This document shows, piece by piece, positions 1 through 64,000 of a DNA stretch of 64,000 nucleotides (the stretch's first letter is position 1; each line of letters opens with the position of its first letter). The DNA lies in contig JAJRZQ010000037.1 of assembly GCA_024275165.1 (NCBI GenBank), forward strand, positions 140,961-204,960. Direction: 5' to 3'. The DNA is from a bacterium. Lineage in GTDB: Bacteria; SAR324; XYD2-FULL-50-16. Made by a program: the position numbers and the translations under genes. A model generated the notes under the pieces. It was not told where the DNA came from and did not search any database. It saw only the letters and a program-made list of their open reading frames with translations.

Positions 1-454
1 CAATCTTGGTAGCCGAGTAAGGGGACTGGGCTTGTAGAGGATGCTCTTCACTAATGGGCACAAAGCGAGCCGTTCCATATACTTCGCTGGTCGAGGTGTG
101 GATGACGCGTCCTACCCCTGTATCCTTCGCTGCCTGTAAGATATTCAGAGTTCCCTGCACATTGGTATCCACATAACTGGAAGGGGCCTGGTAAGAATAG
201 GGGATGGCGATTAAGGCAGCCAAGTGAAAAACGGTGTCGATCCCTTCACAGATTCGGCGCGTTTGAGCGGGGTCGCGGATATCCCCAAGTACCACCTCCA
301 CTTCTTTTTTAAAGGGAGAGTCATCCAGCCATCCCCAACTGGAAAAGGAGTTGTACTGGCAGAGCGCGCGAACCTGAAACCCTGCTTGAACTAAGGTTTC
401 GCTAAGATGTGAGCCGATAAATCCGTCAGCGCCGGTAACAAGAACTTGTTTCAT
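1..454 (-). CDS. NAD-dependent nucleotide-sugar 4,6-dehydratase, LegB-like (partial, 3' end outside window)
   Basis: The minus strand is open from an ATG at 454 to the window edge, giving 151 codons of an extended SDR enzyme. Visible motifs are the N-terminal nucleotide-binding GADGFIGSH (about residues 8-16), GDIRDP, the stretch FHLAALIAIPYSY, the STSEVYGTARF segment and the catalytic YSATK (Tyr about 146, Lys about 150). This combination resembles the 4,6-dehydratases of legionaminic/pseudaminic-type and related sugar pathways (LegB group) more than RfbB or Gmd. It lies 35 bases downstream of the first wzt gene on the same strand, so it is probably the last-seen member of that operon. Family membership is strong; the exact substrate is inferred from resemblance only. 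Confidence 0.8.
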   Translation of the reverse strand, partial: MKQVLVTGADGFIGSHLSETLVQAGFQVRALCQYNSFSSWGWLDDSPFKKEVEVVLGDIRDPAQTRRICEGIDTVFHLAALIAIPYSYQAPSSYVDTNVQGTLNILQAAKDTGVGRVIHTSTSEVYGTARFVPISEEHPLQAQSPYSATKI

Positions 455-489
455 CTTTTTAGTCTATGCTGTTGCCAATCTCAGTCAGC

Positions 490-1782
490 TTAAATGGTTT
501 CAACTTGCCATGGTAATTGTAATGCGGAAATCGAGTTTTTCCGGCTCTGCCCCACCATTTGAATGATTCCCACACTATCATGGACTTCGATCCGCAGCCC
601 TTCAACCACAGAATAGATCGCAGCGGAAGAAGATATTCCGGCTCGAATATAAAAAGCCCCCGTATTTAAGGCGCAGGGGGGGAACTTCACCACCCCACGA
701 TAACGGCCGGCCTTTCTGGTTTCCAGTCTGGAGGGTTCTAACTCTGGATCAGGCAGGCTATAGATCGCGGTGTAACCATCTTCCCCAAGAACCTGTAAGC
801 CAACACTGAGGCCCGAAAGGGCCTCTCGCAATTCATAGCAGACCTCAACCGAGAACCCCTGATTCAACTCTAAGGTTCCGCTTTCCTTGCCTGTATGATC
901 TAAAACAGCCACCCGGAATATAACGGCCTTGCCTTTCAGTTCTTCAGGGTTTTTAGAATATACGCCATTGGTTCCCACTTGGCCGGAATCTAAATACCGC
1001 TGGATTACGGCGGAGGTTTCCCCTTGATCGACTAAACGGCCATCATGGATATGAATCGCTTCTTTGCAGATGCTATTGATCGCCGTCATGTTATGACTGA
1101 CAAACAAGATGGTGCGACCCTCTTGGCTCACCTCTTTCATGCGGCCCATACATTTTTTTTGAAAGTTCGCGTCCCCCACAGCCAAAACCTCATCAACGAG
1201 CAAAATTTCAGGTTCCAGATGCGCCGCGACGGAAAAAGCAAGACGCACATACATTCCAGAAGAATAACGCTTTACCGGAGTATTGACAAACTCTCCAATC
1301 TCGGCAAATTCAACAATCTGATCGAATTTATTGCGGATCTCTTTTTGGGCCATGCCTAAAATAGCGCCGTTGAGGAATACATTTTCCTTTCCCGTCAACT
1401 CAGGATGGAAGCCTGTTCCCACCTCCAATAGGCTGGCAACCCGCCCGCGCAAACGAATTTGCCCTGAAGTCGGTGCCGTAATTCGAGAGATTACCTTGAG
1501 CAGGGTTGATTTTCCAGCGCCGTTTTTACCAATGAGTCCAATCACATCTCCTTGAGCCACCTCAAAAGAGATGTCTTCCAAGGCCTTAAAATGATCCCCA
1601 AAGACGCGTTGTGTGTGGCTTGCGTCTTGAGCCAAGTCACTGATTTCCGCGTTGGGGTCTGGGCGGCCTTTTACTTTGGCCCACCAACTCTGCAAATCTC
1701 GATAAAGGGTGCCATGATTAATCACCCCAAGTCGGTACTCTTTGCTAACCTTTTCAGCCTGTATCACAACATCTTTAGCCAT
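490..1782 (-). CDS. wzt: ABC transporter ATP-binding protein for O-antigen-type polysaccharide (Wzt, copy 1)
   Basis: This 430-residue protein is the ATPase of a polysaccharide exporter. Walker A is GKNGAGKS (residues 85-92), the ABC signature lies in YSSGM (about 173-177), Walker B is ILLVDE (193-198) and the switch histidine follows in FVSHN (about 228-232). The N-terminal extension before the core (residues 20-60) and the C-terminal domain from about residue 280 are typical of Wzt proteins. In characterised Wzt proteins that C-terminal domain recognises the capped end of the glycan. The gene starts 6 bases after the wzm stop, so the pair is one transcription unit. A second, clearly different Wzt is present at 51090-52427. 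Confidence 0.92.
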   Translation of the reverse strand: MAKDVVIQAEKVSKEYRLGVINHGTLYRDLQSWWAKVKGRPDPNAEISDLAQDASHTQRVFGDHFKALEDISFEVAQGDVIGLIGKNGAGKSTLLKVISRITAPTSGQIRLRGRVASLLEVGTGFHPELTGKENVFLNGAILGMAQKEIRNKFDQIVEFAEIGEFVNTPVKRYSSGMYVRLAFSVAAHLEPEILLVDEVLAVGDANFQKKCMGRMKEVSQEGRTILFVSHNMTAINSICKEAIHIHDGRLVDQGETSAVIQRYLDSGQVGTNGVYSKNPEELKGKAVIFRVAVLDHTGKESGTLELNQGFSVEVCYELREALSGLSVGLQVLGEDGYTAIYSLPDPELEPSRLETRKAGRYRGVVKFPPCALNTGAFYIRAGISSSAAIYSVVEGLRIEVHDSVGIIQMVGQSRKNSISALQLPWQVETI

Positions 1783-1788
1783 GTTTTT

Positions 1789-2655
1789 TTATACCGTGTC
1801 CATGGCGCTGGATTCAGCCCGGGTAAAAACAAGGGTTCCTAAAAATAACAAGAAAAGAGTAATCCCTAGATTCGCCATCCAAACCGAGGCAGGCACCCCC
1901 TGGGTACCAAAGAGCACAGAACGGAGGGTTTCAATGGGAGCGGTCATGGGGTTGAAATGGAAAAACCATTGATATTTGACCGGAATCTGAGAATAGGGAT
2001 AGACTACAGGGGTGCCATACATCCAAAGCTGGGTAAAAAAGCCCACGGCAAAGACGAGGTCGCGAAAACGCACGGTCATCGCCGAGACAATGAGCCCAAC
2101 CCCAAGCCCTAACAGGGCGATATGCAGGACAATCAAAGGGATAAACAAAATGCCCTGAAGATGAAAAACCAAGCTGTTGTCATTGAGCCAAGAAGTGAGG
2201 GTGAGGGCCGCCAAAAGAAAAAATTGAATCCCTAAAGCCACCATTCCGCTCATGATCACAGAAATGGGAACCACTAAGCGAGGGAAGTAGACCTTGCTAA
2301 AAAGGCTTGAGTTCTTGGAAAAAACCTCGGAGTTACTGGTGAGACAGAAGGAAAAATAAGTCCAGAGGATAATGCCCGACATATAAAACAGCAAGGGCGG
2401 CAATCCATCGCTCGATAGATTGGCGATCTTGCCAAAGATGACATAATAGGTCAGTGCCGTGGCAATGGGTTGGATAATATACCACAGAGGGCCTAAAATC
2501 GTCTGTTTGTAGGTGGTGACAAAATCCCGTTTGAAAAACATGAAGATTAAATCGCGATAACGCCATACACTCCCTAAATCAAGGGCAAACACCTTGCTCC
2601 GAGGGGCAATGACGATCTCCCAAGACTCTTTTTTAACCGGTAGCCCTTTGCTCAT
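1789..2655 (-). CDS. wzm: ABC transporter permease for O-antigen-type polysaccharide (Wzm, copy 1)
   Basis: This is a 288-residue inner-membrane permease of the ABC-2 (Wzm) family, with about six hydrophobic segments and the family-typical cytoplasmic start [14 protein letters not shown] followed by [14 protein letters not shown] place the start at the ATG at 2655, which overlaps the stop of the upstream aminotransferase in an ATGA arrangement; an in-frame start 14 codons earlier is possible but less likely. With the adjacent Wzt it forms a complete exporter that would move undecaprenyl-linked glycan across the inner membrane. Confidence 0.92.
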
Positions 2656-3755
2656 GCTCTGCCTCCCGCAATCCCTGACTTGGCAATAAACGAGCAAACC
2701 TGCTCAATTTCCGCGACCCGATGGCCCACAGAGATGGGCAGGCTTAATTGCGTGGCGTGCAGTTCATCGGCAATCGGATAGTTCCCCGATAAAATCCCCT
2801 TCATCGCCTCTTGTTTGTAGGGAGGGATAGGGTAATGTATTTCTGTCTTGATCCCTTGATCCAACAAGAACTGGCGGAGTTGATCTCGTTTTGGGTGGCG
2901 GATTCCATAAATATGAAAGACATCGAATTCGTCTGCCTGGCGCGACGGCTTTCGCACCCAAGCGGGGAGTTGATTAAAATAGACCTCTGCCAGTTCTCTT
3001 TTATGCGCTGTCATGGTATCTAGGTGGCGGAGCTTGACCCGCAGCAAAGCAGCCTGCAATTCATCTAAACGAGAGTTCGCCCCGACATAGCGATTTACAT
3101 ATTTTTTTGCCGATCCATAATTGCGGAGATACCGCAAACGCTCTGCTAACGCGTCATCATCGGTCACCACCGCGCCCGCGTCCCCGACCGCGCCCAAATT
3201 CTTGGTTGGATAAAAGCTAAAACAACCGGCATCGCCAAAGGTTCCGGTCATCTTTTCTCCAAGCTTAGCCCCATGCGACTGGGCGCAATCTTCAATCAGC
3301 TTGAGGCTATGCTCTCTGGCAAAGTCACCGATGGCATCCATCCGACAGCTCTTGCCAAAAAGATGGGTTACGCAGATTGCTTTGGTTTTATCGGTCAAGG
3401 CGGCAGGCAGGTTGGTAGCGGAGATGTTGAAAGTTTCTAGTTCCGGTTCGACTAAAACCGTACGATGCCCAGCCCGGACAATGGCTAAAATAGTGGCGAT
3501 ATAGGTATTGGAGGCAACGAGAATCTCGCTGCCAACAGGCATATCCAAGGCTTCGATGGAAAGAATTAAGGCGTCTAAGCCATTACCCACGCCAACGCAA
3601 TGCTTTGCCCCAACATAGCTGGCAAACTCCTGCTCGAATTGACTCACTTCTGCGCCCAAAATATACCAGCCAGAACGGATCACCTTGGCGGCAGCCTGCT
3701 CTAGCTCTTGCATGAATTGCTCATTAGAGCGAGCTAAGCTTTCATACTCAATCAT
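2652..3755 (-). CDS. DegT/DnrJ/EryC1/StrS-family sugar aminotransferase, FdtB-like
   Basis: This is a PLP-dependent aminotransferase acting on keto-sugar nucleotides. With the ATG at 3755 it has 367 residues and begins [11 protein letters not shown], as FdtB-type enzymes do. The PLP-binding lysine is Lys185 in FYPTKNLGA, and EDCAQSHGA (155-163) is the usual cofactor-contacting segment. An in-frame start at 3770 or 3800 would add residues that do not fit the family. The gene overlaps the fdtA-like gene by 8 bases and the wzm gene by 4, so translation is probably coupled. Next to a 3,4-ketoisomerase it most likely makes dTDP-3-amino-3,6-dideoxyhexose (Fuc3N or Qui3N). No FdtC-type N-acetyltransferase is visible in this window. 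Confidence 0.88.
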
Positions 3756-4131
3756 GGGTTGCTCGTTCATAGGCTTCATCAATGTAGTCGGCACGGTCAT
3801 AGGGGTGAGAAGACAGAACTAGCAGCACAGACCCAGGCCCAAAGGTCATGGTGTGCCAATCTCTCGGCTCGACTAAAAGGCATTTATGTGGAGAATCTAA
3901 GAGGATATTGTCCTCTGCCAAACCATTATTCATATAGATGGTAACCGAACCAGTAATCGCGACCAGGGCCTGCCTTGTTTTATGGTGCCGGTGTCCACCC
4001 CGAGTTTGACCATCGGCCTTGTAGATCCAGTAAGTTCGTTTGATCGGAAAGGGTAAGGCATTGTCAAGAACCGTTAGGCCGCCTCGGGAATCACTAAATG
4101 TAGGTAAATCAAGAAGCGTGAAGTGGGACAT
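3748..4131 (-). CDS. dTDP-4-keto-6-deoxyhexose 3,4-ketoisomerase, FdtA/WxcM cupin family
   Basis: This is a 127-residue single-domain cupin. The segment [17 protein letters not shown] carries the His-rich metal/substrate motif of the FdtA-WxcM-QdtA group, and [17 protein letters not shown] is the second half of the barrel. The enzyme would convert dTDP-4-keto-6-deoxyglucose into a 3-keto isomer for the adjoining aminotransferase. Its substrate can be supplied by RfbA and RfbB encoded 40 kb away in this window. The sequence does not tell whether it has FdtA (galacto) or QdtA (gluco) stereochemistry. Confidence 0.88.
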
Positions 4132-4404
4132 GCAATTTTTTAAAACAATGAATAAGCAACTGGCCCTATCATGCCAGAGCGCGTTTATATGCAGTTTACG
4201 ACCTTTAGAATAAGCTGAACTCCGGCTATTCAGTCAAGGCATTTTGCCCTGCTTTCAACCCCTCGGTGAACAGATGACCCGGTGTGAGAAAATCAGATCC
4301 TACTAAACTGCCCGCGCCTCAAGGTATAAAAATTGAGATTGCCAAGTGATGGCGCAAACAGTATGAGCAAAGTGTCAACAACTCCGATTCCGCGATTCCA
4401 AGCA

Positions 4405-6198
4405 CTAGGGTTTTATCCCTTTTTGAAAAACCTCCGAGCCTGGAAAGACTAAACAGTAACTCGGAGCTATATATTGTGGTGAAGAAGGGTTTGGTCGATT
4501 TTTCAAGATATAATAGCTGGCCGTATCGGCAACCCCAGCAGACCAGTGGCCTGTTTCCACAGGAACCCAAGAGGGAGTAAATCCGGCGCGATTGATCAAG
4601 CATAGGCAATTGCATTGTTTTGCCAACTCAGACCATTGGAAGTCCGTGTAAGCAAAGCTTCTCGATAGCTCACGAAAACGAAAGACCGGATAATCAAAAA
4701 CACCCCCTAGCACGGCACTCGTTGTCGGGTCGGTCTGAATAGGAACCTTGCCGTGATGCCGCAACCCCTCCAAGAGAGGCTTCCAAGCAGGCCACCAAGG
4801 CCGACTGGGCAACTGGATAAAATCTCTTTTGCCGTAAAGAGGCGCGCTCCGCACCCCGGCGGCCTTAATTAAAATCATCGCCAGCAACAAGACTCCAAGC
4901 AACCGCCCCGTATGCCATGAAAAACTAAACAGGGCAGGCTTCCAACGCCACCAGCCAAGTCGGGCCCAAGCTTCTAAGCCGTAACCAAAGTACGCAATGC
5001 CTACCCAATAGATCGTGATATAACAAAGCCGCCAGTACACATCAAAGCGGACTAAGATAGCCCAAACCAGATTGAGCAAAGGAATCAAATAAATTAAAAA
5101 GGGTAAAACCGACAACAACCAAATCTTTTTACCTACAGGGCGAGAACCAAAAACCCATGCAGGATACAAAAACCAAGGCGCTAAAAAAAGGGGTAAGAAT
5201 CCCATGATGCCTAAGCTGTCGGCAATTCGCACCTGCCAATTTGGGCCAATTAAATATTTACCCCCCAGCCGAAATAAATTCGGCGCATTTTCAGCTAGAT
5301 GCTGCTGCGGATAAAGCTCAAGGAAAAAATTCTGCACTCCACCAAGTTGAGGAACCCCCCAGCCGAAAATTAATAAGCCTAGCGTAAAAATCAGATGCCC
5401 TCTTCGATTTAATCTCAACCAAAGCATCTGTATGGAAAAAACGACCCACCACAACAGGACAACCAGAATTAAAAATACCGCCTCTTGTACATGATTCACC
5501 AGCAGAACCGGGATCAACAAAAGGGCTACTCCAAACCCTTTCAACCCTTCTCTTAAGGTATCTTTAAAAAAAAAGCGTGCTGCCCATAGCCAAACTAACA
5601 GCAGAGAAGAAGAACTGGGGGCAAGGCTGTAATAACTAAAATAGCTGAAGCGATTGGTGCCAAAATAAAAAAACGCGATGATCAAAGAAATCAATGCCCA
5701 CCTTCGGGGCAATTTCGCGTTACGGGCAAGAATCACGATCCCCATAGCCAAGAGCCCCCAAAAAAAACCGTGGGCCAAGTCGATTAACCTTAACTTGATT
5801 TCAGGGGACTCTCCAGGGCCAACCCAACAAATGAAGTCTGACACCATGCTGTAATGCCATAGCCCGTAATTCAGCGTTTCCAGGCGCGTTGAATTTCCAT
5901 GGCAAAGCAAATGCGCCCTGCGTAAATGCTCCAAAGGGTCAACAGGTGGTTCTAAGTAAGGCCCAGTCCATAACCCAAGCAAGACAAAAAGCAGGAAAAT
6001 CATCCAGCCCCAAAGGCGATCTCGGTTTTGCGCTAGCTCATGGTGCCCCCAACCCAACAAGGCCACCCAACCGCCCAAACCAAGCCAAAAAGGGGGAAGG
6101 GCAAATAACGACAGCAGATGAATTGTGGAAATTCCTGCCATAAGAACAAGCAATAAGGGCCAAAACAAAAAAGAAATTTTTCGAGTCATCGGTCTCAT
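4405..6198 (-). CDS. Polytopic membrane protein, possible GT-C-type glycosyltransferase
   Basis: This is a very hydrophobic protein of 597 residues (ATG at 6198; an in-frame GTG at 6222 would add eight residues) with about 10-11 membrane segments. An early loop reads PVDPLEHLRRAH, which resembles the acidic first periplasmic loop of GT-C glycosyltransferases. The last 130 residues are soluble and presumably periplasmic. I do not recognise a specific family. It sits upstream of the fdtA-like gene on the same strand, separated by 273 bases, inside the polysaccharide locus, so transfer or polymerisation of sugars at the periplasmic face is a reasonable but unproven role. Confidence 0.6.
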   Translation of the reverse strand: MRPMTRKISFLFWPLLLVLMAGISTIHLLSLFALPPFWLGLGGWVALLGWGHHELAQNRDRLWGWMIFLLFVLLGLWTGPYLEPPVDPLEHLRRAHLLCHGNSTRLETLNYGLWHYSMVSDFICWVGPGESPEIKLRLIDLAHGFFWGLLAMGIVILARNAKLPRRWALISLIIAFFYFGTNRFSYFSYYSLAPSSSSLLLVWLWAARFFFKDTLREGLKGFGVALLLIPVLLVNHVQEAVFLILVVLLWWVVFSIQMLWLRLNRRGHLIFTLGLLIFGWGVPQLGGVQNFFLELYPQQHLAENAPNLFRLGGKYLIGPNWQVRIADSLGIMGFLPLFLAPWFLYPAWVFGSRPVGKKIWLLSVLPFLIYLIPLLNLVWAILVRFDVYWRLCYITIYWVGIAYFGYGLEAWARLGWWRWKPALFSFSWHTGRLLGVLLLAMILIKAAGVRSAPLYGKRDFIQLPSRPWWPAWKPLLEGLRHHGKVPIQTDPTTSAVLGGVFDYPVFRFRELSRSFAYTDFQWSELAKQCNCLCLINRAGFTPSWVPVETGHWSAGVADTASYYILKNRPNPSSPQYIAPSYCLVFPGSEVFQKGIKP

Positions 6199-6519
6199 CG
6201 AAAAGAAAACAACTGGGCCCACTTAAAAAAGTCGGATAGAATCTGCCTAAGGAGTTGCGATAATTTCACAATCTACCTCAAAGCGATAGCCCAAAATCCC
6301 CCCAGGGAGCAAGCAGGGAGTCGATTGATCTTCGATTAGAGCCAAGAAACAGATTGAAAGAGGCTCTAAAACGGCTATCATGGAGCTACAAACTAGCCTC
6401 AAGGTTGAAGGTCAGAGGTCACTGACCACCTTGTGACAATTCAACTTGCGCATGCCGATGGGCTATGCTAATTTTTTCAGGTAAATCTGTATTTTTTTAA
6501 ATTCGGGGTATCGTCTACT
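6199..6519. other. Divergent intergenic region
   Basis: About 320 bases separate the minus-strand membrane-protein gene from the plus-strand SDR gene, so promoters for both directions should lie here. I see no RNA gene or repeat. A TATGCT hexamer at about 6463-6468 could be a -10 element for the rightward operon, but its -35 match is poor and I do not call it. Confidence 0.4.
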
Positions 6520-7610
6520 TTGTCTCTCAACTCCCTTTTAATTACAGGTGGTGCTGGATTTGTCGGTTCCCACTTAGCGAAGGCCTATAAGCAGCGTTTC
6601 CCTCATCTTAAGGTCGTTGCCTTCGACAACCTAAAGCGTCGTGGTTCTGAACTGAACCTTGCCAATTTACAAGCCCATGGCATCCATTTTGTTCATGGAG
6701 ATATTCGACACAAGAGCGACTTAGAGGCAATTGGGAGAAATTTCGACCTCCTCATCGAAGCGAGCGCCGAGCCTTCCCCGTTCATGCCGGTAATGACGGT
6801 TCCCCTGATTATTTACTGCAAACCAACCTAGTCGGCACCCTCAATTGTTTAGAATATGCTCGCCAGCATGCGGGCGGGCTCATCTTTCTTTCCACTTCCC
6901 GAGTCTATTCCATCCCCGATCTGCTAGACATCCCCCTAAAAGAAGAATCCACCCGCCTGAGCATTGATCAGAGCCAATCCCTACCCCAGGGACTTTCTAC
7001 AGCAGGGATTAATGAAAACTTTGCCACCGATCGCTATCGTTCGCTTTATGAAGCAACCAAACTGGCAAGCGAATTGATGATCCAAGAATATGTAGCTAGT
7101 TTTGGCTTGAAAGCGGTGATCAATCGTTGTGGGGTCATTGCTGGGCCCGGCCAATGGGGCAAAACGGATCAAGGAGTCTTTACCCTCTGGGTAGCGAATC
7201 ACTATTTCAATCAGCCCCTACACTATACGGGATTTGGCGGAACGGGCAAGCAGGTACGAGACCTCTTACACCCCGATGACCTTTTTGAATTGCTTTTGTT
7301 ACAACAAGAGCACTTACAACCAAAGGCAGGGGCTCATTACAATGTGGGCGGTGGTTTAGAGGCTTCGACTTCTCTCTTAGAAATGACCGAGCGCTGCCAA
7401 AGAGTCACGGGCAATCGCTTGCAAATGACTTCTATCGCCGAAACCGCTGCCGTAGATGTCCCCTACTATGTAACTTGCAATGACAAGGTGCATCGCCATT
7501 TTGGTTGGAGTCCCCAGATTAGAGTAGAGCAAATCGTAGAAGAAATATACCAGTGGCTCCTTGAAAAAAAAGACCTTGTCACCCCTCTTTTCACCTCAAC
7601 CTCCGCCTAG
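6520..7610 (+). pseudogene. NAD-dependent epimerase/dehydratase, CDP-paratose 2-epimerase-like, broken by a frameshift
   Basis: Two reading frames together encode one SDR enzyme of about 360 residues. The first starts with a TTG at 6520 and carries ITGGAGFVGSHL and the stretch up to EASAEPS. It then runs out of frame at the CCCC tract 6776-6779 and stops at 6831. The other frame continues from about 6780 with VHAGNDGSPDYLLQTNLVGT, STSRVYS and the catalytic YEATK, ending at 7610. The change is equivalent to one missing or two extra bases. The gene is a paralog of its neighbour at 7620, and both contain an identical 22-base stretch (6834-6855 and 7956-7977). It may be a sequencing error rather than a true pseudogene. 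Confidence 0.8.
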
Positions 7611-7619
7611 AGAAAAGAT

Positions 7620-8687
7620 ATGGCCGTAGTGATTGTGACTGGTTCCGCCGGATTAATTGGCAGCGAAACTGCAAAATATTTTCATGCAAAAGGGCTGGAG
7701 GTGATTGGCATCGACAACGACATGAGAAAATACTTTTTCGGAAAGGACAGCTCCACCGTTTGGAATCGCCAAATCCTAGAAAAACAACTGCCCAACTACC
7801 GTCACCATTCCCTTGATATCCGGGATCAAGCAGGTATCGACAGCTTGTTTAAGCAATACGGCAACAACATTAAAGCGGTGATTCACTGTGCTGCCCAACC
7901 CTCCCACGATTGGGCCGCCAAAGAGCCTTTAACCGACTTTCATATCAACGCTACAGGCACCCTCAATTGTTTAGAATCGACCCGCCTCCATTGCCCTGAC
8001 GCGGCCTTTATCCATTGCAGCACCAATAAGGTTTATGGAGATAGCCCAAACCTCCTTCCCTTGATCGAGCAAGAAACCCGCTGGGAAATCGATTCAAATC
8101 ACCCCTATTTTCAGGATGGAATTGACGAGCATCTGACGATCGATCAAAGCAAGCACAGTATTTTTGGAGCTTCCAAAGCGGCAGGAGATATTTTAGTCCA
8201 AGAATATGGACGTTATTTTGGAATGAACACGGCGACCTTTCGTGGAGGTTGCTTGACCGGCCCAGCCCATTCAGGAGCGGAGTTGCACGGTTTTTTGGCT
8301 TGGTTGGTCAAATGTGCGGTCACCGGCCAAGCCTACACGATTTTCGGTTATAAGGGAAAACAGGTCAGGGACAACATTCACTCCTATGACCTGGTCAATG
8401 CCTTTTACCACTACTTCGAGCAGCCTCGTCCCGGTGAGGTCTACAACATTGGGGGCAGTCGGTTCAGTAATTGTTCGGTCTTAGAGGCAATTCAAATCAT
8501 CAAGGAACTCGCCGGTTATCGACTCAATTATACCCATTCTGATAAAAACCGCGAGGGGGATCATATTTGGTGGATTAGTGATATCAACAAGTTCAAAGAG
8601 CATTACCCGCAATGGAACTTAACCTATGATATTCGGCGAATTCTGCAAGAAATCATAGATGCGACCATCGAGCGGCAAAAGCAATGA
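7620..8687 (+). CDS. NAD-dependent epimerase/dehydratase, CDP-paratose 2-epimerase-like
   Basis: This is an intact 355-residue extended SDR enzyme. It has the N-terminal [13 protein letters not shown] nucleotide motif, CSTNKVYGD, and the segment [19 protein letters not shown] that marks a family near CDP-paratose/tyvelose 2-epimerase. The position of the catalytic Tyr in YxxxK is occupied by Phe (IFGASK), which I believe recurs in this subfamily; see findings. The start follows the previous stop by 9 bases with AGAAAAG upstream, and the stop overlaps the next gene as ATGA. It probably works with its paralog at 6520 and the following GT2 on one nucleotide sugar; the substrate is unknown. Confidence 0.82.
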
Positions 8688-9436
8688 AACTTTCTCTAAT
8701 TATACCCGCGCATAACGAAGAAGACTGTATCGCCTCAACCATTAGGGGTATTTACGAGGCCTTGACCCCCGAAGGAATTGAATATGAAATTTTAGTGATC
8801 AATGACAATTCAACTGATCGAACGATTGAAATTCTGAATGCGTTGCAACAGCCCATCCCCCAACTGCGCCACATTGACAACCACCTCCCTAATGGCTTCG
8901 GCTTTGCAGTCCGCTGCGGCTTAGAGAACTTTCAGGGGGATGCCGTGGTCATCGTCATGGCTGATGCCTCCGACCCCCCTGCCGATATCATCCGCTTTTA
9001 TCGGGAATTAGAAAAAGGATACGACTGCGTCTTTGGAACCCGCTTTTCCCAGGGAGGTCAGGTCATTGACTACCCCATCGTCAAACTCATTCTCAACCGC
9101 TTGGCCAATCTGTTTATTCGAATCATCTTTCAATTTCGCTATAATGACACAACCAACGCCTTTAAAATGTACCGCGCCGAAGTGGTTGAAGGGCTCAAAC
9201 CCTTTTTAAGCCATCATTTTAACCTCACTGTCGAGTTGCCCCTCAAATGCATCATTCGTAAATACAGCTATTCCGTAATTCCCAACACCTGGGTCAATCG
9301 TGCTGCCGGGGTTTCTAAACTGAGGGTCCGAGAAATGGGCAGCCGCTACCTTTTTATCGTGCTTTATTGCTGGCTGGAAAAATGGCTGAGCCGGGGTGAC
9401 TATATTGACTCGAAAAATCGACCTAGACTCAAATAA
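8684..9436 (+). CDS. Family 2 glycosyltransferase, polyprenyl-phosphate sugar synthase (DPM1)-like
   Basis: This is a 250-residue single-domain GT-A enzyme. It begins [14 protein letters not shown], has the nucleotide-binding [10 protein letters not shown] and a metal-binding acidic motif in [12 protein letters not shown]. The length and the lack of membrane helices fit dolichol-phosphate-mannose synthase-like enzymes, which place one sugar on a polyprenyl phosphate at the cytoplasmic face. It overlaps the preceding SDR gene by four bases. The next genes encode a flippase-like protein and GT-C-like proteins, which supports a route from polyprenyl-phosphate sugar to periplasmic transfer. A second DPM1-like gene is at 38317-39024. 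Confidence 0.85.
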
Positions 9437-9556
9437 CGAAGACTCGATCCCCTTTTGACTAAGCTCAATCCGGCCCTACCATGACCGCTTCCTTGTTTCG
9501 TCCAGCCGTAATCAACCTGGGATTGAAATTGCGTCCGCTTCAGTAACAATAGGCCC

Positions 9557-10652
9557 ATGGCCTCTGTCTCGGCTGACAAACTTGGCTTATCGACAACCAA
9601 AAAGGTATGGATGTTTTTCCAGCGCACTCTTAAAGAGCTTCTCGTACTCCTCGCCAAGTTCGTGGTCGCTCTTGGTTTGTTATTTTACCTCTACCAAAAC
9701 GACAGCATCCACTTTGAACAATTGCTGGTTTTGCAAGATCAACCGCTTCAATTGGCCTTGATGCTCGGAGCTTTTTTGTTGTTGCTTTTTGCCCTTGCTG
9801 GGGGGCCGTCTTTGGATGATCTTAAAGATCGCCGGGTTTCAGATCTCATTCTTCAGCGCCCTTAGGCTGACCTGGATCGGGATGTTTTTTAGTTTGGCGC
9901 TGCCGGGCGCCGTTTCAGGCGACCTGTATAAAGGCTATTATCTAGTCAAGGAGCAGGAAAATAAATCACTCAAAAAACCGGTGCTCACCCTTTTGGCAGA
10001 CCGAATCATTGGACTTTTCAGCCTCATTTTGAGTTCGTTTATTGGCATTTTTTTAAATATGGATTTAATTTTAGAACAAACCTTGATGCATTTTCTGGCA
10101 GGGAGCATCATTTTAGTTTTTTTTTCAGGAGTGATTTTATGGGGCGGAACGATCTTCCTAGGGGGGAAAGCGGCAGAATTAATCTTTAAGGTTCTCTTTT
10201 TTCTGCCAAAATCAAAAAGCTTTCACCAGCTCTTGCAGATCACCGAAGTTTTTAAAAAACATCGTTTAACATGGTTGGGGATGGTCTTATTGTCCATGGC
10301 TTCACATTTGGTTATGATTTTTATTTTTTTACAAATCATTCATTTATTGCAGATGCAAGCAGTGGATTGGTCTTTGCTCTTGTTAATCATCCCCCTCGGT
10401 ATGATTACCACAGCCATACCCATCGCCCCAGCTGGAATTGGGATCGGTCATATTGCGTTTGAAAACCTTTTCATGCTGACTCAGGGGATCAAAGGCGGCG
10501 CGGATTTATTTAACCTGTATGTCGCAACCCAGATTTTATTTTCTTTACTGGGAATGATTCCTCTTTTTTGGGTTAGAAAAAATAATTTTCCAACAGGCCT
10601 CCCCTATAGAAAATTTAAAATCAGCTTCTTTTTTTTTAACAAATTACGATGA
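9557..10652 (+). pseudogene. Lysylphosphatidylglycerol synthase-TM / AglD-like flippase-type membrane protein, frameshifted
   Basis: The coding sequence begins with an ATG at 9557 and changes frame at a run of six G (9800-9805). Reading through with one G fewer joins FALAG to GRLWMILKIAGF and gives a protein of about 364 residues. After the shift the protein carries LPGAVSGDLYKGYYLV and IPIAPAGIGIGHIAFENLF, the two conserved motifs of the UPF0104 / LPG_synthase_TM family. The homolog at 39078-40055 in this window is intact and guides the reconstruction. Proteins of this family often sit beside DPM1-like synthases and have been proposed to move polyprenyl-phosphate sugars. The stop overlaps the next gene as ATGA. 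A sequencing error at the G tract is possible. Confidence 0.8.
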
Positions 10653-13072
10653 AATTAAAAATTCAATTATCAATCTCCTCGCTTCTAATTTTGACAACCC
10701 TCTTGTTTTCAAAGGAGATTGATAATGCATATTATTTAGTCGCTGCCGATGCAATCCGCCGGGGGCTCATCCCCTACCATGACTTTTTTCAATTTCAATA
10801 CCCCCCTGGCGCAGTTTACCTTTACGCGGCGATTTTGGATCTCTTAAAAAACCTGTTACTGCAACGCCTGCTCTTTGCGGGGATAATATTACTGGCATCC
10901 TGGCTCCTCATCAAGTTTTTGATTAAACGCCTATCTCTAGAAATCACGCCGATTTATGCCTTTGCCGTTACCGCCTTGTTTCTTGCGGTTTCCCCCAATA
11001 GCTTGCGTAGTTACCTGCTTGTTGAATCCAAAGGTTTTTTTAATGTTCTCTCCTTTATGATTTTGACGATTTTGTTGCCGCTAGACATAAAAAAACGAGA
11101 ATTTGATAAAGTCTTATCGAGTTGGGTGATTGGGGCGGCTATTGTTTTTATCGGCCAAAAGCTTTTAAATGGCCCCATTCTTCTCTGTTTTCTTGGGTTT
11201 ATCGGGGTTTATCAATATTTCAACAAACAAACCCTGGGCATCAAATATTGGCTTTACCTCTTCGGTAGTTTCTCGCTGATTTCGGCCCTCGCGCTCATTT
11301 TACTTTTAGACCAAGCGGTTTATTTTCAAGCTTATCAATCCCTTTTGTTAGTCTATGGCAATGCGGAACAATTTAGCCTGGAAAAGTTTAACAGCATCCT
11401 TTTTTTTAGTTTTTTGAACTATTTTTTCCCCCTCTTGTTGCTCCCCTTTGTAGCAAAGCGACCTATATTTCAGCAACACCAGCATTTAATTCTACAAGCG
11501 AGTAGTTTTGTTGTCGGCTATTGTTTTGTTTATAATGTGGCCCCTAAAAAGACCTTCCTTCTATATTCTCAGGCCCCGCTGTTAGCGGTTTATGTTTTCT
11601 TAGGCTTAATGCTAGCCGATGGGATGCGGCCTCACATCGGTAAAAGCTATTGGTTAACCATCGCTGCCCCTGCCCTGGCTGTTTTTACTCTACATAACCT
11701 GTATAATGACTGGCGAATTCCAGAAGCCTTGGCACATAGCCACAGCCTGGAAGAATACCACAATATTGCGCAGGCCGAGCCCATCAAGGGAGTAAACTTA
11801 CCTCCGGCAGAGGCCCCGAAGGATTGGGCCCTGCATGATGAAGGCTCCTGGCTGCAAGGCTTTGCTGAGCTTTCCAAAGGCGGATTGTATGAATACCTAG
11901 GGATGCAAGCACTCGCTGATTATATCGCGGAACACAAGTCCCAGCTCAACCCAGATGGAGACAAGAAATACCGCTATTTATACTATGCCCTGCCAATCCT
12001 CATGGCTGGGGAACAACCGGCTTTGGAAAACATCTCCGGCCATGTCTTTTTGTTGCATAAACCCGACCCAACCTACGCTGAAGAGCTGCAAAAAAATCAG
12101 GTCATGACCTTAGATCGCTTTTCCAGTTATTTGAAGGACGATGAGTCCGCTGGCTGGATTTTATCCCATGAAGACATCGATTCTCTTTTTACTTTAAGAA
12201 AGACCGATTTTCCCTGTCTAGAAATTCAGCCTCTCTTTGTTCATCCGCCCTTTGGCTTGTACCGTTTAATCAACAAGGAACAGCGCTTCGAACAAAAACC
12301 CTTCGCTAACTTGATTTCTCAGCTCAATCAGGAAACGAGCATTGACGAGGTCATCATCCCTCAAGAACTCAAGATGAAACTTTGCGATTTAAAAGACCTT
12401 AAAAAACCTTATAAAATCAGAAGAATTTCCGATATCCAGAGATGTTTACCCCAGCAGCTCAAATCCCCTAAGGCTCATGTCGCCCTCCTACTACCCACAA
12501 AGGGCATCGACTCACCCCCCTTTCAAGCAGAAGCGGTAAGTCAGATAAAACTCAAAATCAATTCGGCCAATTTATTATCTACCTCTGCTCTCGGGGCTAC
12601 TCCAGGGGTAGAGAAACACTTACAATCGATAGAGACCTACTTGGTCAATGGTGCCACCTCTTGCATTCCAGAGGGCTTTTTACCCTTGGAAGATTTTAAA
12701 TTCAGCCAGGCCTATTATGTCTCTAGAGAGGGTGAGGTTGAAATGCCCTCCAACGGGGAGATTACTTCCCCCCTCTATTATCTTAAGCCTGGCAAGTATC
12801 AATTTCAATTTAACGCAAGAGGGGTCACCGCCGAGGGAACCGGTACGGCAATCATCCTGCAGATCATCGATTTGAGTACGGCAAAACAGGCCTATGGAAA
12901 TCAATTTTATTTTTCCGAAAAAACGCAAACCATTACCTCGGAGTTAGATGTAGAAGCGGCAGGCAACTATGTCTTTCGCTTTTCCTTTGTTAATGATGCC
13001 ATCATTGAAGGGCAGGATCGCAACGCTTTCATCCAGAATGTTTCCTTAATGCCCTTAAACCAAACCGAGTAA
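10649..13072 (+). CDS. Large GT-C-like membrane glycosyltransferase with novel C-terminal extension (paralog A)
   Basis: This is an 807-residue protein. The first 350 residues form about 10 membrane segments and include an acidic loop (EIDNAYYLVAADAIRRG) and HDFFQFQYPPGAVYLYA, typical of ArnT/PMT-like (GT39/GT83) enzymes that use polyprenyl-phosphate sugars. After a soluble region comes a C-terminal extension of about 240 residues in two parts. Part one carries DEVIIPQEL and RCLPQQ (about residues 567-602). Part two is a predicted beta-rich domain with STAKQAYG and GQDRNAFI (about 690-800). The same extension recurs in the proteins at 13434, 15895 and 27410. It starts with an ATGA overlap with the flippase-like gene, so it belongs to that operon. 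The substrate is unknown. Confidence 0.78.
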   Translation: MKLKIQLSISSLLILTTLLFSKEIDNAYYLVAADAIRRGLIPYHDFFQFQYPPGAVYLYAAILDLLKNLLLQRLLFAGIILLASWLLIKFLIKRLSLEITPIYAFAVTALFLAVSPNSLRSYLLVESKGFFNVLSFMILTILLPLDIKKREFDKVLSSWVIGAAIVFIGQKLLNGPILLCFLGFIGVYQYFNKQTLGIKYWLYLFGSFSLISALALILLLDQAVYFQAYQSLLLVYGNAEQFSLEKFNSILFFSFLNYFFPLLLLPFVAKRPIFQQHQHLILQASSFVVGYCFVYNVAPKKTFLLYSQAPLLAVYVFLGLMLADGMRPHIGKSYWLTIAAPALAVFTLHNLYNDWRIPEALAHSHSLEEYHNIAQAEPIKGVNLPPAEAPKDWALHDEGSWLQGFAELSKGGLYEYLGMQALADYIAEHKSQLNPDGDKKYRYLYYALPILMAGEQPALENISGHVFLLHKPDPTYAEELQKNQVMTLDRFSSYLKDDESAGWILSHEDIDSLFTLRKTDFPCLEIQPLFVHPPFGLYRLINKEQRFEQKPFANLISQLNQETSIDEVIIPQELKMKLCDLKDLKKPYKIRRISDIQRCLPQQLKSPKAHVALLLPTKGIDSPPFQAEAVSQIKLKINSANLLSTSALGATPGVEKHLQSIETYLVNGATSCIPEGFLPLEDFKFSQAYYVSREGEVEMPSNGEITSPLYYLKPGKYQFQFNARGVTAEGTGTAIILQIIDLSTAKQAYGNQFYFSEKTQTITSELDVEAAGNYVFRFSFVNDAIIEGQDRNAFIQNVSLMPLNQTE

Positions 13073-13433
13073 AATCTACGCCCTGCCATGCGCTAAGAGA
13101 ATGGTGAAGAGATAACGAGGCAAGGTTCGAGGCAAGCCATTCATGTTGGCCACTGAGGTCACCGTAGAATCCAAAATGCTGGGTTTTGGACTCGATTTAA
13201 TTAAGGTGATCTGGTACATCTTGCCTACCATAACACTTAAAGCTTGGCATTGCTCAAAGTAGTCCGGTTGGGCCTTCCCCTGCCCAAGGTTCGCGAGATG
13301 ACAAAAGACCAAGATCTTTGATTTATTTTTTATAAAATCCAAAAACCCCTGCGCCCTACTGTGCAAATATGAGAGCCATCGCCTTCAGAGCCGACTTGAT
13401 TAAACAATCGCACCTCATTTAAGAAGTTGAACC
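13073..13433. other. Intergenic region without a recognised gene
   Basis: About 360 bases lie between two co-oriented membrane-protein genes. A 96-codon open frame on the minus strand (13076-13366) has no recognisable family and no clear ribosome site, so I treat it as chance. No terminator-like hairpin with a T tract or repeat stood out. Confidence 0.4.
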
Positions 13434-15803
13434 TTGCCAAACAACAATCGCTCTAAGCCTTGGATGATCTCTATTCTAGCAATGGAGATGCTAGGCAGCT
13501 TTATTTTAAGTCTCTTATTTTCAAAATACTTCTACGACCCCCTTCATTGGGGGTTAATGATGAGCAACGCCATTGATTTAATCGGCGGTAAGTTGCCTTA
13601 TAAAGAAATCTTTATTCAATATGGAATTTTAACAACCCTGTTGCAGGGCTTAGGGCTGATCCTCTTCGGCAAAAAAGTCTATGTCATTGGTATGGTGACG
13701 GCTCTATTTTTTGGTTTTTCTTTACTCCTGCTCTATAAAATTTGGTCTCATTTCCTACCTTTTTGGCTGTCGCTCATTTTAGTGGTGATTTTTTGGGCAC
13801 TCAGCCCATATATCCGCTATCCCTGGTCAAACTATTTCTCCACCCTTTTTCTTTTCATCGCCATTTGGCTGCAGATTCAATTTTTTTATCGGCCTGCCTC
13901 AAGAAAAAGAAATCAAGGTTTATTCTTTTTGGGTTTTTTTTACGCCTTGGCCATATTAGCTAGAGAAACGGTCATCGTTATCGTTGTCCCCTATTGGCTG
14001 ATTTTTATCCTTGCCGACGCTCTCGCGGCAAGAAACAAACAGACCTCTTTTAATATTTCTAGCTATGCTAAGATCAGCCTTGGCTTCCTTGTCCCCTTGA
14101 TTCCCTTTGGTATTTATCTAATTTCGCAAGGCATCGTTTCAAATTGGTATTTGCACAGTTTACCGATTTGGGGGGGGTATGTGGAGACACACATCCAAAA
14201 TGTTGGAGTCCTTGGAAAAATAATACAAATTTTTTCTTTTAGTACCACCAACCCGAATCACACCTGGAACCCTTGGATAAGCTTTCTTTTAAGCCCCTTA
14301 CTTTATCTCAATATCGCACTCCTAATTTATATTGCTTACCAAGTTTTTTTTAAGCGGCAAAGTTTTTCCAAACATGCTCCTGCCTTTATTTGCGCGCTTC
14401 ATGCGCTGCTCGGTGTTAGCGCTATTCTCCATTACCAAGACCCCTTTCGGGTGCAATTAAGCAACCTGATTGGCTTAGCGGGTATTTTTTACTTAGGCCA
14501 AGAATTTTTAAAAACCCGGCCTGCATGGCTACAAAACTCGATCCGCTTTATCCTTGTTAGTGGCCTCCTGATCACTGTATACGGGCCATTTGTCGAGAAT
14601 ATGCAACTGCTAGTTCATCGCTTAAAGGCTGAAACCATCAACCCGGTCACGGTTCACCCTTTTTTAACGGAGCAGAAATTTGACCAAAGCACCATTACCC
14701 GTTATGAGGAGCTAAAAGTTCTCTTCAATAAGGCAATGCGGTTCTCTCGTTGCGACATTTTATATTTAGAAAACCAGACGCAAGATGTCTTTCTCAACTT
14801 TATAACGCCTCTACAAATTGCCCACCATGCCTCTTCCTTTGATCACAACACCGAGATTCTCAATAGAATCGTAGACCCGGCGAACTCTGAAAAAGTCAAA
14901 CAGCTTGAGAAAAACGGGAACCTCGTAATCTACCAATATACGAATGCCCAAATCCCAAAAAATTATTTTATTTATGATATTTATCAAGATGCTCGGGTAT
15001 TGCTTCCGAATATATGTTTCGGTTCGCATTCAAAACCAGACATCTATAGCAATCTAATCCAACGATTAAACCAAATCAATGGCCTGCAAAAGGTAATATT
15101 TTCTTATGAATTAGGGCTTATAGAACAAGATTTAACCCCATTGAAAATACCCTTTGAAGAGAAGCCCATGCACGAGATCGCCCAATGTTTCACTGCCTTT
15201 CCAGGCACAATCGAACAAGCGAGGGTCGTCTCCGTCCTTCCCGTTAAGCTCAACACAATCAATGCGGTCTATTCACCGGAACTCTCAAAGCGCATTGGAG
15301 AAGTTAAAGAGGATAAAGCCCATCAGATTGACCGGATCGCCGCCAAACCTGATACTGGATTAGGGTTTGATCTGCTGATTTTACCAGTACCCAAAGCGAC
15401 TTCCTGCCGCCATGAAGGGATTTTTCCCCCCTCGAAATTAACCCTCACTGTTCCTTACGATGATCATTTCGGAGAAATCAGAATGGTCTCCAACGGAAGC
15501 ATCAGCCTACCGCTCTATCAGTTATTAAAAGGCAAATATACTTTTCGTTTTAAAGGCAGGGGCACTCCGGCAGGAGGAATCAAGGCGAAAATCCAAGTCA
15601 ATATTATCCATATTAATACGGCTAAGCAGATTTATGGTAGTGAAATTGACCTTGATGAGGGAGCCCAGACCTTTCCAATTGACTTTGAAATCGACAAAAA
15701 CGGAGTTTACCAGATTCGCATCACCTACTTAAACGATGCGATCATTGATGGGCAAGATCGAAACGCTTTTATTAAGGATCTTTCCTTAAAATCACTGCCA
15801 TAA
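13434..15803 (+). CDS. Large GT-C-like membrane glycosyltransferase with novel C-terminal extension (paralog B)
   Basis: This 789-residue protein starts at a TTG (13434) with AAGAAG eight bases upstream. About 10-11 membrane segments fill residues 10-400. The first large loop reads YDPLHWGLMMSNAIDLIGG and then KEIFIQYGIL, the layout of GT-C enzymes. The soluble C-terminus repeats the two-part extension of paralog A. Part one has KVIFSYELGL and a conserved Cys in QCFTAF. A second conserved Cys lies in TSCRHEG. The beta-rich part ends with NTAKQIYG and GQDRNAFI. Sequence outside the extension is quite different from paralog A, so the enzymes may transfer different sugars while sharing a docking or recognition module. 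Confidence 0.75.
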   Translation: MPNNNRSKPWMISILAMEMLGSFILSLLFSKYFYDPLHWGLMMSNAIDLIGGKLPYKEIFIQYGILTTLLQGLGLILFGKKVYVIGMVTALFFGFSLLLLYKIWSHFLPFWLSLILVVIFWALSPYIRYPWSNYFSTLFLFIAIWLQIQFFYRPASRKRNQGLFFLGFFYALAILARETVIVIVVPYWLIFILADALAARNKQTSFNISSYAKISLGFLVPLIPFGIYLISQGIVSNWYLHSLPIWGGYVETHIQNVGVLGKIIQIFSFSTTNPNHTWNPWISFLLSPLLYLNIALLIYIAYQVFFKRQSFSKHAPAFICALHALLGVSAILHYQDPFRVQLSNLIGLAGIFYLGQEFLKTRPAWLQNSIRFILVSGLLITVYGPFVENMQLLVHRLKAETINPVTVHPFLTEQKFDQSTITRYEELKVLFNKAMRFSRCDILYLENQTQDVFLNFITPLQIAHHASSFDHNTEILNRIVDPANSEKVKQLEKNGNLVIYQYTNAQIPKNYFIYDIYQDARVLLPNICFGSHSKPDIYSNLIQRLNQINGLQKVIFSYELGLIEQDLTPLKIPFEEKPMHEIAQCFTAFPGTIEQARVVSVLPVKLNTINAVYSPELSKRIGEVKEDKAHQIDRIAAKPDTGLGFDLLILPVPKATSCRHEGIFPPSKLTLTVPYDDHFGEIRMVSNGSISLPLYQLLKGKYTFRFKGRGTPAGGIKAKIQVNIIHINTAKQIYGSEIDLDEGAQTFPIDFEIDKNGVYQIRITYLNDAIIDGQDRNAFIKDLSLKSLP

Positions 15804-15894
15804 GCTCGACGGATTTTTTTTGGTAAGTAAATCGATTCATTCATCAAGCTCGATTTTATAACCGAGTTTATTGAATACTTGAAGGAGAATAGAC

Positions 15895-18288
15895 ATGACT
15901 GCCAGTTTAAATCGACCTGGGAAAGGGCTAGAAATAAAATTCGGGCTCAATTACAAGCTGCTTCTGGCAATCTATTTGTTGGCTCACCTTCCCCATTTAG
16001 CCTTTATGAACGCTCGATTTTGGGATGGTTGGAGCATCTATAAAGCCAGCCCCGAACTCTTAAGAGAGATCAATCTACAGGTGGGGCTTCCTTTGGCTGG
16101 AGAACTACATGTACTCATCAGCCAAATCGGTTGGTGGATATATCCCTTCTTGATTCTTCTTGCGATGCTCGCGGTCGTCCTTTGCACCTACAATGTGGCA
16201 AGCAAGCATACCTCTTCGACCTCTGCCTTTTGGGTTGCCGCATTTTCAGCGGTCCTACCGATGAATTTTGCTAGGATTTCTTCTGCTACTCTAACCTATT
16301 CATTCTGTTTTGCTTTTTTTATGTTTGCTTGGTGGCTACTGCTGCTGTCACTCGAAAAAAGAAAAATACTCAATCGAGCCATAGCGATAGTGGGGTTCTT
16401 GTTGTCCTTTCAAACCGGTTCTTTGCTGGTTTTCTATGCGATGCCATTCCTTTCATATGGGTATTTGGCCGCAAAACAAAACCGGAATTTTACTTTAAGA
16501 AACCACGCCCGAACCGTAACCTTTTCCCTGGATCTGATTGCCGCTCCGGTTGCTTTTTGGATGTTTAAAATCGCCTTCTTTCAGCCCTACGGGATGTTTG
16601 AAAACTATAACACCTTAAATATCCGCCTTTCAACCTTTCTTGATTCCTGGCCCCCTATTTTTTCTTTTTTTGCTGGTACTGGTGTGGGCATTGGGATGGG
16701 GGGCATCTTTGTCATTTTATGCCTATTCATTTTCATCCCCAATAGCTGGCTTCGCGCCTTCCCAGAGCTTGAAAATAGAGGGGTGAAGCAGGCCATTGGC
16801 TTGATTCTCATTGGCTTGATTGCTTGTTATGTGGCCGTTTTCCCTTACGCTGCCGTGGATCGCTGGCCTTCTTATAACACCTGGACATCCACCAGGCATC
16901 AGCTTGCCATGCCCATAGGAATGTCCATCATCTTGTATGGGATTATCGAAATCTTTACCTTTAGGATCAAAGCATTTGCTTCTACCTTGGGTAGCATGAT
17001 CCCCTTACTAGTTTGTTCCATCGGCATCGCGAGCTGGTGGAATGTCTATGCTGAAATGTATGTGGATCATTTAAGACAGAAAGCGTTAATTTATGAGTTT
17101 GGAAAAAACGATACTTTTGCAAAGGGTAATTTTGTTTTTCTTGATGCGACGGGAACCTTGGCGTTTAACACCCCAACCGGGGTTTCAGAATATGCCGCAT
17201 TGCGTAGTGAGGCCGGCCATCCTCATAATTCGCTGATCGTACCTTACGACCACTTGATGCAATATCCCAGTTTTGGGGCCTTTACTAAAGCGACAAAAAA
17301 ATATCTCGGACCCTGGTCTAAGGTTGAGGGGATTGACCCTAGGATCAGACCCCTTTATTTTAACCTTCGCCTTAAAACACCGATCGAAAATAAAATGCGC
17401 TACGCTTTTAATATGTATCTTTTGCATTTATTTTCCCCCGCCTTAGAAGAACGAAATTTACGAAATTTGCTTTATCTAGACGGCCCCTTTTTACCCTACT
17501 CCTCCTCAAACCTTTTTGAAGTCTTAAACGAGGAGGAGGCAATCGAGTTTTTAATCCTCCCCCAGGAATTAGGGCTTAAAAATATGGAGTTGCAACTTCT
17601 CCGTAAGCCCTTTGTAATTAAGCCCATCGCAGAAATTGAAAAATGCTTTCCAGCGCAAACTGAAACCCCACCTAATGGCGGAAACACGCTTGTTTTGCCC
17701 GTTTTTCCTACTGGCGCGCAAAGTTTGAGTGATCCATGGACCGAGCGTCTTTTATCTAAAGTAAATCCCTCCAATGAACTGGCGACCATCGAAAACCGCT
17801 TTCCTAGGTCGGGTAACGGCAAAGCCATTGCACCCCAGAGCTTTCAAATTTTCCGAATTGCCGGAACCTCAAACTGTATCCCCAACGGGCAGGTTCCCAT
17901 GACTGATATCTTTAGAAACCCTCCCTATGGTCATGATTCATCAGAAATTCGCATGATTTCAAATGGAGATGTGACCCTGCCCTTCTATTATTTTACCCCA
18001 GGGAAATATCGTTTTGAGTTTGAATACAAAGGCAGCCCCGCAGATCATACCAATGCAAAACTCCTCACCCAGATTGTGCAAATGAATACGGCAAGGCAAA
18101 TCTACGGCAAGGAGGTTTACGCCACAGAAAAGGAACAACTTGAAGTCACCTTGTTCGAGATTGAAACGGCTGGATACTACCGCTTACGAGTTTCCTTTGT
18201 CAATGACGCAATGATTGATGGTGAAGACCGTAACGCCTTTATCAAACGAGTTTCTCTCTATCAGGTTAAAAATGCATCGGTGCCCTAA
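15895..18288 (+). CDS. Large membrane protein with novel C-terminal extension, probable glycosyltransferase (paralog C)
   Basis: This 797-residue protein starts at the ATG at 15895, preceded by a strong AAGGAG ribosome site at spacing 8. About 10 membrane segments are followed by a soluble region of roughly 380 residues. The N-terminal part (FWDGWSIYKASPELLREI) differs from the standard GT39 loop, so the GT-C assignment is weaker than for paralogs A and B. The C-terminal extension is complete: FLILPQELGL, LRKPFVIKPIAEIEKCFPAQ, then SNCIPNG and the beta-rich part with NTARQIYG and GEDRNAFI. A TATAAC hexamer at 15857-15862 may be a -10 element, without a convincing -35. Confidence 0.72.
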   Translation: MTASLNRPGKGLEIKFGLNYKLLLAIYLLAHLPHLAFMNARFWDGWSIYKASPELLREINLQVGLPLAGELHVLISQIGWWIYPFLILLAMLAVVLCTYNVASKHTSSTSAFWVAAFSAVLPMNFARISSATLTYSFCFAFFMFAWWLLLLSLEKRKILNRAIAIVGFLLSFQTGSLLVFYAMPFLSYGYLAAKQNRNFTLRNHARTVTFSLDLIAAPVAFWMFKIAFFQPYGMFENYNTLNIRLSTFLDSWPPIFSFFAGTGVGIGMGGIFVILCLFIFIPNSWLRAFPELENRGVKQAIGLILIGLIACYVAVFPYAAVDRWPSYNTWTSTRHQLAMPIGMSIILYGIIEIFTFRIKAFASTLGSMIPLLVCSIGIASWWNVYAEMYVDHLRQKALIYEFGKNDTFAKGNFVFLDATGTLAFNTPTGVSEYAALRSEAGHPHNSLIVPYDHLMQYPSFGAFTKATKKYLGPWSKVEGIDPRIRPLYFNLRLKTPIENKMRYAFNMYLLHLFSPALEERNLRNLLYLDGPFLPYSSSNLFEVLNEEEAIEFLILPQELGLKNMELQLLRKPFVIKPIAEIEKCFPAQTETPPNGGNTLVLPVFPTGAQSLSDPWTERLLSKVNPSNELATIENRFPRSGNGKAIAPQSFQIFRIAGTSNCIPNGQVPMTDIFRNPPYGHDSSEIRMISNGDVTLPFYYFTPGKYRFEFEYKGSPADHTNAKLLTQIVQMNTARQIYGKEVYATEKEQLEVTLFEIETAGYYRLRVSFVNDAMIDGEDRNAFIKRVSLYQVKNASVP

Positions 18289-18304
18289 GGTTACATTTCA
18301 TCGA

Positions 18305-18389
18305 CTCAGGATGGGCCTGCCTGAGACGGGAACCCAGCAATCAGGGGTTTCTGCTCCCAGGCAGCCCAAACAGGCTAGAGCCCCTGATT
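18305..18389 (+). promoter_or_regulatory. Two tandem hairpins in the leader of gmd
   Basis: The 185-base gap before gmd holds two inverted repeats. CTCAGG/CCTGAG (18305-18325) is followed by a longer one whose 9-base outer arms are AATCAGGGG (18339-18347) and CCCCTGATT (18381-18389), with a nested AGCC/GGCT. There is no T tract directly after the second hairpin, so a simple intrinsic terminator is unlikely. It could be an mRNA leader structure or a relic of a repeat. Confidence 0.4.
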
Positions 18390-18473
18390 ACCCTTTACAA
18401 AACCGCCGTAGCTTGCGAACCTGTCATCTAATTAAACTAAATTTTTGACTCTTTTGCATCCTTTGAATATTTC

Positions 18474-19562
18474 GTGAAAAAAACAGCGCTCATTACCGGT
18501 ATCACAGGTCAGGACGGGGCCTATCTAGCCGAATTCCTGCTCAAAAAAGGCTATGAGGTTCACGGTCTAAAGCGCCGTTCCTCTTTATTTAATACGGATC
18601 GGATTGATCACCTTTACCAGGATCCCCACGAGAAAAAACGAAAATTTTTTCTCCACCATGGCGATTTAACGGACTCAACGAATCTGATTAGAATCATTCA
18701 AACGGTTCAACCCACCGAAATCTATAATCTCGCGGCGCAAAGCCATGTTGCCGTCTCCTTTGAAACCCCAGAATATACCGCCAATGCGGATGGAATTGGC
18801 ACCCTCAGGGTACTCGAAGCGATCCGCATTCTAGGGCTCGAAAAAAAGGTGCGTTTTTACCAGGCTTCCACCTCTGAACTCTATGGGCAGGTAGTGGAGA
18901 CTCCCCAAACAGAAACAACTCCTTTTTATCCCCGTAGTCCCTACGCCGTAGCTAAACTTTACGCCTACTGGATTACCGTAAACTATCGCGAAGCTTATGG
19001 CATTTATGGTTGTAATGGCATCCTGTTCAATCATGAGTCACCAATCCGAGGCGAAACCTTCGTAACCCGCAAAATCACCCGTGCCATGGCCCGCATTAAA
19101 CTCGGGCTACAAAGTTGCCTCTTTTTAGGAAACATGGACGCATTAAGAGACTGGGGCCACGCCCGCGATTATGTCGAAGTCATGTGGCTCATGCTGCAAC
19201 AAAAAGAACCGGAGGACTTTGTCATAGCAACGGGCGAGCAGCACTCGGTACGCGAATTCGTGACCCTTGCCGCCAAAGAATTGGGGATGGAGATTAACTG
19301 GCAGGGCAAAGGTATTGAGGAAAAAGGGTATCTCCCTGGACAAAGTGAGCCCATCATCGCTGTAGACCCTCGCTACTTTCGTCCCACTGAGGTCGAAACC
19401 CTGTTAGGTGACCCGACCAAAGCGAAAAGCAAATTAGGGTGGAACCCTCGCATCACCTTCCAAGAATTAGTAAAAGAAATGGTGATCAGTGATTTGCAAG
19501 ACGCAGAGCGAGATACCTTGATCCGCAAGGAAGGATATAAAAGCTTCGACTATCATGAATAA
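18474..19562 (+). CDS. gmd: GDP-mannose 4,6-dehydratase
   Basis: This 362-residue SDR enzyme converts GDP-mannose to GDP-4-keto-6-deoxymannose in the cytoplasm. It starts at a GTG (18474). Diagnostic segments are [27 protein letters not shown], the STSELYG motif and the catalytic YAVAK, then [19 protein letters not shown], which is highly specific for Gmd. The length matches the family. The stop overlaps the start of fcl by eight bases. Its substrate GDP-mannose can come from the ManC-type enzyme at 32667-34076. Confidence 0.96.
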
Positions 19563-20502
19563 AAATGCCAAAATTTATGTAGCTGGCCACCTCGGTCTAG
19601 TCGGTTCAGCGATTATAAGAAAACTTCAACAAGAAGGGTTCCACAATCTCTTGACCCGCACCCGGCAGGAGTTAGACCTAATACGCCAAGAAGCGGTTGA
19701 GCAGTTTTTTGCCCAAGAAAAACCGGAATATGTTATTCTTGCCGCTGCTAAGGTCGGTGGAATTCAAGCTAATGATTTCTATCGCGCCGATTTCATCTAC
19801 GAAAACCTGCAAATTCAAAATAATATCATTTACAACGCCTATAAGCAGGGCGTGGCTAAACTTCTCTTTTTAGGCAGTAGCTGCATCTACCCCAAACTAG
19901 CACCCCAACCCTTGAAAGAAGAATACCTTTTGACCGGCCTACTCGAACCAACCAATGAGGCCTATGCGGTAGCCAAGATTGCGGGCATTATCATGTGCCA
20001 AAGCTACAACCGACAATATGGAACTCAGTTTTTATCGATCATGCCGACCAACCTTTATGGCCCCTTCGACAACTTCGATCTGAATAATTCCCATGTACTG
20101 CCGGCCATGATCCGCAAATTTCATGAGGCAAAGGTCAGCAACAACGCTGCCGTCACCCTTTGGGGAAGCGGAAAACCCATGCGAGAGTTTCTCTATTCAG
20201 AAGACATGGCGGACGCTTCTCTGTTTGCCTTGCAGCAGATCCAGGTTGGCGACACTCCCAGTGATCTATATAATATTGGCTCTGGAAAGGATATCCCCAT
20301 CAAAGAGTTGGCCCTCCTCATTCAAAAAATTGTGGGTCATCAAGGAGACATCCACTGGGATTCAAGCAAGCCCGATGGAACCCCGAGAAAACTCATGGAT
20401 GTACAAAAAATGACCGACTTGGGCTGGAAAGCCAAAACAAGTTTACCAGAGGGAATAGAAAAAACCTATCAATGGTTTTTGGCTAATCTCCCTAAAAGCT
20501 AA
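19555..20502 (+). CDS. fcl: GDP-L-fucose synthase (GDP-4-keto-6-deoxymannose 3,5-epimerase-4-reductase)
   Basis: This 315-residue SDR enzyme finishes GDP-L-fucose synthesis from the Gmd product. It shows [11 protein letters not shown] at the N-terminus, [19 protein letters not shown] and the catalytic YAVAKIAGI, all characteristic of Fcl/WcaG. It is translationally coupled to gmd. Together the pair indicates fucose, or a related 6-deoxyhexose, in the surface glycan. Confidence 0.95.
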
Positions 20503-20631
20503 CCGCCTTCGCTTTAATTTCATTGGATTCACCCCTTTTTACCCCGACTGAAACCGGGATTTAAAGGCAAACCCCAAGGCCAAGCTTAAGAATCCTATTC
20601 ACAGCCTTCCCACTATTTCGCTTCCAAGCTT

Positions 20632-21393
20632 GTGAAAGTCAGTATCATCACCGTCTGTTACAACTCCATCCAAACGCTAAGGCAAACCATAGAATCGGTA
20701 CTGTCGCAAAACTATCCTGACATTGAGTACATCATAATCGATGGGGATTCAACCGATGGCACCGTAGAGCTGATTCAAAATTATGGTAAACGCATAGCCC
20801 AATTTGTCAGCGAAAAGGATCAGGGGATTTATGACGCTTTGAATAAGGGGATTTCAAGAGCAACCGGAGAAGTGGTGGGCATTCTACATGCCGATGACTT
20901 TTATGAGCATCGTGAGGTCATTACCCAAGTGGCCCAAGCGTTAAGCAATCAGCCCTCCGATAGTCTTTACGGCGACTTAGTGTATGTGAATGCCAAAAAC
21001 CCAGACCAGGTAATCCGTTTTTGGCGTTCTGGAGAGTATCGGCAAGGGGTGTTTCGCTGGGGTTGGATGCCGCCGCACCCAACCTTTTTTGTTAAAAAAT
21101 CCGTATATGATCGCTATGGAGCTTTCAACCTGAGACTGAAAAGCGCGGCGGATTATGAATTAATGCTACGATTACTCCATTGCAAACAGATCAGTACACA
21201 ATATTTACCTCAAGTCCTCGTGCGCATGCGTGTTGGAGGTATGAGCAATCGAAGCTTGAAAAATCGCCTCCACAGCAACCGCGAAGATCAATTAGCGTGG
21301 AAGTACAACAACCTGAAAGCACCCTTATTCCTGCGTTGGCTTAAACCTTTCAGAAAATTATCACAGTACCTTCTTCGTCCCTCAGACGACTAA
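20632..21393 (+). CDS. Family 2 glycosyltransferase (WcaE-like)
   Basis: This 253-residue GT-A enzyme starts at a GTG (20632). It has VSIITVCYNSIQTLRQTIESV, the IIDGDSTDGT nucleotide motif, the metal-binding HADD (ILHADDFYEH) and a helper segment MPPHPTFFVKKSVYDRYG that is common in WcaE-type and related GT2 enzymes. The tail is basic and may touch the membrane. Next to gmd and fcl it is a candidate fucosyltransferase, but the sugar specificity is only inferred from position. Confidence 0.83.
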   Translation: MKVSIITVCYNSIQTLRQTIESVLSQNYPDIEYIIIDGDSTDGTVELIQNYGKRIAQFVSEKDQGIYDALNKGISRATGEVVGILHADDFYEHREVITQVAQALSNQPSDSLYGDLVYVNAKNPDQVIRFWRSGEYRQGVFRWGWMPPHPTFFVKKSVYDRYGAFNLRLKSAADYELMLRLLHCKQISTQYLPQVLVRMRVGGMSNRSLKNRLHSNREDQLAWKYNNLKAPLFLRWLKPFRKLSQYLLRPSDD

Positions 21394-21464
21394 GCTTGTT
21401 CATTTTCCTGGCAACCGCTATACTTGCTCAAACTAAAGTTTGACCTCCTCAACTCTCAGCCAAC

Positions 21465-22904
21465 ATGTATTCTAATACTTCGCTATTTACCGCTGCTCTT
21501 GTCTCATTTGCGCTATCCGCTTCTCTGTGTCCGATCGCCATATACTTGTTTCGGAGTCATTTTTTGCAGCGATCGGTATTAAGCAAGTATCGACAAATCC
21601 ATAATGACCCCATTCCTCGAATCGGAGGGGTGGCGATATTTTTAGGTTTTTGGTTCACCATCGCTCTGCTGATCGTTCTCAACACAGGGCTTGTCGTAAC
21701 CTATATTCACCAGTCCTTGCGAACCCAGATGCTTTTGCTTCTGGCCTTGTTGAGTACTGCCGTGTTTTTATTGGGACTAATTGATGATTTTGTGGTAATC
21801 CGAGCGCGTTATAAACTCTTGATTCAGGTGCTGATTGCCTTTGTTACCTCCATCACGATTTTACCCCCTCCCGTGGTACTACTCCCTTTTTTTGGTATGA
21901 TTGATTTTGGCATGGCTGGTTTTGCCCTTTATACTCTTTGGATTGTGGGGGCGATGAACGCGATGAACCTGATTGATGGATTAGATGGACTCGCAAGCGG
22001 AATCAGCGCCATTGCCTTGGTCGGCTTAGGGGTGACCGCATGGATGACGCAAGATCTAACTTCATTGCTGCTCGAAGTCACCTTGATAGCCTCCATCTTC
22101 GGTTTTTTGCTCTTTAACTGGCACCCGGCAAAACTCTTCATGGGTGATTCAGGAAGCTTATTTTTAGGCTATATGCTTGGAGTCATCCCCCTTTTTCAAG
22201 TCTACAATCAACACAATTACTTAGGCATTTCACCCATCATTTTATTGGGAGTACCCATTGTAGATACCATTTTTTCCATTTTGCGCAGGTACTTAAGAGG
22301 TATCCCCGCTTTTTCAGCAGACCGCAATCACATCCACCACAAGTTATTGAGAAAAGGGCTCAGTCATGTGCAGACTGTATTATTTCTCTACTTGACCTCT
22401 CTGGCGTTTTTAGGCGTCTTTGTTTTGGAAAATCAACATTGGGTTGACCAGCGGCTCGCGCTCTTAGCTTTTCTTGTCCTCGCTTTATTGCTGGTATTGA
22501 TCGCCGGTTATGAAGAAATGACTCAACCATTTGAGGTCTACCGCAACCGAAAAAGCTTACGAAAAGATCGAACCTTTTTGCAAAGTCTTTCGGAAAATCT
22601 AGAATATTTTTACTATCGCTGCGAGAGCGTTGATGAGCTATTTTTTATTTTAGCAATTTGGGCTGAGATCAACCCAGCTATAGAGGTAACTCTGAGCTTT
22701 CCAGGGGGCAGTAGACACAAAAATTTTGCCCCCCCCGAACAGAAGCAGCGCATCATCGAATTTCAAGAAAATGAAATGACCTTAAAGCTAATTTTTAGTG
22801 AGGATTTTTTTGAAATGGACTCGGATGTAAAACACGAAAACATCCATCATATTATCAGTCAAACTTTTTCCACCCTGGAAAGAATTCTCCAAAAAGAAAC
22901 TTAA
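21465..22904 (+). CDS. Undecaprenyl-phosphate sugar-1-phosphate transferase, WecA/MraY family, with C-terminal extension
   Basis: This 479-residue integral membrane enzyme would start glycan assembly by moving a sugar-1-phosphate to undecaprenyl phosphate. The family motifs are present in order: LGLIDDFVVIRARYK (Asp-Asp), NAMNLIDGLDGLASG, FMGDSGSLFLGY and the catalytic loop ADRNHIHHKLL. About 10 membrane segments occupy residues 1-345. A soluble tail of about 125 residues follows, which ordinary WecA lacks; I do not recognise it. The gene ends right against a degenerate IS end (22903-22922), so the last codons abut the decayed zone. Confidence 0.88.
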   Translation: MYSNTSLFTAALVSFALSASLCPIAIYLFRSHFLQRSVLSKYRQIHNDPIPRIGGVAIFLGFWFTIALLIVLNTGLVVTYIHQSLRTQMLLLLALLSTAVFLLGLIDDFVVIRARYKLLIQVLIAFVTSITILPPPVVLLPFFGMIDFGMAGFALYTLWIVGAMNAMNLIDGLDGLASGISAIALVGLGVTAWMTQDLTSLLLEVTLIASIFGFLLFNWHPAKLFMGDSGSLFLGYMLGVIPLFQVYNQHNYLGISPIILLGVPIVDTIFSILRRYLRGIPAFSADRNHIHHKLLRKGLSHVQTVLFLYLTSLAFLGVFVLENQHWVDQRLALLAFLVLALLLVLIAGYEEMTQPFEVYRNRKSLRKDRTFLQSLSENLEYFYYRCESVDELFFILAIWAEINPAIEVTLSFPGGSRHKNFAPPEQKQRIIEFQENEMTLKLIFSEDFFEMDSDVKHENIHHIISQTFSTLERILQKET

Positions 22905-22922
22905 GGAGCCTCTGAAAAACTC
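22903..22922 (+). repeat. Degenerate IS left-end inverted repeat
   Basis: The 20 bases match the IS end at 26021-26040 at 17 of 20 positions, in the same orientation. The following bases (CAGGGATGG) are nearly the same as those after the partial end at 27281 (CAGGGAGGG). No transposase adjoins this copy. Confidence 0.55.
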
Positions 22923-23052
22923 CAGGGATGGCGTTTTACGGTAATGATCCCATACAAAAAGGCAACCTAACCAGATCGATAGAGTACGCCCCTGACAAAC
23001 TCAGAATCTGCGTCAAACCACCTAGGGACTGAGGATTAATTGGCCTGTCAGG

Positions 23053-25321
23053 CTACAGATTATCACAATTTGCTTTATACCAAGTCCCTATTCGACCGAT
23101 CTTTTTCCCATGATAATGTTGGGTCAATTGTTTGAGAAGGGAAGGATGATTCTTCCATACCATGGGCCATCGATCAACCACTACAATGTTTTTAACTTTA
23201 CATTCAGCAAACATTTGCTCCTGAATCGCGATCTGGTTCAGGAACAGGGTTTCACTACTAGAGGGGAAATCCCACACACTCGGAATAGGGATTCCCTGAG
23301 AAAAATAAAAGACTCCGCTATGCCGAGAAAGGACTAAGACATCTTCTTTTCCACTTTCAAGATATTCCTTTTGTAATTGGGTAAAATATTGGCTGATTTC
23401 TATATCCGAGATCGTCTTTTCGCCATTGAAATATTTATAGGCCAAACGAATAATTAGAGTATGGTCCGATCAAAGTTTAGAGTAGGATAATACGCCAAAA
23501 GCAACGACCAGCAGAAGAAGTGCCTTTTGCCCGTAGGTTGGTAGTGGGTTCACCCTGCAAAGAAGATCACTGATCAATAAAAGGGCAAGTAAAATTGCGG
23601 GATACCAGGGACTAATTAAGACCATATCATGACTTCTTCCGACATAATAAGAAAAAAGCCCTGAACCTAAAATAGCAATATAAAAAATAATATGAGTTTT
23701 TTCGGTCGCTCGCTGCTGAATCAAACGCAAACTAACCAAAGCAAAAGTGAGTAAATAGATGAAAACGACGAGTACCCAACTGCCGACTAAGGGTGCCGGT
23801 AACATATAAAAACCGGATAGGGCAAAAACTCGTTGAAACTCCATGGTTAAGGCAAGGTCTGGTGCTTGCCCATAGAACCAAAAATAAGATGCCACCAACA
23901 ATAAGGCACAGACTAGGGCCGTCCCCAAAGTTCCAGCCCACGCCCTAGCTAATCCAATCCAATTGAATCGGCCAATGATCAGGTACTGGTAAGCCAGAAA
24001 TATAAGCCACGAGGCAAAGCAAACCAAGCCGGTATCAAAATTCCAAAAAATGCTCACCGAAGAAATCACACCAAGGGCATAAAACCGCCATGGGCTAGGG
24101 GCAGATATATATTTCCACACCATATAAATCATCAAGGCTGCAAATACAGTCCGAATCGGCATATATTGATAATATGGATCAAAATTTGAATCGGTGAAAA
24201 CCCGAGCAAATATCTTTCCGATAAGGCTTAAATAGATCCCTGAAATCACAAGGCTAATTTTGTTGTTTTTTATATAGTCGTGTAAAAACAACACAATAAA
24301 ACCTATACTTGCCGCCGTCAGAGCCGTCATTACGGCCATATATCCCTTAACGCTCTGAATCAATGAGGAAAAAAACAGCCAAATCAGATAATTATACCCT
24401 CCGTACTGAGACACTAAATTCCCCATGAACAACCCTTTATGATTGGCAAGTTGCACATAGCTAAAGAAAACCGGATCGAAATGGTAAACAGAAGGGAGGT
24501 AGTTAATCGTAAAATAATCCCCAAGAGATAAAAGCAGCACCGAAACGATCACCAAGCTTTGGCAAGGCTATTGAAAATTCTCTTTGACTCTTCATTAAGT
24601 AGGTAAAAAAAGCCGCGATCGCAACGATGTCGGCCAAATTCAGCCTCATTAAAAACAATTCAAAATGAGAGAACTTGGGAAACTCGATAAAATAGGCCGC
24701 AAAAAGGACTAAGCCCAATGAAGCGGTAAGCGACCTTTGCAAGGATATTTTAGACCAAATCTTTAACCTTTGATTCAAAACATAAACCGCGATCAACGAA
24801 ACAAAGGGTAAAAAAGCCAACCCGAGCAGGTAAACATAACGATCAACTCGATCATCATAAACAAGAGTAAAAGCAATGAGCTTTTTCACCTGCTCTTGCA
24901 TTTCTAGCCTTGCGGGTAGGGGGAAGACCCCATAGATCAAGGCAAACAAGACCAGCAGGGAAAAACCTGCCGAGTAAAAAACCGTCAAGCGGTTGCTAAG
25001 CGCCGCGGACGAAAGTAAGGGGTTTTGGCGAGCAAGGCGTGGGATGAAATTAGGTGCCAGCAGAGCTAAAAACAGACCCGATAGAATCAACATGTAAATG
25101 ACTTTGGGCTGCAAAAGCCAGATCAGCATCATGCTGACTTCGTTAAATTTATACATCAAAGCATAGCCAACCGTCATCAAGAGGCCTAAAAGAAACATCA
25201 AGTTTCTAGTTTGGCGGTTCGCAGCCACCTCGCCCCATTTATCTGCAAGCTGCTGAATTAAATTTTGAATCTCTGCTTTTAACATTGAAGTTTTTTTAAG
25301 ATGAAGATCAATCACAGGCAA
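23053..25321 (-). pseudogene. Broken large membrane protein gene, GT-C-like glycosyltransferase remnant
   Basis: Three open frames on the minus strand read as one gene of about 750 codons, the size of its intact neighbours. The 5' part (25321-24503) has about six membrane segments. A one-base shift in the region 24540-24560 moves the frame, after which SLGDYFTINYLPSVYHFDP and NLVSQYGGYNYLIW continue a GT-C-like protein with more membrane segments. An in-frame TGA (23470-23472) then interrupts it. The same frame goes on with SDHTLIIRLAYKYFNG and a soluble tail ending at 23053. Two independent lesions, the opposite orientation to its surroundings and the flanking IS ends all argue for a decayed gene. 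Confidence 0.75.
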
Positions 25322-26020
25322 TTTGGCTAGATCTCCAAAATATCCCCGTGATAAAAAATCAAAAACCGGGCCTAGACATCATCGCTTCGAGACGATTTTT
25401 GCTCAGAACCCTTAATCATACAGAGGCTCCTATACGAGGTACGACGCCTGGCAAGGTTGTCTAACCAAATCAATCGCAAAGCGCATTGCTTTGGTTCAGA
25501 ATGGGGCACGCACTGGCCCTACAATAGGATTAACTCGATGGTTGTCTAGGCACTCACCTGCCGCATTAAAAAACAGCAGGAATGGAACTTTTCAGCGACT
25601 CCCCAATGCTAACACCTTAAAGCTTTTAAAAAAACAGAACCTATAAAAATTGCTTCTTCCCTTCATTGAAGCTTCAAATTCTGCTAGGGACCGAGCACCT
25701 CAGGGTTTTCAAAACAATTCGAAGATAAGCTAATCCCTCTTAAAAGGCAACGCTACTATCTCGCTCGGCAGCCCCCTTTGCTTCAAAATCCTGTTTATGG
25801 TGTCGCTCTACAATTGTTGCGTCCCTGTTACTCTGAAATTAAGTTCCCCAGATCGGGCTGCAAGAAGCCTATTTTTTTGCAAGCCTTTCTGGCAGGTTAT
25901 GGCAATTGGCTTGGTACCAAACCCCAGGGCTATGGAGGCGTTTCATCTTATCGCTCAAAGAATGAATACATTTCCCCTTGTAACTAGGTTTGATTTATTT
26001 TAAGCTAGGTGAGGTTCCTA
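25322..26020. other. Decayed intergenic zone between IS ends
   Basis: This stretch of about 700 bases has no intact gene. It contains a partial IS end (25421-25430, the inverse of GGAGCCTCTG), a right-hand IS end at 25584-25603, and a 417-base segment up to the next left end at 26021. Two overlapping short open frames at about 25780-26003 are not recognisable and may be remnants. Confidence 0.45.
25584..25603 (-). repeat. Degenerate IS right-end inverted repeat
   Basis: The reverse complement of this 20-base sequence matches the left end at 26021-26040 at 17 of 20 positions. It points leftwards, so it should close an element lying at lower coordinates. The nearest left-end-like sequence on that side is 22903-22922. 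Confidence 0.5.
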
Positions 26021-26107
26021 AGGAGGCTCTGAAAAGTTCCCCAACTATCTAGAATCTACAGGTTAAATAATAAGCTGAGTCCAACTTAACCCTAGGTGAG
26101 GAATGCC

Positions 26108-26559
26108 ATGAGTCAGCTCAGTTTCATTTCCCTTGCCCACGCAAAAAAAGAACTTAAACCAGAGAAGTTTCTCAAACAAATGGATCAAGTCGTTCCCTGG
26201 CAAAGGCTATGCGAGCTGATTTATCCCTTTTATTCAGAAAAGAAGCGGGGCCCTAAGAAGGTGCCTTTGGAGAGAAGGATACGGATTCTTTGTTTACAGC
26301 AGTGGTATGGGTTTTCCGATCCAGCCATGGAAGAAAAGATATATGATCGCATGACCTTTCAAACCTTTCTAGGTTTGGATTTACTAAAAGATTCGGTTCC
26401 CGACGAAACAACGATTCTCAACTTTCGCCATTTCCTTGACGCTGCCCGCGCGGGGCAATTAAACGAACCGCAGGCTCACAGAATCAAGAGTTATGAAGTC
26501 GCTATCTGAGTTCAACAAGAGCCAGGGTTGAGCATCCCTTTCAGGTGTTAAAGCGCCAA
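26108..26559 (+). pseudogene. IS5-family transposase, internally deleted
   Basis: The start is the ATG at 26108 with GAGGA upstream. Residues MSQLSFISLAHAKKEL, then RIRILCLQQWYGFSDPAMEE and VPDETTILNFRHFLD, are the N-terminal DUF772-type domain of IS5-group transposases. After NFRHFLD the catalytic core is missing and the frame ends at 26509. In another frame, 26509-26559 encodes SSTRARVEHPFQVLKRQ, the characteristic C-terminal segment of the same family. About 150 residues with most of the DDE catalytic region have been deleted, so the protein is not functional. Confidence 0.82.
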
Positions 26560-26679
26560 GGGGATATCGAAAGCTAAGATATCGAGGGTTATTAACTCAG
26601 CGTGTCTATAAGTTCCTGATTTTAAAAACCACTGGGGTCTGGGGCTTTTCAGCCCCAGCCTGCGGAGCATATATAAATA

Positions 26680-26723
26680 GCGGGGCGCTTACGCCCAGCG
26701 AGCGCTCGCGCGAGCCGCCCCGC
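26680..26723. repeat. GC-rich hairpin with internal palindrome
   Basis: The arms GCGGGGCG (26680-26687) and CGCCCCGC (26716-26723) are perfectly complementary, and the loop contains a 12-base perfect palindrome (26698-26709). The base composition is strikingly richer in G and C than the surrounding decayed zone. It resembles a REP-type or mobile-element hairpin, but only one copy was noticed in this window. Confidence 0.5.
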
Positions 26724-27280
26724 CGGCTTTGGGCAGAGCGTCATCAAGGCGATCCGCCTTCAAGCGAACTCCGCGAAAGCAAAGGAAGCAGTCTGTAGGC
26801 TGAGCCTAGGTCGGTCCAGTTCTCGGAAGAACAATATAGGCGCCGGATTAATAGAAAAGAATTTAGAGAGCTATATCTGCTCTTTAGCCTCCATAACCTT
26901 TTCAAGGTAAGGAAAACGCCCAGAAAAAGGGCTAGAATGGGGTGCAAATTCCTTGCGGAAAAGGTGAATTTCTGCGAGAATTTGCCAATTTTATCATATT
27001 CAAATAGAAATCAGTCTATTTGAGGTATTTTTCAGACCTTCCTTGAGCTCTCCATCAAACTGAAGTAACCTCAATACAAAGTGAAGGCTGAAAAATGGAG
27101 GCGAAAGAGGGAAAGCTAGGCAAAAAGACATGTACCCGCAATATTGTATTAAATTTTGAGTACTTGAGGAACCCTGAAAAATGAAAAGGTTTCAGGCAAG
27201 GCATGAATGCCTTGACAAATAAAAATGTGTACCATGTTGGTTTTGCGTTGAATTTTAGGATTCTATTCCCAGCGGGCAAG

Positions 27281-27317
27281 ACTGAAAAACTCCAGGGAGG
27301 GAGTTTTTCCGAGGTTC
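27281..27317. repeat. Abutting IS ends forming a hairpin
   Basis: A partial left end (ACTGAAAAACTCC, 27281-27293) is followed after a few bases by a right end (GGAGTTTTTCCGAGGTTCC). Together they make a perfect 10-base inverted repeat, GAAAAACTCC/GGAGTTTTTC. This is what remains when two copies of one element type end next to each other, or when an element collapses to its ends. Confidence 0.5.
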
Positions 27318-27409
27318 CTTGATGGGACTGATTCCATCTGGGCGATTTTTCAAAACAATCGGCACCGATGAAATAAAACGAAGTTTTTAAGATCCACCGA
27401 AACCTTTGC

Positions 27410-28552
27410 ATGAACAAAACTAAGTTTGGAGAGAATAAAAAATATCTGCTATTTTTTTCAATTTTCCTACTTCTTCTTGCCTTGGTCATTTATCGAATCT
27501 CTGCAATTCATGAGGCGATACAAAATGGGCAGGGTCTTGCCCCCAACCTGGGAAATTGCAATCGAACTCTGCAACCCCATGAACTGCATTCTAAGACCTA
27601 CCCCTTCACCGCTTTATTAGAGCAAATCAATCCAGCTGAACAAATTAAAGAGGTAATTTTTCCCCGCGAAATGATGCTCCATGCCTGCGACTTACAGGCT
27701 TTACATAAACCCTTTTCTATCCGCCCTATTAGCGAGCTAGCAGGATGTTTGCCCGACCAGAGAGGAGCCCTCACAGGGCCTGTAGGCCTTGTTTTACCAA
27801 GAGATCCATATCTTTTTCCCTTTGGAAATCCCAAGCGCATCGCCCATTTCGCTGAAAGTCATGCATCCAAGACCAACCCAAAGTTTCATCTTCCTCCTAT
27901 TCAAAGCGACATTAGCGATAAATGGGGGCTGGACAAAGGGTTGCAAACATTTGTGGTCGCCGGTGTATCGGGGGCTCCCTCATGTTTTCAAGAGGGTGTG
28001 GTGTCCTTTTCTGATTATCAACTCAGTAAAAGCTTCCAGCGCGGTGAAGATGGGGTTCTTAGAATGAATTCCAATGGGGAAGTTGCCTTGTCCTATCATT
28101 TCAAACAAGGGCGGTATCGCTTGGAAATTGAAAGTTTCGGCACTATTGCAGAGAACGAATACGCCAAATTTGCAGTCCACATTGTCAACTCCAATACAGC
28201 AAGGCAAATTTACGGGAATGTGTTTATTTCACCCAAAGTCTTTGGCGTGGATAGCTTGCATTTTGACGCCTCAACCGAAGGGGATTACCGGATAACCGTC
28301 TCATTTATCAATGACCTCACAAGTAACGGGCAGGATCGAAATTTCAAGCTTAAAAAGATTTCGTTATTTTCCCTCTCGAACCCGCGCCAAGATCCTAACC
28401 TATTCGTTGATTGGTTGGAGCAAATTCCACAATATAAATGGGATGCTTTGCTGATCTTTGCTTTTTTAGTTGTTCAAGATCTTTTGCTTTCTCCCTTTAT
28501 TCAATTCATGTTCGAAAAAAAATCCTTTCAAAGATTGAAGGATTTCTCTTAA
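27410..28552 (+). CDS. Membrane-anchored protein made of the shared C-terminal module (paralog D, stand-alone form)
   Basis: This 380-residue protein has one N-terminal membrane segment (about residues 11-30), a soluble middle and a hydrophobic C-terminal segment (about 346-366). It lacks the GT-C core. The middle matches the C-terminal extension of the proteins at 10649, 13434 and 15895: EVIFPREMML, LHKPFSIRPISELAGCLPDQ, a second Cys in PSCFQEG, then the beta-rich part with NTARQIYG and GQDRNF. The soluble part is presumably periplasmic. Its function is unknown; it may be an accessory subunit for the GT87-like protein 45 bases downstream, giving in two proteins what paralogs A-C hold in one. 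Confidence 0.75.
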   Translation: MNKTKFGENKKYLLFFSIFLLLLALVIYRISAIHEAIQNGQGLAPNLGNCNRTLQPHELHSKTYPFTALLEQINPAEQIKEVIFPREMMLHACDLQALHKPFSIRPISELAGCLPDQRGALTGPVGLVLPRDPYLFPFGNPKRIAHFAESHASKTNPKFHLPPIQSDISDKWGLDKGLQTFVVAGVSGAPSCFQEGVVSFSDYQLSKSFQRGEDGVLRMNSNGEVALSYHFKQGRYRLEIESFGTIAENEYAKFAVHIVNSNTARQIYGNVFISPKVFGVDSLHFDASTEGDYRITVSFINDLTSNGQDRNFKLKKISLFSLSNPRQDPNLFVDWLEQIPQYKWDALLIFAFLVVQDLLLSPFIQFMFEKKSFQRLKDFS

Positions 28553-28596
28553 AACAGCTTTGATTTGTTTGTTGACACTTCTTCCAAAGTTTCAAA

Positions 28597-29907
28597 ATGA
28601 CCAATCCCCTCTTTCGAAAAACAATTCTGTTGGCATTATGCTGTTTATTTGTCTCCCTATCTTTTTTAGGATCCTATACCTTAGGCGGTGGCGACATGAA
28701 GTACTGGATTTCATGGATTGTGAATGCAGAACAACAAGGAATTCAGTTAGGTTACGCAGAAAACGGGGATTTTTACCCTCCTTTAGCATTAATATTCTTA
28801 AGTGCCTCCTACGATGTTTTTATGGCTTTCTTTGGCGGGCATTTTAATGGAGATTGGTATTTTCAACCGGAACTGTCGGAATATTTTTTATCCGTAAAAT
28901 TATTGATCTCCCTCTTTTTAACTGCTACTATCACAATTTTTTATCTAATATCTAGAAATTTATTCCTTTCAACTTTATTGTTCATATTTTTGTTTTTCAA
29001 TTCTGTTTTAGTGGGGTTGATCGATATTTTATTTGCGCCTTTTTTCATTTTAAGCCTCTGGGCGTTACGAGAAAATCGCCATATTATATTTGCCCTATTC
29101 TTTACCATGGCTATGTTCGTCAAATGGCAACCCCTTATCACCCTACCCTTCTGCCTGTTTTATATAATAAATAAAAACAAACCAATTTGGTGGCAAGTCA
29201 ATCCTAAAGTAACTCTGCAAATCTTTTTGACTGCTCTGTCGACATTTTTAATGATATTTCTGTTTTTTGGAATGCCAATGGTCAACTCATTTTTAAACGC
29301 CACGCACGATAATTTTATTAGCGGAAATGCCTTAAATTTCAATTGGGTATTTACCTGGTTTTTGCGAAAATATCACCCCCACCTATTCGGCGGACTCACG
29401 CAAAATGGGGAGAAAATCGAATATATCAGAACGCATTGGAGCTTGATCTATACAGGAATCGCTATTTTTTATGCTTCTTATGCCGTCACATTTTTGCGTT
29501 TTATAAAAAAAGAAAAAACTTTTACATCCTTTTTAACCTATACCGGAGTCGGATATTTATTATATGTTACTTTTAACATAGGGGTGCATGAAAACCATAT
29601 TTTTTTAGCCGTCATTTTGTTTGGGCTGCTCGCAGGGGAAGACCAAAAACAAACTTGGATGTTTGTAACGGTCGGAATGTTACAGGTAAGTAACCTGCTC
29701 TTGTTCATTGGAATCCATTTATCTTTTTTCAATCTATCCACCTCTTTTGTGATTGACCGGATCCTTTGGAAAGCGGACATATCCTTATATATAGCTTTGT
29801 CAGGTCTATTTTTAGTAGGTTTTCTTTTTTTCAAAACCCACCCTGAGCGACAAAAGTTGTCGGAACAAGCAAAGCCTTTACCCACTAAGCATGATCTACT
29901 CTCTTGA
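28597..29907 (+). CDS. GT87-like polytopic membrane glycosyltransferase
   Basis: This 436-residue protein has about 11 membrane segments. The first loop reads GGGDMKYWISWIVNAEQQG and then NGDFYPPLALIFLS, which matches GT87/DUF2029-type mannosyltransferases that use polyprenyl-phosphate sugars (Asp in GGGDMKYW, then YPPLA). The first 280 residues fit best. It lies 44 bases after the stand-alone module protein at 27410 on the same strand, so the two are probably co-transcribed. The sugar transferred is unknown. Confidence 0.75.
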   Translation: MTNPLFRKTILLALCCLFVSLSFLGSYTLGGGDMKYWISWIVNAEQQGIQLGYAENGDFYPPLALIFLSASYDVFMAFFGGHFNGDWYFQPELSEYFLSVKLLISLFLTATITIFYLISRNLFLSTLLFIFLFFNSVLVGLIDILFAPFFILSLWALRENRHIIFALFFTMAMFVKWQPLITLPFCLFYIINKNKPIWWQVNPKVTLQIFLTALSTFLMIFLFFGMPMVNSFLNATHDNFISGNALNFNWVFTWFLRKYHPHLFGGLTQNGEKIEYIRTHWSLIYTGIAIFYASYAVTFLRFIKKEKTFTSFLTYTGVGYLLYVTFNIGVHENHIFLAVILFGLLAGEDQKQTWMFVTVGMLQVSNLLLFIGIHLSFFNLSTSFVIDRILWKADISLYIALSGLFLVGFLFFKTHPERQKLSEQAKPLPTKHDLLS

Positions 29908-30029
29908 GTCAAAAATATGATTCGATTTATCTGAGTTTAATTGGGAAGCTAGGCAAATTGCTTGCCTATGCCCCTAGGAAATAACATCTGAAGCGGTTAG
30001 AAATGAAATACCGAACTAGAGCGAAAGAG

Positions 30030-30791
30030 TTATTTTTCAGCAATGACTGTAATCACATCTTTTAAGTTTTTATAAATTTTTATTTTACCTATCTTTGTCC
30101 CTTCAAGTGCTTCAAACAATTTAAACATTTTACTCCCTTGAATTCCCTGCGATAGTCTTTGAAAAATCGTACTAAAAAAAATCACATGCCCAAAATGGTG
30201 AACATCTAGATTGTGAAATGAATTTTTCTCTAAGGCCATCCTTAAAGAAGATCGACTAAAATAGGATAGGTGTTCAGGGGGAATAATAGCATAGAAATTT
30301 TTCCCCGACAACTTGGCAAACAAACAAGAACTGTCATGCACCTTAACAATGATGATGCCTCCAGGCTTTAAGAGACTATAGCATTTCTTCAGCGCGGCCA
30401 TGGGGTCTCGCATGTGATCGAGTACATCTTGCAAGGCGATGCAATCGAAGAGTACCCCTTCTGGGGGATTGTAATGTTCAAAGGAACCTTCAAAAATATG
30501 GTCTCCATATTTTTCCTTTGCAAGCTTCGAATAAATCGGTGAAAGTTCAATTCCGTAGACCTCGTAGTCCGTCATTACATCGAGAAAATATCCCGCACTG
30601 CAACCCACATCTAAAAGATTGCCGCCACTAACTCGAGCCTTAATTAGATCTCGAAGTTTATAATAATAGTTTAAATTCGCTAAATTCTCCTCATTGAGAT
30701 AAACACCCGCTTCATCAGCGCTTTTGTTTTCATCTTGATAAGAATAAAAATAATTGATTTCTTCTTCGCTGACCTGCTCTTGTACAAACAA
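30030..30791 (-). CDS. Class I SAM-dependent methyltransferase, N-terminal zinc ribbon without a standard start
   Basis: From the first usual start codon (TTG at 30791) the protein has 253 residues with the SAM motif NLLDVGCSAGYFLDVM and the later FDCIALQDVLDHMRDP, followed by LKPGGIIIVKV. The same frame stays open upstream to 30953 and encodes SHCIICSSDS and IGQCQSCKHLFVQ, a four-cysteine zinc ribbon that this methyltransferase family normally has. No ATG, GTG or TTG occurs in that upstream part. So the true start is either non-standard or has been lost. It would methylate a sugar or sugar nucleotide in the locus; the substrate is unknown. Confidence 0.78.
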   Translation of the reverse strand: MFVQEQVSEEEINYFYSYQDENKSADEAGVYLNEENLANLNYYYKLRDLIKARVSGGNLLDVGCSAGYFLDVMTDYEVYGIELSPIYSKLAKEKYGDHIFEGSFEHYNPPEGVLFDCIALQDVLDHMRDPMAALKKCYSLLKPGGIIIVKVHDSSCLFAKLSGKNFYAIIPPEHLSYFSRSSLRMALEKNSFHNLDVHHFGHVIFFSTIFQRLSQGIQGSKMFKLFEALEGTKIGKIKIYKNLKDVITVIAEK

Positions 30792-31140
30792 ATGTTTGCA
30801 GGATTGGCACTGGCCGATTTTGTACCCTTTAACCGTAAATTTGTATTTTAAACTGTCACTACTACAAATAATACAATGACTGTATTCCGGTCTTGCTACC
30901 GCTTTGGTTTGCGCTTTGTCATATACTCCCTTAAAACCTTTGCCTATACCAACTCATTGTAAGTTGTGCTGTCAAAAGAATGTTTATTTATTAAAATCAG
31001 AATGCTCAATCAAATTAATTTTTTTTGGTTTTATGCCAAACAAACCGACAGCCCCTTTCTGCGCAGGTGCTCTTTAAGTACAAAAAACCTTTAAGTTACC
31101 CTGGACTGTTACTAGCCTAGGTCACCCCAGATTTAAACGG

Positions 31141-32163
31141 TTACCATCCTAGATCATTTAGGAGGTTGTAAGATTGGCACATTTCAGGTGCCGCAGTCTT
31201 TGGATTGATTAAATTTGTGCGTAGATCGACCAAAGTTGAATGATTGTATAATAGTTCTGGTTCAGTATCAAATAAGTTACTATAATTCCCTTCTAGCTTT
31301 TCTTCAGTGCCGCAACATAATGTCATCTTACCTTGCATATCGCAATTGATTCTTTGCCACAACTGCACACAGCGTTTTTCAACATTTTCTGTTTGCACGA
31401 TTTCTGGCCAAAGACAAAAATTTGGAATTTCTTTATCTAGCCTTGTTCGCAAGTTGATATAGTCTTGGTTGTAATCATCCACCAATTCCTCAAGGCTTGG
31501 ATCTACGCCCATAGGCCGGTAATTCCAAAAGCGGTAACTTAAACTCCCTGATTGGTGGAAAAACTTTACCGTTTCTAGTATTTCATCCGCTTGATTTTCT
31601 AACATACTTTTGGTGAGAACCATGCTCATATGAACAGGAAAAATACTATTAATCTTTTGGATATTCTTTTTTAAATGATCCATATTTTCGTCGTAGACCG
31701 AAATACTAATTCGACTTACTCCCGCATTTTTCAGCGCCTCGATTTTTTCTGCTAAGGAGATTCCATTGGTGGTGACATTGGTCAAATGACCGTTCTTGGA
31801 TAAAAATTCAATAATTTGCACAAAATCTTTAACTAGCAAGGGTTCGCCACCGAGTAGGTCAATCAAAACGCAGTTTTTAAAGAGGGGATTTTTCATAATC
31901 TGCTTTATCTTTTCAAGGGTCGCTTCATTTGTCGCTATATTTTTTCGCCCCTCCTTCATTACATTTTCGGCACTGCAATATTGGCATTTCAAATTGCACC
32001 GAGGCGTTAAAAAAATAGACCCGATCTGAGGGGTATATTTTTTTAAGGGAATGTAGGCCCGCCGACCATACAAACGGTAGTTAAAATAGTTCAATACCTT
32101 TGGTGCAGTGTTGAGAAAATTGATCCTACGAATCATTTCGAAATAATATGAAAACTTAGACAT
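31141..32163 (-). CDS. Radical SAM / SPASM-type protein
   Basis: This 340-residue protein carries the radical SAM cluster motif C-N-L-K-C-Q-Y-C (CX3CX2C) and the GGEPLL segment, then VTTNGISL. Cysteines near the C-terminus (RCVQLW, INCDMQG, TLCCG, MCQSYN) are arranged like an auxiliary SPASM cluster domain. I prefer the ATG at 32163 because AAGGTGA precedes it at good spacing; an earlier ATG at 32202 has none. It lies upstream of the methyltransferase on the same strand. Radical SAM proteins in surface-glycan loci can modify sugars or anchor peptides, but no specific reaction can be assigned. Confidence 0.82.
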   Translation of the reverse strand: MSKFSYYFEMIRRINFLNTAPKVLNYFNYRLYGRRAYIPLKKYTPQIGSIFLTPRCNLKCQYCSAENVMKEGRKNIATNEATLEKIKQIMKNPLFKNCVLIDLLGGEPLLVKDFVQIIEFLSKNGHLTNVTTNGISLAEKIEALKNAGVSRISISVYDENMDHLKKNIQKINSIFPVHMSMVLTKSMLENQADEILETVKFFHQSGSLSYRFWNYRPMGVDPSLEELVDDYNQDYINLRTRLDKEIPNFCLWPEIVQTENVEKRCVQLWQRINCDMQGKMTLCCGTEEKLEGNYSNLFDTEPELLYNHSTLVDLRTNLINPKTAAPEMCQSYNLLNDLGW

Positions 32164-32202
32164 TAAAGTCACCTTGAAAGCTGTGCCAAATCTGCTTGAC
32201 AT

Positions 32203-32666
32203 CGGCTGTTATTACATTTTTAAGTAGATACATCAAAAAAACCAGAATGCCCTACAATCTGCTGGAATTAAAGAATAAATAACACCCCCCCGTTTCATCC
32301 CTGTTTTTCTCGCTGATCGTAATTCACCGGAGTTAGGGTCGTTTCCCTTACCCTAGGCGGATTCATCCTCTTTTTCTAAATCTCTGATACCTGCGACTTC
32401 GCTTGAAAAAGAGAAGGTGCTTTTCTACCTTGCTTCCCTCTTGCGATTACATGGCTAATTAAAGCTTTTTCTTTGGAGTCAAGTTGAGTTTTAACCACAT
32501 CTATGCCGGTGGCGTCCGTGTCATATTCCCGCAGTTTAGACAATTAATAATTGTTTTTAAATCTCCGGCTTCTATGGATGCCCTTTGCCACAAAGAAAGC
32601 ATTTTGGATAATCTGTCATTAACTTACCTCAAGGATGTGGGTGGTGGATGAAACAATCCTTTTTGC
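32203..32666. other. Intergenic region with a possible small remnant
   Basis: About 460 bases lie between the manC and radical SAM genes. A run of seven C is at about 32285-32291. A 55-codon minus-strand open frame (32376-32543, TTG start) encodes LREYDTDATGIDVV followed by a basic tail. It weakly resembles the DTDA region of some DDE transposases and may be a transposase scrap, but this is uncertain. Nothing else stood out. Confidence 0.35.
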
Positions 32667-34076
32667 TTACACCTCGTTAGAGCGGTTAAAGTCATCTTGC
32701 AGCCGCTCAATATCATCCTCGCCTAAGTACTTCCCCTGCTGCACCTCAATAATCTCTAAGGGAAGTTTTCCCCGATTTTCTAAGCGATGCACTGCTGTTT
32801 GAGGGATAAAGACCGATTCGTTTTCCGCTAAAAAAAGGGTTTCTTGGTTCCTGGTGACCACCGCCGCCCCTTGAGTGACAATCCAATGCTCGGCACGGTT
32901 AAAATGACGCTGCAAAGAAAGGCGTTTTCCAGGGGTGACCCGAATGCTTTTGATCTTGATTCCCGGTTGCTCAAAGAGAATTTGATAGGTGCCCCAGGGC
33001 CGCAACACCTTGGTATGGTGACGGAATTCAACTCGATTATCTTGTTTTAGCTGATCCACCAACTGCTTGACCTCTTGGGCACGGCTCATATCGCAAACCA
33101 ACAGGGCATCATCGGTTTCTACGATAATCATATTTTTAAGCCCCAACCCGGCGATCAGCCGCTTTTGGCCCAAGATCAAACAATTTTCACTATCACGAAG
33201 AATTACATTTCCCTGCGAAACATTGCCTTGAGGGTCTTTGGGCCTGATTTGATAAATACTCTCCCAACTGCCTAAATCGCTCCATTGTAAATCAAAGGTC
33301 ACGGTAGCGACCCGTTGGGATTTTTCCAAGATAGCGTAGTCAATGGAATTCGCTTGAACCTGATTGTAGCATTGGGCAATATCAAGGTTGTAGTTGGGAC
33401 CCTTGCCTTGGGGGAAAAAACACTGATACAATTCCCCGCAGTAACTTTGAAACTCCTCTAAAAGAACGCGCGGAGTAGAAAGAAAAATTCCCGCGTTCCA
33501 GCTGTAGCTACCCTCTTTTAAATAAGCGACCGCCTGTACAAGGTCGGGTTTTTCATGAAAAGCGGCAACCTTATTACCTATTTCCAAAGCTTCCCCAGCC
33601 TTGATATAGCCATAACCCGTCTCAGGCCGATCCGGCTTAACCCCAAAAGTGACCAGCCAGCCTTGATTGGCGAGCTTTTCCCCCTGGCGCAGATAGGCTA
33701 AAAAAGCTTCTTCTGGCTGAATCAGGTGGTCTGCCGGGGCGATCAGCACAGGTTTATCGTAGTCTTCTTCCTTAATCTGCGAAAGAGCCCAAAGAATCGC
33801 CGGTGCCGTGTTCATTCCCTTGGGCTCTAAAAGGATGTTTTTTTCAGGTAAGGTCAGCTGAATTTGTTCTAATTGCTGGTGAATCTCTAAATCATGATTC
33901 TTTGAACCAACGATGTAGGTCAGGCCTGGCTCCATCAGGGGCTCCATCCGGCGAAAAGTCTCTTGAAACAAAGATTCTTCTGTATCTCCCAAACTAAGAA
34001 ATTGTTTCGGGGATAGGGTTCGGCTCATGGGCCATAAACGGCTACCCGAGCCCCCGGCGATAAGAATAACGATCAT
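32667..34076 (-). CDS. manC: Mannose-1-phosphate guanylyltransferase / mannose-6-phosphate isomerase (bifunctional type)
   Basis: This 469-residue enzyme makes GDP-mannose. The N-terminal nucleotidyltransferase domain begins ILIAGGSGSRLWPMSR, has the FHEKPD motif and SWNAGIFL. The C-terminal cupin of about 110 residues contains RVTPGKRLSLQRHFNRAEHW, the isomerase half seen in ManC/CpsB/RfbM. Length agrees with the bifunctional family. GDP-mannose is the feed for Gmd and Fcl at 18.5-20.5 kb. No phosphomannomutase gene is visible in this window. It is transcribed away from gmhA. Confidence 0.95.
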   Translation of the reverse strand: MIVILIAGGSGSRLWPMSRTLSPKQFLSLGDTEESLFQETFRRMEPLMEPGLTYIVGSKNHDLEIHQQLEQIQLTLPEKNILLEPKGMNTAPAILWALSQIKEEDYDKPVLIAPADHLIQPEEAFLAYLRQGEKLANQGWLVTFGVKPDRPETGYGYIKAGEALEIGNKVAAFHEKPDLVQAVAYLKEGSYSWNAGIFLSTPRVLLEEFQSYCGELYQCFFPQGKGPNYNLDIAQCYNQVQANSIDYAILEKSQRVATVTFDLQWSDLGSWESIYQIRPKDPQGNVSQGNVILRDSENCLILGQKRLIAGLGLKNMIIVETDDALLVCDMSRAQEVKQLVDQLKQDNRVEFRHHTKVLRPWGTYQILFEQPGIKIKSIRVTPGKRLSLQRHFNRAEHWIVTQGAAVVTRNQETLFLAENESVFIPQTAVHRLENRGKLPLEIIEVQQGKYLGEDDIERLQDDFNRSNEV

Positions 34077-34231
34077 AAACTTCCAAAGAAAAATAAAGAT
34101 TGACTATCAGTTTCACTCAAATCCAGAGATTTGGTCAAGGAAAGGGCAGTAGTAAGGCTAAAGAAAGTAAATCGACAAAATTCCTCTTCTCGGTTAGATT
34201 AAGGGATAAAAACAGTTTCATTGACCCAATT

Positions 34232-34813
34232 ATGTTTAATATCCAGCAATATTTTCAAGAGAGCCTCGCGGTAAAAAACCGTTTTTTTGCCAACCCCAAC
34301 TTAATGGAAACTTTGCGACAAGCTTGTCAACTTTGCGCAAATACCTACCAACAAGGCGGCAAACTCCTCCTTGCCGGCAATGGTGGCAGCGCCGCCGACG
34401 CGCAGCATATTGCAGCCGAACTGGTCAGCCGTTTTCTCTATGATCGCCCTGGCCTGCCCGCCATCGCCTTAACGACCGACACCTCGATTTTAACCGCCGT
34501 GGGAAATGACTATGGTTATGAAGCCATTTTCTCCAGACAAGTTGAGGCCTTAGGCCAGGCAGGCGATGTCTTCCTCGCTATTTCCACCTCGGGCCATTCA
34601 CCCAACATCTTAAAAGCGCTCCATGTAGCCCATGCTAAAGGCTTAAAAACCATCGGTTTAAGTGGGGAGAACCCCTCTCCCATGCAAGAAAGTTGTGACC
34701 TCCTCCTCCAAGTCCCCTCAACCACCACCTCTTGGATTCAAGAAGTCCATATCATGATCGGGCATATTCTTTGCGCTTATGTGGAAACGGAACTCTTTCC
34801 GAAAACAGATTAG
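34232..34813 (+). CDS. gmhA: Sedoheptulose-7-phosphate isomerase (phosphoheptose isomerase)
   Basis: This 193-residue SIS-domain enzyme converts sedoheptulose 7-phosphate to glycero-manno-heptose 7-phosphate for the LPS heptoses. It has LLAGNGGSAADAQHIAAEL, the AISTSGHSPNIL phosphate loop and the C-terminal VHIMIGHILCAYVE. I use the ATG at 34232, which gives the usual GmhA length; the open frame extends 44 codons upstream with no family similarity. It overlaps the convergent galE stop by four bases. Confidence 0.93.
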   Translation: MFNIQQYFQESLAVKNRFFANPNLMETLRQACQLCANTYQQGGKLLLAGNGGSAADAQHIAAELVSRFLYDRPGLPAIALTTDTSILTAVGNDYGYEAIFSRQVEALGQAGDVFLAISTSGHSPNILKALHVAHAKGLKTIGLSGENPSPMQESCDLLLQVPSTTTSWIQEVHIMIGHILCAYVETELFPKTD

Positions 34814-35796
34814 CTTTGAGCCTGATTCGCCAAATAGGCCTTCCAAGTGGAGGAAAGAATCGGCTCTAAAGCACTAAATTTTGGCACCCAACCCAGTTTT
34901 TCTTGGGCCAAGGCATAATCGGCCAACACACTGCAAGGGTCTCCCTCGCGGCGACCTACGACCTTATAGGGAACCTTTTTCCCAGAAATTTGCTCTGCTT
35001 CTTGAATGATTTCCAAAACCGTATGGGCCGCCCCCGTGCCCAGGTTGACCGTCAGGTTCTCCCCCCCTTGATTTAAATGCCCTGCCGCCAATCGGTGCGC
35101 CCTGGCCAAGTCCGTGACATGGATATAATCTCGCTCCCCAGTGCCATCTTTGGTATTATAGTCCTGGCCAAAAACCCGCAACTCGTCGCGTTCCCCCAGC
35201 AAGGCCTCCATCACAAGGGGGATCAAATTAGCGGGGTTCTGCTCCAATCCGGTAATCCGCCCTCTCAAGTCGTAACCAGCCGCGTTGAAATAGCGCAACA
35301 CCACAAACCGCAAGCCCTTCAGCTGAGCAAACCAAGCGAGGTTCTGCTCAAAACTCAGTTTCGTATAGCCATAATAGTTCATGGGGTTTGTTGGATGCCC
35401 TTCATCCAAGGGGAGGTATTGAGGGTTGCCGTACACCGCCGCAGTGGAAGAAAAAATTAGGTTTTTGCTCGGACTTTGGGCCATTTCTTCCAACAAAACC
35501 TGCCCTCCCCCCAGGTTTTGCTGGCAGTAAAGCTCCGGCTTTACCATGGACTCCCCTGCCGCCTTTTTGGCGGCCAGATACACTACGCTTTGATACCCCT
35601 CTCGCAAAAGTTCTTGTAATAACGCACGATCCAACAAATCCCCTTCCACAAAGCGAGCCTGAGGGTGCAAATTTTGTCGCAAACCACTACTGAGGTTATC
35701 CAAGATGGTGACCCGCCAACCTTGATCTATTAGCTCAAAGACCACATGGCTGCCAATATAGCCTGCGCCCCCAATGACTAAAACATTTTTTTCCAT
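34810..35796 (-). CDS. galE: UDP-glucose 4-epimerase
   Basis: This 328-residue extended SDR enzyme interconverts UDP-glucose and UDP-galactose. It has VIGGAGYIGSHVV, VTILDNLSSG, the FSSTAAVYGNPQ motif and the catalytic YGYTK, then FNAAGYD and GTGERDYIHVTDLA, all typical of GalE. The ribosome site GAGGG lies six bases before the ATG. It is divergent from the glycosyltransferase at 36000 and convergent with gmhA. Confidence 0.93.
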   Translation of the reverse strand: MEKNVLVIGGAGYIGSHVVFELIDQGWRVTILDNLSSGLRQNLHPQARFVEGDLLDRALLQELLREGYQSVVYLAAKKAAGESMVKPELYCQQNLGGGQVLLEEMAQSPSKNLIFSSTAAVYGNPQYLPLDEGHPTNPMNYYGYTKLSFEQNLAWFAQLKGLRFVVLRYFNAAGYDLRGRITGLEQNPANLIPLVMEALLGERDELRVFGQDYNTKDGTGERDYIHVTDLARAHRLAAGHLNQGGENLTVNLGTGAAHTVLEIIQEAEQISGKKVPYKVVGRREGDPCSVLADYALAQEKLGWVPKFSALEPILSSTWKAYLANQAQS

Positions 35797-35999
35797 TTTT
35801 TACCCTCGCAATTTCCCCTGCTTGTATCATTCATGCCCCGCTCCGTCTAGCAGCCCCTGGCAGGAAAAAGCCACACTTTTGCTTGACGGAGGCGAGAGAT
35901 AAAAGAAATTATCAAGCTCAAGTTCTACCTACTGGCAGCTTTTTACCCACTACCCATCAACAAGCGATTTCTTTTCACAATACCTTGGCCAGCCTGCCC

Positions 36000-36986
36000 A
36001 TGAATCACCCAAATATCGCTATTCTTCTCGCCGCTTACAATGGGGGGCGCTATCTAACCGAGCAGGTTGAGTCCATTTTAGCCCAAAGCTATCCTGATTT
36101 TACCCTACATCTTTTTGATGACGCCAGTAGCGACAACACCCCGAAGCTCTGCCAAGCGTTGGCGGCAAAAGACCCCCGAATTCAAAGCCACCGCAACCCC
36201 GTAAACTTAGGCATCATCGCAAACATCTCCCAGGCCTTAGAGCAGGTAAAAGCGGATATCTACTTGCTGGCGGATCAAGACGACATTTGGGAACCGCATA
36301 AGCTGAGCCACCTGCTCAAGCTGCTAAAGCCAAAAGAAATCATCATGGCCTTTAGCGACCTGGCTTTAATTGATGCCCAAGGACAAGAAATCGGGCCTTC
36401 CTTCTGGGCAAGTCAAGGCATCGACCCCGACTGGGGAACCCAGCCCGAAGTATTAGCCCTCCGCGCCACTGTTACCGGCTGCGCTATGGCTTTTAAAAAA
36501 CGCTTACTTGAAATCGCCTTGCCCATTCCCTCTCAAGCAAGCATGCATGATCAATGGCTCGCTTTTTTTGCCGCCTACCTCAGCCAGGTGACCTATAGTA
36601 AGCAACCGCTGGTACGCTATCGCCAACATGGCGGAAACCTCATCGGCGCTTTGGAGGGGCCCAAAGCCCAGCGAGAAAAGCGCTACCAAGACTTCGTCGG
36701 CTATAGCCAATTTCACAAAAAGAAATGGAGCGATTTTCTCGCAGTGAAGGAGCAACTCCAATTATATGCGCAACGATTGAGCGAACAGGGACATGAAATT
36801 CCCTCTTACCTGCAACGGGATCTGGATTTTTACCATGCCTTAGTGGAACGGCAATGGTTGAAGGGATTAAAACTGGCTATGTTTGGCCAGCACAAAACAG
36901 GGCACAGCTTTTTTCGCACCTGGCTGACCGCCTTCACCTTTCCCCTGCTCTACTTTTTTGTGCTTAAAAGAAACTCAAAAGCTTAA
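36000..36986 (+). CDS. Family 2 glycosyltransferase, rhamnosyltransferase-like
   Basis: With the ATG at 36000 this is a 328-residue GT-A enzyme beginning IAILLAAYNGGRYLTEQVESI. LFDDASSDNT and the metal motif LADQDDIWEPHK follow. The DQDDIW signature is common in RfbF/RfbG-type rhamnosyltransferases. The frame is open upstream to a TTG at 35883, but those 39 codons lack family similarity. Its 3' end overlaps the next, convergent gene by 23 bases. Confidence 0.82.
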   Translation: MNHPNIAILLAAYNGGRYLTEQVESILAQSYPDFTLHLFDDASSDNTPKLCQALAAKDPRIQSHRNPVNLGIIANISQALEQVKADIYLLADQDDIWEPHKLSHLLKLLKPKEIIMAFSDLALIDAQGQEIGPSFWASQGIDPDWGTQPEVLALRATVTGCAMAFKKRLLEIALPIPSQASMHDQWLAFFAAYLSQVTYSKQPLVRYRQHGGNLIGALEGPKAQREKRYQDFVGYSQFHKKKWSDFLAVKEQLQLYAQRLSEQGHEIPSYLQRDLDFYHALVERQWLKGLKLAMFGQHKTGHSFFRTWLTAFTFPLLYFFVLKRNSKA

Positions 36987-37965
36987 CGGCGCCGCGAATA
37001 GAAAGATCTAAAAGACTTCCCCCCGCTTTGCCGAGGCGGCATAGCCCCTGTAAGGCTAAAGCGGGTGCCCCTTGACTATAGGCAGGCAGCCACTGACCTA
37101 AGAGTTTGATCTTCTGATCCGCTGCCGCCCTGTTACCTGTTTTTAAGTCCAAGGCGATTTCAGGGAGCAGGGTTTGGGCTAAAAGGCGCAAATCAACCGC
37201 TTCATCTTCCTTAACCCAGCCTTTGTTTTGCCCCTCTTGGTGAGCCCAAACCAAAAGATCATGCTCTTCATAAAAGCGACTGCAATCATTCCCCGCCTTG
37301 ACCGAGGCGTTTTCCCCATGACGGCGATAACGAAAAAGCACCTGATCGGTAGCGGCAATGGAATAGCCCGCCAAAAGCGCCCGAAACCAATATTCCCAAT
37401 CGAGCGCAAGGCCCAAATTGGCGTTGAAATAGCCCACCTGCTGAACCAATTGCGTGCGATAAATCACACTGGGACAGCAGAAATAATTTCCCCCCTGCAA
37501 AAGCCGGTATTCTTCTTTTAAAGGGCGGGTATACTGGCCGGGTTGAAAAAAGCGTTTTTTCTTAAACGCTTCCTGAGGCGAATTAAAAACTCGGCTCCGC
37601 GCGTCAATGGCCTTTGCGGGGCAGTGCCCCAAGGCCGCTTGCGGAAAGGCATCCATCAATGCGACCATCTCCGCAAAATAGTCAGGCTCTAATTCATCGT
37701 CACAGTGCGTTAAGGTAAAATAAGGGGTTTTCACCTGGGCAAAGGCCCGATTCCAGGCCTGGGCAATCCCTCCATTGGGAAAGGGAAGGATCTCTAAAGG
37801 CAGACGCGACAAAAAGCCCTCCGCTATTTTTAAAGAATCGTCGGTAGAGCCATCATCGGCCAAAAGCACCACAAAATCCTTGTAGCTTTGCCCTTCCAAA
37901 CTTTCTAGTATCTTGGCCAAAAAAGGGGCCCCATTATAGTTCGGGATAAAGCAAGTAACCTGCAT
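36964..37965 (-). CDS. Family 2 glycosyltransferase
   Basis: This 333-residue enzyme starts VTCFIPNYNGAPFLAKILESL and has LADDGSTDDS, the metal motif THCDDELEPDY and the helper segment FCCPSVIYRTQLVQQVGYF. The C-terminal 80 residues are helical and may bind the membrane. It leads a minus-strand set with the DUF2304-like gene (four-base gap upstream), a DPM1-like synthase, a flippase-like gene and a large membrane protein. The donor sugar is not evident. Confidence 0.82.
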   Translation of the reverse strand: MQVTCFIPNYNGAPFLAKILESLEGQSYKDFVVLLADDGSTDDSLKIAEGFLSRLPLEILPFPNGGIAQAWNRAFAQVKTPYFTLTHCDDELEPDYFAEMVALMDAFPQAALGHCPAKAIDARSRVFNSPQEAFKKKRFFQPGQYTRPLKEEYRLLQGGNYFCCPSVIYRTQLVQQVGYFNANLGLALDWEYWFRALLAGYSIAATDQVLFRYRRHGENASVKAGNDCSRFYEEHDLLVWAHQEGQNKGWVKEDEAVDLRLLAQTLLPEIALDLKTGNRAAADQKIKLLGQWLPAYSQGAPALALQGLCRLGKAGGSLLDLSIRGAVKLLSFF

Positions 37966-37969
37966 GGGG

Positions 37970-38314
37970 CTATTTCTTACCAGAATGAGTCAAACGATAT
38001 TCCATAATGGCCATTTGTCGGGTCAACTCGGTAATCGTAATACTCGAGCGAATATGCTTCAGCCGCTGGTTAAAGGCATGGTAAAACAAAACAGCAATGC
38101 CAACATAAACAATCAGGTCAACCCCCCGTTGGATCCCCATCCATTGGGCAAGATGAACGGTGATATCTGGATAAACCACCACCACTAAGGCTAGAGTCCA
38201 AAAACCTAGCCGAAAGAGCAACTCCGTAAAATGGATCTTCCCTCGCAACTTTTTTTTGCTCAGAGCAATCAAGTAAATCAGGTAAAAAAGCGCGAAAAAG
38301 AGTTGAAACAGCAT
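37970..38314 (-). CDS. Small membrane protein, DUF2304-like
   Basis: This 114-residue protein has three hydrophobic segments (LFFALFYLIYLIAL, FWTLALVVVVYP, YVGIAVLFYHAF) and a charged helical tail with ITITELTRQMAIMEY. That layout is typical of DUF2304 proteins, which are regularly encoded beside DPM1-like glycosyltransferases, as here (two-base gap). A partner or membrane-anchor role for the synthase is inferred from this association. Confidence 0.75.
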   Translation of the reverse strand: MLFQLFFALFYLIYLIALSKKKLRGKIHFTELLFRLGFWTLALVVVVYPDITVHLAQWMGIQRGVDLIVYVGIAVLFYHAFNQRLKHIRSSITITELTRQMAIMEYRLTHSGKK

Positions 38315-38316
38315 GG

Positions 38317-39024
38317 CTAGTTATCGAAACGGGAAAAGAACAGGTCGAGCAAAATCCGCACGCTGCCCCAGTTACTTTGCCCTTTGGACATGGAATACTC
38401 TGTGTATTTAATTTCCGTGGGGATCTCCTGGTATTTAAGCTTTGCCTGGGCAATCCATTCGAGAATTTCAGAAGCGTGGGACATACGGTCTTGCTGAATT
38501 TTCAACTTTTCCGCCGCTGCTCTACTTAAGATACGAAACCCGTTGTGGGTATCGGTTAGGCGGATGCCCGCGGTAAAGTTTGTAAAGAGAATCGCCAGCT
38601 TGAGAATGATCTTGCGGGTAAAGGGAACCGCTTGCGGCTTTAAAAAACGACTGCCAATTAATATATCCAATCCCTGCTCCCGCAAAATTTGCACTGCTTC
38701 GGGAATTAATTCAGCGGGATGCTGCCCGTCTGAATCCAGGGTAACAATTTCCGTTGCCCCTTCTTCCAACGCGAATTCCACCCCCGTTTGCAAGGCGGCG
38801 CCTTGCCCCCGATTAACGCAATGGCGTAAAACCAAGGCTTTTGTTTTCGAGGCTTGAGCAAAGGTATCATCATTCGAACCATCATCCACCACAATAATAT
38901 GCTCCACAATGTTTAAGGTATCTTCAATCACCTGAGCGATCATTGCCCCTTCGTTAAAGGCGGGCATCACCACATAAACCCCACTGAGGTCAGGGTCGGG
39001 TTGGATATTTGTTTCTTGAGTCAT
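38317..39024 (-). CDS. Family 2 glycosyltransferase, polyprenyl-phosphate sugar synthase (DPM1)-like
   Basis: This 235-residue enzyme has VYVVMPAFNEGAMIAQVI, IIVVDDGSNDDT, the metal motif TLDSDGQHPAELIP and the later GSRFLKPQ and ITDTHNGFRILSR-type segment (LTDTHNGFRILS), a pattern characteristic of the DPM1/DPMS group. It has no membrane helix of its own. It is the second such synthase in this window and again is encoded beside a flippase-like protein and a large membrane protein. Confidence 0.88.
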   Translation of the reverse strand: MTQETNIQPDPDLSGVYVVMPAFNEGAMIAQVIEDTLNIVEHIIVVDDGSNDDTFAQASKTKALVLRHCVNRGQGAALQTGVEFALEEGATEIVTLDSDGQHPAELIPEAVQILREQGLDILIGSRFLKPQAVPFTRKIILKLAILFTNFTAGIRLTDTHNGFRILSRAAAEKLKIQQDRMSHASEILEWIAQAKLKYQEIPTEIKYTEYSMSKGQSNWGSVRILLDLFFSRFDN

Positions 39025-39077
39025 GGATTTTGAGATTATTTCTTTGTAAATTATGCAGATGACCTCGTTCCGTCAAG

Positions 39078-40055
39078 TCAAGCCCATTGGTCTGGGGGGC
39101 TGGGAGTCTTATAAAGGAGATAGAAAATCCCTCCACAAAGATTACCCACCCAGAGGGCTAAAAAATAGAGGTTGAAAATCTCAGCCCCCTGCTCAATCCC
39201 CGCGGAGTGATAAAGCAAGGCAAAGGCCAAATGCCCGACCCCCATTCCCCCCGGGGCAAGCGGCAGGGTAATGACCAAAAGCCCCGTGACCACCAATACC
39301 GCATGGGCGACAAAGGGCCCGGGGGCTGGGTTGTAGGCCCCATCAATGAGCCAAAACATCCCCAAGATAATCCCATAATTCAGCACCGACAGGGCACAAC
39401 TGCCCCAAACCAGTTTTGGGGCCCCTCTCAACCGCTCCAAACTCTCCATGACCTTCAGCAAAAAGTTTTTCAAGGGCAAACGACCCGCCCAGCGGTGTAA
39501 CAAGGCAAGCACAAAGGGCGGGGCATAGAGCAAGGCGCAAAGCCCCAAAAAGGAAATCAACCCTAAACCCAAAATAACCCAAAAATAAAGATGGAGTTCC
39601 GCCATCAAAGCAGGTTCAGCCCACCAACCCCAAAACCCGATCAACAACGCCCCCCACAAAAAACCGACAAAGCCCAACAAACGATCCGCGATCAGGGAAA
39701 GAAAAAGCAAAGTCTTGCCCTCACCCGGTTTAAGCCGAACAACATAATAGCCTTTCAACACATCCCCGGTCACCGAGCCCGGTAGCACCGCGTTAAAAAA
39801 ATTACCGATGAAGGTGAGCAATAAGGCCTTGCTCCATTCCAAAGGCAAGTTCAAGGCAGTCAGGAGCAATTTCCAACGCCAAGCGGCAAGCCCGACAATA
39901 AAGACCAGATTGATACATACCAAAGCGACAAAAAAACGCGGTCGCTGGTAGACAATCGCCATGGAGGATAAATCAAAGCGACCTGAGTGGAAGAGATAAT
40001 AAAATATCCCCACAACCAAGGTTAGCTTAAAAAGCCATAAAACAACTTTCTTCAT
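39078..40055 (-). CDS. Lysylphosphatidylglycerol synthase-TM / AglD-like flippase-type membrane protein
   Basis: This intact 325-residue protein has about eight membrane segments and the family motifs NFFNAVLPGSVTGDVLKGYYVVR and LPLAPGGMGVGHLAFALLYH (quoted in parts: FNAVLPGSVTGD and PLAPGGMGVGHLA). I use the ATG at 40055, two bases after the upstream stop; a TTG at 40082 is also in frame. It is the intact counterpart of the frameshifted gene at 9557-10652. A role in moving polyprenyl-phosphate sugars across the inner membrane is proposed for the family but not shown here. Confidence 0.85.
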   Translation of the reverse strand: MKKVVLWLFKLTLVVGIFYYLFHSGRFDLSSMAIVYQRPRFFVALVCINLVFIVGLAAWRWKLLLTALNLPLEWSKALLLTFIGNFFNAVLPGSVTGDVLKGYYVVRLKPGEGKTLLFLSLIADRLLGFVGFLWGALLIGFWGWWAEPALMAELHLYFWVILGLGLISFLGLCALLYAPPFVLALLHRWAGRLPLKNFLLKVMESLERLRGAPKLVWGSCALSVLNYGIILGMFWLIDGAYNPAPGPFVAHAVLVVTGLLVITLPLAPGGMGVGHLAFALLYHSAGIEQGAEIFNLYFLALWVGNLCGGIFYLLYKTPSPPDQWA

Positions 40056-40057
40056 GG

Positions 40058-42430
40058 TCACGACAAATCTCGAGGAGGCCAAAAGTTATAATTGGCCACC
40101 TTCAGCCCTGCCAAAACCAGCAATAACAAGGTCAAACCCAACCAAAAACGAGGGGAAAACTCTTTCCAGTCGCCATCTATATAGTCCATCTTAATCGCTT
40201 TGCTGCCCGCGGGAACCAAAATGCCGGTAAACAAGCCATTGACGGGGAACTTTCTCACCGCCATGCCGGAGGCAAAAAATTGGTAATTCTGCTGGTATTT
40301 GGCCGCGACAAAGAGCAAACAATCCACCAAGGGCGACTGAGCAAAACGAATCTCCCCTTCACCAAGAGGGGTAGCGTGCCAAGTCCACCCCTGACAACTC
40401 TTCAATCTTGAAGGCACCAAAGCTTGATCGATCAGGTAACGCAAGCTTAATGCCTGAGAGCGATAAGCCACCAGGGCTTGAGGCAGGTTCTCTAGAGCAA
40501 GCCGCTCCCAAATTGTTGGGGCCTGCACTCTTGATTGATAGTTTTTAAATTCATAAAGATATAACCCTTCTTCCTGCTGATACAGGCGGAGCAGGGGATG
40601 CTCGACCAATGCGGGACTTACCACAAAGCGGACATTAAAATGAGCGAGCAAAGCTAGGTTTTTCCCCAAGCGAAAGACATTGTCATTTTGTACCCTCCTT
40701 GGAGCCCCAAAGGTAAAACCCACTCCACCCGAGCCCGGGGGATAGTCCGAGACGCCATCTAAAGCGGCATACCATTTTTGCACCTCTTCACTATAGATAT
40801 CATACCCATTTAGGCTAGGGATTTGAAAAAACCCTGGAGTATTCCAAGAAAGGGTACCGTCGGCAAAGATACTGTAAAAAAAATCCTGCTCCAATTCCTG
40901 CCCAAGGGTCTGCAAAATCGGGTGTTTCCGCTCAAACTTCACCTGCCGCGTCCGCGGCTCAAAAGCCCAAAAACCTTGAACCAATAATAAAGCCAGCAGA
41001 GTCAAGGCAGTAGGGACAGCCCAAGGGGATCTTTTTGCCCGAGCCAGACACCACAAACAGAGCCCCAAAACCAGCAAAGAACCATACACAACGGATTCAG
41101 TCCAAAAACCGGGCAGCCAATGATGCTTTCGGTTTGCATAAAAAAACACCGCCAACAGCAACGCCGCCACAGCCAAAACATTCCAACGCAACTTGGTAGA
41201 AGATTGAGCGATTTGCTCCCAAGCAAGCGCCATAAAAACAGCGGGCGCAAAGGCAAAAAGAACAAAAATCCGCTGTGGGTTCACCGAAGTGCTATAGGGC
41301 AAGGGATTCAGCCACCCCAGCCCCCCAGGCAGATAAATCAAAAATTGCATCAACAAGCTTAAACCCGCGCCCACCCAAACCATGCCCGCCGCCGCCCCCT
41401 GAACCCTCACCCTGCTCCAGGCCTTTTTGACCCATTGCCCTTGCGAAAAAAACAAAAGCGTAAAGGCAACGGCAATCAGGTTGGTGCCAAAACTCATTTC
41501 ACAAATATTAGAATAGGGTAAAATATGCCGTTGAAAAAGCACCCACTGCATGGGCCAAGCAGTCCAATCAATCAGCTGGGTCGTGGAATAGTCGATAAAA
41601 ACGCGTTGGGCAAAACTCGAGGCCAAAATATCACGCGCCCTGGGGTACCAAGCAAACCAAGCGGCCACCAGTACCAAAATCGCGGCAACCGCCAGCAACC
41701 CCCCTGCAAGCCAAATTTGTTTCCGCTGCCTCGGCTCGCTGATCCATTGCCAAAGATAAAACACCGCAAAAAGAAAAACCAAAAAATAACCGGCAAAAAG
41801 CTGAGAGGGAGGATAATGACAAAGAATCAACTCCCAACTCGCCCAGATAAATACCAGCAACATACCAGGGGCGGGGAAGCGAACAAAACGAGCGGCACTG
41901 TACAAGAGTAGGGGAATCAAGGCCCCCGCCAATGCCAATTGATGCGCCCCCACCAGCCATACTAAGGAATGGGCGGCAAAGGCATAGGTTAGTGCCCCTG
42001 CCCAACGGGCTGCCCTATCCTGGAGCAAAAAGCCCAACAACAGATACATCCCCAGCAAAGCAGTCAGCAAGATAAAGAAATACCGATAATTTCTCGCCTG
42101 CTGGAAGGAAAGCAAAAGAAAAGGGGCCTCATAAAGGGAAAGAAAATGACTGCGCTGATTAAAAGAAAGCATCCCGAAATTGAGAAAGGGGGTATAGCCC
42201 CCCTCTTCCACAAAGGAATGGCGGTTGCCCCGATCAAATAAAGCTTCTAAGGGCGCGCCAATCAAGGTATCGTCACTGCGAATGGGCTGCGCCTTTTTGA
42301 TGTGGACTTCTAAGGGCTGAAAAAAGGGATTTTGCGCCAAGGGAGACAAAGCCAAAAAGGTTTGCTGAGAAAACAAGACCAACAAACCACCCAAGAGCAA
42401 AAAAGCGACAACCAGCTTTCGCATGGACAT
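40058..42430 (-). CDS. Large polytopic membrane protein, YfhO-like
   Basis: This 790-residue protein has an N-terminal anchor, about 11-13 membrane segments to residue 480, a soluble periplasmic domain of about 270 residues and a final membrane segment near the C-terminus (LGLTLLLLVLAGLKVA). The first loop has ALFDRGNRHSFVEEGGYTPF, and ARWAGALTYAFAAHS follows, as in YfhO-family proteins (GT-C superfamily). YfhO of Gram-positive bacteria glycosylates teichoic acid using a polyprenyl-phosphate sugar. Its position beside a DPM1-like synthase and a flippase-like gene fits the same kind of periplasmic transfer. Confidence 0.78.
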   Translation of the reverse strand: MSMRKLVVAFLLLGGLLVLFSQQTFLALSPLAQNPFFQPLEVHIKKAQPIRSDDTLIGAPLEALFDRGNRHSFVEEGGYTPFLNFGMLSFNQRSHFLSLYEAPFLLLSFQQARNYRYFFILLTALLGMYLLLGFLLQDRAARWAGALTYAFAAHSLVWLVGAHQLALAGALIPLLLYSAARFVRFPAPGMLLVFIWASWELILCHYPPSQLFAGYFLVFLFAVFYLWQWISEPRQRKQIWLAGGLLAVAAILVLVAAWFAWYPRARDILASSFAQRVFIDYSTTQLIDWTAWPMQWVLFQRHILPYSNICEMSFGTNLIAVAFTLLFFSQGQWVKKAWSRVRVQGAAAGMVWVGAGLSLLMQFLIYLPGGLGWLNPLPYSTSVNPQRIFVLFAFAPAVFMALAWEQIAQSSTKLRWNVLAVAALLLAVFFYANRKHHWLPGFWTESVVYGSLLVLGLCLWCLARAKRSPWAVPTALTLLALLLVQGFWAFEPRTRQVKFERKHPILQTLGQELEQDFFYSIFADGTLSWNTPGFFQIPSLNGYDIYSEEVQKWYAALDGVSDYPPGSGGVGFTFGAPRRVQNDNVFRLGKNLALLAHFNVRFVVSPALVEHPLLRLYQQEEGLYLYEFKNYQSRVQAPTIWERLALENLPQALVAYRSQALSLRYLIDQALVPSRLKSCQGWTWHATPLGEGEIRFAQSPLVDCLLFVAAKYQQNYQFFASGMAVRKFPVNGLFTGILVPAGSKAIKMDYIDGDWKEFSPRFWLGLTLLLLVLAGLKVANYNFWPPRDLS

Positions 42431-42572
42431 GAGGGTTCCAATTCAGTATTTCTTATCAAGGCTAGGGATCAAACCCCCTTTACAAAAACTTAGCTTTTAA
42501 AGCAAAAACAGCATAGCGATAAGAGTGCCCCCCTGCAAGCGAAACTCCGAATATTACAAAGAGAATCAATCC

Positions 42573-43136
42573 ATGGACTACAGCGAATACCTCCAGGGTC
42601 GCCACCCCTTAAGCTTTCCCTATCGCCGTTATTTAGTATACCCCTACTACCGTTCCCTGCTGCCCGGCAAAGCCCTAGAAGTGGGCTGCGGCCTAGGCGA
42701 GTTTTTAGACCAAGCCCCAGGCATGCTCGGGGTGGAACTCAACCCCAAGTTGGTAGCTGTCTGCCAGCAAAAGGGTTTGGATGTAAAAGAGGGTTCAGCC
42801 TATGCTATTCCTTATCCTGATGAAACCTTTGACAGCTTAATGCTAGACAATGTTTTTGAACACCTTGATGAGCCCGAAGTTTGCCTAAACGAAATTTTAC
42901 GAGTTCTAAAACCGGGGGGAAGGCTATTGCTAGCCCTGCCCAACCAAAAGGGCTACGCTACTGACTCAACCCATGTGCGTTATTGGAATGAGGCCAACCT
43001 ACCTTCTTTCATAGAAAAACAAGGCTTTAAGCTAATCAATAGTCGTAATTACCCTATCCCCTTTAAAGGAATAGGAAATCTTTTTTGGCCCTATAACTGT
43101 TTTCTTTGCCTCGGTGAAAAAACAGCCCCAACCTAA
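42573..43136 (+). CDS. Class I SAM-dependent methyltransferase (Methyltransf_11 type)
   Basis: With the ATG at 42573 this 187-residue enzyme has ALEVGCGLGEFLDQ (SAM motif I), DSLMLDNVFEHLDEPE and LKPGGRLLLALPN. The frame extends 16 codons upstream, but MDYSEYLQGRHP is the family-like start. It precedes the rfb operon by 100 bases. A sugar or sugar-nucleotide methyltransferase is likely; a role in chain capping for the second exporter is possible but not shown by the sequence. Confidence 0.8.
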   Translation: MDYSEYLQGRHPLSFPYRRYLVYPYYRSLLPGKALEVGCGLGEFLDQAPGMLGVELNPKLVAVCQQKGLDVKEGSAYAIPYPDETFDSLMLDNVFEHLDEPEVCLNEILRVLKPGGRLLLALPNQKGYATDSTHVRYWNEANLPSFIEKQGFKLINSRNYPIPFKGIGNLFWPYNCFLCLGEKTAPT

Positions 43137-43235
43137 CCGTGCGCAGGGGCAGGGCAATTGCTTTTTACCTAGTCCTATGGTAATGCTCATTCTATTTTTA
43201 TCAATGCGAAGCTCGCGTCTATACAGGGTTACCTT

Positions 43236-44123
43236 ATGAAAGGAATCATCTTAGCCGGTGGCAGCGGCACCCGCCTCTACCCCTTAACCCAAGCGGTTTC
43301 CAAGCAATTGCAGCCTGTTTACGACAAACCCATGATCTACTACCCCTTAAGCACCTTAATGCTGGCGGGAATCAACGAAATATTGATCATCACCACCCCT
43401 CACGACCAAAAAGCCTTTCAAGACCTTTTAGGCAATGGCCACCACATGGGGGTTGAACTCTCCTACGCGGCGCAACCCGAGCCCGGGGGGCTGGCCCAGG
43501 CCTTTTTAATCGGGCGCGACTTTGTCCAAGGAGAGGCGAGTTGCTTGATTTTAGGGGATAATATTTTTTACGGGCACGACTTCGTTCATCTCTTGCAAAA
43601 AGGCCGCCGCCAAGTGGAAGAAGAGGGCGGCGCCGCGGTATACGGCTATTGGGTCAACGACCCAGAGCGCTACGGGGTGGTGGACTTTGACGACTCCGGT
43701 AAGGCCCTATCCATTGAGGAAAAGCCCCGTGAGCCAAAAAGCAATTACGCGGTAGTCGGCCTCTACTTCTACGATGAAACGGTAGTGGAGGTGACGACTC
43801 GACAAAAACCCTCCCCTCGTGGAGAGCTCGAGATTACCAGTGTCAACCAAGACTATTTAAATCAGGGCAAGCTCCATGTAAACCTCATGGGTCGGGGTTT
43901 TGCCTGGTTGGACGCCGGCACCCACGAAAGCCTTTTAGACGCGGGAAACTTTGTCAAAACCATTGAAGATCGGCAGGGCTTAAAGGTTTCCTGCCCCGAA
44001 GAAATCGCCTATAAGCAAGGCTGGATCAACGAGACGCAAATGAGAGAAACCATCTTGCGTTACAAAAAAAACCAATATGGCTCTTACTTAGAGAGCGTTT
44101 TAAAGCATAAAAACCGCCCATGA
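43236..44123 (+). CDS. rfbA: Glucose-1-phosphate thymidylyltransferase
   Basis: This 295-residue nucleotidyltransferase makes dTDP-glucose, the first step to dTDP-L-rhamnose. It begins [18 protein letters not shown], then [19 protein letters not shown] and LGDNIFYG, and has IEEKP and [15 protein letters not shown]. All are diagnostic for RfbA/RmlA and the length is normal. The gene opens a tightly packed operon rfbA-rfbC-rfbD-rfbB in which each join is a four-base ATGA overlap. Confidence 0.97.
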
Positions 44124-44683
44124 AGATAACCCAATTCAATGTTGAGGGCTTACAACTCCTTGAGCCGAAAGTCTTTGGCGACTCTCGCGGTTATTTTTTG
44201 GAAAGTTACAACCAAAACCGCTACGATGAGGCTTTGGGTAAAGAGGTTCGCTTTGTCCAAGACAACGAGTCCCTCTCCTCTTACGGGGTTTTGCGGGGCC
44301 TGCATTACCAACTGCCTCCCTTTGCCCAAAGTAAGCTGGTGCGGGTCTTGGTGGGTCAAGTCTTGGATGTGGCAATAGACCTTCGCCCAAACAGCCCCAC
44401 CTTTGGTCAACATGTGAGCGTAACCCTGAGCGCGACGAACCACCATCAATTGTTCATCCCTCGCGGCTTTGCCCACGGCTTTGTGGTTTTAAGCGAAGAG
44501 GCCCTGTTCAGCTACAAGGTCGATAACTTTTATAGCCCGCAAGCAGAGCGGAGCATCCGTTTTGACGACCCCGCCTTGGGCATCGACTGGCAGGTTCCCG
44601 CCAACAAATTGCAACTGGCCCAAAAAGACGCTGCCGCCCCCACCCTGGATCAAGCCGAAGCCTTCCCCACAGGAGGGTTATGA
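44120..44683 (+). CDS. rfbC: dTDP-4-dehydrorhamnose 3,5-epimerase
   Basis: This 187-residue cupin enzyme carries [13 protein letters not shown], the active-site [20 protein letters not shown] and [15 protein letters not shown], all typical of RfbC/RmlC, with the catalytic His in LHYQ. The ATG overlaps the rfbA stop by four bases and its own stop overlaps rfbD in the same way. Confidence 0.97.
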
Positions 44684-45524
44684 GAGTCTTGGTCACCGGA
44701 TCCAAGGGGCAGCTGGGCAGCGAGATCAAGGCATTAAACCCTGCCCATGAGATGTTTTATACGGATCTTGACGAATTGGACCTCGCCGACCCGGTAGCCA
44801 TAGAACGCTTTATCCAAGACCACCAAATCGAAGCGATCATTAATTGCGCGGCCTACACGGCAGTGGATAAAGCGGAAAAAGACCCAAAGACCGCAGACCA
44901 AATCAATCACCTCGCCGTCGCTCAATTGGCTCAGCTCGCGGTAAAGTATCACGCCTTTTTGCTCCATGTCTCGACTGATTATGTCTTTGCCGGGCAAAGC
45001 GCGAGGCCTTATCAAGAAACAGACCCCACCCATCCGCTTTCGGTCTACGGCAAAACCAAACTCGCCGGAGAAGAGGCGATTTACGCCTCCAAGGCGCAAG
45101 CGGTGATTGTCCGCACGGCTTGGCTTTATTCCAGTTATGGGCAAAATTTCGTTAAAACCATCGGCAAGTTGGCTCTTGAAAAGCCCCAGCTCACCGTGGT
45201 CGATGATCAAATCGGCAACCCCACCTATGCCCGGGATTTAGCCCAAGCCCTCTTGGTCATCTTAGACGCCCCCCCACCCCAAGGGGTCGAGATCTATCAT
45301 TACAGTAACGAAGGGGTGGCCAGCTGGTATGATTTCGCCCAGGCGATTAAACAAGGGCTCCAGGCCCCCTGCGAAATCCTCCCCGTGGATAGCTCCGCCT
45401 TCGCGCGGCCCGCGCCGCGCCCCTCCTACTCGGTCTTTAACAAAGGAAAGATCAAAAAAGCCTACTCCATCACCATTCCTTACTGGCGAGACAGCCTTTT
45501 AGAATGCCTTAAAAAACTGAATCC

Positions 45525-45528
<4 letters not shown>
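44680..45528 (+). CDS. rfbD: dTDP-4-dehydrorhamnose reductase
   Basis: This 282-residue SDR enzyme performs the last reduction to dTDP-L-rhamnose. It has [29 protein letters not shown], the STDYVFAG motif and the catalytic YGKTK, followed by VRTAWLYSSYGQNFVKT. Length and motifs are those of RfbD/RmlD. Confidence 0.96.
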
Positions 45529-46528
<1,000 letters not shown>

Positions 46529-46538
<10 letters not shown>

Positions 46539-49500
46539 AGCTACTCCCTGAGCCCTATCACCCCGATTCTCAAGGGATCTATCGCAAAGGCGAAGCACAG
46601 GACTTCGCCTATTCTGATGGAGAAGAAACCGAACGCCGACTGCTGGAACAGGTCAAAGCCGCAACCGATGTCAGCCTAGGCAGCGATTCCCTCCAAGCCT
46701 GCATCACCGATTGGGCCTCGGAATATCATTTCACCCCTCTACGGGCAAACCTGCTGTCTCCCTTTCCCCTAGAACGCTTTACCAAGGTCTTGGAAATCGG
46801 TTGCGGCTTAGGGGCGATTACCCGCCTCTTGGGCGAACGCTGCGGCCAAGTCCTGGCCTTAGAGGGGAGTTACGCCCGCGCCTTAGTCGCCAAGGAACGG
46901 GTACGCGATCTCAATAAGGTGCAAGTGGTAGTTGAAAACTTCAACCAACTTCAAACCGAGGAACGCTTTGACCTCATCACCCTCATCGGGGTTTTGGAAT
47001 ACGCCCCCGGGTTTTTCGGAGGCAACGACCCGATACAAGAGATGCTGCTCAAGGCAAAATCCCTCTTAGCCCCCGGCGGAGTCTTGGTCGTCGCCATTGA
47101 AAACCAATTGGGGCTGAAATATTTAAACGGCTGTAGCGAAGACCACGCCGCCCAACCCTATTTCGGGGTGCATGGCCTCTATGAAGGTTCCCCCTTTGTC
47201 ACCTTTGGCCGCAAAGAGTTCGCACAGGTCTTGGCCCAGGCGGGGTTTGGACCCCAACAATATTACTATCCCTTTCCCGATTACAAACTACCTCAATTTA
47301 TGGTTCCTGAAGGGACTGGAGCAGAGGGGCCGAATTTGGGCAAAATCGCGGGAGAATATATTGCTCGGGATTATACAGGTTCAAACAATACCCACTTTAT
47401 TGAAAGCCGCGTCTGGCCCCTCTTGGCCAAAAACCAACTCTTGCCCGATTTAGCCAACTCCTTTTTGACCTTTTGCTCCTTAGAAAAAGAAAGCCTTACC
47501 CCCCTGCGACCCGATTGGCTGGCGGTGAGTTTTTCAGGCCGTCGGCAAAAGGCCTTTCTCAATTGGAATCGCTTTGTTTTGCAAAACGGGAAGCTGAAGG
47601 TCATCAAAGAAGCTCTCTACCCAAAAGAAAAACCAAAGGCGGCCTCTATGGAGCAACATTTTGGGGTGGAGGACTACCTTCCCGGGTCCAGTTTCAGCGA
47701 CCAGATCACCCAGGCCTTGCTCAAACAGCCCCAAAGCGAAGTTTTTCTTTCCCAGCTTACAAAATGGATCCAGGCCCTTAAGGCCCAAGCCGATAACCAG
47801 GGGAACCTGCCAGGCAGCAGGGTGGAGTTTGTGCCCTTTAACTTAAAGGTAACCGCTCAAGGTGAGTTGCTCCCCTTTGACCAAGAATGGGCCGCCCCGC
47901 GGCCCATTCCGTTAAATTGGGTTGTCTTTCGGGGGCTTTTGCACCTTTGGCAGCGCTTTCGTCTTGCCTTGCCCATCTACCTCTTTCCCCTTCCCTACCC
48001 GACCTTGCGGGCTCTTTTAGAGGCGGTCGATTCCCACTTTCAACTGCGTTTTTCTCCCGAAAGGTTGGAAGAATGCATGCAGCTAGAACAGGAGTTCCAA
48101 AGCTTAGTCAGCGGAGCCAAAGGGGATGGCGCAATCCTTCGGGCTCTTTTAGACGCCCCCCTAATCGCAATGGAAGAGCCCCCCAGCCCGCAAGAACCAG
48201 AAACCAAAGCACAAGGTTTCGAGGCCCAAAGCCTCCGTTGGCGTTTGCTCCAAGAGCAGGCAGCGCGCAAGCAGTTGGAACTGCGAGCCCGCCAACTGGA
48301 ACAAGCGCAGCAGCAGCTCCAAATTGAAAAAGACGAAATCCAACTCAATTTGGAAAAGCACATTGAAATGATTCACGGCCTCTGGGCCTCCTGGAGTTGG
48401 CGAATCGGGCGCAAGGTGACCTGGCCGGCGCGCAAACTCAAAACTCTCTGGCAGCAACTGAAAAAGCAAAAAAAACGACTCCGCCCCCTCAAGGCCTGGT
48501 GGATCGGCCTAACTCAGGGAAAAGAGGCCAAAGCTCTTTATGTAACCCATTTGCTCTCTGGCAACTACGCGGCTTGGCATGCTCGCCACTACCAGCTCCA
48601 CAAAACAGACCAAGAAAAAATCCGCTCGCATATCCAACAATTTGCCAAAAAACCTTTCATCTCCGTCATCCTGCCCACCTACAACCCCCCTGAGGTGTGG
48701 TTGCGCAAGGCCATCGAATCGGTTCAAAACCAACTCTACCCCCATTGGGAACTCTGTATTGCCGATGACGCCTCTACAGATTCAACAACAAAACAAATCC
48801 TTAAAGAATATGCCGCAAAAGACAAACGCATCAAGGTGGTCTTTCGGGAACAAAACGGCCATATTTCAGAAAGCTCCAATTCCGCAATCGAATTGGCGCA
48901 AGGGGAATATATTGCTTTATTGGACCACGATGACGAACTCACCGAAGACGCGTTGTATGGTGTCGCTTGGGCGATTAACGAGCGCCCCGGGGTCAAACTC
49001 ATCTATTCAGACGAGGATAAATATACCCCCCAGGGCTTTTTGGACGGCTTTTATTTCAAGCCCGATTACAGCCCCGATTTGCTCTATTCGCACAACTATA
49101 TCTGCCACCTCGGGGTTTATCACTTAGAGACCCTGCGCCAGATCGGAGGCTTCCGCAAAGGTTATGAGGGGTCCCAAGATTGGGATCTCGCTCTCCGTTT
49201 TATCCGCGCTATTGACCCCAAAACAGAGATCTACCACCTGCCCCGCGTTCTCTATCATTGGCGGATGATCCCCGGCTCTACGGGGCTCGACATCTCCTAT
49301 AAAAACTACGCCATTGAGGCGGCGAAAAAAGCGATTGCGGACGACATCCGCGCCCGGCACCCAGGCCGGAGCTTTGAGGTTATTTCCCTAGTCGATATTC
49401 CAGGAAACTTTAGGGTTCGCTACCTCCTGGCCCAAAAACCAAAAGTCAGCCTGATCATGCTGACAAGAGACGGCATGCATGTCTTAAAAACCTGTGTGGA

Positions 49501-50296
49501 TTCCATCCTGGCTAAAACCCAATACCCCAACTTTGAACTGATCATCGTGGATAATGGAAGCGCGCAGGCAGAAACCCTAGCCTATTTTGAGAAAATCAAA
49601 CAAGACGCAAGGGTGCGCGTTTTGCGTTACGACATCCCCTTTAACTTCTCCAAACTCAATAATTTAGCCGTACCCGCAGCCGAGGGTAAAATTTTAGGGC
49701 TCATCAACAACGATTTGGAAGTCCTCCAAGGCAACTGGCTGGAAGAAATGGTTTCTCACGCGGCCCGACCTGAAATCGGCTGCGTGGGGGCCAAGCTGCT
49801 TTATCCCCATGGCGCCCTGCAGCATGGAGGCGTCATCGTCGGCCTCGGCGGGGTCGCCGGGCACTCCCACAAGGGTTTCCCCGGCTCCCACCCCGGCCAC
49901 GCCCGCAGACTGCAACTCATCCATAATCTTTCCGCCGTCACCGCGGCCTGTCTTTTGATTCGAAAAGAAGTCTACTTAGAAGTGGGCCAACTAGATGAAA
50001 CAAACCTAAAAATCGCCTTTAACGATGTGGATTTTTGCCTGAAAGTAAAACAAAGGGGCTATTGGAACCTGATTACCCCCTATGCCGAACTCATTCATCA
50101 CGAGTCGGCGACAAGGGGTTATGAAGACAACCCGGAAAAGGTCGCCCGTTTTGAAAAGGAAAAAGCTTATATGGCAAACAAATGGGGGCCGACCTTAGCC
50201 ATCGACCCCTTTTACAACCCCAACTTCACCCTGGATCGAGAAGACTTCTCCTTAGCCGATCAACCCCGCATGCCCAAGCCTTGGTTGAACCCATGA
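46529..50296 (+). CDS. Multidomain methyltransferase / kinase-like? / coiled-coil / tandem GT2 glycosyltransferase
   Basis: This is a 1255-residue fusion. A SAM methyltransferase domain (about residues 60-250) has VLEIGCGLGAITRLL and TLIGVLEYAPGF. The next region (about 290-520) contains NGKLKVIKEAL (Lys about 358), EDYLPGSSF and LLPFDQEWAAPRPIPLNW. It may be a kinase-like or related domain, but I cannot confirm that. A charged coiled coil (about 567-620) leads to a basic linker. Two GT-A domains follow: FISVILPTYNPP with LLDHDDELTED (about 706-960), and VSLIMLTRDGMHVL with IVDNGS and NNDLEVL (about 970-1240). It lies between rfbB and the second Wzm-Wzt pair, with an ATGA overlap to wzm. Rhamnan-type chain synthesis coupled to end modification is the favoured idea. 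Confidence 0.82.
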
Positions 50297-51093
50297 AAGC
50301 CTTTTTACAGTTTATCGCCCTCACTTGGCGCTATCGGCACCCCATTGGGGTCATGACCCGGCAAGAGATTCTCTCGCGTTATGCCGGTAGTCTCTTAGGC
50401 TTTGCCTGGACCATCACCCACCCCTTGGTAACCATCGCCCTGTTTTGGTTTGTTTTTTCTAAAGGCTTTAAGGTTGCCCCCGCTGCGGGGGTTCCTTTTT
50501 TGAGTTGGTTTATTTGCGCTTACGCGGTCTGGCAAACCTTTTCCGAGGCTTTAACCGCCTCCAGTCAGAGCCTGATTCGCAACCAGGCCTTGATTAAAAA
50601 AACCACCTTTCCCGCGCAAATTCTCCCCCTTGTGGCCGTGTTCTCCAGCCTCATCAACGGGCTGGTTTTGTTGGTTCTGCTCTTGGTCGTCTTGGTCTAT
50701 CAGGGAATTGAGTTCCACTTTATGGCCTGGCAGGTTCTTTATTACTATTTTGCTCTGCTGCTGCTCGCTTTGGGGCTGGGCTGGCTCTTTTCGGCTGCCG
50801 CCGTACTGGTGCGAGACCTCTTACAGGTGGTGCAGGTGATTTTGCAAGTCGGTTTTTGGGCCACCCCGATTTTTTATCAACCCGAGATTTTTGGCCCGAC
50901 GATTCTCCGCTTTTTAAAATTAAACCCGATTTTTTACCTGACCGAGGGCTTCCGCAACGCCTTGCTTTACAATCAACCCTTTTGGGCAGACCCCTTGCAA
51001 ATGGCGTATTTTTGGGTTTTTACCTTGCTTCTCTTAGGCCTGGGCGGCTTCGCCTTTTCCCGTCTCAAACCCGATTTGGCAGAGAACCTATGA
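50293..51093 (+). CDS. wzm: ABC transporter permease for O-antigen-type polysaccharide (Wzm, copy 2)
   Basis: This 266-residue ABC-2 permease has about six membrane segments. It starts MKAFLQFIALTWRYRHPIG and has EILSRYAGSLLGFAWTITHPLV, the Wzm signature region. The ATG at 50293 overlaps the fusion-protein stop as ATGA, and its own stop overlaps wzt in the same way. It differs strongly in sequence from the copy at 1789-2655, so this is a separate exporter rather than a recent duplicate. Confidence 0.92.
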   Translation: MKAFLQFIALTWRYRHPIGVMTRQEILSRYAGSLLGFAWTITHPLVTIALFWFVFSKGFKVAPAAGVPFLSWFICAYAVWQTFSEALTASSQSLIRNQALIKKTTFPAQILPLVAVFSSLINGLVLLVLLLVVLVYQGIEFHFMAWQVLYYYFALLLLALGLGWLFSAAAVLVRDLLQVVQVILQVGFWATPIFYQPEIFGPTILRFLKLNPIFYLTEGFRNALLYNQPFWADPLQMAYFWVFTLLLLGLGGFAFSRLKPDLAENL

Positions 51094-52427
51094 GCGAGAT
51101 CATTCGTGCCCAAGGCTTAACCAAGTCCTACAAGCTCTACCCCAATCCAAAAGCCCGCTTAAAGGAATGGCTCCACCCCTTGCGCAAGAAATATCACCAC
51201 CCCTTCATGGCCTTAAAGGGGGTCAGCTTTTCCGTGCAAGAGGGGGAAACCCTCGGCATCGTGGGGCAAAACGGCTCGGGCAAATCGACCTTGCTGCAAA
51301 TCATCACCGGGGTCTTGGCCCACAGCTCCGGCAGCTTGGAGGTCAAAGGCAAGATCGCGGCCCTATTGGAGCTGGGCGCCGGGTTTGACAAGGAGCTAAC
51401 GGGTCGGCAAAACCTCTATCTCAATGGGGCGATTCAAGGCTTAAGCCGTCACGAGGTGGAAGACAGCATAGAAGAGATCCAAGAGTTCGCCCAAATTGGG
51501 GAGTTTTTTGATCAGCCGGTCCGGCTTTACTCCTCAGGAATGTTTGTTCGCCTCGCCTTTTCCGCGGCCATCCATGTGAACCCGGATATCCTGATTGTAG
51601 ACGAAGCCTTGAGTGTGGGGGATGTCAAATTTCAAAACAAATGCTTTCGCAAATTCAACCAGTTTAAAGAAGCGGGAAAAACGATTCTCTTTGTCACCCA
51701 CGGCACGGACTTAATTACCAAGCATTGCGACCGGGCCCTGTTGCTCCATCAAGGCGACCTGCTTTTAGACGGCGAGCCCAACAAGGTGATCAATCGCTAC
51801 CTCGAGTTGCTCTTAGGCCCCCAAAGCAAAACCGCTTCAGCCCCACCCAAGCCTTCGCAGGTCACAAAGAGACTCACCCTCGACCCTGGAAACTGGGCAG
51901 AGTACCCCAAAGAAATACAGCGCTTTGCCCAAGCCCACCCCGAACAAGACCTTTGCCCCAAAAACCCGGTTTACAACCCCAACGAGCACCGCTACGGCAA
52001 CCGGCAAGGGGAAATCCTCAATTTTTTGCTCTACGCAAAGGGGCAATGCAACCCCTTGCAGTTTGAGATGGGAGACAATTTAGAGGTTTTTGCTCTTTAC
52101 CGGTTCCATCAGTCCGCCTCGATTCCCGTTTACGGCCTGACCTTAAAAACCCTCGACGGGGTTGAGGTCACCGGCATCAACAACCTGGGGGAGAAAAAAA
52201 AGGTTACCGCAAAAGAAGCGGGCGAGTACAGCCTTCTGCATTTTGTCCTCCCCCTCAACCTCATTCCCGGGGAATACTTCATCAGCCTAGGCCTTGCCTC
52301 CTTTGAAGGGGGAGAAGTGATTCCCCTCGAGCGCCGTTATGATTTGATTCACCTCAAGATAAAGGGGACTTCGGGCCGCTACGGCCTCGTTGACCTAGGT
52401 CAAGCGATGCAAGAACTGAGCGGCTAG
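51090..52427 (+). CDS. wzt: ABC transporter ATP-binding protein for O-antigen-type polysaccharide (Wzt, copy 2)
   Basis: From the ATG at 51090 this protein has 445 residues. Walker A is GQNGSGKST, the signature lies in YSSGMFVRLAFS, Walker B is ILIVDEALSVGD and FVTHG holds the switch His. A C-terminal Wzt-type domain of about 170 residues (from about 270) begins after a proline-rich linker and includes FEMGDNLEVFALYRF. In known systems this domain reads the non-reducing-end cap of the glycan. The adjacent fusion protein has a methyltransferase domain that could make such a cap. Confidence 0.93.
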   Translation: MSEIIRAQGLTKSYKLYPNPKARLKEWLHPLRKKYHHPFMALKGVSFSVQEGETLGIVGQNGSGKSTLLQIITGVLAHSSGSLEVKGKIAALLELGAGFDKELTGRQNLYLNGAIQGLSRHEVEDSIEEIQEFAQIGEFFDQPVRLYSSGMFVRLAFSAAIHVNPDILIVDEALSVGDVKFQNKCFRKFNQFKEAGKTILFVTHGTDLITKHCDRALLLHQGDLLLDGEPNKVINRYLELLLGPQSKTASAPPKPSQVTKRLTLDPGNWAEYPKEIQRFAQAHPEQDLCPKNPVYNPNEHRYGNRQGEILNFLLYAKGQCNPLQFEMGDNLEVFALYRFHQSASIPVYGLTLKTLDGVEVTGINNLGEKKKVTAKEAGEYSLLHFVLPLNLIPGEYFISLGLASFEGGEVIPLERRYDLIHLKIKGTSGRYGLVDLGQAMQELSG

Positions 52428-52490
52428 GCGCATTCGAGTTTACCCGCGCGCAGGCAGAGCATAAAATCAAATTCCGCCCCCCCCTTCTCC

Positions 52491-52519
52491 TTGCCCAAGC
52501 AGCGATTTCTGGTTATAAT
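52491..52519 (+). promoter_or_regulatory. Sigma-70-type promoter before the small protein and mutS
   Basis: TTGCCC (52491-52496) and a perfect TATAAT (52514-52519) are separated by 17 bases. Transcription would start near 52526, about 22 bases before the small gene at 52548. It marks the break between the polysaccharide locus and the mutS operon. Confidence 0.6.
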
Positions 52520-52547
52520 CAGGCAAAATTTTCCCTGATCCTTCCCT

Positions 52548-52778
52548 ATGGCCTTATTTGACTTTAAGAAAAAAACATCCCGCCAATACCTGCTTTTAAG
52601 CCCCGCGCCCACAGAGAACAGCTTATTGAGCGGCGAGGGGCAAATGGACTGGGCGCTGTTAAGTCAAGAAGAACTCGATGAAAAGGTAGAGAGCAATGAA
52701 TTAGCTGAGGATTCCCGCCTCTTCATTGTGGAACGGGAAGTAAAAATCCACTTCCAAAAAACGACCCACCTCGATTGA
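52548..52778 (+). CDS. Hypothetical small protein of 76 residues
   Basis: This small soluble protein begins MALFDFKKKTSRQYLLLSPAP and contains an acidic middle (EELDEKVESNELAED). It has no membrane segment or recognised motif. A good promoter lies just upstream and mutS begins four bases after its stop, so expression with mutS is likely. I do not recognise a family. Confidence 0.6.
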   Translation: MALFDFKKKTSRQYLLLSPAPTENSLLSGEGQMDWALLSQEELDEKVESNELAEDSRLFIVEREVKIHFQKTTHLD

Positions 52779-52782
52779 TCCC

Positions 52783-55407
52783 ATGACCACAGCCCCGGCC
52801 AAAACCACCCCCATGCTGGAGCATTTTTATCAAGTCAAGCGGGAGTACCCCGATACCCTGATTTTTTACCGCATGGGCGAATTCTACGAGATGTTTGGCC
52901 AAGACGCGGTAATCGGTTCCGGTATTTTAGACATTGCCTTGACCAGTCGAGATAAAAAAAAGGCCAATGCCTTGCCCATGTGCGGCATTCCCGCCCATTC
53001 TTACGAAACCTATGTCAATAAGCTGACCAAAGCAGGGCACAAGGTCGCCATTTGCGACCAACTAGAAGACCCCGCCCAAGCCAAAGGGCTGGTCAAAAGA
53101 GGGGTAACCCGGGTCATCACCCCCGGTACCGTGCTTTCCACCCAGTTACTCGAAGAGGGAAAAAATCAATTCATCGCCGCCCTTGCTTGGGAAGAAAACA
53201 ACCCGATTTTAGGGGTTGCCTTTGCCGACCTCACCACGGGCGAATTCGAGTTTGAACAGGGCTCGCTGCTGAGCGTCAGCGAGCTGATCCAACGCTTCCA
53301 GCCGGTGGAATTGTTATTCTCCGCCGATGCGGAGGGAGCCCTCCCCTCCTCCTGCCGAGACTGTCTCCAGGGGCTGCACAAACAGCCCCACTTAGAAGCC
53401 TTAAGCCCTCAAGCCTTTCACCTCCAAACCGCGCGACGCGCCCTGCTAGAGCATTTTGCCCTCCAAAGCCTCGACCCCTTTGGCTTAGAAAACAAACCCC
53501 AAGCCCAACAGGCCTGCGGCGCCCTCTTAGGATATCTCCAGGCGACCCAAAAAAACGCGCTCCGTCACCTGACTCACTTAAAGACCGCTCCCCGTCAAGG
53601 GGTCATGCTGCTCGATGAGGCGACGATCCGCAATTTAGAGCTTTTCGAGCCCCTCCAAACAAGCTTAGAGGATCACAGCCTCATCCGCCTTTTAGACCAA
53701 ACCCAAACCCCCATGGGGGCCAGGTTGCTCAAGCGTTGGCTCTTAACGCCCTTGACCGACCGAGCTGCCTTGAGCAAACGGCACCAAGCCGTAGCATATT
53801 TGATCCGGCAATTCTACCAGGCCGAAGAACTGATCCAACTCTTAAAGGGGGTCAACGACCTAGAGCGCATCCTCGCCCGTTTGAGCTTGCCTTTAGGCGG
53901 GTTAAACGATCTCTTGCGCCTCCGCTCGGGACTCGCCCCCTTAGGGGAGCTTGCCCGGGCCTTGCAGGCATTGGACGAGCCCGCCTTGCAACAAGACTTC
54001 GCCCAGTTTGACCCTCTTTTAGACCAATACGAGTTGCTGAGCGGCTACCTGCAAGATCAACCGAACCTAAAAACCGGGGAAGGGGGTTATATCCGCCCCG
54101 GGGTCAACCGTGAACTCGACGAGCTGCGCTCTCTCGGTCAAGACAGCAAAAGCCACCTCGCGGCCTTGGAGGAACGAGAAAAAACCCGCACGGGGATTCA
54201 CAGCTTAAAAGTGGGGTACAATCGGGTCTTTGGCTATTACTTGGAAATATCCAACGCCAACAAGCACTTAGCTCCAAAAGAATACATTAGAAAACAAACC
54301 TTGGCCAACGCCGAGCGCTACCTTACCCCGGAGCTGAAAGAACTGGAAGAAAAGATCACCAGCGCGGAAGAAGAAGCGCGAGAGATCGAGCAAGAGCTTT
54401 TAAGGCGCCTTTTAGACCAGATCAAAGGCCAATTGAGCCGCATCCAGCGCACGGCGCGGCGCGTCGCGCAAATTGATGTCCTCTGCAACCTCGCCGCCCT
54501 GGCGCGCAGTCGCAACTACAGCCGCCCCGAACTGCTCGCAAAAGAGGCCCCCCCTCGTTTGCGTATCCTCGGCGGTCGCCATCCGGTCATCGAAAGCCTC
54601 TTTGAAGAAGAACCCTTCATCGCCAACGATTGCGAACTGGATTCCAAAACCCAATACATCAGCGTCATCACCGGCCCCAACATGGGGGGCAAGTCCACCT
54701 ACATGCGCCAAGTCGCCTTGATTTGCCTCCTAGCCCAGATGGGCAGCTTCGTGCCCGCCCAAAAAGCCGTACTTCCCTTGTTTGAGCGCGTCTTCACCCG
54801 AGTCGGGGCCGCCGACAATCTAGCCCGAGGACAATCCACCTTCATGGTGGAGATGAACGAGGCGGCAGCGATTTTAAACAACGCCAATGAGCGTTCCTTG
54901 GTGATTTTAGACGAGATCGGGCGGGGGACCAGCACCTTTGACGGCATCAGCATCGCCTGGTCCATTTTAGAATTCCTCCATAAAAAGCGCGTCCCCACCC
55001 TCTTTGCCACCCACTACCATGAATTGATCCTCTTAGAAGACCAACTCAAGGGAGTAAAAAACGAAAAGGTCGAGGTGGAAGAAGAGGGAGAGCAGATTCT
55101 CTTTTTAAGAAAAATCACCGCAGGTCGGGCGCACAAAAGCTACGGCATTCAGGTCGCCAGCTTGGCGGGCCTCCCCTTTGAGGTGGTGATGCGCGCCAAA
55201 AGCCTACTCCAAGAATTAGAACGAGCAGAAAGCAATTTAAGCGGAAAAAAACAACAGGCCCTCCGCAAGGCCGCTAGCCAACAATTGACCTTTGCCCCCC
55301 TAGAAGAGCCCTGGATGCAAGATTTAAGAGACTTTGACCTAAACCAGTCCACCCCCTTGCAAGCGATGGAATTTTTATACCACTTAAAAGAAAAGGTGGG
55401 TAAATGA
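52783..55407 (+). CDS. mutS: DNA mismatch repair protein MutS
   Basis: This 874-residue ATPase recognises mismatches. The N-terminal domain has RMGEFYEMFGQDA, whose Phe-x-Glu contacts the mismatch. The later domains include the GYNRVFGYYLEIS clamp region, and the ATPase shows GPNMGGKSTYMRQ (Walker A), STFMVEMNE, LVILDEIGRGTSTFDG (Walker B and signature) and FATHYHEL. Full family length. It overlaps the amidase gene by four bases (ATGA). Confidence 0.97.
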   Translation: MTTAPAKTTPMLEHFYQVKREYPDTLIFYRMGEFYEMFGQDAVIGSGILDIALTSRDKKKANALPMCGIPAHSYETYVNKLTKAGHKVAICDQLEDPAQAKGLVKRGVTRVITPGTVLSTQLLEEGKNQFIAALAWEENNPILGVAFADLTTGEFEFEQGSLLSVSELIQRFQPVELLFSADAEGALPSSCRDCLQGLHKQPHLEALSPQAFHLQTARRALLEHFALQSLDPFGLENKPQAQQACGALLGYLQATQKNALRHLTHLKTAPRQGVMLLDEATIRNLELFEPLQTSLEDHSLIRLLDQTQTPMGARLLKRWLLTPLTDRAALSKRHQAVAYLIRQFYQAEELIQLLKGVNDLERILARLSLPLGGLNDLLRLRSGLAPLGELARALQALDEPALQQDFAQFDPLLDQYELLSGYLQDQPNLKTGEGGYIRPGVNRELDELRSLGQDSKSHLAALEEREKTRTGIHSLKVGYNRVFGYYLEISNANKHLAPKEYIRKQTLANAERYLTPELKELEEKITSAEEEAREIEQELLRRLLDQIKGQLSRIQRTARRVAQIDVLCNLAALARSRNYSRPELLAKEAPPRLRILGGRHPVIESLFEEEPFIANDCELDSKTQYISVITGPNMGGKSTYMRQVALICLLAQMGSFVPAQKAVLPLFERVFTRVGAADNLARGQSTFMVEMNEAAAILNNANERSLVILDEIGRGTSTFDGISIAWSILEFLHKKRVPTLFATHYHELILLEDQLKGVKNEKVEVEEEGEQILFLRKITAGRAHKSYGIQVASLAGLPFEVVMRAKSLLQELERAESNLSGKKQQALRKAASQQLTFAPLEEPWMQDLRDFDLNQSTPLQAMEFLYHLKEKVGK

Positions 55408-57218
55408 AGGTTTTGCTCCTCCCTCTCTTGGCTTTCCTGCTTTGGTCTACCCCACTACAAGCAGCAGACCGAGTTGACCGCATCTACAACAAAGCGGCCC
55501 GAGACTTTCATCAGCTCTATAAAGACACGCCCTTTCGGGATCGGGCCGACAACTGGATCGCGACCATCGAACGCTTCAAGGCGATTACCGAGCATCACCC
55601 CAAACACCGCAGGGCGGCCCATTCTCTGCTCAACATCGGCCTGCTCTACAGTTCCTTGTACAAATGGAACCATCAAAAAAACTACTTGGAGCAGGCGATC
55701 ATTTTTTTTCGCAGGCTTGTTGCCGACTACCCCAAAAGCGCTTTGGCCGATGATGGGCAATATCGTCTAGCAGAGATCTACGAGATTTTTTTAAAAGACC
55801 CCCAGCGGGCCTACATCGAGTACCAAAAACTCATTGAACTCTTCCCCCGCGGCGACTTTGTCCCCTATGCCAAGAAAAAATTAGAAAAACTCAAACCCCC
55901 GCCCCAAACGGCCCAACTCAAGCCAGACCAAAGCGGGGCCCAAGCCGCCGCCCCGGAAGAACTCATGAAAATCCAAATGGGCGGGCTGGATTACGCGACC
56001 GCAGAGAGTCAACCCGCGGGGCTAACCAGTCGGGTAGATTATTGGTCCAGCAGCGATTGGAGCCGCATGGTGATCAATGTAGCCAAGCCCATTCACTATA
56101 AATATCAAGTTTTAAAGGCCGACAAAAAGCTGGGCAAGGGCCGCAGAATGTATATCGACCTCTATAAGGCCTACCTCCCCAAGGGGTTTAAGAAGCGCAT
56201 CGCCGCCAATGACGGCCTCATCACCCAGGCGCGAATCGCCCAATTCAATACCGAAACCGTGCGTATTGTGTTGGATTTAGCTAGTTTAAAACGGATCAAA
56301 GTCTTTCATCTAGAACTACCCAAACAATACAAGGTGGTCATCGACATCTTAGGGGAGTCTGCCCTTGCGGGGGGCCTTCCCCCCAAAAAAACCCAAAAAA
56401 CGACCTCCCCCCGGGCACCCCGACCCAGCATCCCCATCAACCCGCCCCAGGCTTACGACACAAAAAAATCCTCTCCCGCCCCGAGCAAGCACAAAGAGAC
56501 CAAGCCCGCCATCAGCCTGTCTAAAGCTTTAGGTCTCAAGGTCAACCGCATCATTTTAGACCCGGGCCATGGGGGAAGAGACCCCGGTGCCTTGGGCTTT
56601 CAGCAAAAGGAAAAAAACCTCGCTCTCAAGCTGGCCTTACTCGTCAAAAAAGAGCTTCAAACCAAGTTGCCGGGGATGGAGGTTCTGCTAACCCGCTCTA
56701 AAGACCGCTACATCAGCTTGGAAGCGAGAACAGCCTTTGCCAATCAAAACAAGGGAGACCTCTTTGTTTCGATTCACTTAAACGCGAGCCGCAAACACCA
56801 AGTTTCGGGAATGGAGACCTACTACCTCAACCTAACCACGGATAACGACGCCTTAGCCTTAGCCGCCACGGAAAACCAAACCAGTCGAAGAGGCATCGCC
56901 CAGCTACAAAATCTATTAAAAAACTTAATGACCAATTCCAAAATCACCGAATCCAACGAATTGGCGCAATTAATCCAGGCGGAAACCATTCACCACATAC
57001 ACCGCAGCAAGCTTATCCATTTGCGCAACCTAGGGGTGAAGCAGGCGCCTTTTGTTGTCTTGCTCGGCGCTAACATGCCCAGCGTATTGGTCGAGGCGGG
57101 TTTCATCTCCAACAAACGGGAAAACGACTTGCTGAAAAAGAGGAAATACCGCAAAGTTGTAGCTCAGGGCATCTTCAAGGGCCTCAAAAAATACCTGGTA
57201 TTGACCCAAAGCTTATAA
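55404..57218 (+). CDS. N-acetylmuramoyl-L-alanine amidase (AmiC-like) with TPR-type and AMIN domains
   Basis: This 604-residue periplasmic cell-wall hydrolase has a signal peptide (LLLPLLAFLLWSTPLQA), then a helical repeat region of TPR/BamD type (about 25-165, with YPKSALADDGQYRLAEIY). An AMIN domain of about 110 residues follows (VDYWSSSDWSRMVINV to VVIDILGE). After a proline-rich linker the Amidase_3 domain carries ILDPGHGGRDPGA (zinc His), FQQKEKNLALKLA (zinc Glu), VSIHLNAS (zinc His) and SVLVEAGFISN (catalytic Glu). Start and mutS stop overlap as ATGA. The TPR part may dock partner proteins at division sites. Confidence 0.92.
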   Translation: MKVLLLPLLAFLLWSTPLQAADRVDRIYNKAARDFHQLYKDTPFRDRADNWIATIERFKAITEHHPKHRRAAHSLLNIGLLYSSLYKWNHQKNYLEQAIIFFRRLVADYPKSALADDGQYRLAEIYEIFLKDPQRAYIEYQKLIELFPRGDFVPYAKKKLEKLKPPPQTAQLKPDQSGAQAAAPEELMKIQMGGLDYATAESQPAGLTSRVDYWSSSDWSRMVINVAKPIHYKYQVLKADKKLGKGRRMYIDLYKAYLPKGFKKRIAANDGLITQARIAQFNTETVRIVLDLASLKRIKVFHLELPKQYKVVIDILGESALAGGLPPKKTQKTTSPRAPRPSIPINPPQAYDTKKSSPAPSKHKETKPAISLSKALGLKVNRIILDPGHGGRDPGALGFQQKEKNLALKLALLVKKELQTKLPGMEVLLTRSKDRYISLEARTAFANQNKGDLFVSIHLNASRKHQVSGMETYYLNLTTDNDALALAATENQTSRRGIAQLQNLLKNLMTNSKITESNELAQLIQAETIHHIHRSKLIHLRNLGVKQAPFVVLLGANMPSVLVEAGFISNKRENDLLKKRKYRKVVAQGIFKGLKKYLVLTQSL

Positions 57219-57221
57219 ATC

Positions 57222-57911
57222 ATGCGTCTTTATTTTTTCTTTTTCACTGCCCTATTTTTACTGACCTCTTGTAGTTCGGTGGCGCTGGATGAGGTTTCCA
57301 ACCTCATGGTTCGGGAAAAATTACGCGACAAATTGAACCTCTCCAATCGCGCCTTTGAAAACTACATGCTTTTGCAAAAGCGCTTAGGGGTTTTCATTCT
57401 CATCAAGCCTTCCCATGCGCCCTCAAGCCTGACCGCCCCCTTAGCCCAGGCCATTTCCACTCGTCTTGCCCAACATCACCTTTTCCCCTCCGTGATGGAC
57501 GACAGCAACTTCAAGGCCCGGCTAGCTCAAAACCCCAAGCTCAAGCAAAAGGCTGAAATCTACTTCGACACCCTAAGCTTTGTGGCGGTCAGTGATCGAG
57601 ACCTTTCCAACGCCATCGGCAAAGCCTTAAAACTCGACCAATTCTTCTTGATTCAGCTAGATCAATGGCCGGCCCAAAATACCTCAAAAAACCAGCCCAT
57701 CCGCTTCAAAGCTCGACTGGTGGACGCGTACCGAGGTGACATCTTATGGACGGGCATCGCGGAAGAGCCCCTAGACCCAGAAGAGTTCCAACAGGCCAAA
57801 GAACATGCCTTAAAGCTAGTAGAGCGGCTCACCGAAAAACTGCAATTGCGCTTCCGACGCAAATGGCACCGCCTGCGCTACAACGGCTTAAAGGGGGAAA
57901 ATGTTGGTTAA
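57222..57911 (+). CDS. Lipoprotein of unknown function
   Basis: This 229-residue protein starts with a lipoprotein signal, YFFFFTALFLLTSCSSVALD, where LTSC is the lipobox and Cys is the lipidated residue. The mature part has a mixed alpha/beta pattern with RLAQHHLFPSVMDDSN and DAYRGDILWTGIAEE, vaguely like CsgG- or LpoB-type lipoproteins that probe a periplasmic partner, but I cannot assign a family. It starts three bases after the amidase stop and overlaps the next gene by 11 bases, so it is part of one operon with mutS and the amidase. Confidence 0.75.
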   Translation: MRLYFFFFTALFLLTSCSSVALDEVSNLMVREKLRDKLNLSNRAFENYMLLQKRLGVFILIKPSHAPSSLTAPLAQAISTRLAQHHLFPSVMDDSNFKARLAQNPKLKQKAEIYFDTLSFVAVSDRDLSNAIGKALKLDQFFLIQLDQWPAQNTSKNQPIRFKARLVDAYRGDILWTGIAEEPLDPEEFQQAKEHALKLVERLTEKLQLRFRRKWHRLRYNGLKGENVG

Positions 57912-58497
57912 GGGCGCGCAACGCATCAAAACTTGGTTTTTTGGCCCCAATATCGAGCACCTGATGCTCGATGAATTCCGCCACAACCCCTTGGCAGGCT
58001 ACCTCCAGGTCTATTTCGAGCAACACCGCATGATCGCGGGGTTATACCGGGTCTTGGTCACCGCCTTTTTAAGCTTTGTGTTGTTGGTGAGCTTGATGAT
58101 CTACAACAGCCTCGGCAGCAGCCAACTCCCTACCTGGGGGTTTTTGGCCTTGGGGCTAGCCGATATTTTACTTTTGTTGGGTGGGGTCAAGGTCTTAAAA
58201 GAGATTCGTCGTTACCGACTCAAGAGCCAAGCCATGCTGGCAGAGGTCTATGAGCAGCTAAAAAGGGATTTAAACCGCTTTGAAAAAATCAAGGATGAGA
58301 CCGGTTTGTTGGCCAGTGCCCAAAAAATGCTCAAGAAAAAGCTGCGTCTCTTGCAAGGCGACGGCAACGATCCCCCGACAACCGGGCATTCCGGCTGGGA
58401 TGCGCAATTCTGCGAGACCTGCGGTCACAAAGTCGAGATGCTGGAGGAATCTTGCCCGGCCTGCGGTTTGGTCTTTGAAGAAAACCGACCTAATTAG
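57901..58497 (+). CDS. Membrane protein with C-terminal zinc ribbon
   Basis: This 198-residue protein has two membrane segments (VLVTAFLSFVLLVSLMIY and LALGLADILLLLGGVK), a charged helical stretch of about 60 residues and a C-terminal zinc ribbon with CETCGHK and CPACGLVFEEN. Such a layout appears in small membrane proteins of unknown function. The convergent recJ gene overlaps its end by eight bases. Confidence 0.72.
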   Translation: MLVKGAQRIKTWFFGPNIEHLMLDEFRHNPLAGYLQVYFEQHRMIAGLYRVLVTAFLSFVLLVSLMIYNSLGSSQLPTWGFLALGLADILLLLGGVKVLKEIRRYRLKSQAMLAEVYEQLKRDLNRFEKIKDETGLLASAQKMLKKKLRLLQGDGNDPPTTGHSGWDAQFCETCGHKVEMLEESCPACGLVFEENRPN

Positions 58498-60172
58498 CCC
58501 CACTCACCGCCTGGACAATCAATTGCCTGCGCCAACGGCCTAAAAACTCGTTGCCGGTCAAGGTCACGGCCAAATCCGCGCCCTGCCGCGGAACCTTTTC
58601 TACCCCGCCCCAATAGACAATCTCCAAATCCTGCCCCAGATCCCACTTGAGGTGCTTCCCGGCCATAATTTTAGGTTGCGGCAGTTGGGGCCGCTTTAAA
58701 AAGAAAAGGGGAGGATCATGCTCCTTGCCAAAGGGCTCAAGCTTTCTCAAGAGGTCGATGAGCCGAAAACTCAGCATGTGCGGCAGCACCTCTAAGTCCG
58801 CCAAGACTTCATCCTCCCTTCCCCCCCCTGCTTGCAGGCAAGCTTGGTTGAAGGCCTCGGCAAAGGAGGCAAACTGGTCTAAATCCAGCGTACAGCCCGC
58901 CGCGTTGGCATGGCCCCCCCATTGGCGCAAAAAGGGGTCACAGGGTTTTAACAGCTCCATTAAATTGATCCCTTTCGAGCGCAAACTCCCCTTCACCATC
59001 CCCGCTTCACCGAGGGTAAAAACCCCGGTGGGCAAGCCGTACTCATCCAACAAGCGGTGGGCGATAATCCCGATCAGGCCTTCATGAAACTCCGCGTCAT
59101 AGATGATCAAGCCCCCTTTCTCGGCCTCCTTCAAAGCGAGGTCCCGGGCTTTAGAAACCATTTTATCCTGTTTGCTTTTGCGCTGGTTATTGATTTTTGC
59201 TATTTTTTTCAATTGATCCCGGCAAGCGGTCAACTCCGGCGAGGTCAAAAAACACAAGCCTTCCCCAGCGTCCCCAATCCGCCCTGTAGCGTTGAGCAAG
59301 GGGGCAAGGCGAAAGGCTAAGCTTCTCGGGTCATAGGTGGTAAGCTTCAGCTTATCGCCAAAGGCACGCAGATAATAAAACCCGGGGCCCGCATCAGGGG
59401 CATGGAGTTTGCTGGTCATTTGTTCCAGCCCGAATTTGGCGAAAATCCGATTCAACCCCAGCAAAGGCACCTGATCGGCAATGGTTCCCAAGGCCACAAG
59501 GTCTAATTGTTCCAGCATATTGGGTTCTTCCCCCTGCCAAAAGCCCTGCTCCCTTAAAAAGGCGCGCAACCCCAAAAGCCATAAAAAAGCCACCCCCACC
59601 CCGGAAGGGTTTTTATCGGGAAACAAAGACCCCTCCAGCTTTGGGTTGACAATCAAGCAAGAGGGAAGCAAATCCGGCTGCGGCTGATGGTGGTCGGTCA
59701 CTATCGTTTCCACCCCTTGCTCTTTTAGCATTTGAATCTCTTTACCCGCGGCGATTCCGTTATCTAAGGTAATAATCAGCTTCGGTTGCTTTTCCAGCAC
59801 CGCCCCCACCGCTTTTTCCGTTAGGCCGTACCCGTGAACCAAGCGATTGGGGATAAACCAATCCAACTGCCCGGGGCCGAGGCGCTTTAAAAAACGCAGC
59901 ATCAAGGCGGTGGAGGTGATCCCGTCCACATCGTAATCACCTACCAGCAAAACCTTTTCCCCCGCCTGCCAAGTCTTCCAAAACAGTTCCAAGGAAGCGC
60001 GTAGATTGAGCAGTAAAAAGGGATCGGGGATCTCTTTTAAGCTGGGGCTTAAAAACTGAGGCTCTAGGTTTCTCAAGTCTAAAATCCCTTGTACAATCTG
60101 CTCCTCCACGCTTTGGGAGGAGCTTTGACTCCACCAATTCTCCAAGAGGGAACGGGGTCGAATGGGGTTCAT
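58490..60172 (-). CDS. recJ: Single-stranded-DNA-specific exonuclease RecJ
   Basis: With the ATG at 60172 the protein has 560 residues, which is normal for RecJ. The DHH-family motifs are visible: GDYDVDGITSTALM, LDNGI (Asp-Asn), TIVTDHHQP and HAP-DAGPG-like region, then INLMELLKPCDPFLRQWGGHANAAG (DHHA1 domain, quoted as QWGGHANAAGCTL). The enzyme degrades single strands from the 5' end in repair. The ATG overlaps the stop of the upstream TPR protein gene as ATGA. Confidence 0.95.
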   Translation of the reverse strand: MNPIRPRSLLENWWSQSSSQSVEEQIVQGILDLRNLEPQFLSPSLKEIPDPFLLLNLRASLELFWKTWQAGEKVLLVGDYDVDGITSTALMLRFLKRLGPGQLDWFIPNRLVHGYGLTEKAVGAVLEKQPKLIITLDNGIAAGKEIQMLKEQGVETIVTDHHQPQPDLLPSCLIVNPKLEGSLFPDKNPSGVGVAFLWLLGLRAFLREQGFWQGEEPNMLEQLDLVALGTIADQVPLLGLNRIFAKFGLEQMTSKLHAPDAGPGFYYLRAFGDKLKLTTYDPRSLAFRLAPLLNATGRIGDAGEGLCFLTSPELTACRDQLKKIAKINNQRKSKQDKMVSKARDLALKEAEKGGLIIYDAEFHEGLIGIIAHRLLDEYGLPTGVFTLGEAGMVKGSLRSKGINLMELLKPCDPFLRQWGGHANAAGCTLDLDQFASFAEAFNQACLQAGGGREDEVLADLEVLPHMLSFRLIDLLRKLEPFGKEHDPPLFFLKRPQLPQPKIMAGKHLKWDLGQDLEIVYWGGVEKVPRQGADLAVTLTGNEFLGRWRRQLIVQAVSGAN

Positions 60173-62493
60173 TTCTTCCCCCCAAAGACCTGAAACCGCG
60201 CCCGCTTCACCGCGTAGCTGTCTAGACTTTTCAGCCAATAGCGGGCTTTTTCAATGTAACTGTACTCTGCCGATTCCGATGGCATATGGGGGTAGCCCTT
60301 GGCGAGTCTTTCAAAATAAGGCCTGGCTTCGTTGAACTTGCCCTGCTTCATCCGCCCCTGCCCCATGAAAAAGGCCCACTCCACCGCCTGGGAATGGAGC
60401 GGTTCAAAACGCTCTAAGAGTTGAATCATCTCTTCCCATTGGCTCATGGAGCGATAAAGCTGGGCGAGCTTCATCCACAGCCATTTCTGTTCCTGCTCTT
60501 CCAGATTTTTCCCTTCAAGCTCTTTCACCAAGGCAATGAACTGAGCCGGGTTGTAGGTCTTCCCCTGATAACGGGGGAAGTCCAGCAGGTGAATACGATG
60601 CCCCAAGGGATTGGGGGTACTGCTAAGCTTTAGGTTGAATAGGCTTTCGACCCGGCTTTGCCGGGCCAGTTCCTCTAATTGAATTTCATCCAGCTCCAAG
60701 GGGACCGGGCTGTCGCACTTTTTGCAAACAAAGGCCCGCTTGGCCCATAGATCTTTCGAAATCAGGCGTTTGGTGCGTTGCAAGGCGCCGACATCAATAA
60801 ACAATTCATCGGCGTAGTAAGGAAAACTCGACTGGCATTGCCGGCAATAAAGCCTTAAGCCCCGTTTTGGCCCCTCACCCGATTCATGGGAACGGTCCAC
60901 CTCTTGCGCTACATTTTGCGGCAGCGGTTGATCATAAAGCACGCATAGAAATTCCAGGCTCGGGGCTAGGCTCGTTTCCCCCTCACGAAAGCGGGCCAAC
61001 AAAGAAGGAATCAAGTCCGGCTCCGGGTGATATTCCAAAAGCTGGGTAAACATCTCCACATGATGATTGATCAATTCATTGAAGTACTTGACACTGATCT
61101 CTCTCACCCTTTGAGAAGGAACCCGTTGAAAAAGCTGAAGCGCGTAGTCAATGGCGACCACATTCTTTTTCCGCAAATAATATTCAAAATTCACTAAATA
61201 AATTTCCACCAACAAGGCGGGTAGATTGGAATAAAGGTAGGGGTTGGGAAAAAACCTCGGCCAATCCACCTCATAACCAAAAAGCTCCCCTCGAAAGAGG
61301 GACCAAAGGATTTCAGGCCGTTCTACCTTTTCTCGGTACCGATCCAACGCCTTGGTGATCACGAGGTCTTTAGGCTCAATGGAGGGCAACTCCGGGAAAA
61401 AAAGCTCTAAGAGTTGCTCGCAATGCTCTTGCGTCAAGAGAGGGGAATGATAATAATTGGAAATACTGGAAAAATAACGGCTCGGAGTCGCGTGCCAGCG
61501 CTTGAAACTCGACTCCTTGACTAAAATCAAAGGCAAGCCCAAAAGCAGGTTCGTTTCCATTTCCAAAATCTTCGGAATCCCTTTTTTCATCTTGGCGGCG
61601 TGCTGCAAAAAGGCCTGCACCAACCAATACTTTTTCAGCAGGGAAAGGTCTTGCGACTCTTCCTTGAGCAGGCGGTTGAGCCATTTTAAAAGCAACTCCA
61701 AAAACAAACCCGGATTTTTCGGTTTGAGCGAGCCCACCTTAGAAAGCTCCACGGCCTCTTGCTGCAACTCGACCCAAAGGGCCTTTACCTCAGGGACCAC
61801 CTCCCTGCCGAAAAGCAGATAAAATTGCTCGTAAATGGAAATCAGGCTATAGCCGGCGCTTAAGGATTGATCCAACCAAGAAAGCAGGCGGAACTGCCCA
61901 AAGGCTTCGATCAAGCGATGGGTGAGTTCCGTATCGCTAAAGGCCTCCCTTAAAGCGAAGTAGTCATCGATACATTCATCCAAATCTTGCTGCGTACGCA
62001 CGGCGGGCAACAGGTGACGCAAGATCACCGAGGCCTGCACCAGGTTGCTTAAAGATTCCTTCAACCGATGGGCCAAGCGTTGAAAGCCGCCCTGCGGGTC
62101 GGCCCGCAAAACCGCTCGCGTTGCCGATTCCAACTCCAAGCGAGTGGCATGCTCGTCGTTTAAGGTTTGATCAAACCACCTTGTGAGCAGGTTTTTAGAA
62201 AAATCATTGGGAAAAGAAGCCAAACATAACCCCGCCGCGTGCTTGAGCTGGCCCTCGGACTCGCGAAAAATTCCCACCACTTCAGAGAGCAGGCGATTGT
62301 CGTTGTTTTCCGACATGAACGACATCCCCGCTTCTTGAATCGTCGCGAAGGAACTCTGAAGGAAGTCTTCAAGATGGCGCCCCATCATGCCTTGTCGGGC
62401 AAGCTGATAGGCCCCCCAAATAGCGACCCGCTCATGCCCGGAATGCAAGGCATGCAGCAATAACTCTAAAGGATAAGGGTCGCTTTGATTCAT
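60169..62493 (-). CDS. Large helical-repeat protein with zinc-binding region and C-terminal TPRs
   Basis: With the ATG at 62493 the protein has 774 residues. The first 500 residues are helical and may be HEAT-like repeats (VAIWGAYQLARQGM, LCLASFPNDFSKN). Residues about 540-610 hold two Cys pairs, CRQCQSS and CKKCDSP, which suggest a zinc ribbon. The last 150 residues are TPR-like (WEEMIQLLERFEPLHSQ, EARPYFERLAKGYP). There is no signal peptide, so it is probably cytoplasmic. It is coupled to recJ by an ATGA overlap. I do not recognise a named family. Confidence 0.7.
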   Translation of the reverse strand: MNQSDPYPLELLLHALHSGHERVAIWGAYQLARQGMMGRHLEDFLQSSFATIQEAGMSFMSENNDNRLLSEVVGIFRESEGQLKHAAGLCLASFPNDFSKNLLTRWFDQTLNDEHATRLELESATRAVLRADPQGGFQRLAHRLKESLSNLVQASVILRHLLPAVRTQQDLDECIDDYFALREAFSDTELTHRLIEAFGQFRLLSWLDQSLSAGYSLISIYEQFYLLFGREVVPEVKALWVELQQEAVELSKVGSLKPKNPGLFLELLLKWLNRLLKEESQDLSLLKKYWLVQAFLQHAAKMKKGIPKILEMETNLLLGLPLILVKESSFKRWHATPSRYFSSISNYYHSPLLTQEHCEQLLELFFPELPSIEPKDLVITKALDRYREKVERPEILWSLFRGELFGYEVDWPRFFPNPYLYSNLPALLVEIYLVNFEYYLRKKNVVAIDYALQLFQRVPSQRVREISVKYFNELINHHVEMFTQLLEYHPEPDLIPSLLARFREGETSLAPSLEFLCVLYDQPLPQNVAQEVDRSHESGEGPKRGLRLYCRQCQSSFPYYADELFIDVGALQRTKRLISKDLWAKRAFVCKKCDSPVPLELDEIQLEELARQSRVESLFNLKLSSTPNPLGHRIHLLDFPRYQGKTYNPAQFIALVKELEGKNLEEQEQKWLWMKLAQLYRSMSQWEEMIQLLERFEPLHSQAVEWAFFMGQGRMKQGKFNEARPYFERLAKGYPHMPSESAEYSYIEKARYWLKSLDSYAVKRARFQVFGGKK

Positions 62494-62521
62494 GAGGATG
62501 TAAGAGAGATTCAAAGGCTAT

Positions 62522-62551
62522 ATTTTAGCCCGGTCCGCAAGTAGGCAGCAA
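62522..62551 (-). promoter_or_regulatory. Possible sigma-70-type promoter of the repeat-protein / recJ operon
   Basis: On the minus strand TTGCTG (62551-62546) and TAAAAT (62527-62522) are 18 bases apart, in the 76-base gap after tyrA. The -35 match is weak, but the -10 differs from consensus in one position. Confidence 0.35.
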
Positions 62552-62569
62552 GGTTTTTTTTCACCTTTC

Positions 62570-63412
62570 TCATTCGGCCTTGGAGCGGTATTCCTTGAGT
62601 TTTTCAATCAAAAAATCACTTTGCGCGGAAAAAGTTTGCCCTGCTTCCCCTAAAAACTCCCGGGTTTTTTCAAATTTTTCGATAAAGGCAGCCTCCTCTT
62701 TTTTCTCCACCAATTTCAGGCTCTGTTGTGCCTCTTCGATAAAATGGCGGATCACCTGCGGGTTTTCCGGATTATCCATCAAAATATGGGTATAGAGGTT
62801 CGGGTCTCGTTGCAGAATCCGACAAGCAAAGGCAAAATTCGCTTCATAAACAGGGCTGCAAATCGAAAGCAGGGTATCTAAATCCACTCCCGCCTTACTC
62901 AAGGCGGTCGAAAAGGTGATATGCAAAAAGTGCATCAAGCCTTGAATCAAGCTCATCAGATGGTCGTGCTGCTTCCAATCCTCTAAGGTGACGGTTTTTA
63001 AACTCAACTCCTTAAAAAGCCGCTCGTACTTGTGCTGCCATTTCCCCGGGCGCAGGGGCAGCAAAATCACATTATGCCCCGCTAAGCTGGGCACCTGCCC
63101 AAACATCGGGTGCGCGCTGATCACCTCTGCTGGGGTTTTGAGCATTTCAGGCACCACCTTGGTCTTCACCGAGGAAAAATCACTTAAAAGCTGACCGGGC
63201 CTCAACCAGGGGGTAATCCGGTGGAGGACTTCCGTGGTTTTGTCGAGGGGCACCGAAAGGATAATCAATTCCGATTCTAAAACCAGTGCCTTTTCTAGGT
63301 GCGGGTCACGGCTTCCCGTAACCCGCACCTCGCAACCGAGCTTTTCCCAAGCCGGTTGGAACATTTGCCCCATGACTCCCTTCCCACCGAGAATCCCAAT
63401 CCGCCGAATCAT
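62570..63412 (-). CDS. tyrA: Prephenate/arogenate dehydrogenase
   Basis: This 280-residue enzyme makes the tyrosine precursor. It has IGILGGKGVMGQMFQPAWEKLG, like the T-protein group, then LIILSVPLDKTTEVL and the conserved active-site region AEVISAHPMFGQVPS (His). The helical dimerisation domain follows (MSLIQGLMHFLHITFSTAL). No chorismate mutase domain is fused, unlike E. coli TyrA. The start overlaps the kdsB stop by four bases. Confidence 0.85.
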   Translation of the reverse strand: MIRRIGILGGKGVMGQMFQPAWEKLGCEVRVTGSRDPHLEKALVLESELIILSVPLDKTTEVLHRITPWLRPGQLLSDFSSVKTKVVPEMLKTPAEVISAHPMFGQVPSLAGHNVILLPLRPGKWQHKYERLFKELSLKTVTLEDWKQHDHLMSLIQGLMHFLHITFSTALSKAGVDLDTLLSICSPVYEANFAFACRILQRDPNLYTHILMDNPENPQVIRHFIEEAQQSLKLVEKKEEAAFIEKFEKTREFLGEAGQTFSAQSDFLIEKLKEYRSKAE

Positions 63413-64000
63413 GGTTTCCAGAGCTGGTAATGGGTTACCCCCGCTTTGGCCAAGTCTCGCAGGTCATTGATGGAAACAGCGTCATAGGGCAGATAGATGC
63501 AATTCAACTGCAAACCGTTATCTAAAGCGCGCATCTGCTCGAGTCGGTAGGCCCGTTCTAGGGGGGAGGGGGGCAGGGCGCAAAAGGCCCTTAAAAAAGC
63601 CGGGGTGTAGGCGTATACACTGGTATGCTTTTTCGCCCCATGCAAGGGCTCGCGGGTAAAAATCAAGGCATTGTCGGCTAAGTCAATGACCACCTTGGCC
63701 ACATTGACATCCCCTCGCTCCTGCTCGGGCAAATCGGCGACAGTGGTAAAAAACTCCGCCCTTCCCTGACGGCGCTCCAGCTCCCAAACCAGTTCCTTTA
63801 ACATCTCCGCCTCAATAAAGGGTTCATCCCCTTGGACATTGAGGATCAGGTCAAAGGCTCCCTCTTGAGCGGAAAAAGTTTCATAAGCTTCTAAAACCCG
63901 CTCCGTGCCGCAACTATGATCCATACGAGTCATCAGGGGGATCACTCCCGCAAAGCCCTTCACCTCCTCTATAATCGCCTGGGCATCGGTCGCCACCACC
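63409..64000 (-). CDS. kdsB: 3-deoxy-manno-octulosonate cytidylyltransferase (CMP-KDO synthetase), partial
   Basis: The last about 197 residues are present; the 5' end lies beyond the window. Motifs VVATDAQAI, MTRMDHSCGTERV, LNVQGDEPFIEAEML and the domain end SVYAYTPAFLRAF, RAYRLEQMRALDNG match KdsB. The enzyme activates KDO for lipid A core synthesis, so it supports a diderm host with LPS. It is translationally coupled to tyrA. Confidence 0.93.
   Translation of the reverse strand, partial: VVATDAQAIIEEVKGFAGVIPLMTRMDHSCGTERVLEAYETFSAQEGAFDLILNVQGDEPFIEAEMLKELVWELERRQGRAEFFTTVADLPEQERGDVNVAKVVIDLADNALIFTREPLHGAKKHTSVYAYTPAFLRAFCALPPSPLERAYRLEQMRALDNGLQLNCIYLPYDAVSINDLRDLAKAGVTHYQLWKP

Follow-up and report, generated by a model that had tools for sequence, protein, structure and literature searches.

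A two-part C-terminal module with a predicted CBM36/CBM60-type domain, shared by unrelated polytopic membrane proteins of a polysaccharide locus

Four membrane proteins encoded in the window (the whole 64,000-nucleotide stretch of DNA analysed here), at 10649 (F1), 13434 (F2), 15895 (F3) and 27410 (S1), share a two-part tail that aligns pairwise over ~255–265 residues (Table 1). The tails are homologous and the three polytopic cores are unrelated: tail pairs scored 43–168 SD above shuffled sequence, whereas the cores of F1, F2 and F3 scored 0.6–1.4 SD against each other, i.e. no detectable similarity. We consider it likely, with a probability of roughly two in three, that the tail is an extracytoplasmic acceptor-binding unit of GT-C glycosyltransferases that, in the periplasm, add sugars to a surface polysaccharide. 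An earlier note on this DNA had described a C-terminal module common to the four proteins, with cores differing more than tails; the module, its extent and its motifs were borne out, and the statement on the cores proved an understatement in view of the shuffling scores. Its picture of four different membrane proteins with their own cores applies to F1–F3 but not to S1, in which the module is flanked by transmembrane helices and no polytopic core is present.

Table 1. Features of the locus and copies of the module (window positions unless another locus is named)
Feature	Position	Strand	Description	Module	Cys codons	ND..DRN	Basis
Wzt (with Wzt_C) and Wzm	490..2697	-	ABC-transporter polysaccharide pathway				Pfam
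GT2 enzyme	8684..9436	+	candidate lipid-linked donor synthase				Pfam; solved relatives
LPG_synthase_TM protein	9789..10652	+	candidate donor transporter; overlaps F1 by 4 bases				Pfam
F1	10649..13072	+	polytopic, putative GT-C-like core, module C-terminal	about 12299-13063	12443-12445, 12662-12664	12992-13024	ORF, tail alignment
F2	13434..15803	+	polytopic, subthreshold PMT_2	about 15054-15800	15186-15188, 15405-15407	15732-15764	
F3	15895..18288	+	polytopic	about 17506-18261	17644-17646, 17875-17877 (sole two outside membrane segments)	18202-18234	
GDP-mannose 4,6-dehydratase and epimerase-family gene (GDP-fucose-synthase-like)	18474..20502	+	directly after F3				Pfam
S1	27410..28552	+	TM-module-TM, 380 aa	about 27599-28381	27746-27748, 27983-27985	28310-28342	
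GTp1	28597..29907	+	436-aa polytopic, directly 3' of S1, without soluble C-terminal domain				
Second set: GT2, LPG_synthase_TM and 790-aa polytopic protein	38317..42430	-	without module				
Second Wzm and Wzt (with Wzt_C)	50182..52427	+					Pfam
S2	L007:5509-6672		module copy outside window, same contig				
S3	L008:4035-5189		module copy outside window, same contig				

The module comprises about 260 residues in two parts and is probably extracytoplasmic. Part one carries a V(I/L)xPxE motif, a KPF/KPY segment and the first Cys (RCLPQQ, QCFTAF, KCFPAQ and GCLPDQ); part two carries the second Cys (TSCIPEG, TSCRHEG, SNCIPNG and PSCFQEG), a TA(K/R)Q(I/A)YG motif and ND..G(Q/E)DRN, with minor variants in F1 (QAYG) and S1 (GQDRNFKL). 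Searching all six reading frames of the genome brought to light two further copies beyond the window, on the contig to which it belongs (G000:C29:103520-104644:- and 122031-123146:-; see also S2 and S3 in Table 1), bringing the family to six members. F1, F2 and F3 are polytopic proteins that end in the module; S1, S2 and S3 are proteins of 380–387 aa with one hydrophobic helix on each side of the module, an ectodomain arrangement.

A single contig contains all six copies in a stretch of about 66 kb, and two of the copies have an 87.6 % repeat nearby, as might be expected if the shared tails were a product of recent gene conversion or of an insertion-sequence effect, without function. However, the copies are mostly 30–52 % identical and yet keep the Cys pair and the putative calcium loop described below, which argues for long selection; we regard this explanation as very improbable, and rejected recent gene conversion in particular on account of the divergence among the copies.

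Both cysteines, which the earlier note had found in all four tails, are in fact invariant in 6/6 members. Outside the hydrophobic segments, F3 has two cysteines and every other member four, always an even number; the invariant pair and the even counts make a disulfide between the two plausible.

Part two, modelled from an alignment of the six sequences only (pLDDT mostly 80–88), is predicted to be a β-sandwich jelly roll of the CBM36/CBM60 type. The model superposes on CBM36 entries with an rmsd of 2.5–2.7 Å over 113–117 residues (VIA: 1UX7, Z 12.4; 1W0N, Z 12.5; 7AY3, Z 13.1); a match of the β-rich part to a CBM fold was what the earlier note had proposed to check. The other best solved matches included CBM6, CBM4, CBM16 and CBM61; meprin and Cry-protein domains, which have the same general fold, rank equal to the CBMs, so the fold alone is no proof of sugar binding.

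Profile comparisons point in the same direction. Each of the six modules alone matches Pfam CBM60 (PF16841) weakly (best E value 0.0015, best scores about 17–23 bits), in every case below the curated cut-off of 28.2 bits; we therefore describe the module as CBM60-related and do not assign it to CBM60. Full-length F1 returned no CBM60 match in Pfam, and CBM60 matches across the whole genome were confined to the module proteins. A profile–profile comparison of these modules alone with CBM60-type domains of other lineages, most of which exceed the CBM60 cut-off themselves, gave a probability of 97.9 and an E value of 3e-13. With a profile of the CBM half, domains were found in ten other genomes, and several of these or their relatives (L012, L043, L045, L046, L047, L064 and L067) pass the CBM60 cut-off. 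Common ancestry of part two with CBM60 domains is thus well supported at the sequence level. Searched against PDB sequences, the module profile reached a best E value of 0.16, and NCBIfam returned no module match over any cut-off. The module had initially been considered not to belong to a described family, with carbohydrate recognition as a possible role. Given the fold, the calcium-type motif, the weak CBM60 matches in 6/6 modules and the profile–profile match, part two no longer fits the first description, and carbohydrate recognition is well supported as its predicted role; part one, an α/β domain with no confident match, still fits the first.

In one CBM36 domain, loop aspartates D367 and D372 bind the ligand-side Ca2+, whose ligand contact they support, and Gln267, Glu269 and Asp376 bind a second calcium (PMC9165906). 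The motif ND..GxDRN, invariant in 6/6 modules and with its N, D, D, R and N kept in eleven sequences from several lineages, was matched to D367/D372 of CBM36-1 by position and motif, with a spacing of 7 residues vs 5. CBM60-type relatives such as L045 also carry EAE early in the domain and an Asp after DRNxxI; the modules described here have no EAE and carry Lys (five members) or Gln (F1) after DRNxxI, from which we infer that, of the two calcium ions, they retain the ligand-binding one and have lost the other. The absence of these structural-calcium residues would also suit a module that has lost sugar binding and become a structural or docking domain, joining GT-C enzymes to one another or to further envelope proteins, with the cysteines providing rigidity. 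The same fold makes protein contacts in meprin, and the anchored copies S1–S3 resemble partner subunits. A purely structural role would not, however, need a ligand-calcium loop that is invariant in six members and kept in distant relatives, and we consider docking unlikely.

Part one, when folded alone, is predicted to be a small α/β domain (pLDDT 78, pTM 0.75) that had no match below E 0.025 in PDB and BFVD (Foldseek). The top two rows of its VIA list were both GT-C enzymes, namely ALG12 (101 residues, rmsd 3.8, Z 4.6) and AftD (125 residues, rmsd 5.0, Z 4.5); these scores lie below the level that the tool treats as meaningful and give a hint only. Its invariant residues are the Glu of V(I/L)xPxE, the Pro of KPF, the Cys and an LP pair. 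A relationship between part one and the CBM half was considered, and profile comparison revealed none. Part one was not seen outside this genome when sets of 240 and 384 genomes, which overlap in part, were searched by profile: all outside matches start at profile position 181 or later, in the CBM half. No close relatives of the whole module were found in scans of genome-contig, viral-contig, plasmid and phage collections, and a single-sequence search found none in 57 other genomes, nine from the same family among them.

The membrane cores of F1–F3 and GTp1 have 7–9 strong hydropathy peaks and, by eye, Asp-bearing first loops, which may correspond to the 7–13 transmembrane helices and acidic first outer loop expected of GT-C enzymes. 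Pfam contained no GT-C family match for the F1, F3 and GTp1 cores; that of F2 matched PMT_2 at 20.9 bits, below the cut-off of 26.1, and had two marginal relatives among 116 genomes. The topology, the loop motifs and this one subthreshold match suggest that the cores are of GT-C type. As the sole core family match is of the protein mannosyltransferase type, the target might not be a polysaccharide at all, but for example secreted proteins or lipid A, with the module binding that substrate. PMT_2, however, takes in many GT-C enzymes with non-protein substrates, and polysaccharide genes, including two Wzm/Wzt pairs, dominate the locus; we rate such a target as a rather remote prospect.

The free-standing copies have neighbours of their own. 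GTp1 and GTp2 (directly 3′ of S2) are polytopic proteins of 436–439 aa, 52 % identical and the sole two copies in the genome; GTp1 had no relatives in 191 other genomes. The S–GTp gene pair thus occurs twice (S1 with GTp1, S2 with GTp2), and S3 is without a GTp neighbour. Because neither GTp protein has a soluble C-terminal domain, an S protein and its GTp neighbour together resemble a split version of an F protein. Transposase-like fragments occur near the free-standing module genes (window 26020-26509; L007:6754-6946; L008:2839-3303), and the repeat mentioned above, of 193 bases, lies upstream of both S1 and S2.

The genes around F1–F3 are arranged in the order GT2, LPG_synthase_TM, F1–F3, GDP-mannose dehydratase, epimerase-family gene, GT2 and glycosyltransferase-4 (WecA/MraY-type). 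The closest solved relatives of the GT2 at 8684 are DPM synthase (5MLZ), GtrB (5EKE) and ArnC, so that it fits the polyprenyl-phosphate-sugar-synthase slot of a three-component system. The LPG_synthase_TM protein adjoins polytopic (GT-C-like) genes twice in the window, and its position suggests a lipid-linked donor transporter or flippase. In the first of these loci (window 9430-10652), the gene aligns with its profile only from position 50 onward, and a matching hydrophobic N-terminal part sits just upstream in another frame; the gene thus appears to be frameshifted near 9785, whether in reality or by assembly error. An ORF of 1260 aa (window 46514-50296), with methyltransferase and GT2-type sequence by eye, adjoins the second Wzm/Wzt pair, and elsewhere in the genome (L010:3627-8390) lies a 1587-aa TPR-rich protein whose C-terminal part resembles a CHAT-type protease by eye.

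In the acceptor-binding model, the GT2 at 8684 would charge polyprenyl phosphate with a sugar, and the membrane protein at 9789 may carry the lipid-linked sugar across the membrane. Part one probably packs against the GT-C core and part two probably binds the acceptor glycan via Ca2+ in the ND..GxDRN loop, whereupon the core of F1, F2 or F3 would transfer the sugar to the module-held glycan. In S1 with GTp1 and S2 with GTp2, the module would be anchored on its own and serve a bare GT-C enzyme as a separate subunit. Periplasmic location, the GT-C identity of the cores, the disulfide, an S–GTp complex and the binding of sugar and Ca2+ are all predictions of this model. It draws on the CBM36-like fold, the CBM60 matches, the invariant loop, the donor-synthase-like GT2, LPG_synthase_TM, Wzm/Wzt and the doubled S–GTp pair, as well as on an independent PMT_2 protein with a CBM60 tail in another phylum and the analogues GT136 ORF12 and EmbC (see below). 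The sub-cut-off CBM60 scores, the sharing of the fold with meprin and Cry domains, the dispensability, as tested, of the GT136 CBM and a GT-C assignment of the cores that relies on topology, loop motifs and one subthreshold PMT_2 match count against it. A more tentative proposal, to which we give well below even odds, is that one genome has joined a portable acceptor-binding unit to three unrelated GT-C cores and also provides it in trans, as a subunit anchored in the membrane, to bare GT-C enzymes; if true, an exchangeable partner would determine the acceptor specificity of a split GT-C glycosyltransferase.

CBM60-type tails on membrane proteins of polysaccharide loci were also found in other lineages. 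In another phylum (G148), a PMT_2 protein (E 5e-13) has a terminal CBM60 domain (E 7e-10), both over the cut-off; about 3 kb onward, a TM-TPR protein with a CBM60-type domain directly precedes an 11-TM protein, followed by Wzm/Wzt. The same TPR-protein and 11-TM pair occurs in G383 (L043 and L063; Wzm/Wzt loci). All three genomes examined of one phylum (G199, G337 and G385; L045, L046 and L064) encode a polytopic TPR protein of 944–960 aa that ends in CBM60 (E 1e-12 to 3e-15), next to an O-antigen-ligase-family gene in G199 and G337, and in G211 and G350 (L067 and L068) single-helix TM-TPR-CBM60-type proteins lie on both sides of a weakly Wzz-like protein. The tails of L043, L045, L046 and L064 resemble our module in that a polysaccharide locus encodes a polytopic protein ending in a CBM60-type domain; however, they have TPR repeats or another linker where the module has part one, and their cores are unlike those described here. 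CBM60-type modules had been known from xylanases; their presence in several lineages on membrane proteins of glycan assembly invites a wider search for acceptor-recognition domains.

Among known domains, CBM60/CBM36 (PF16841; 1UX7, 7AY3) shares the predicted β-sandwich and two-aspartate calcium loop, and the module differs in its sub-cut-off score, the missing EAE, the Lys/Gln after DRNxxI and its presence on membrane proteins instead of hydrolases. Wzt_C, of which there are two in the window, is likewise a glycan-recognising β domain in the same type of locus, but is cytoplasmic, belongs to the exporter ATPase and forms a separate Pfam family.

Mycobacterial EmbC/EmbB and AftD are also GT-C enzymes with an extracytoplasmic C-terminal region. 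In EmbC, this region falls into two subdomains; the second, which is needed for acceptor binding, is a β-sandwich close to CBM6/CBM36 whose Ca2+ site matches (PMC3044687; PMC7341804 for EmbC/EmbB). Unlike the proteins described here, Emb and AftD are 15-helix enzymes without separate module subunits, and the Emb Pfam families (GT53) gave no match to our proteins up to E 10.

The GT136 enzyme ORF12 of Citrobacter youngae is a GT-C protein of an ABC-transporter locus. Its C-terminal CBM was shown to bind O antigen that is still unmodified, and the enzyme did not need this CBM for activity in the conditions tested (PMC11127046). The ORF12 system (O1/O2) is similar in the C-terminal CBM on a GT-C protein, the ABC-transporter O-antigen locus, the polyprenyl-phosphate-sugar synthase and a candidate flippase, but has one fused GT-C, a MATE flippase, a phosphoribose-based donor enzyme and no anchored free-standing module. 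By description, the system reported here is set apart from ORF12 by one two-part module on three unrelated cores and by LPG_synthase_TM as the candidate transporter. Few systems are known in which a GT-C enzyme carries a CBM tail, and the evidence on its role is divided, the tail being important in EmbC and dispensable in GT136 as tested; since one genome here has fused and apparently split forms on unrelated cores, that role becomes directly testable. Holding a growing polysaccharide by a CBM, the most likely role here, is a known principle; its arrangement in this genome is new and unusually portable.
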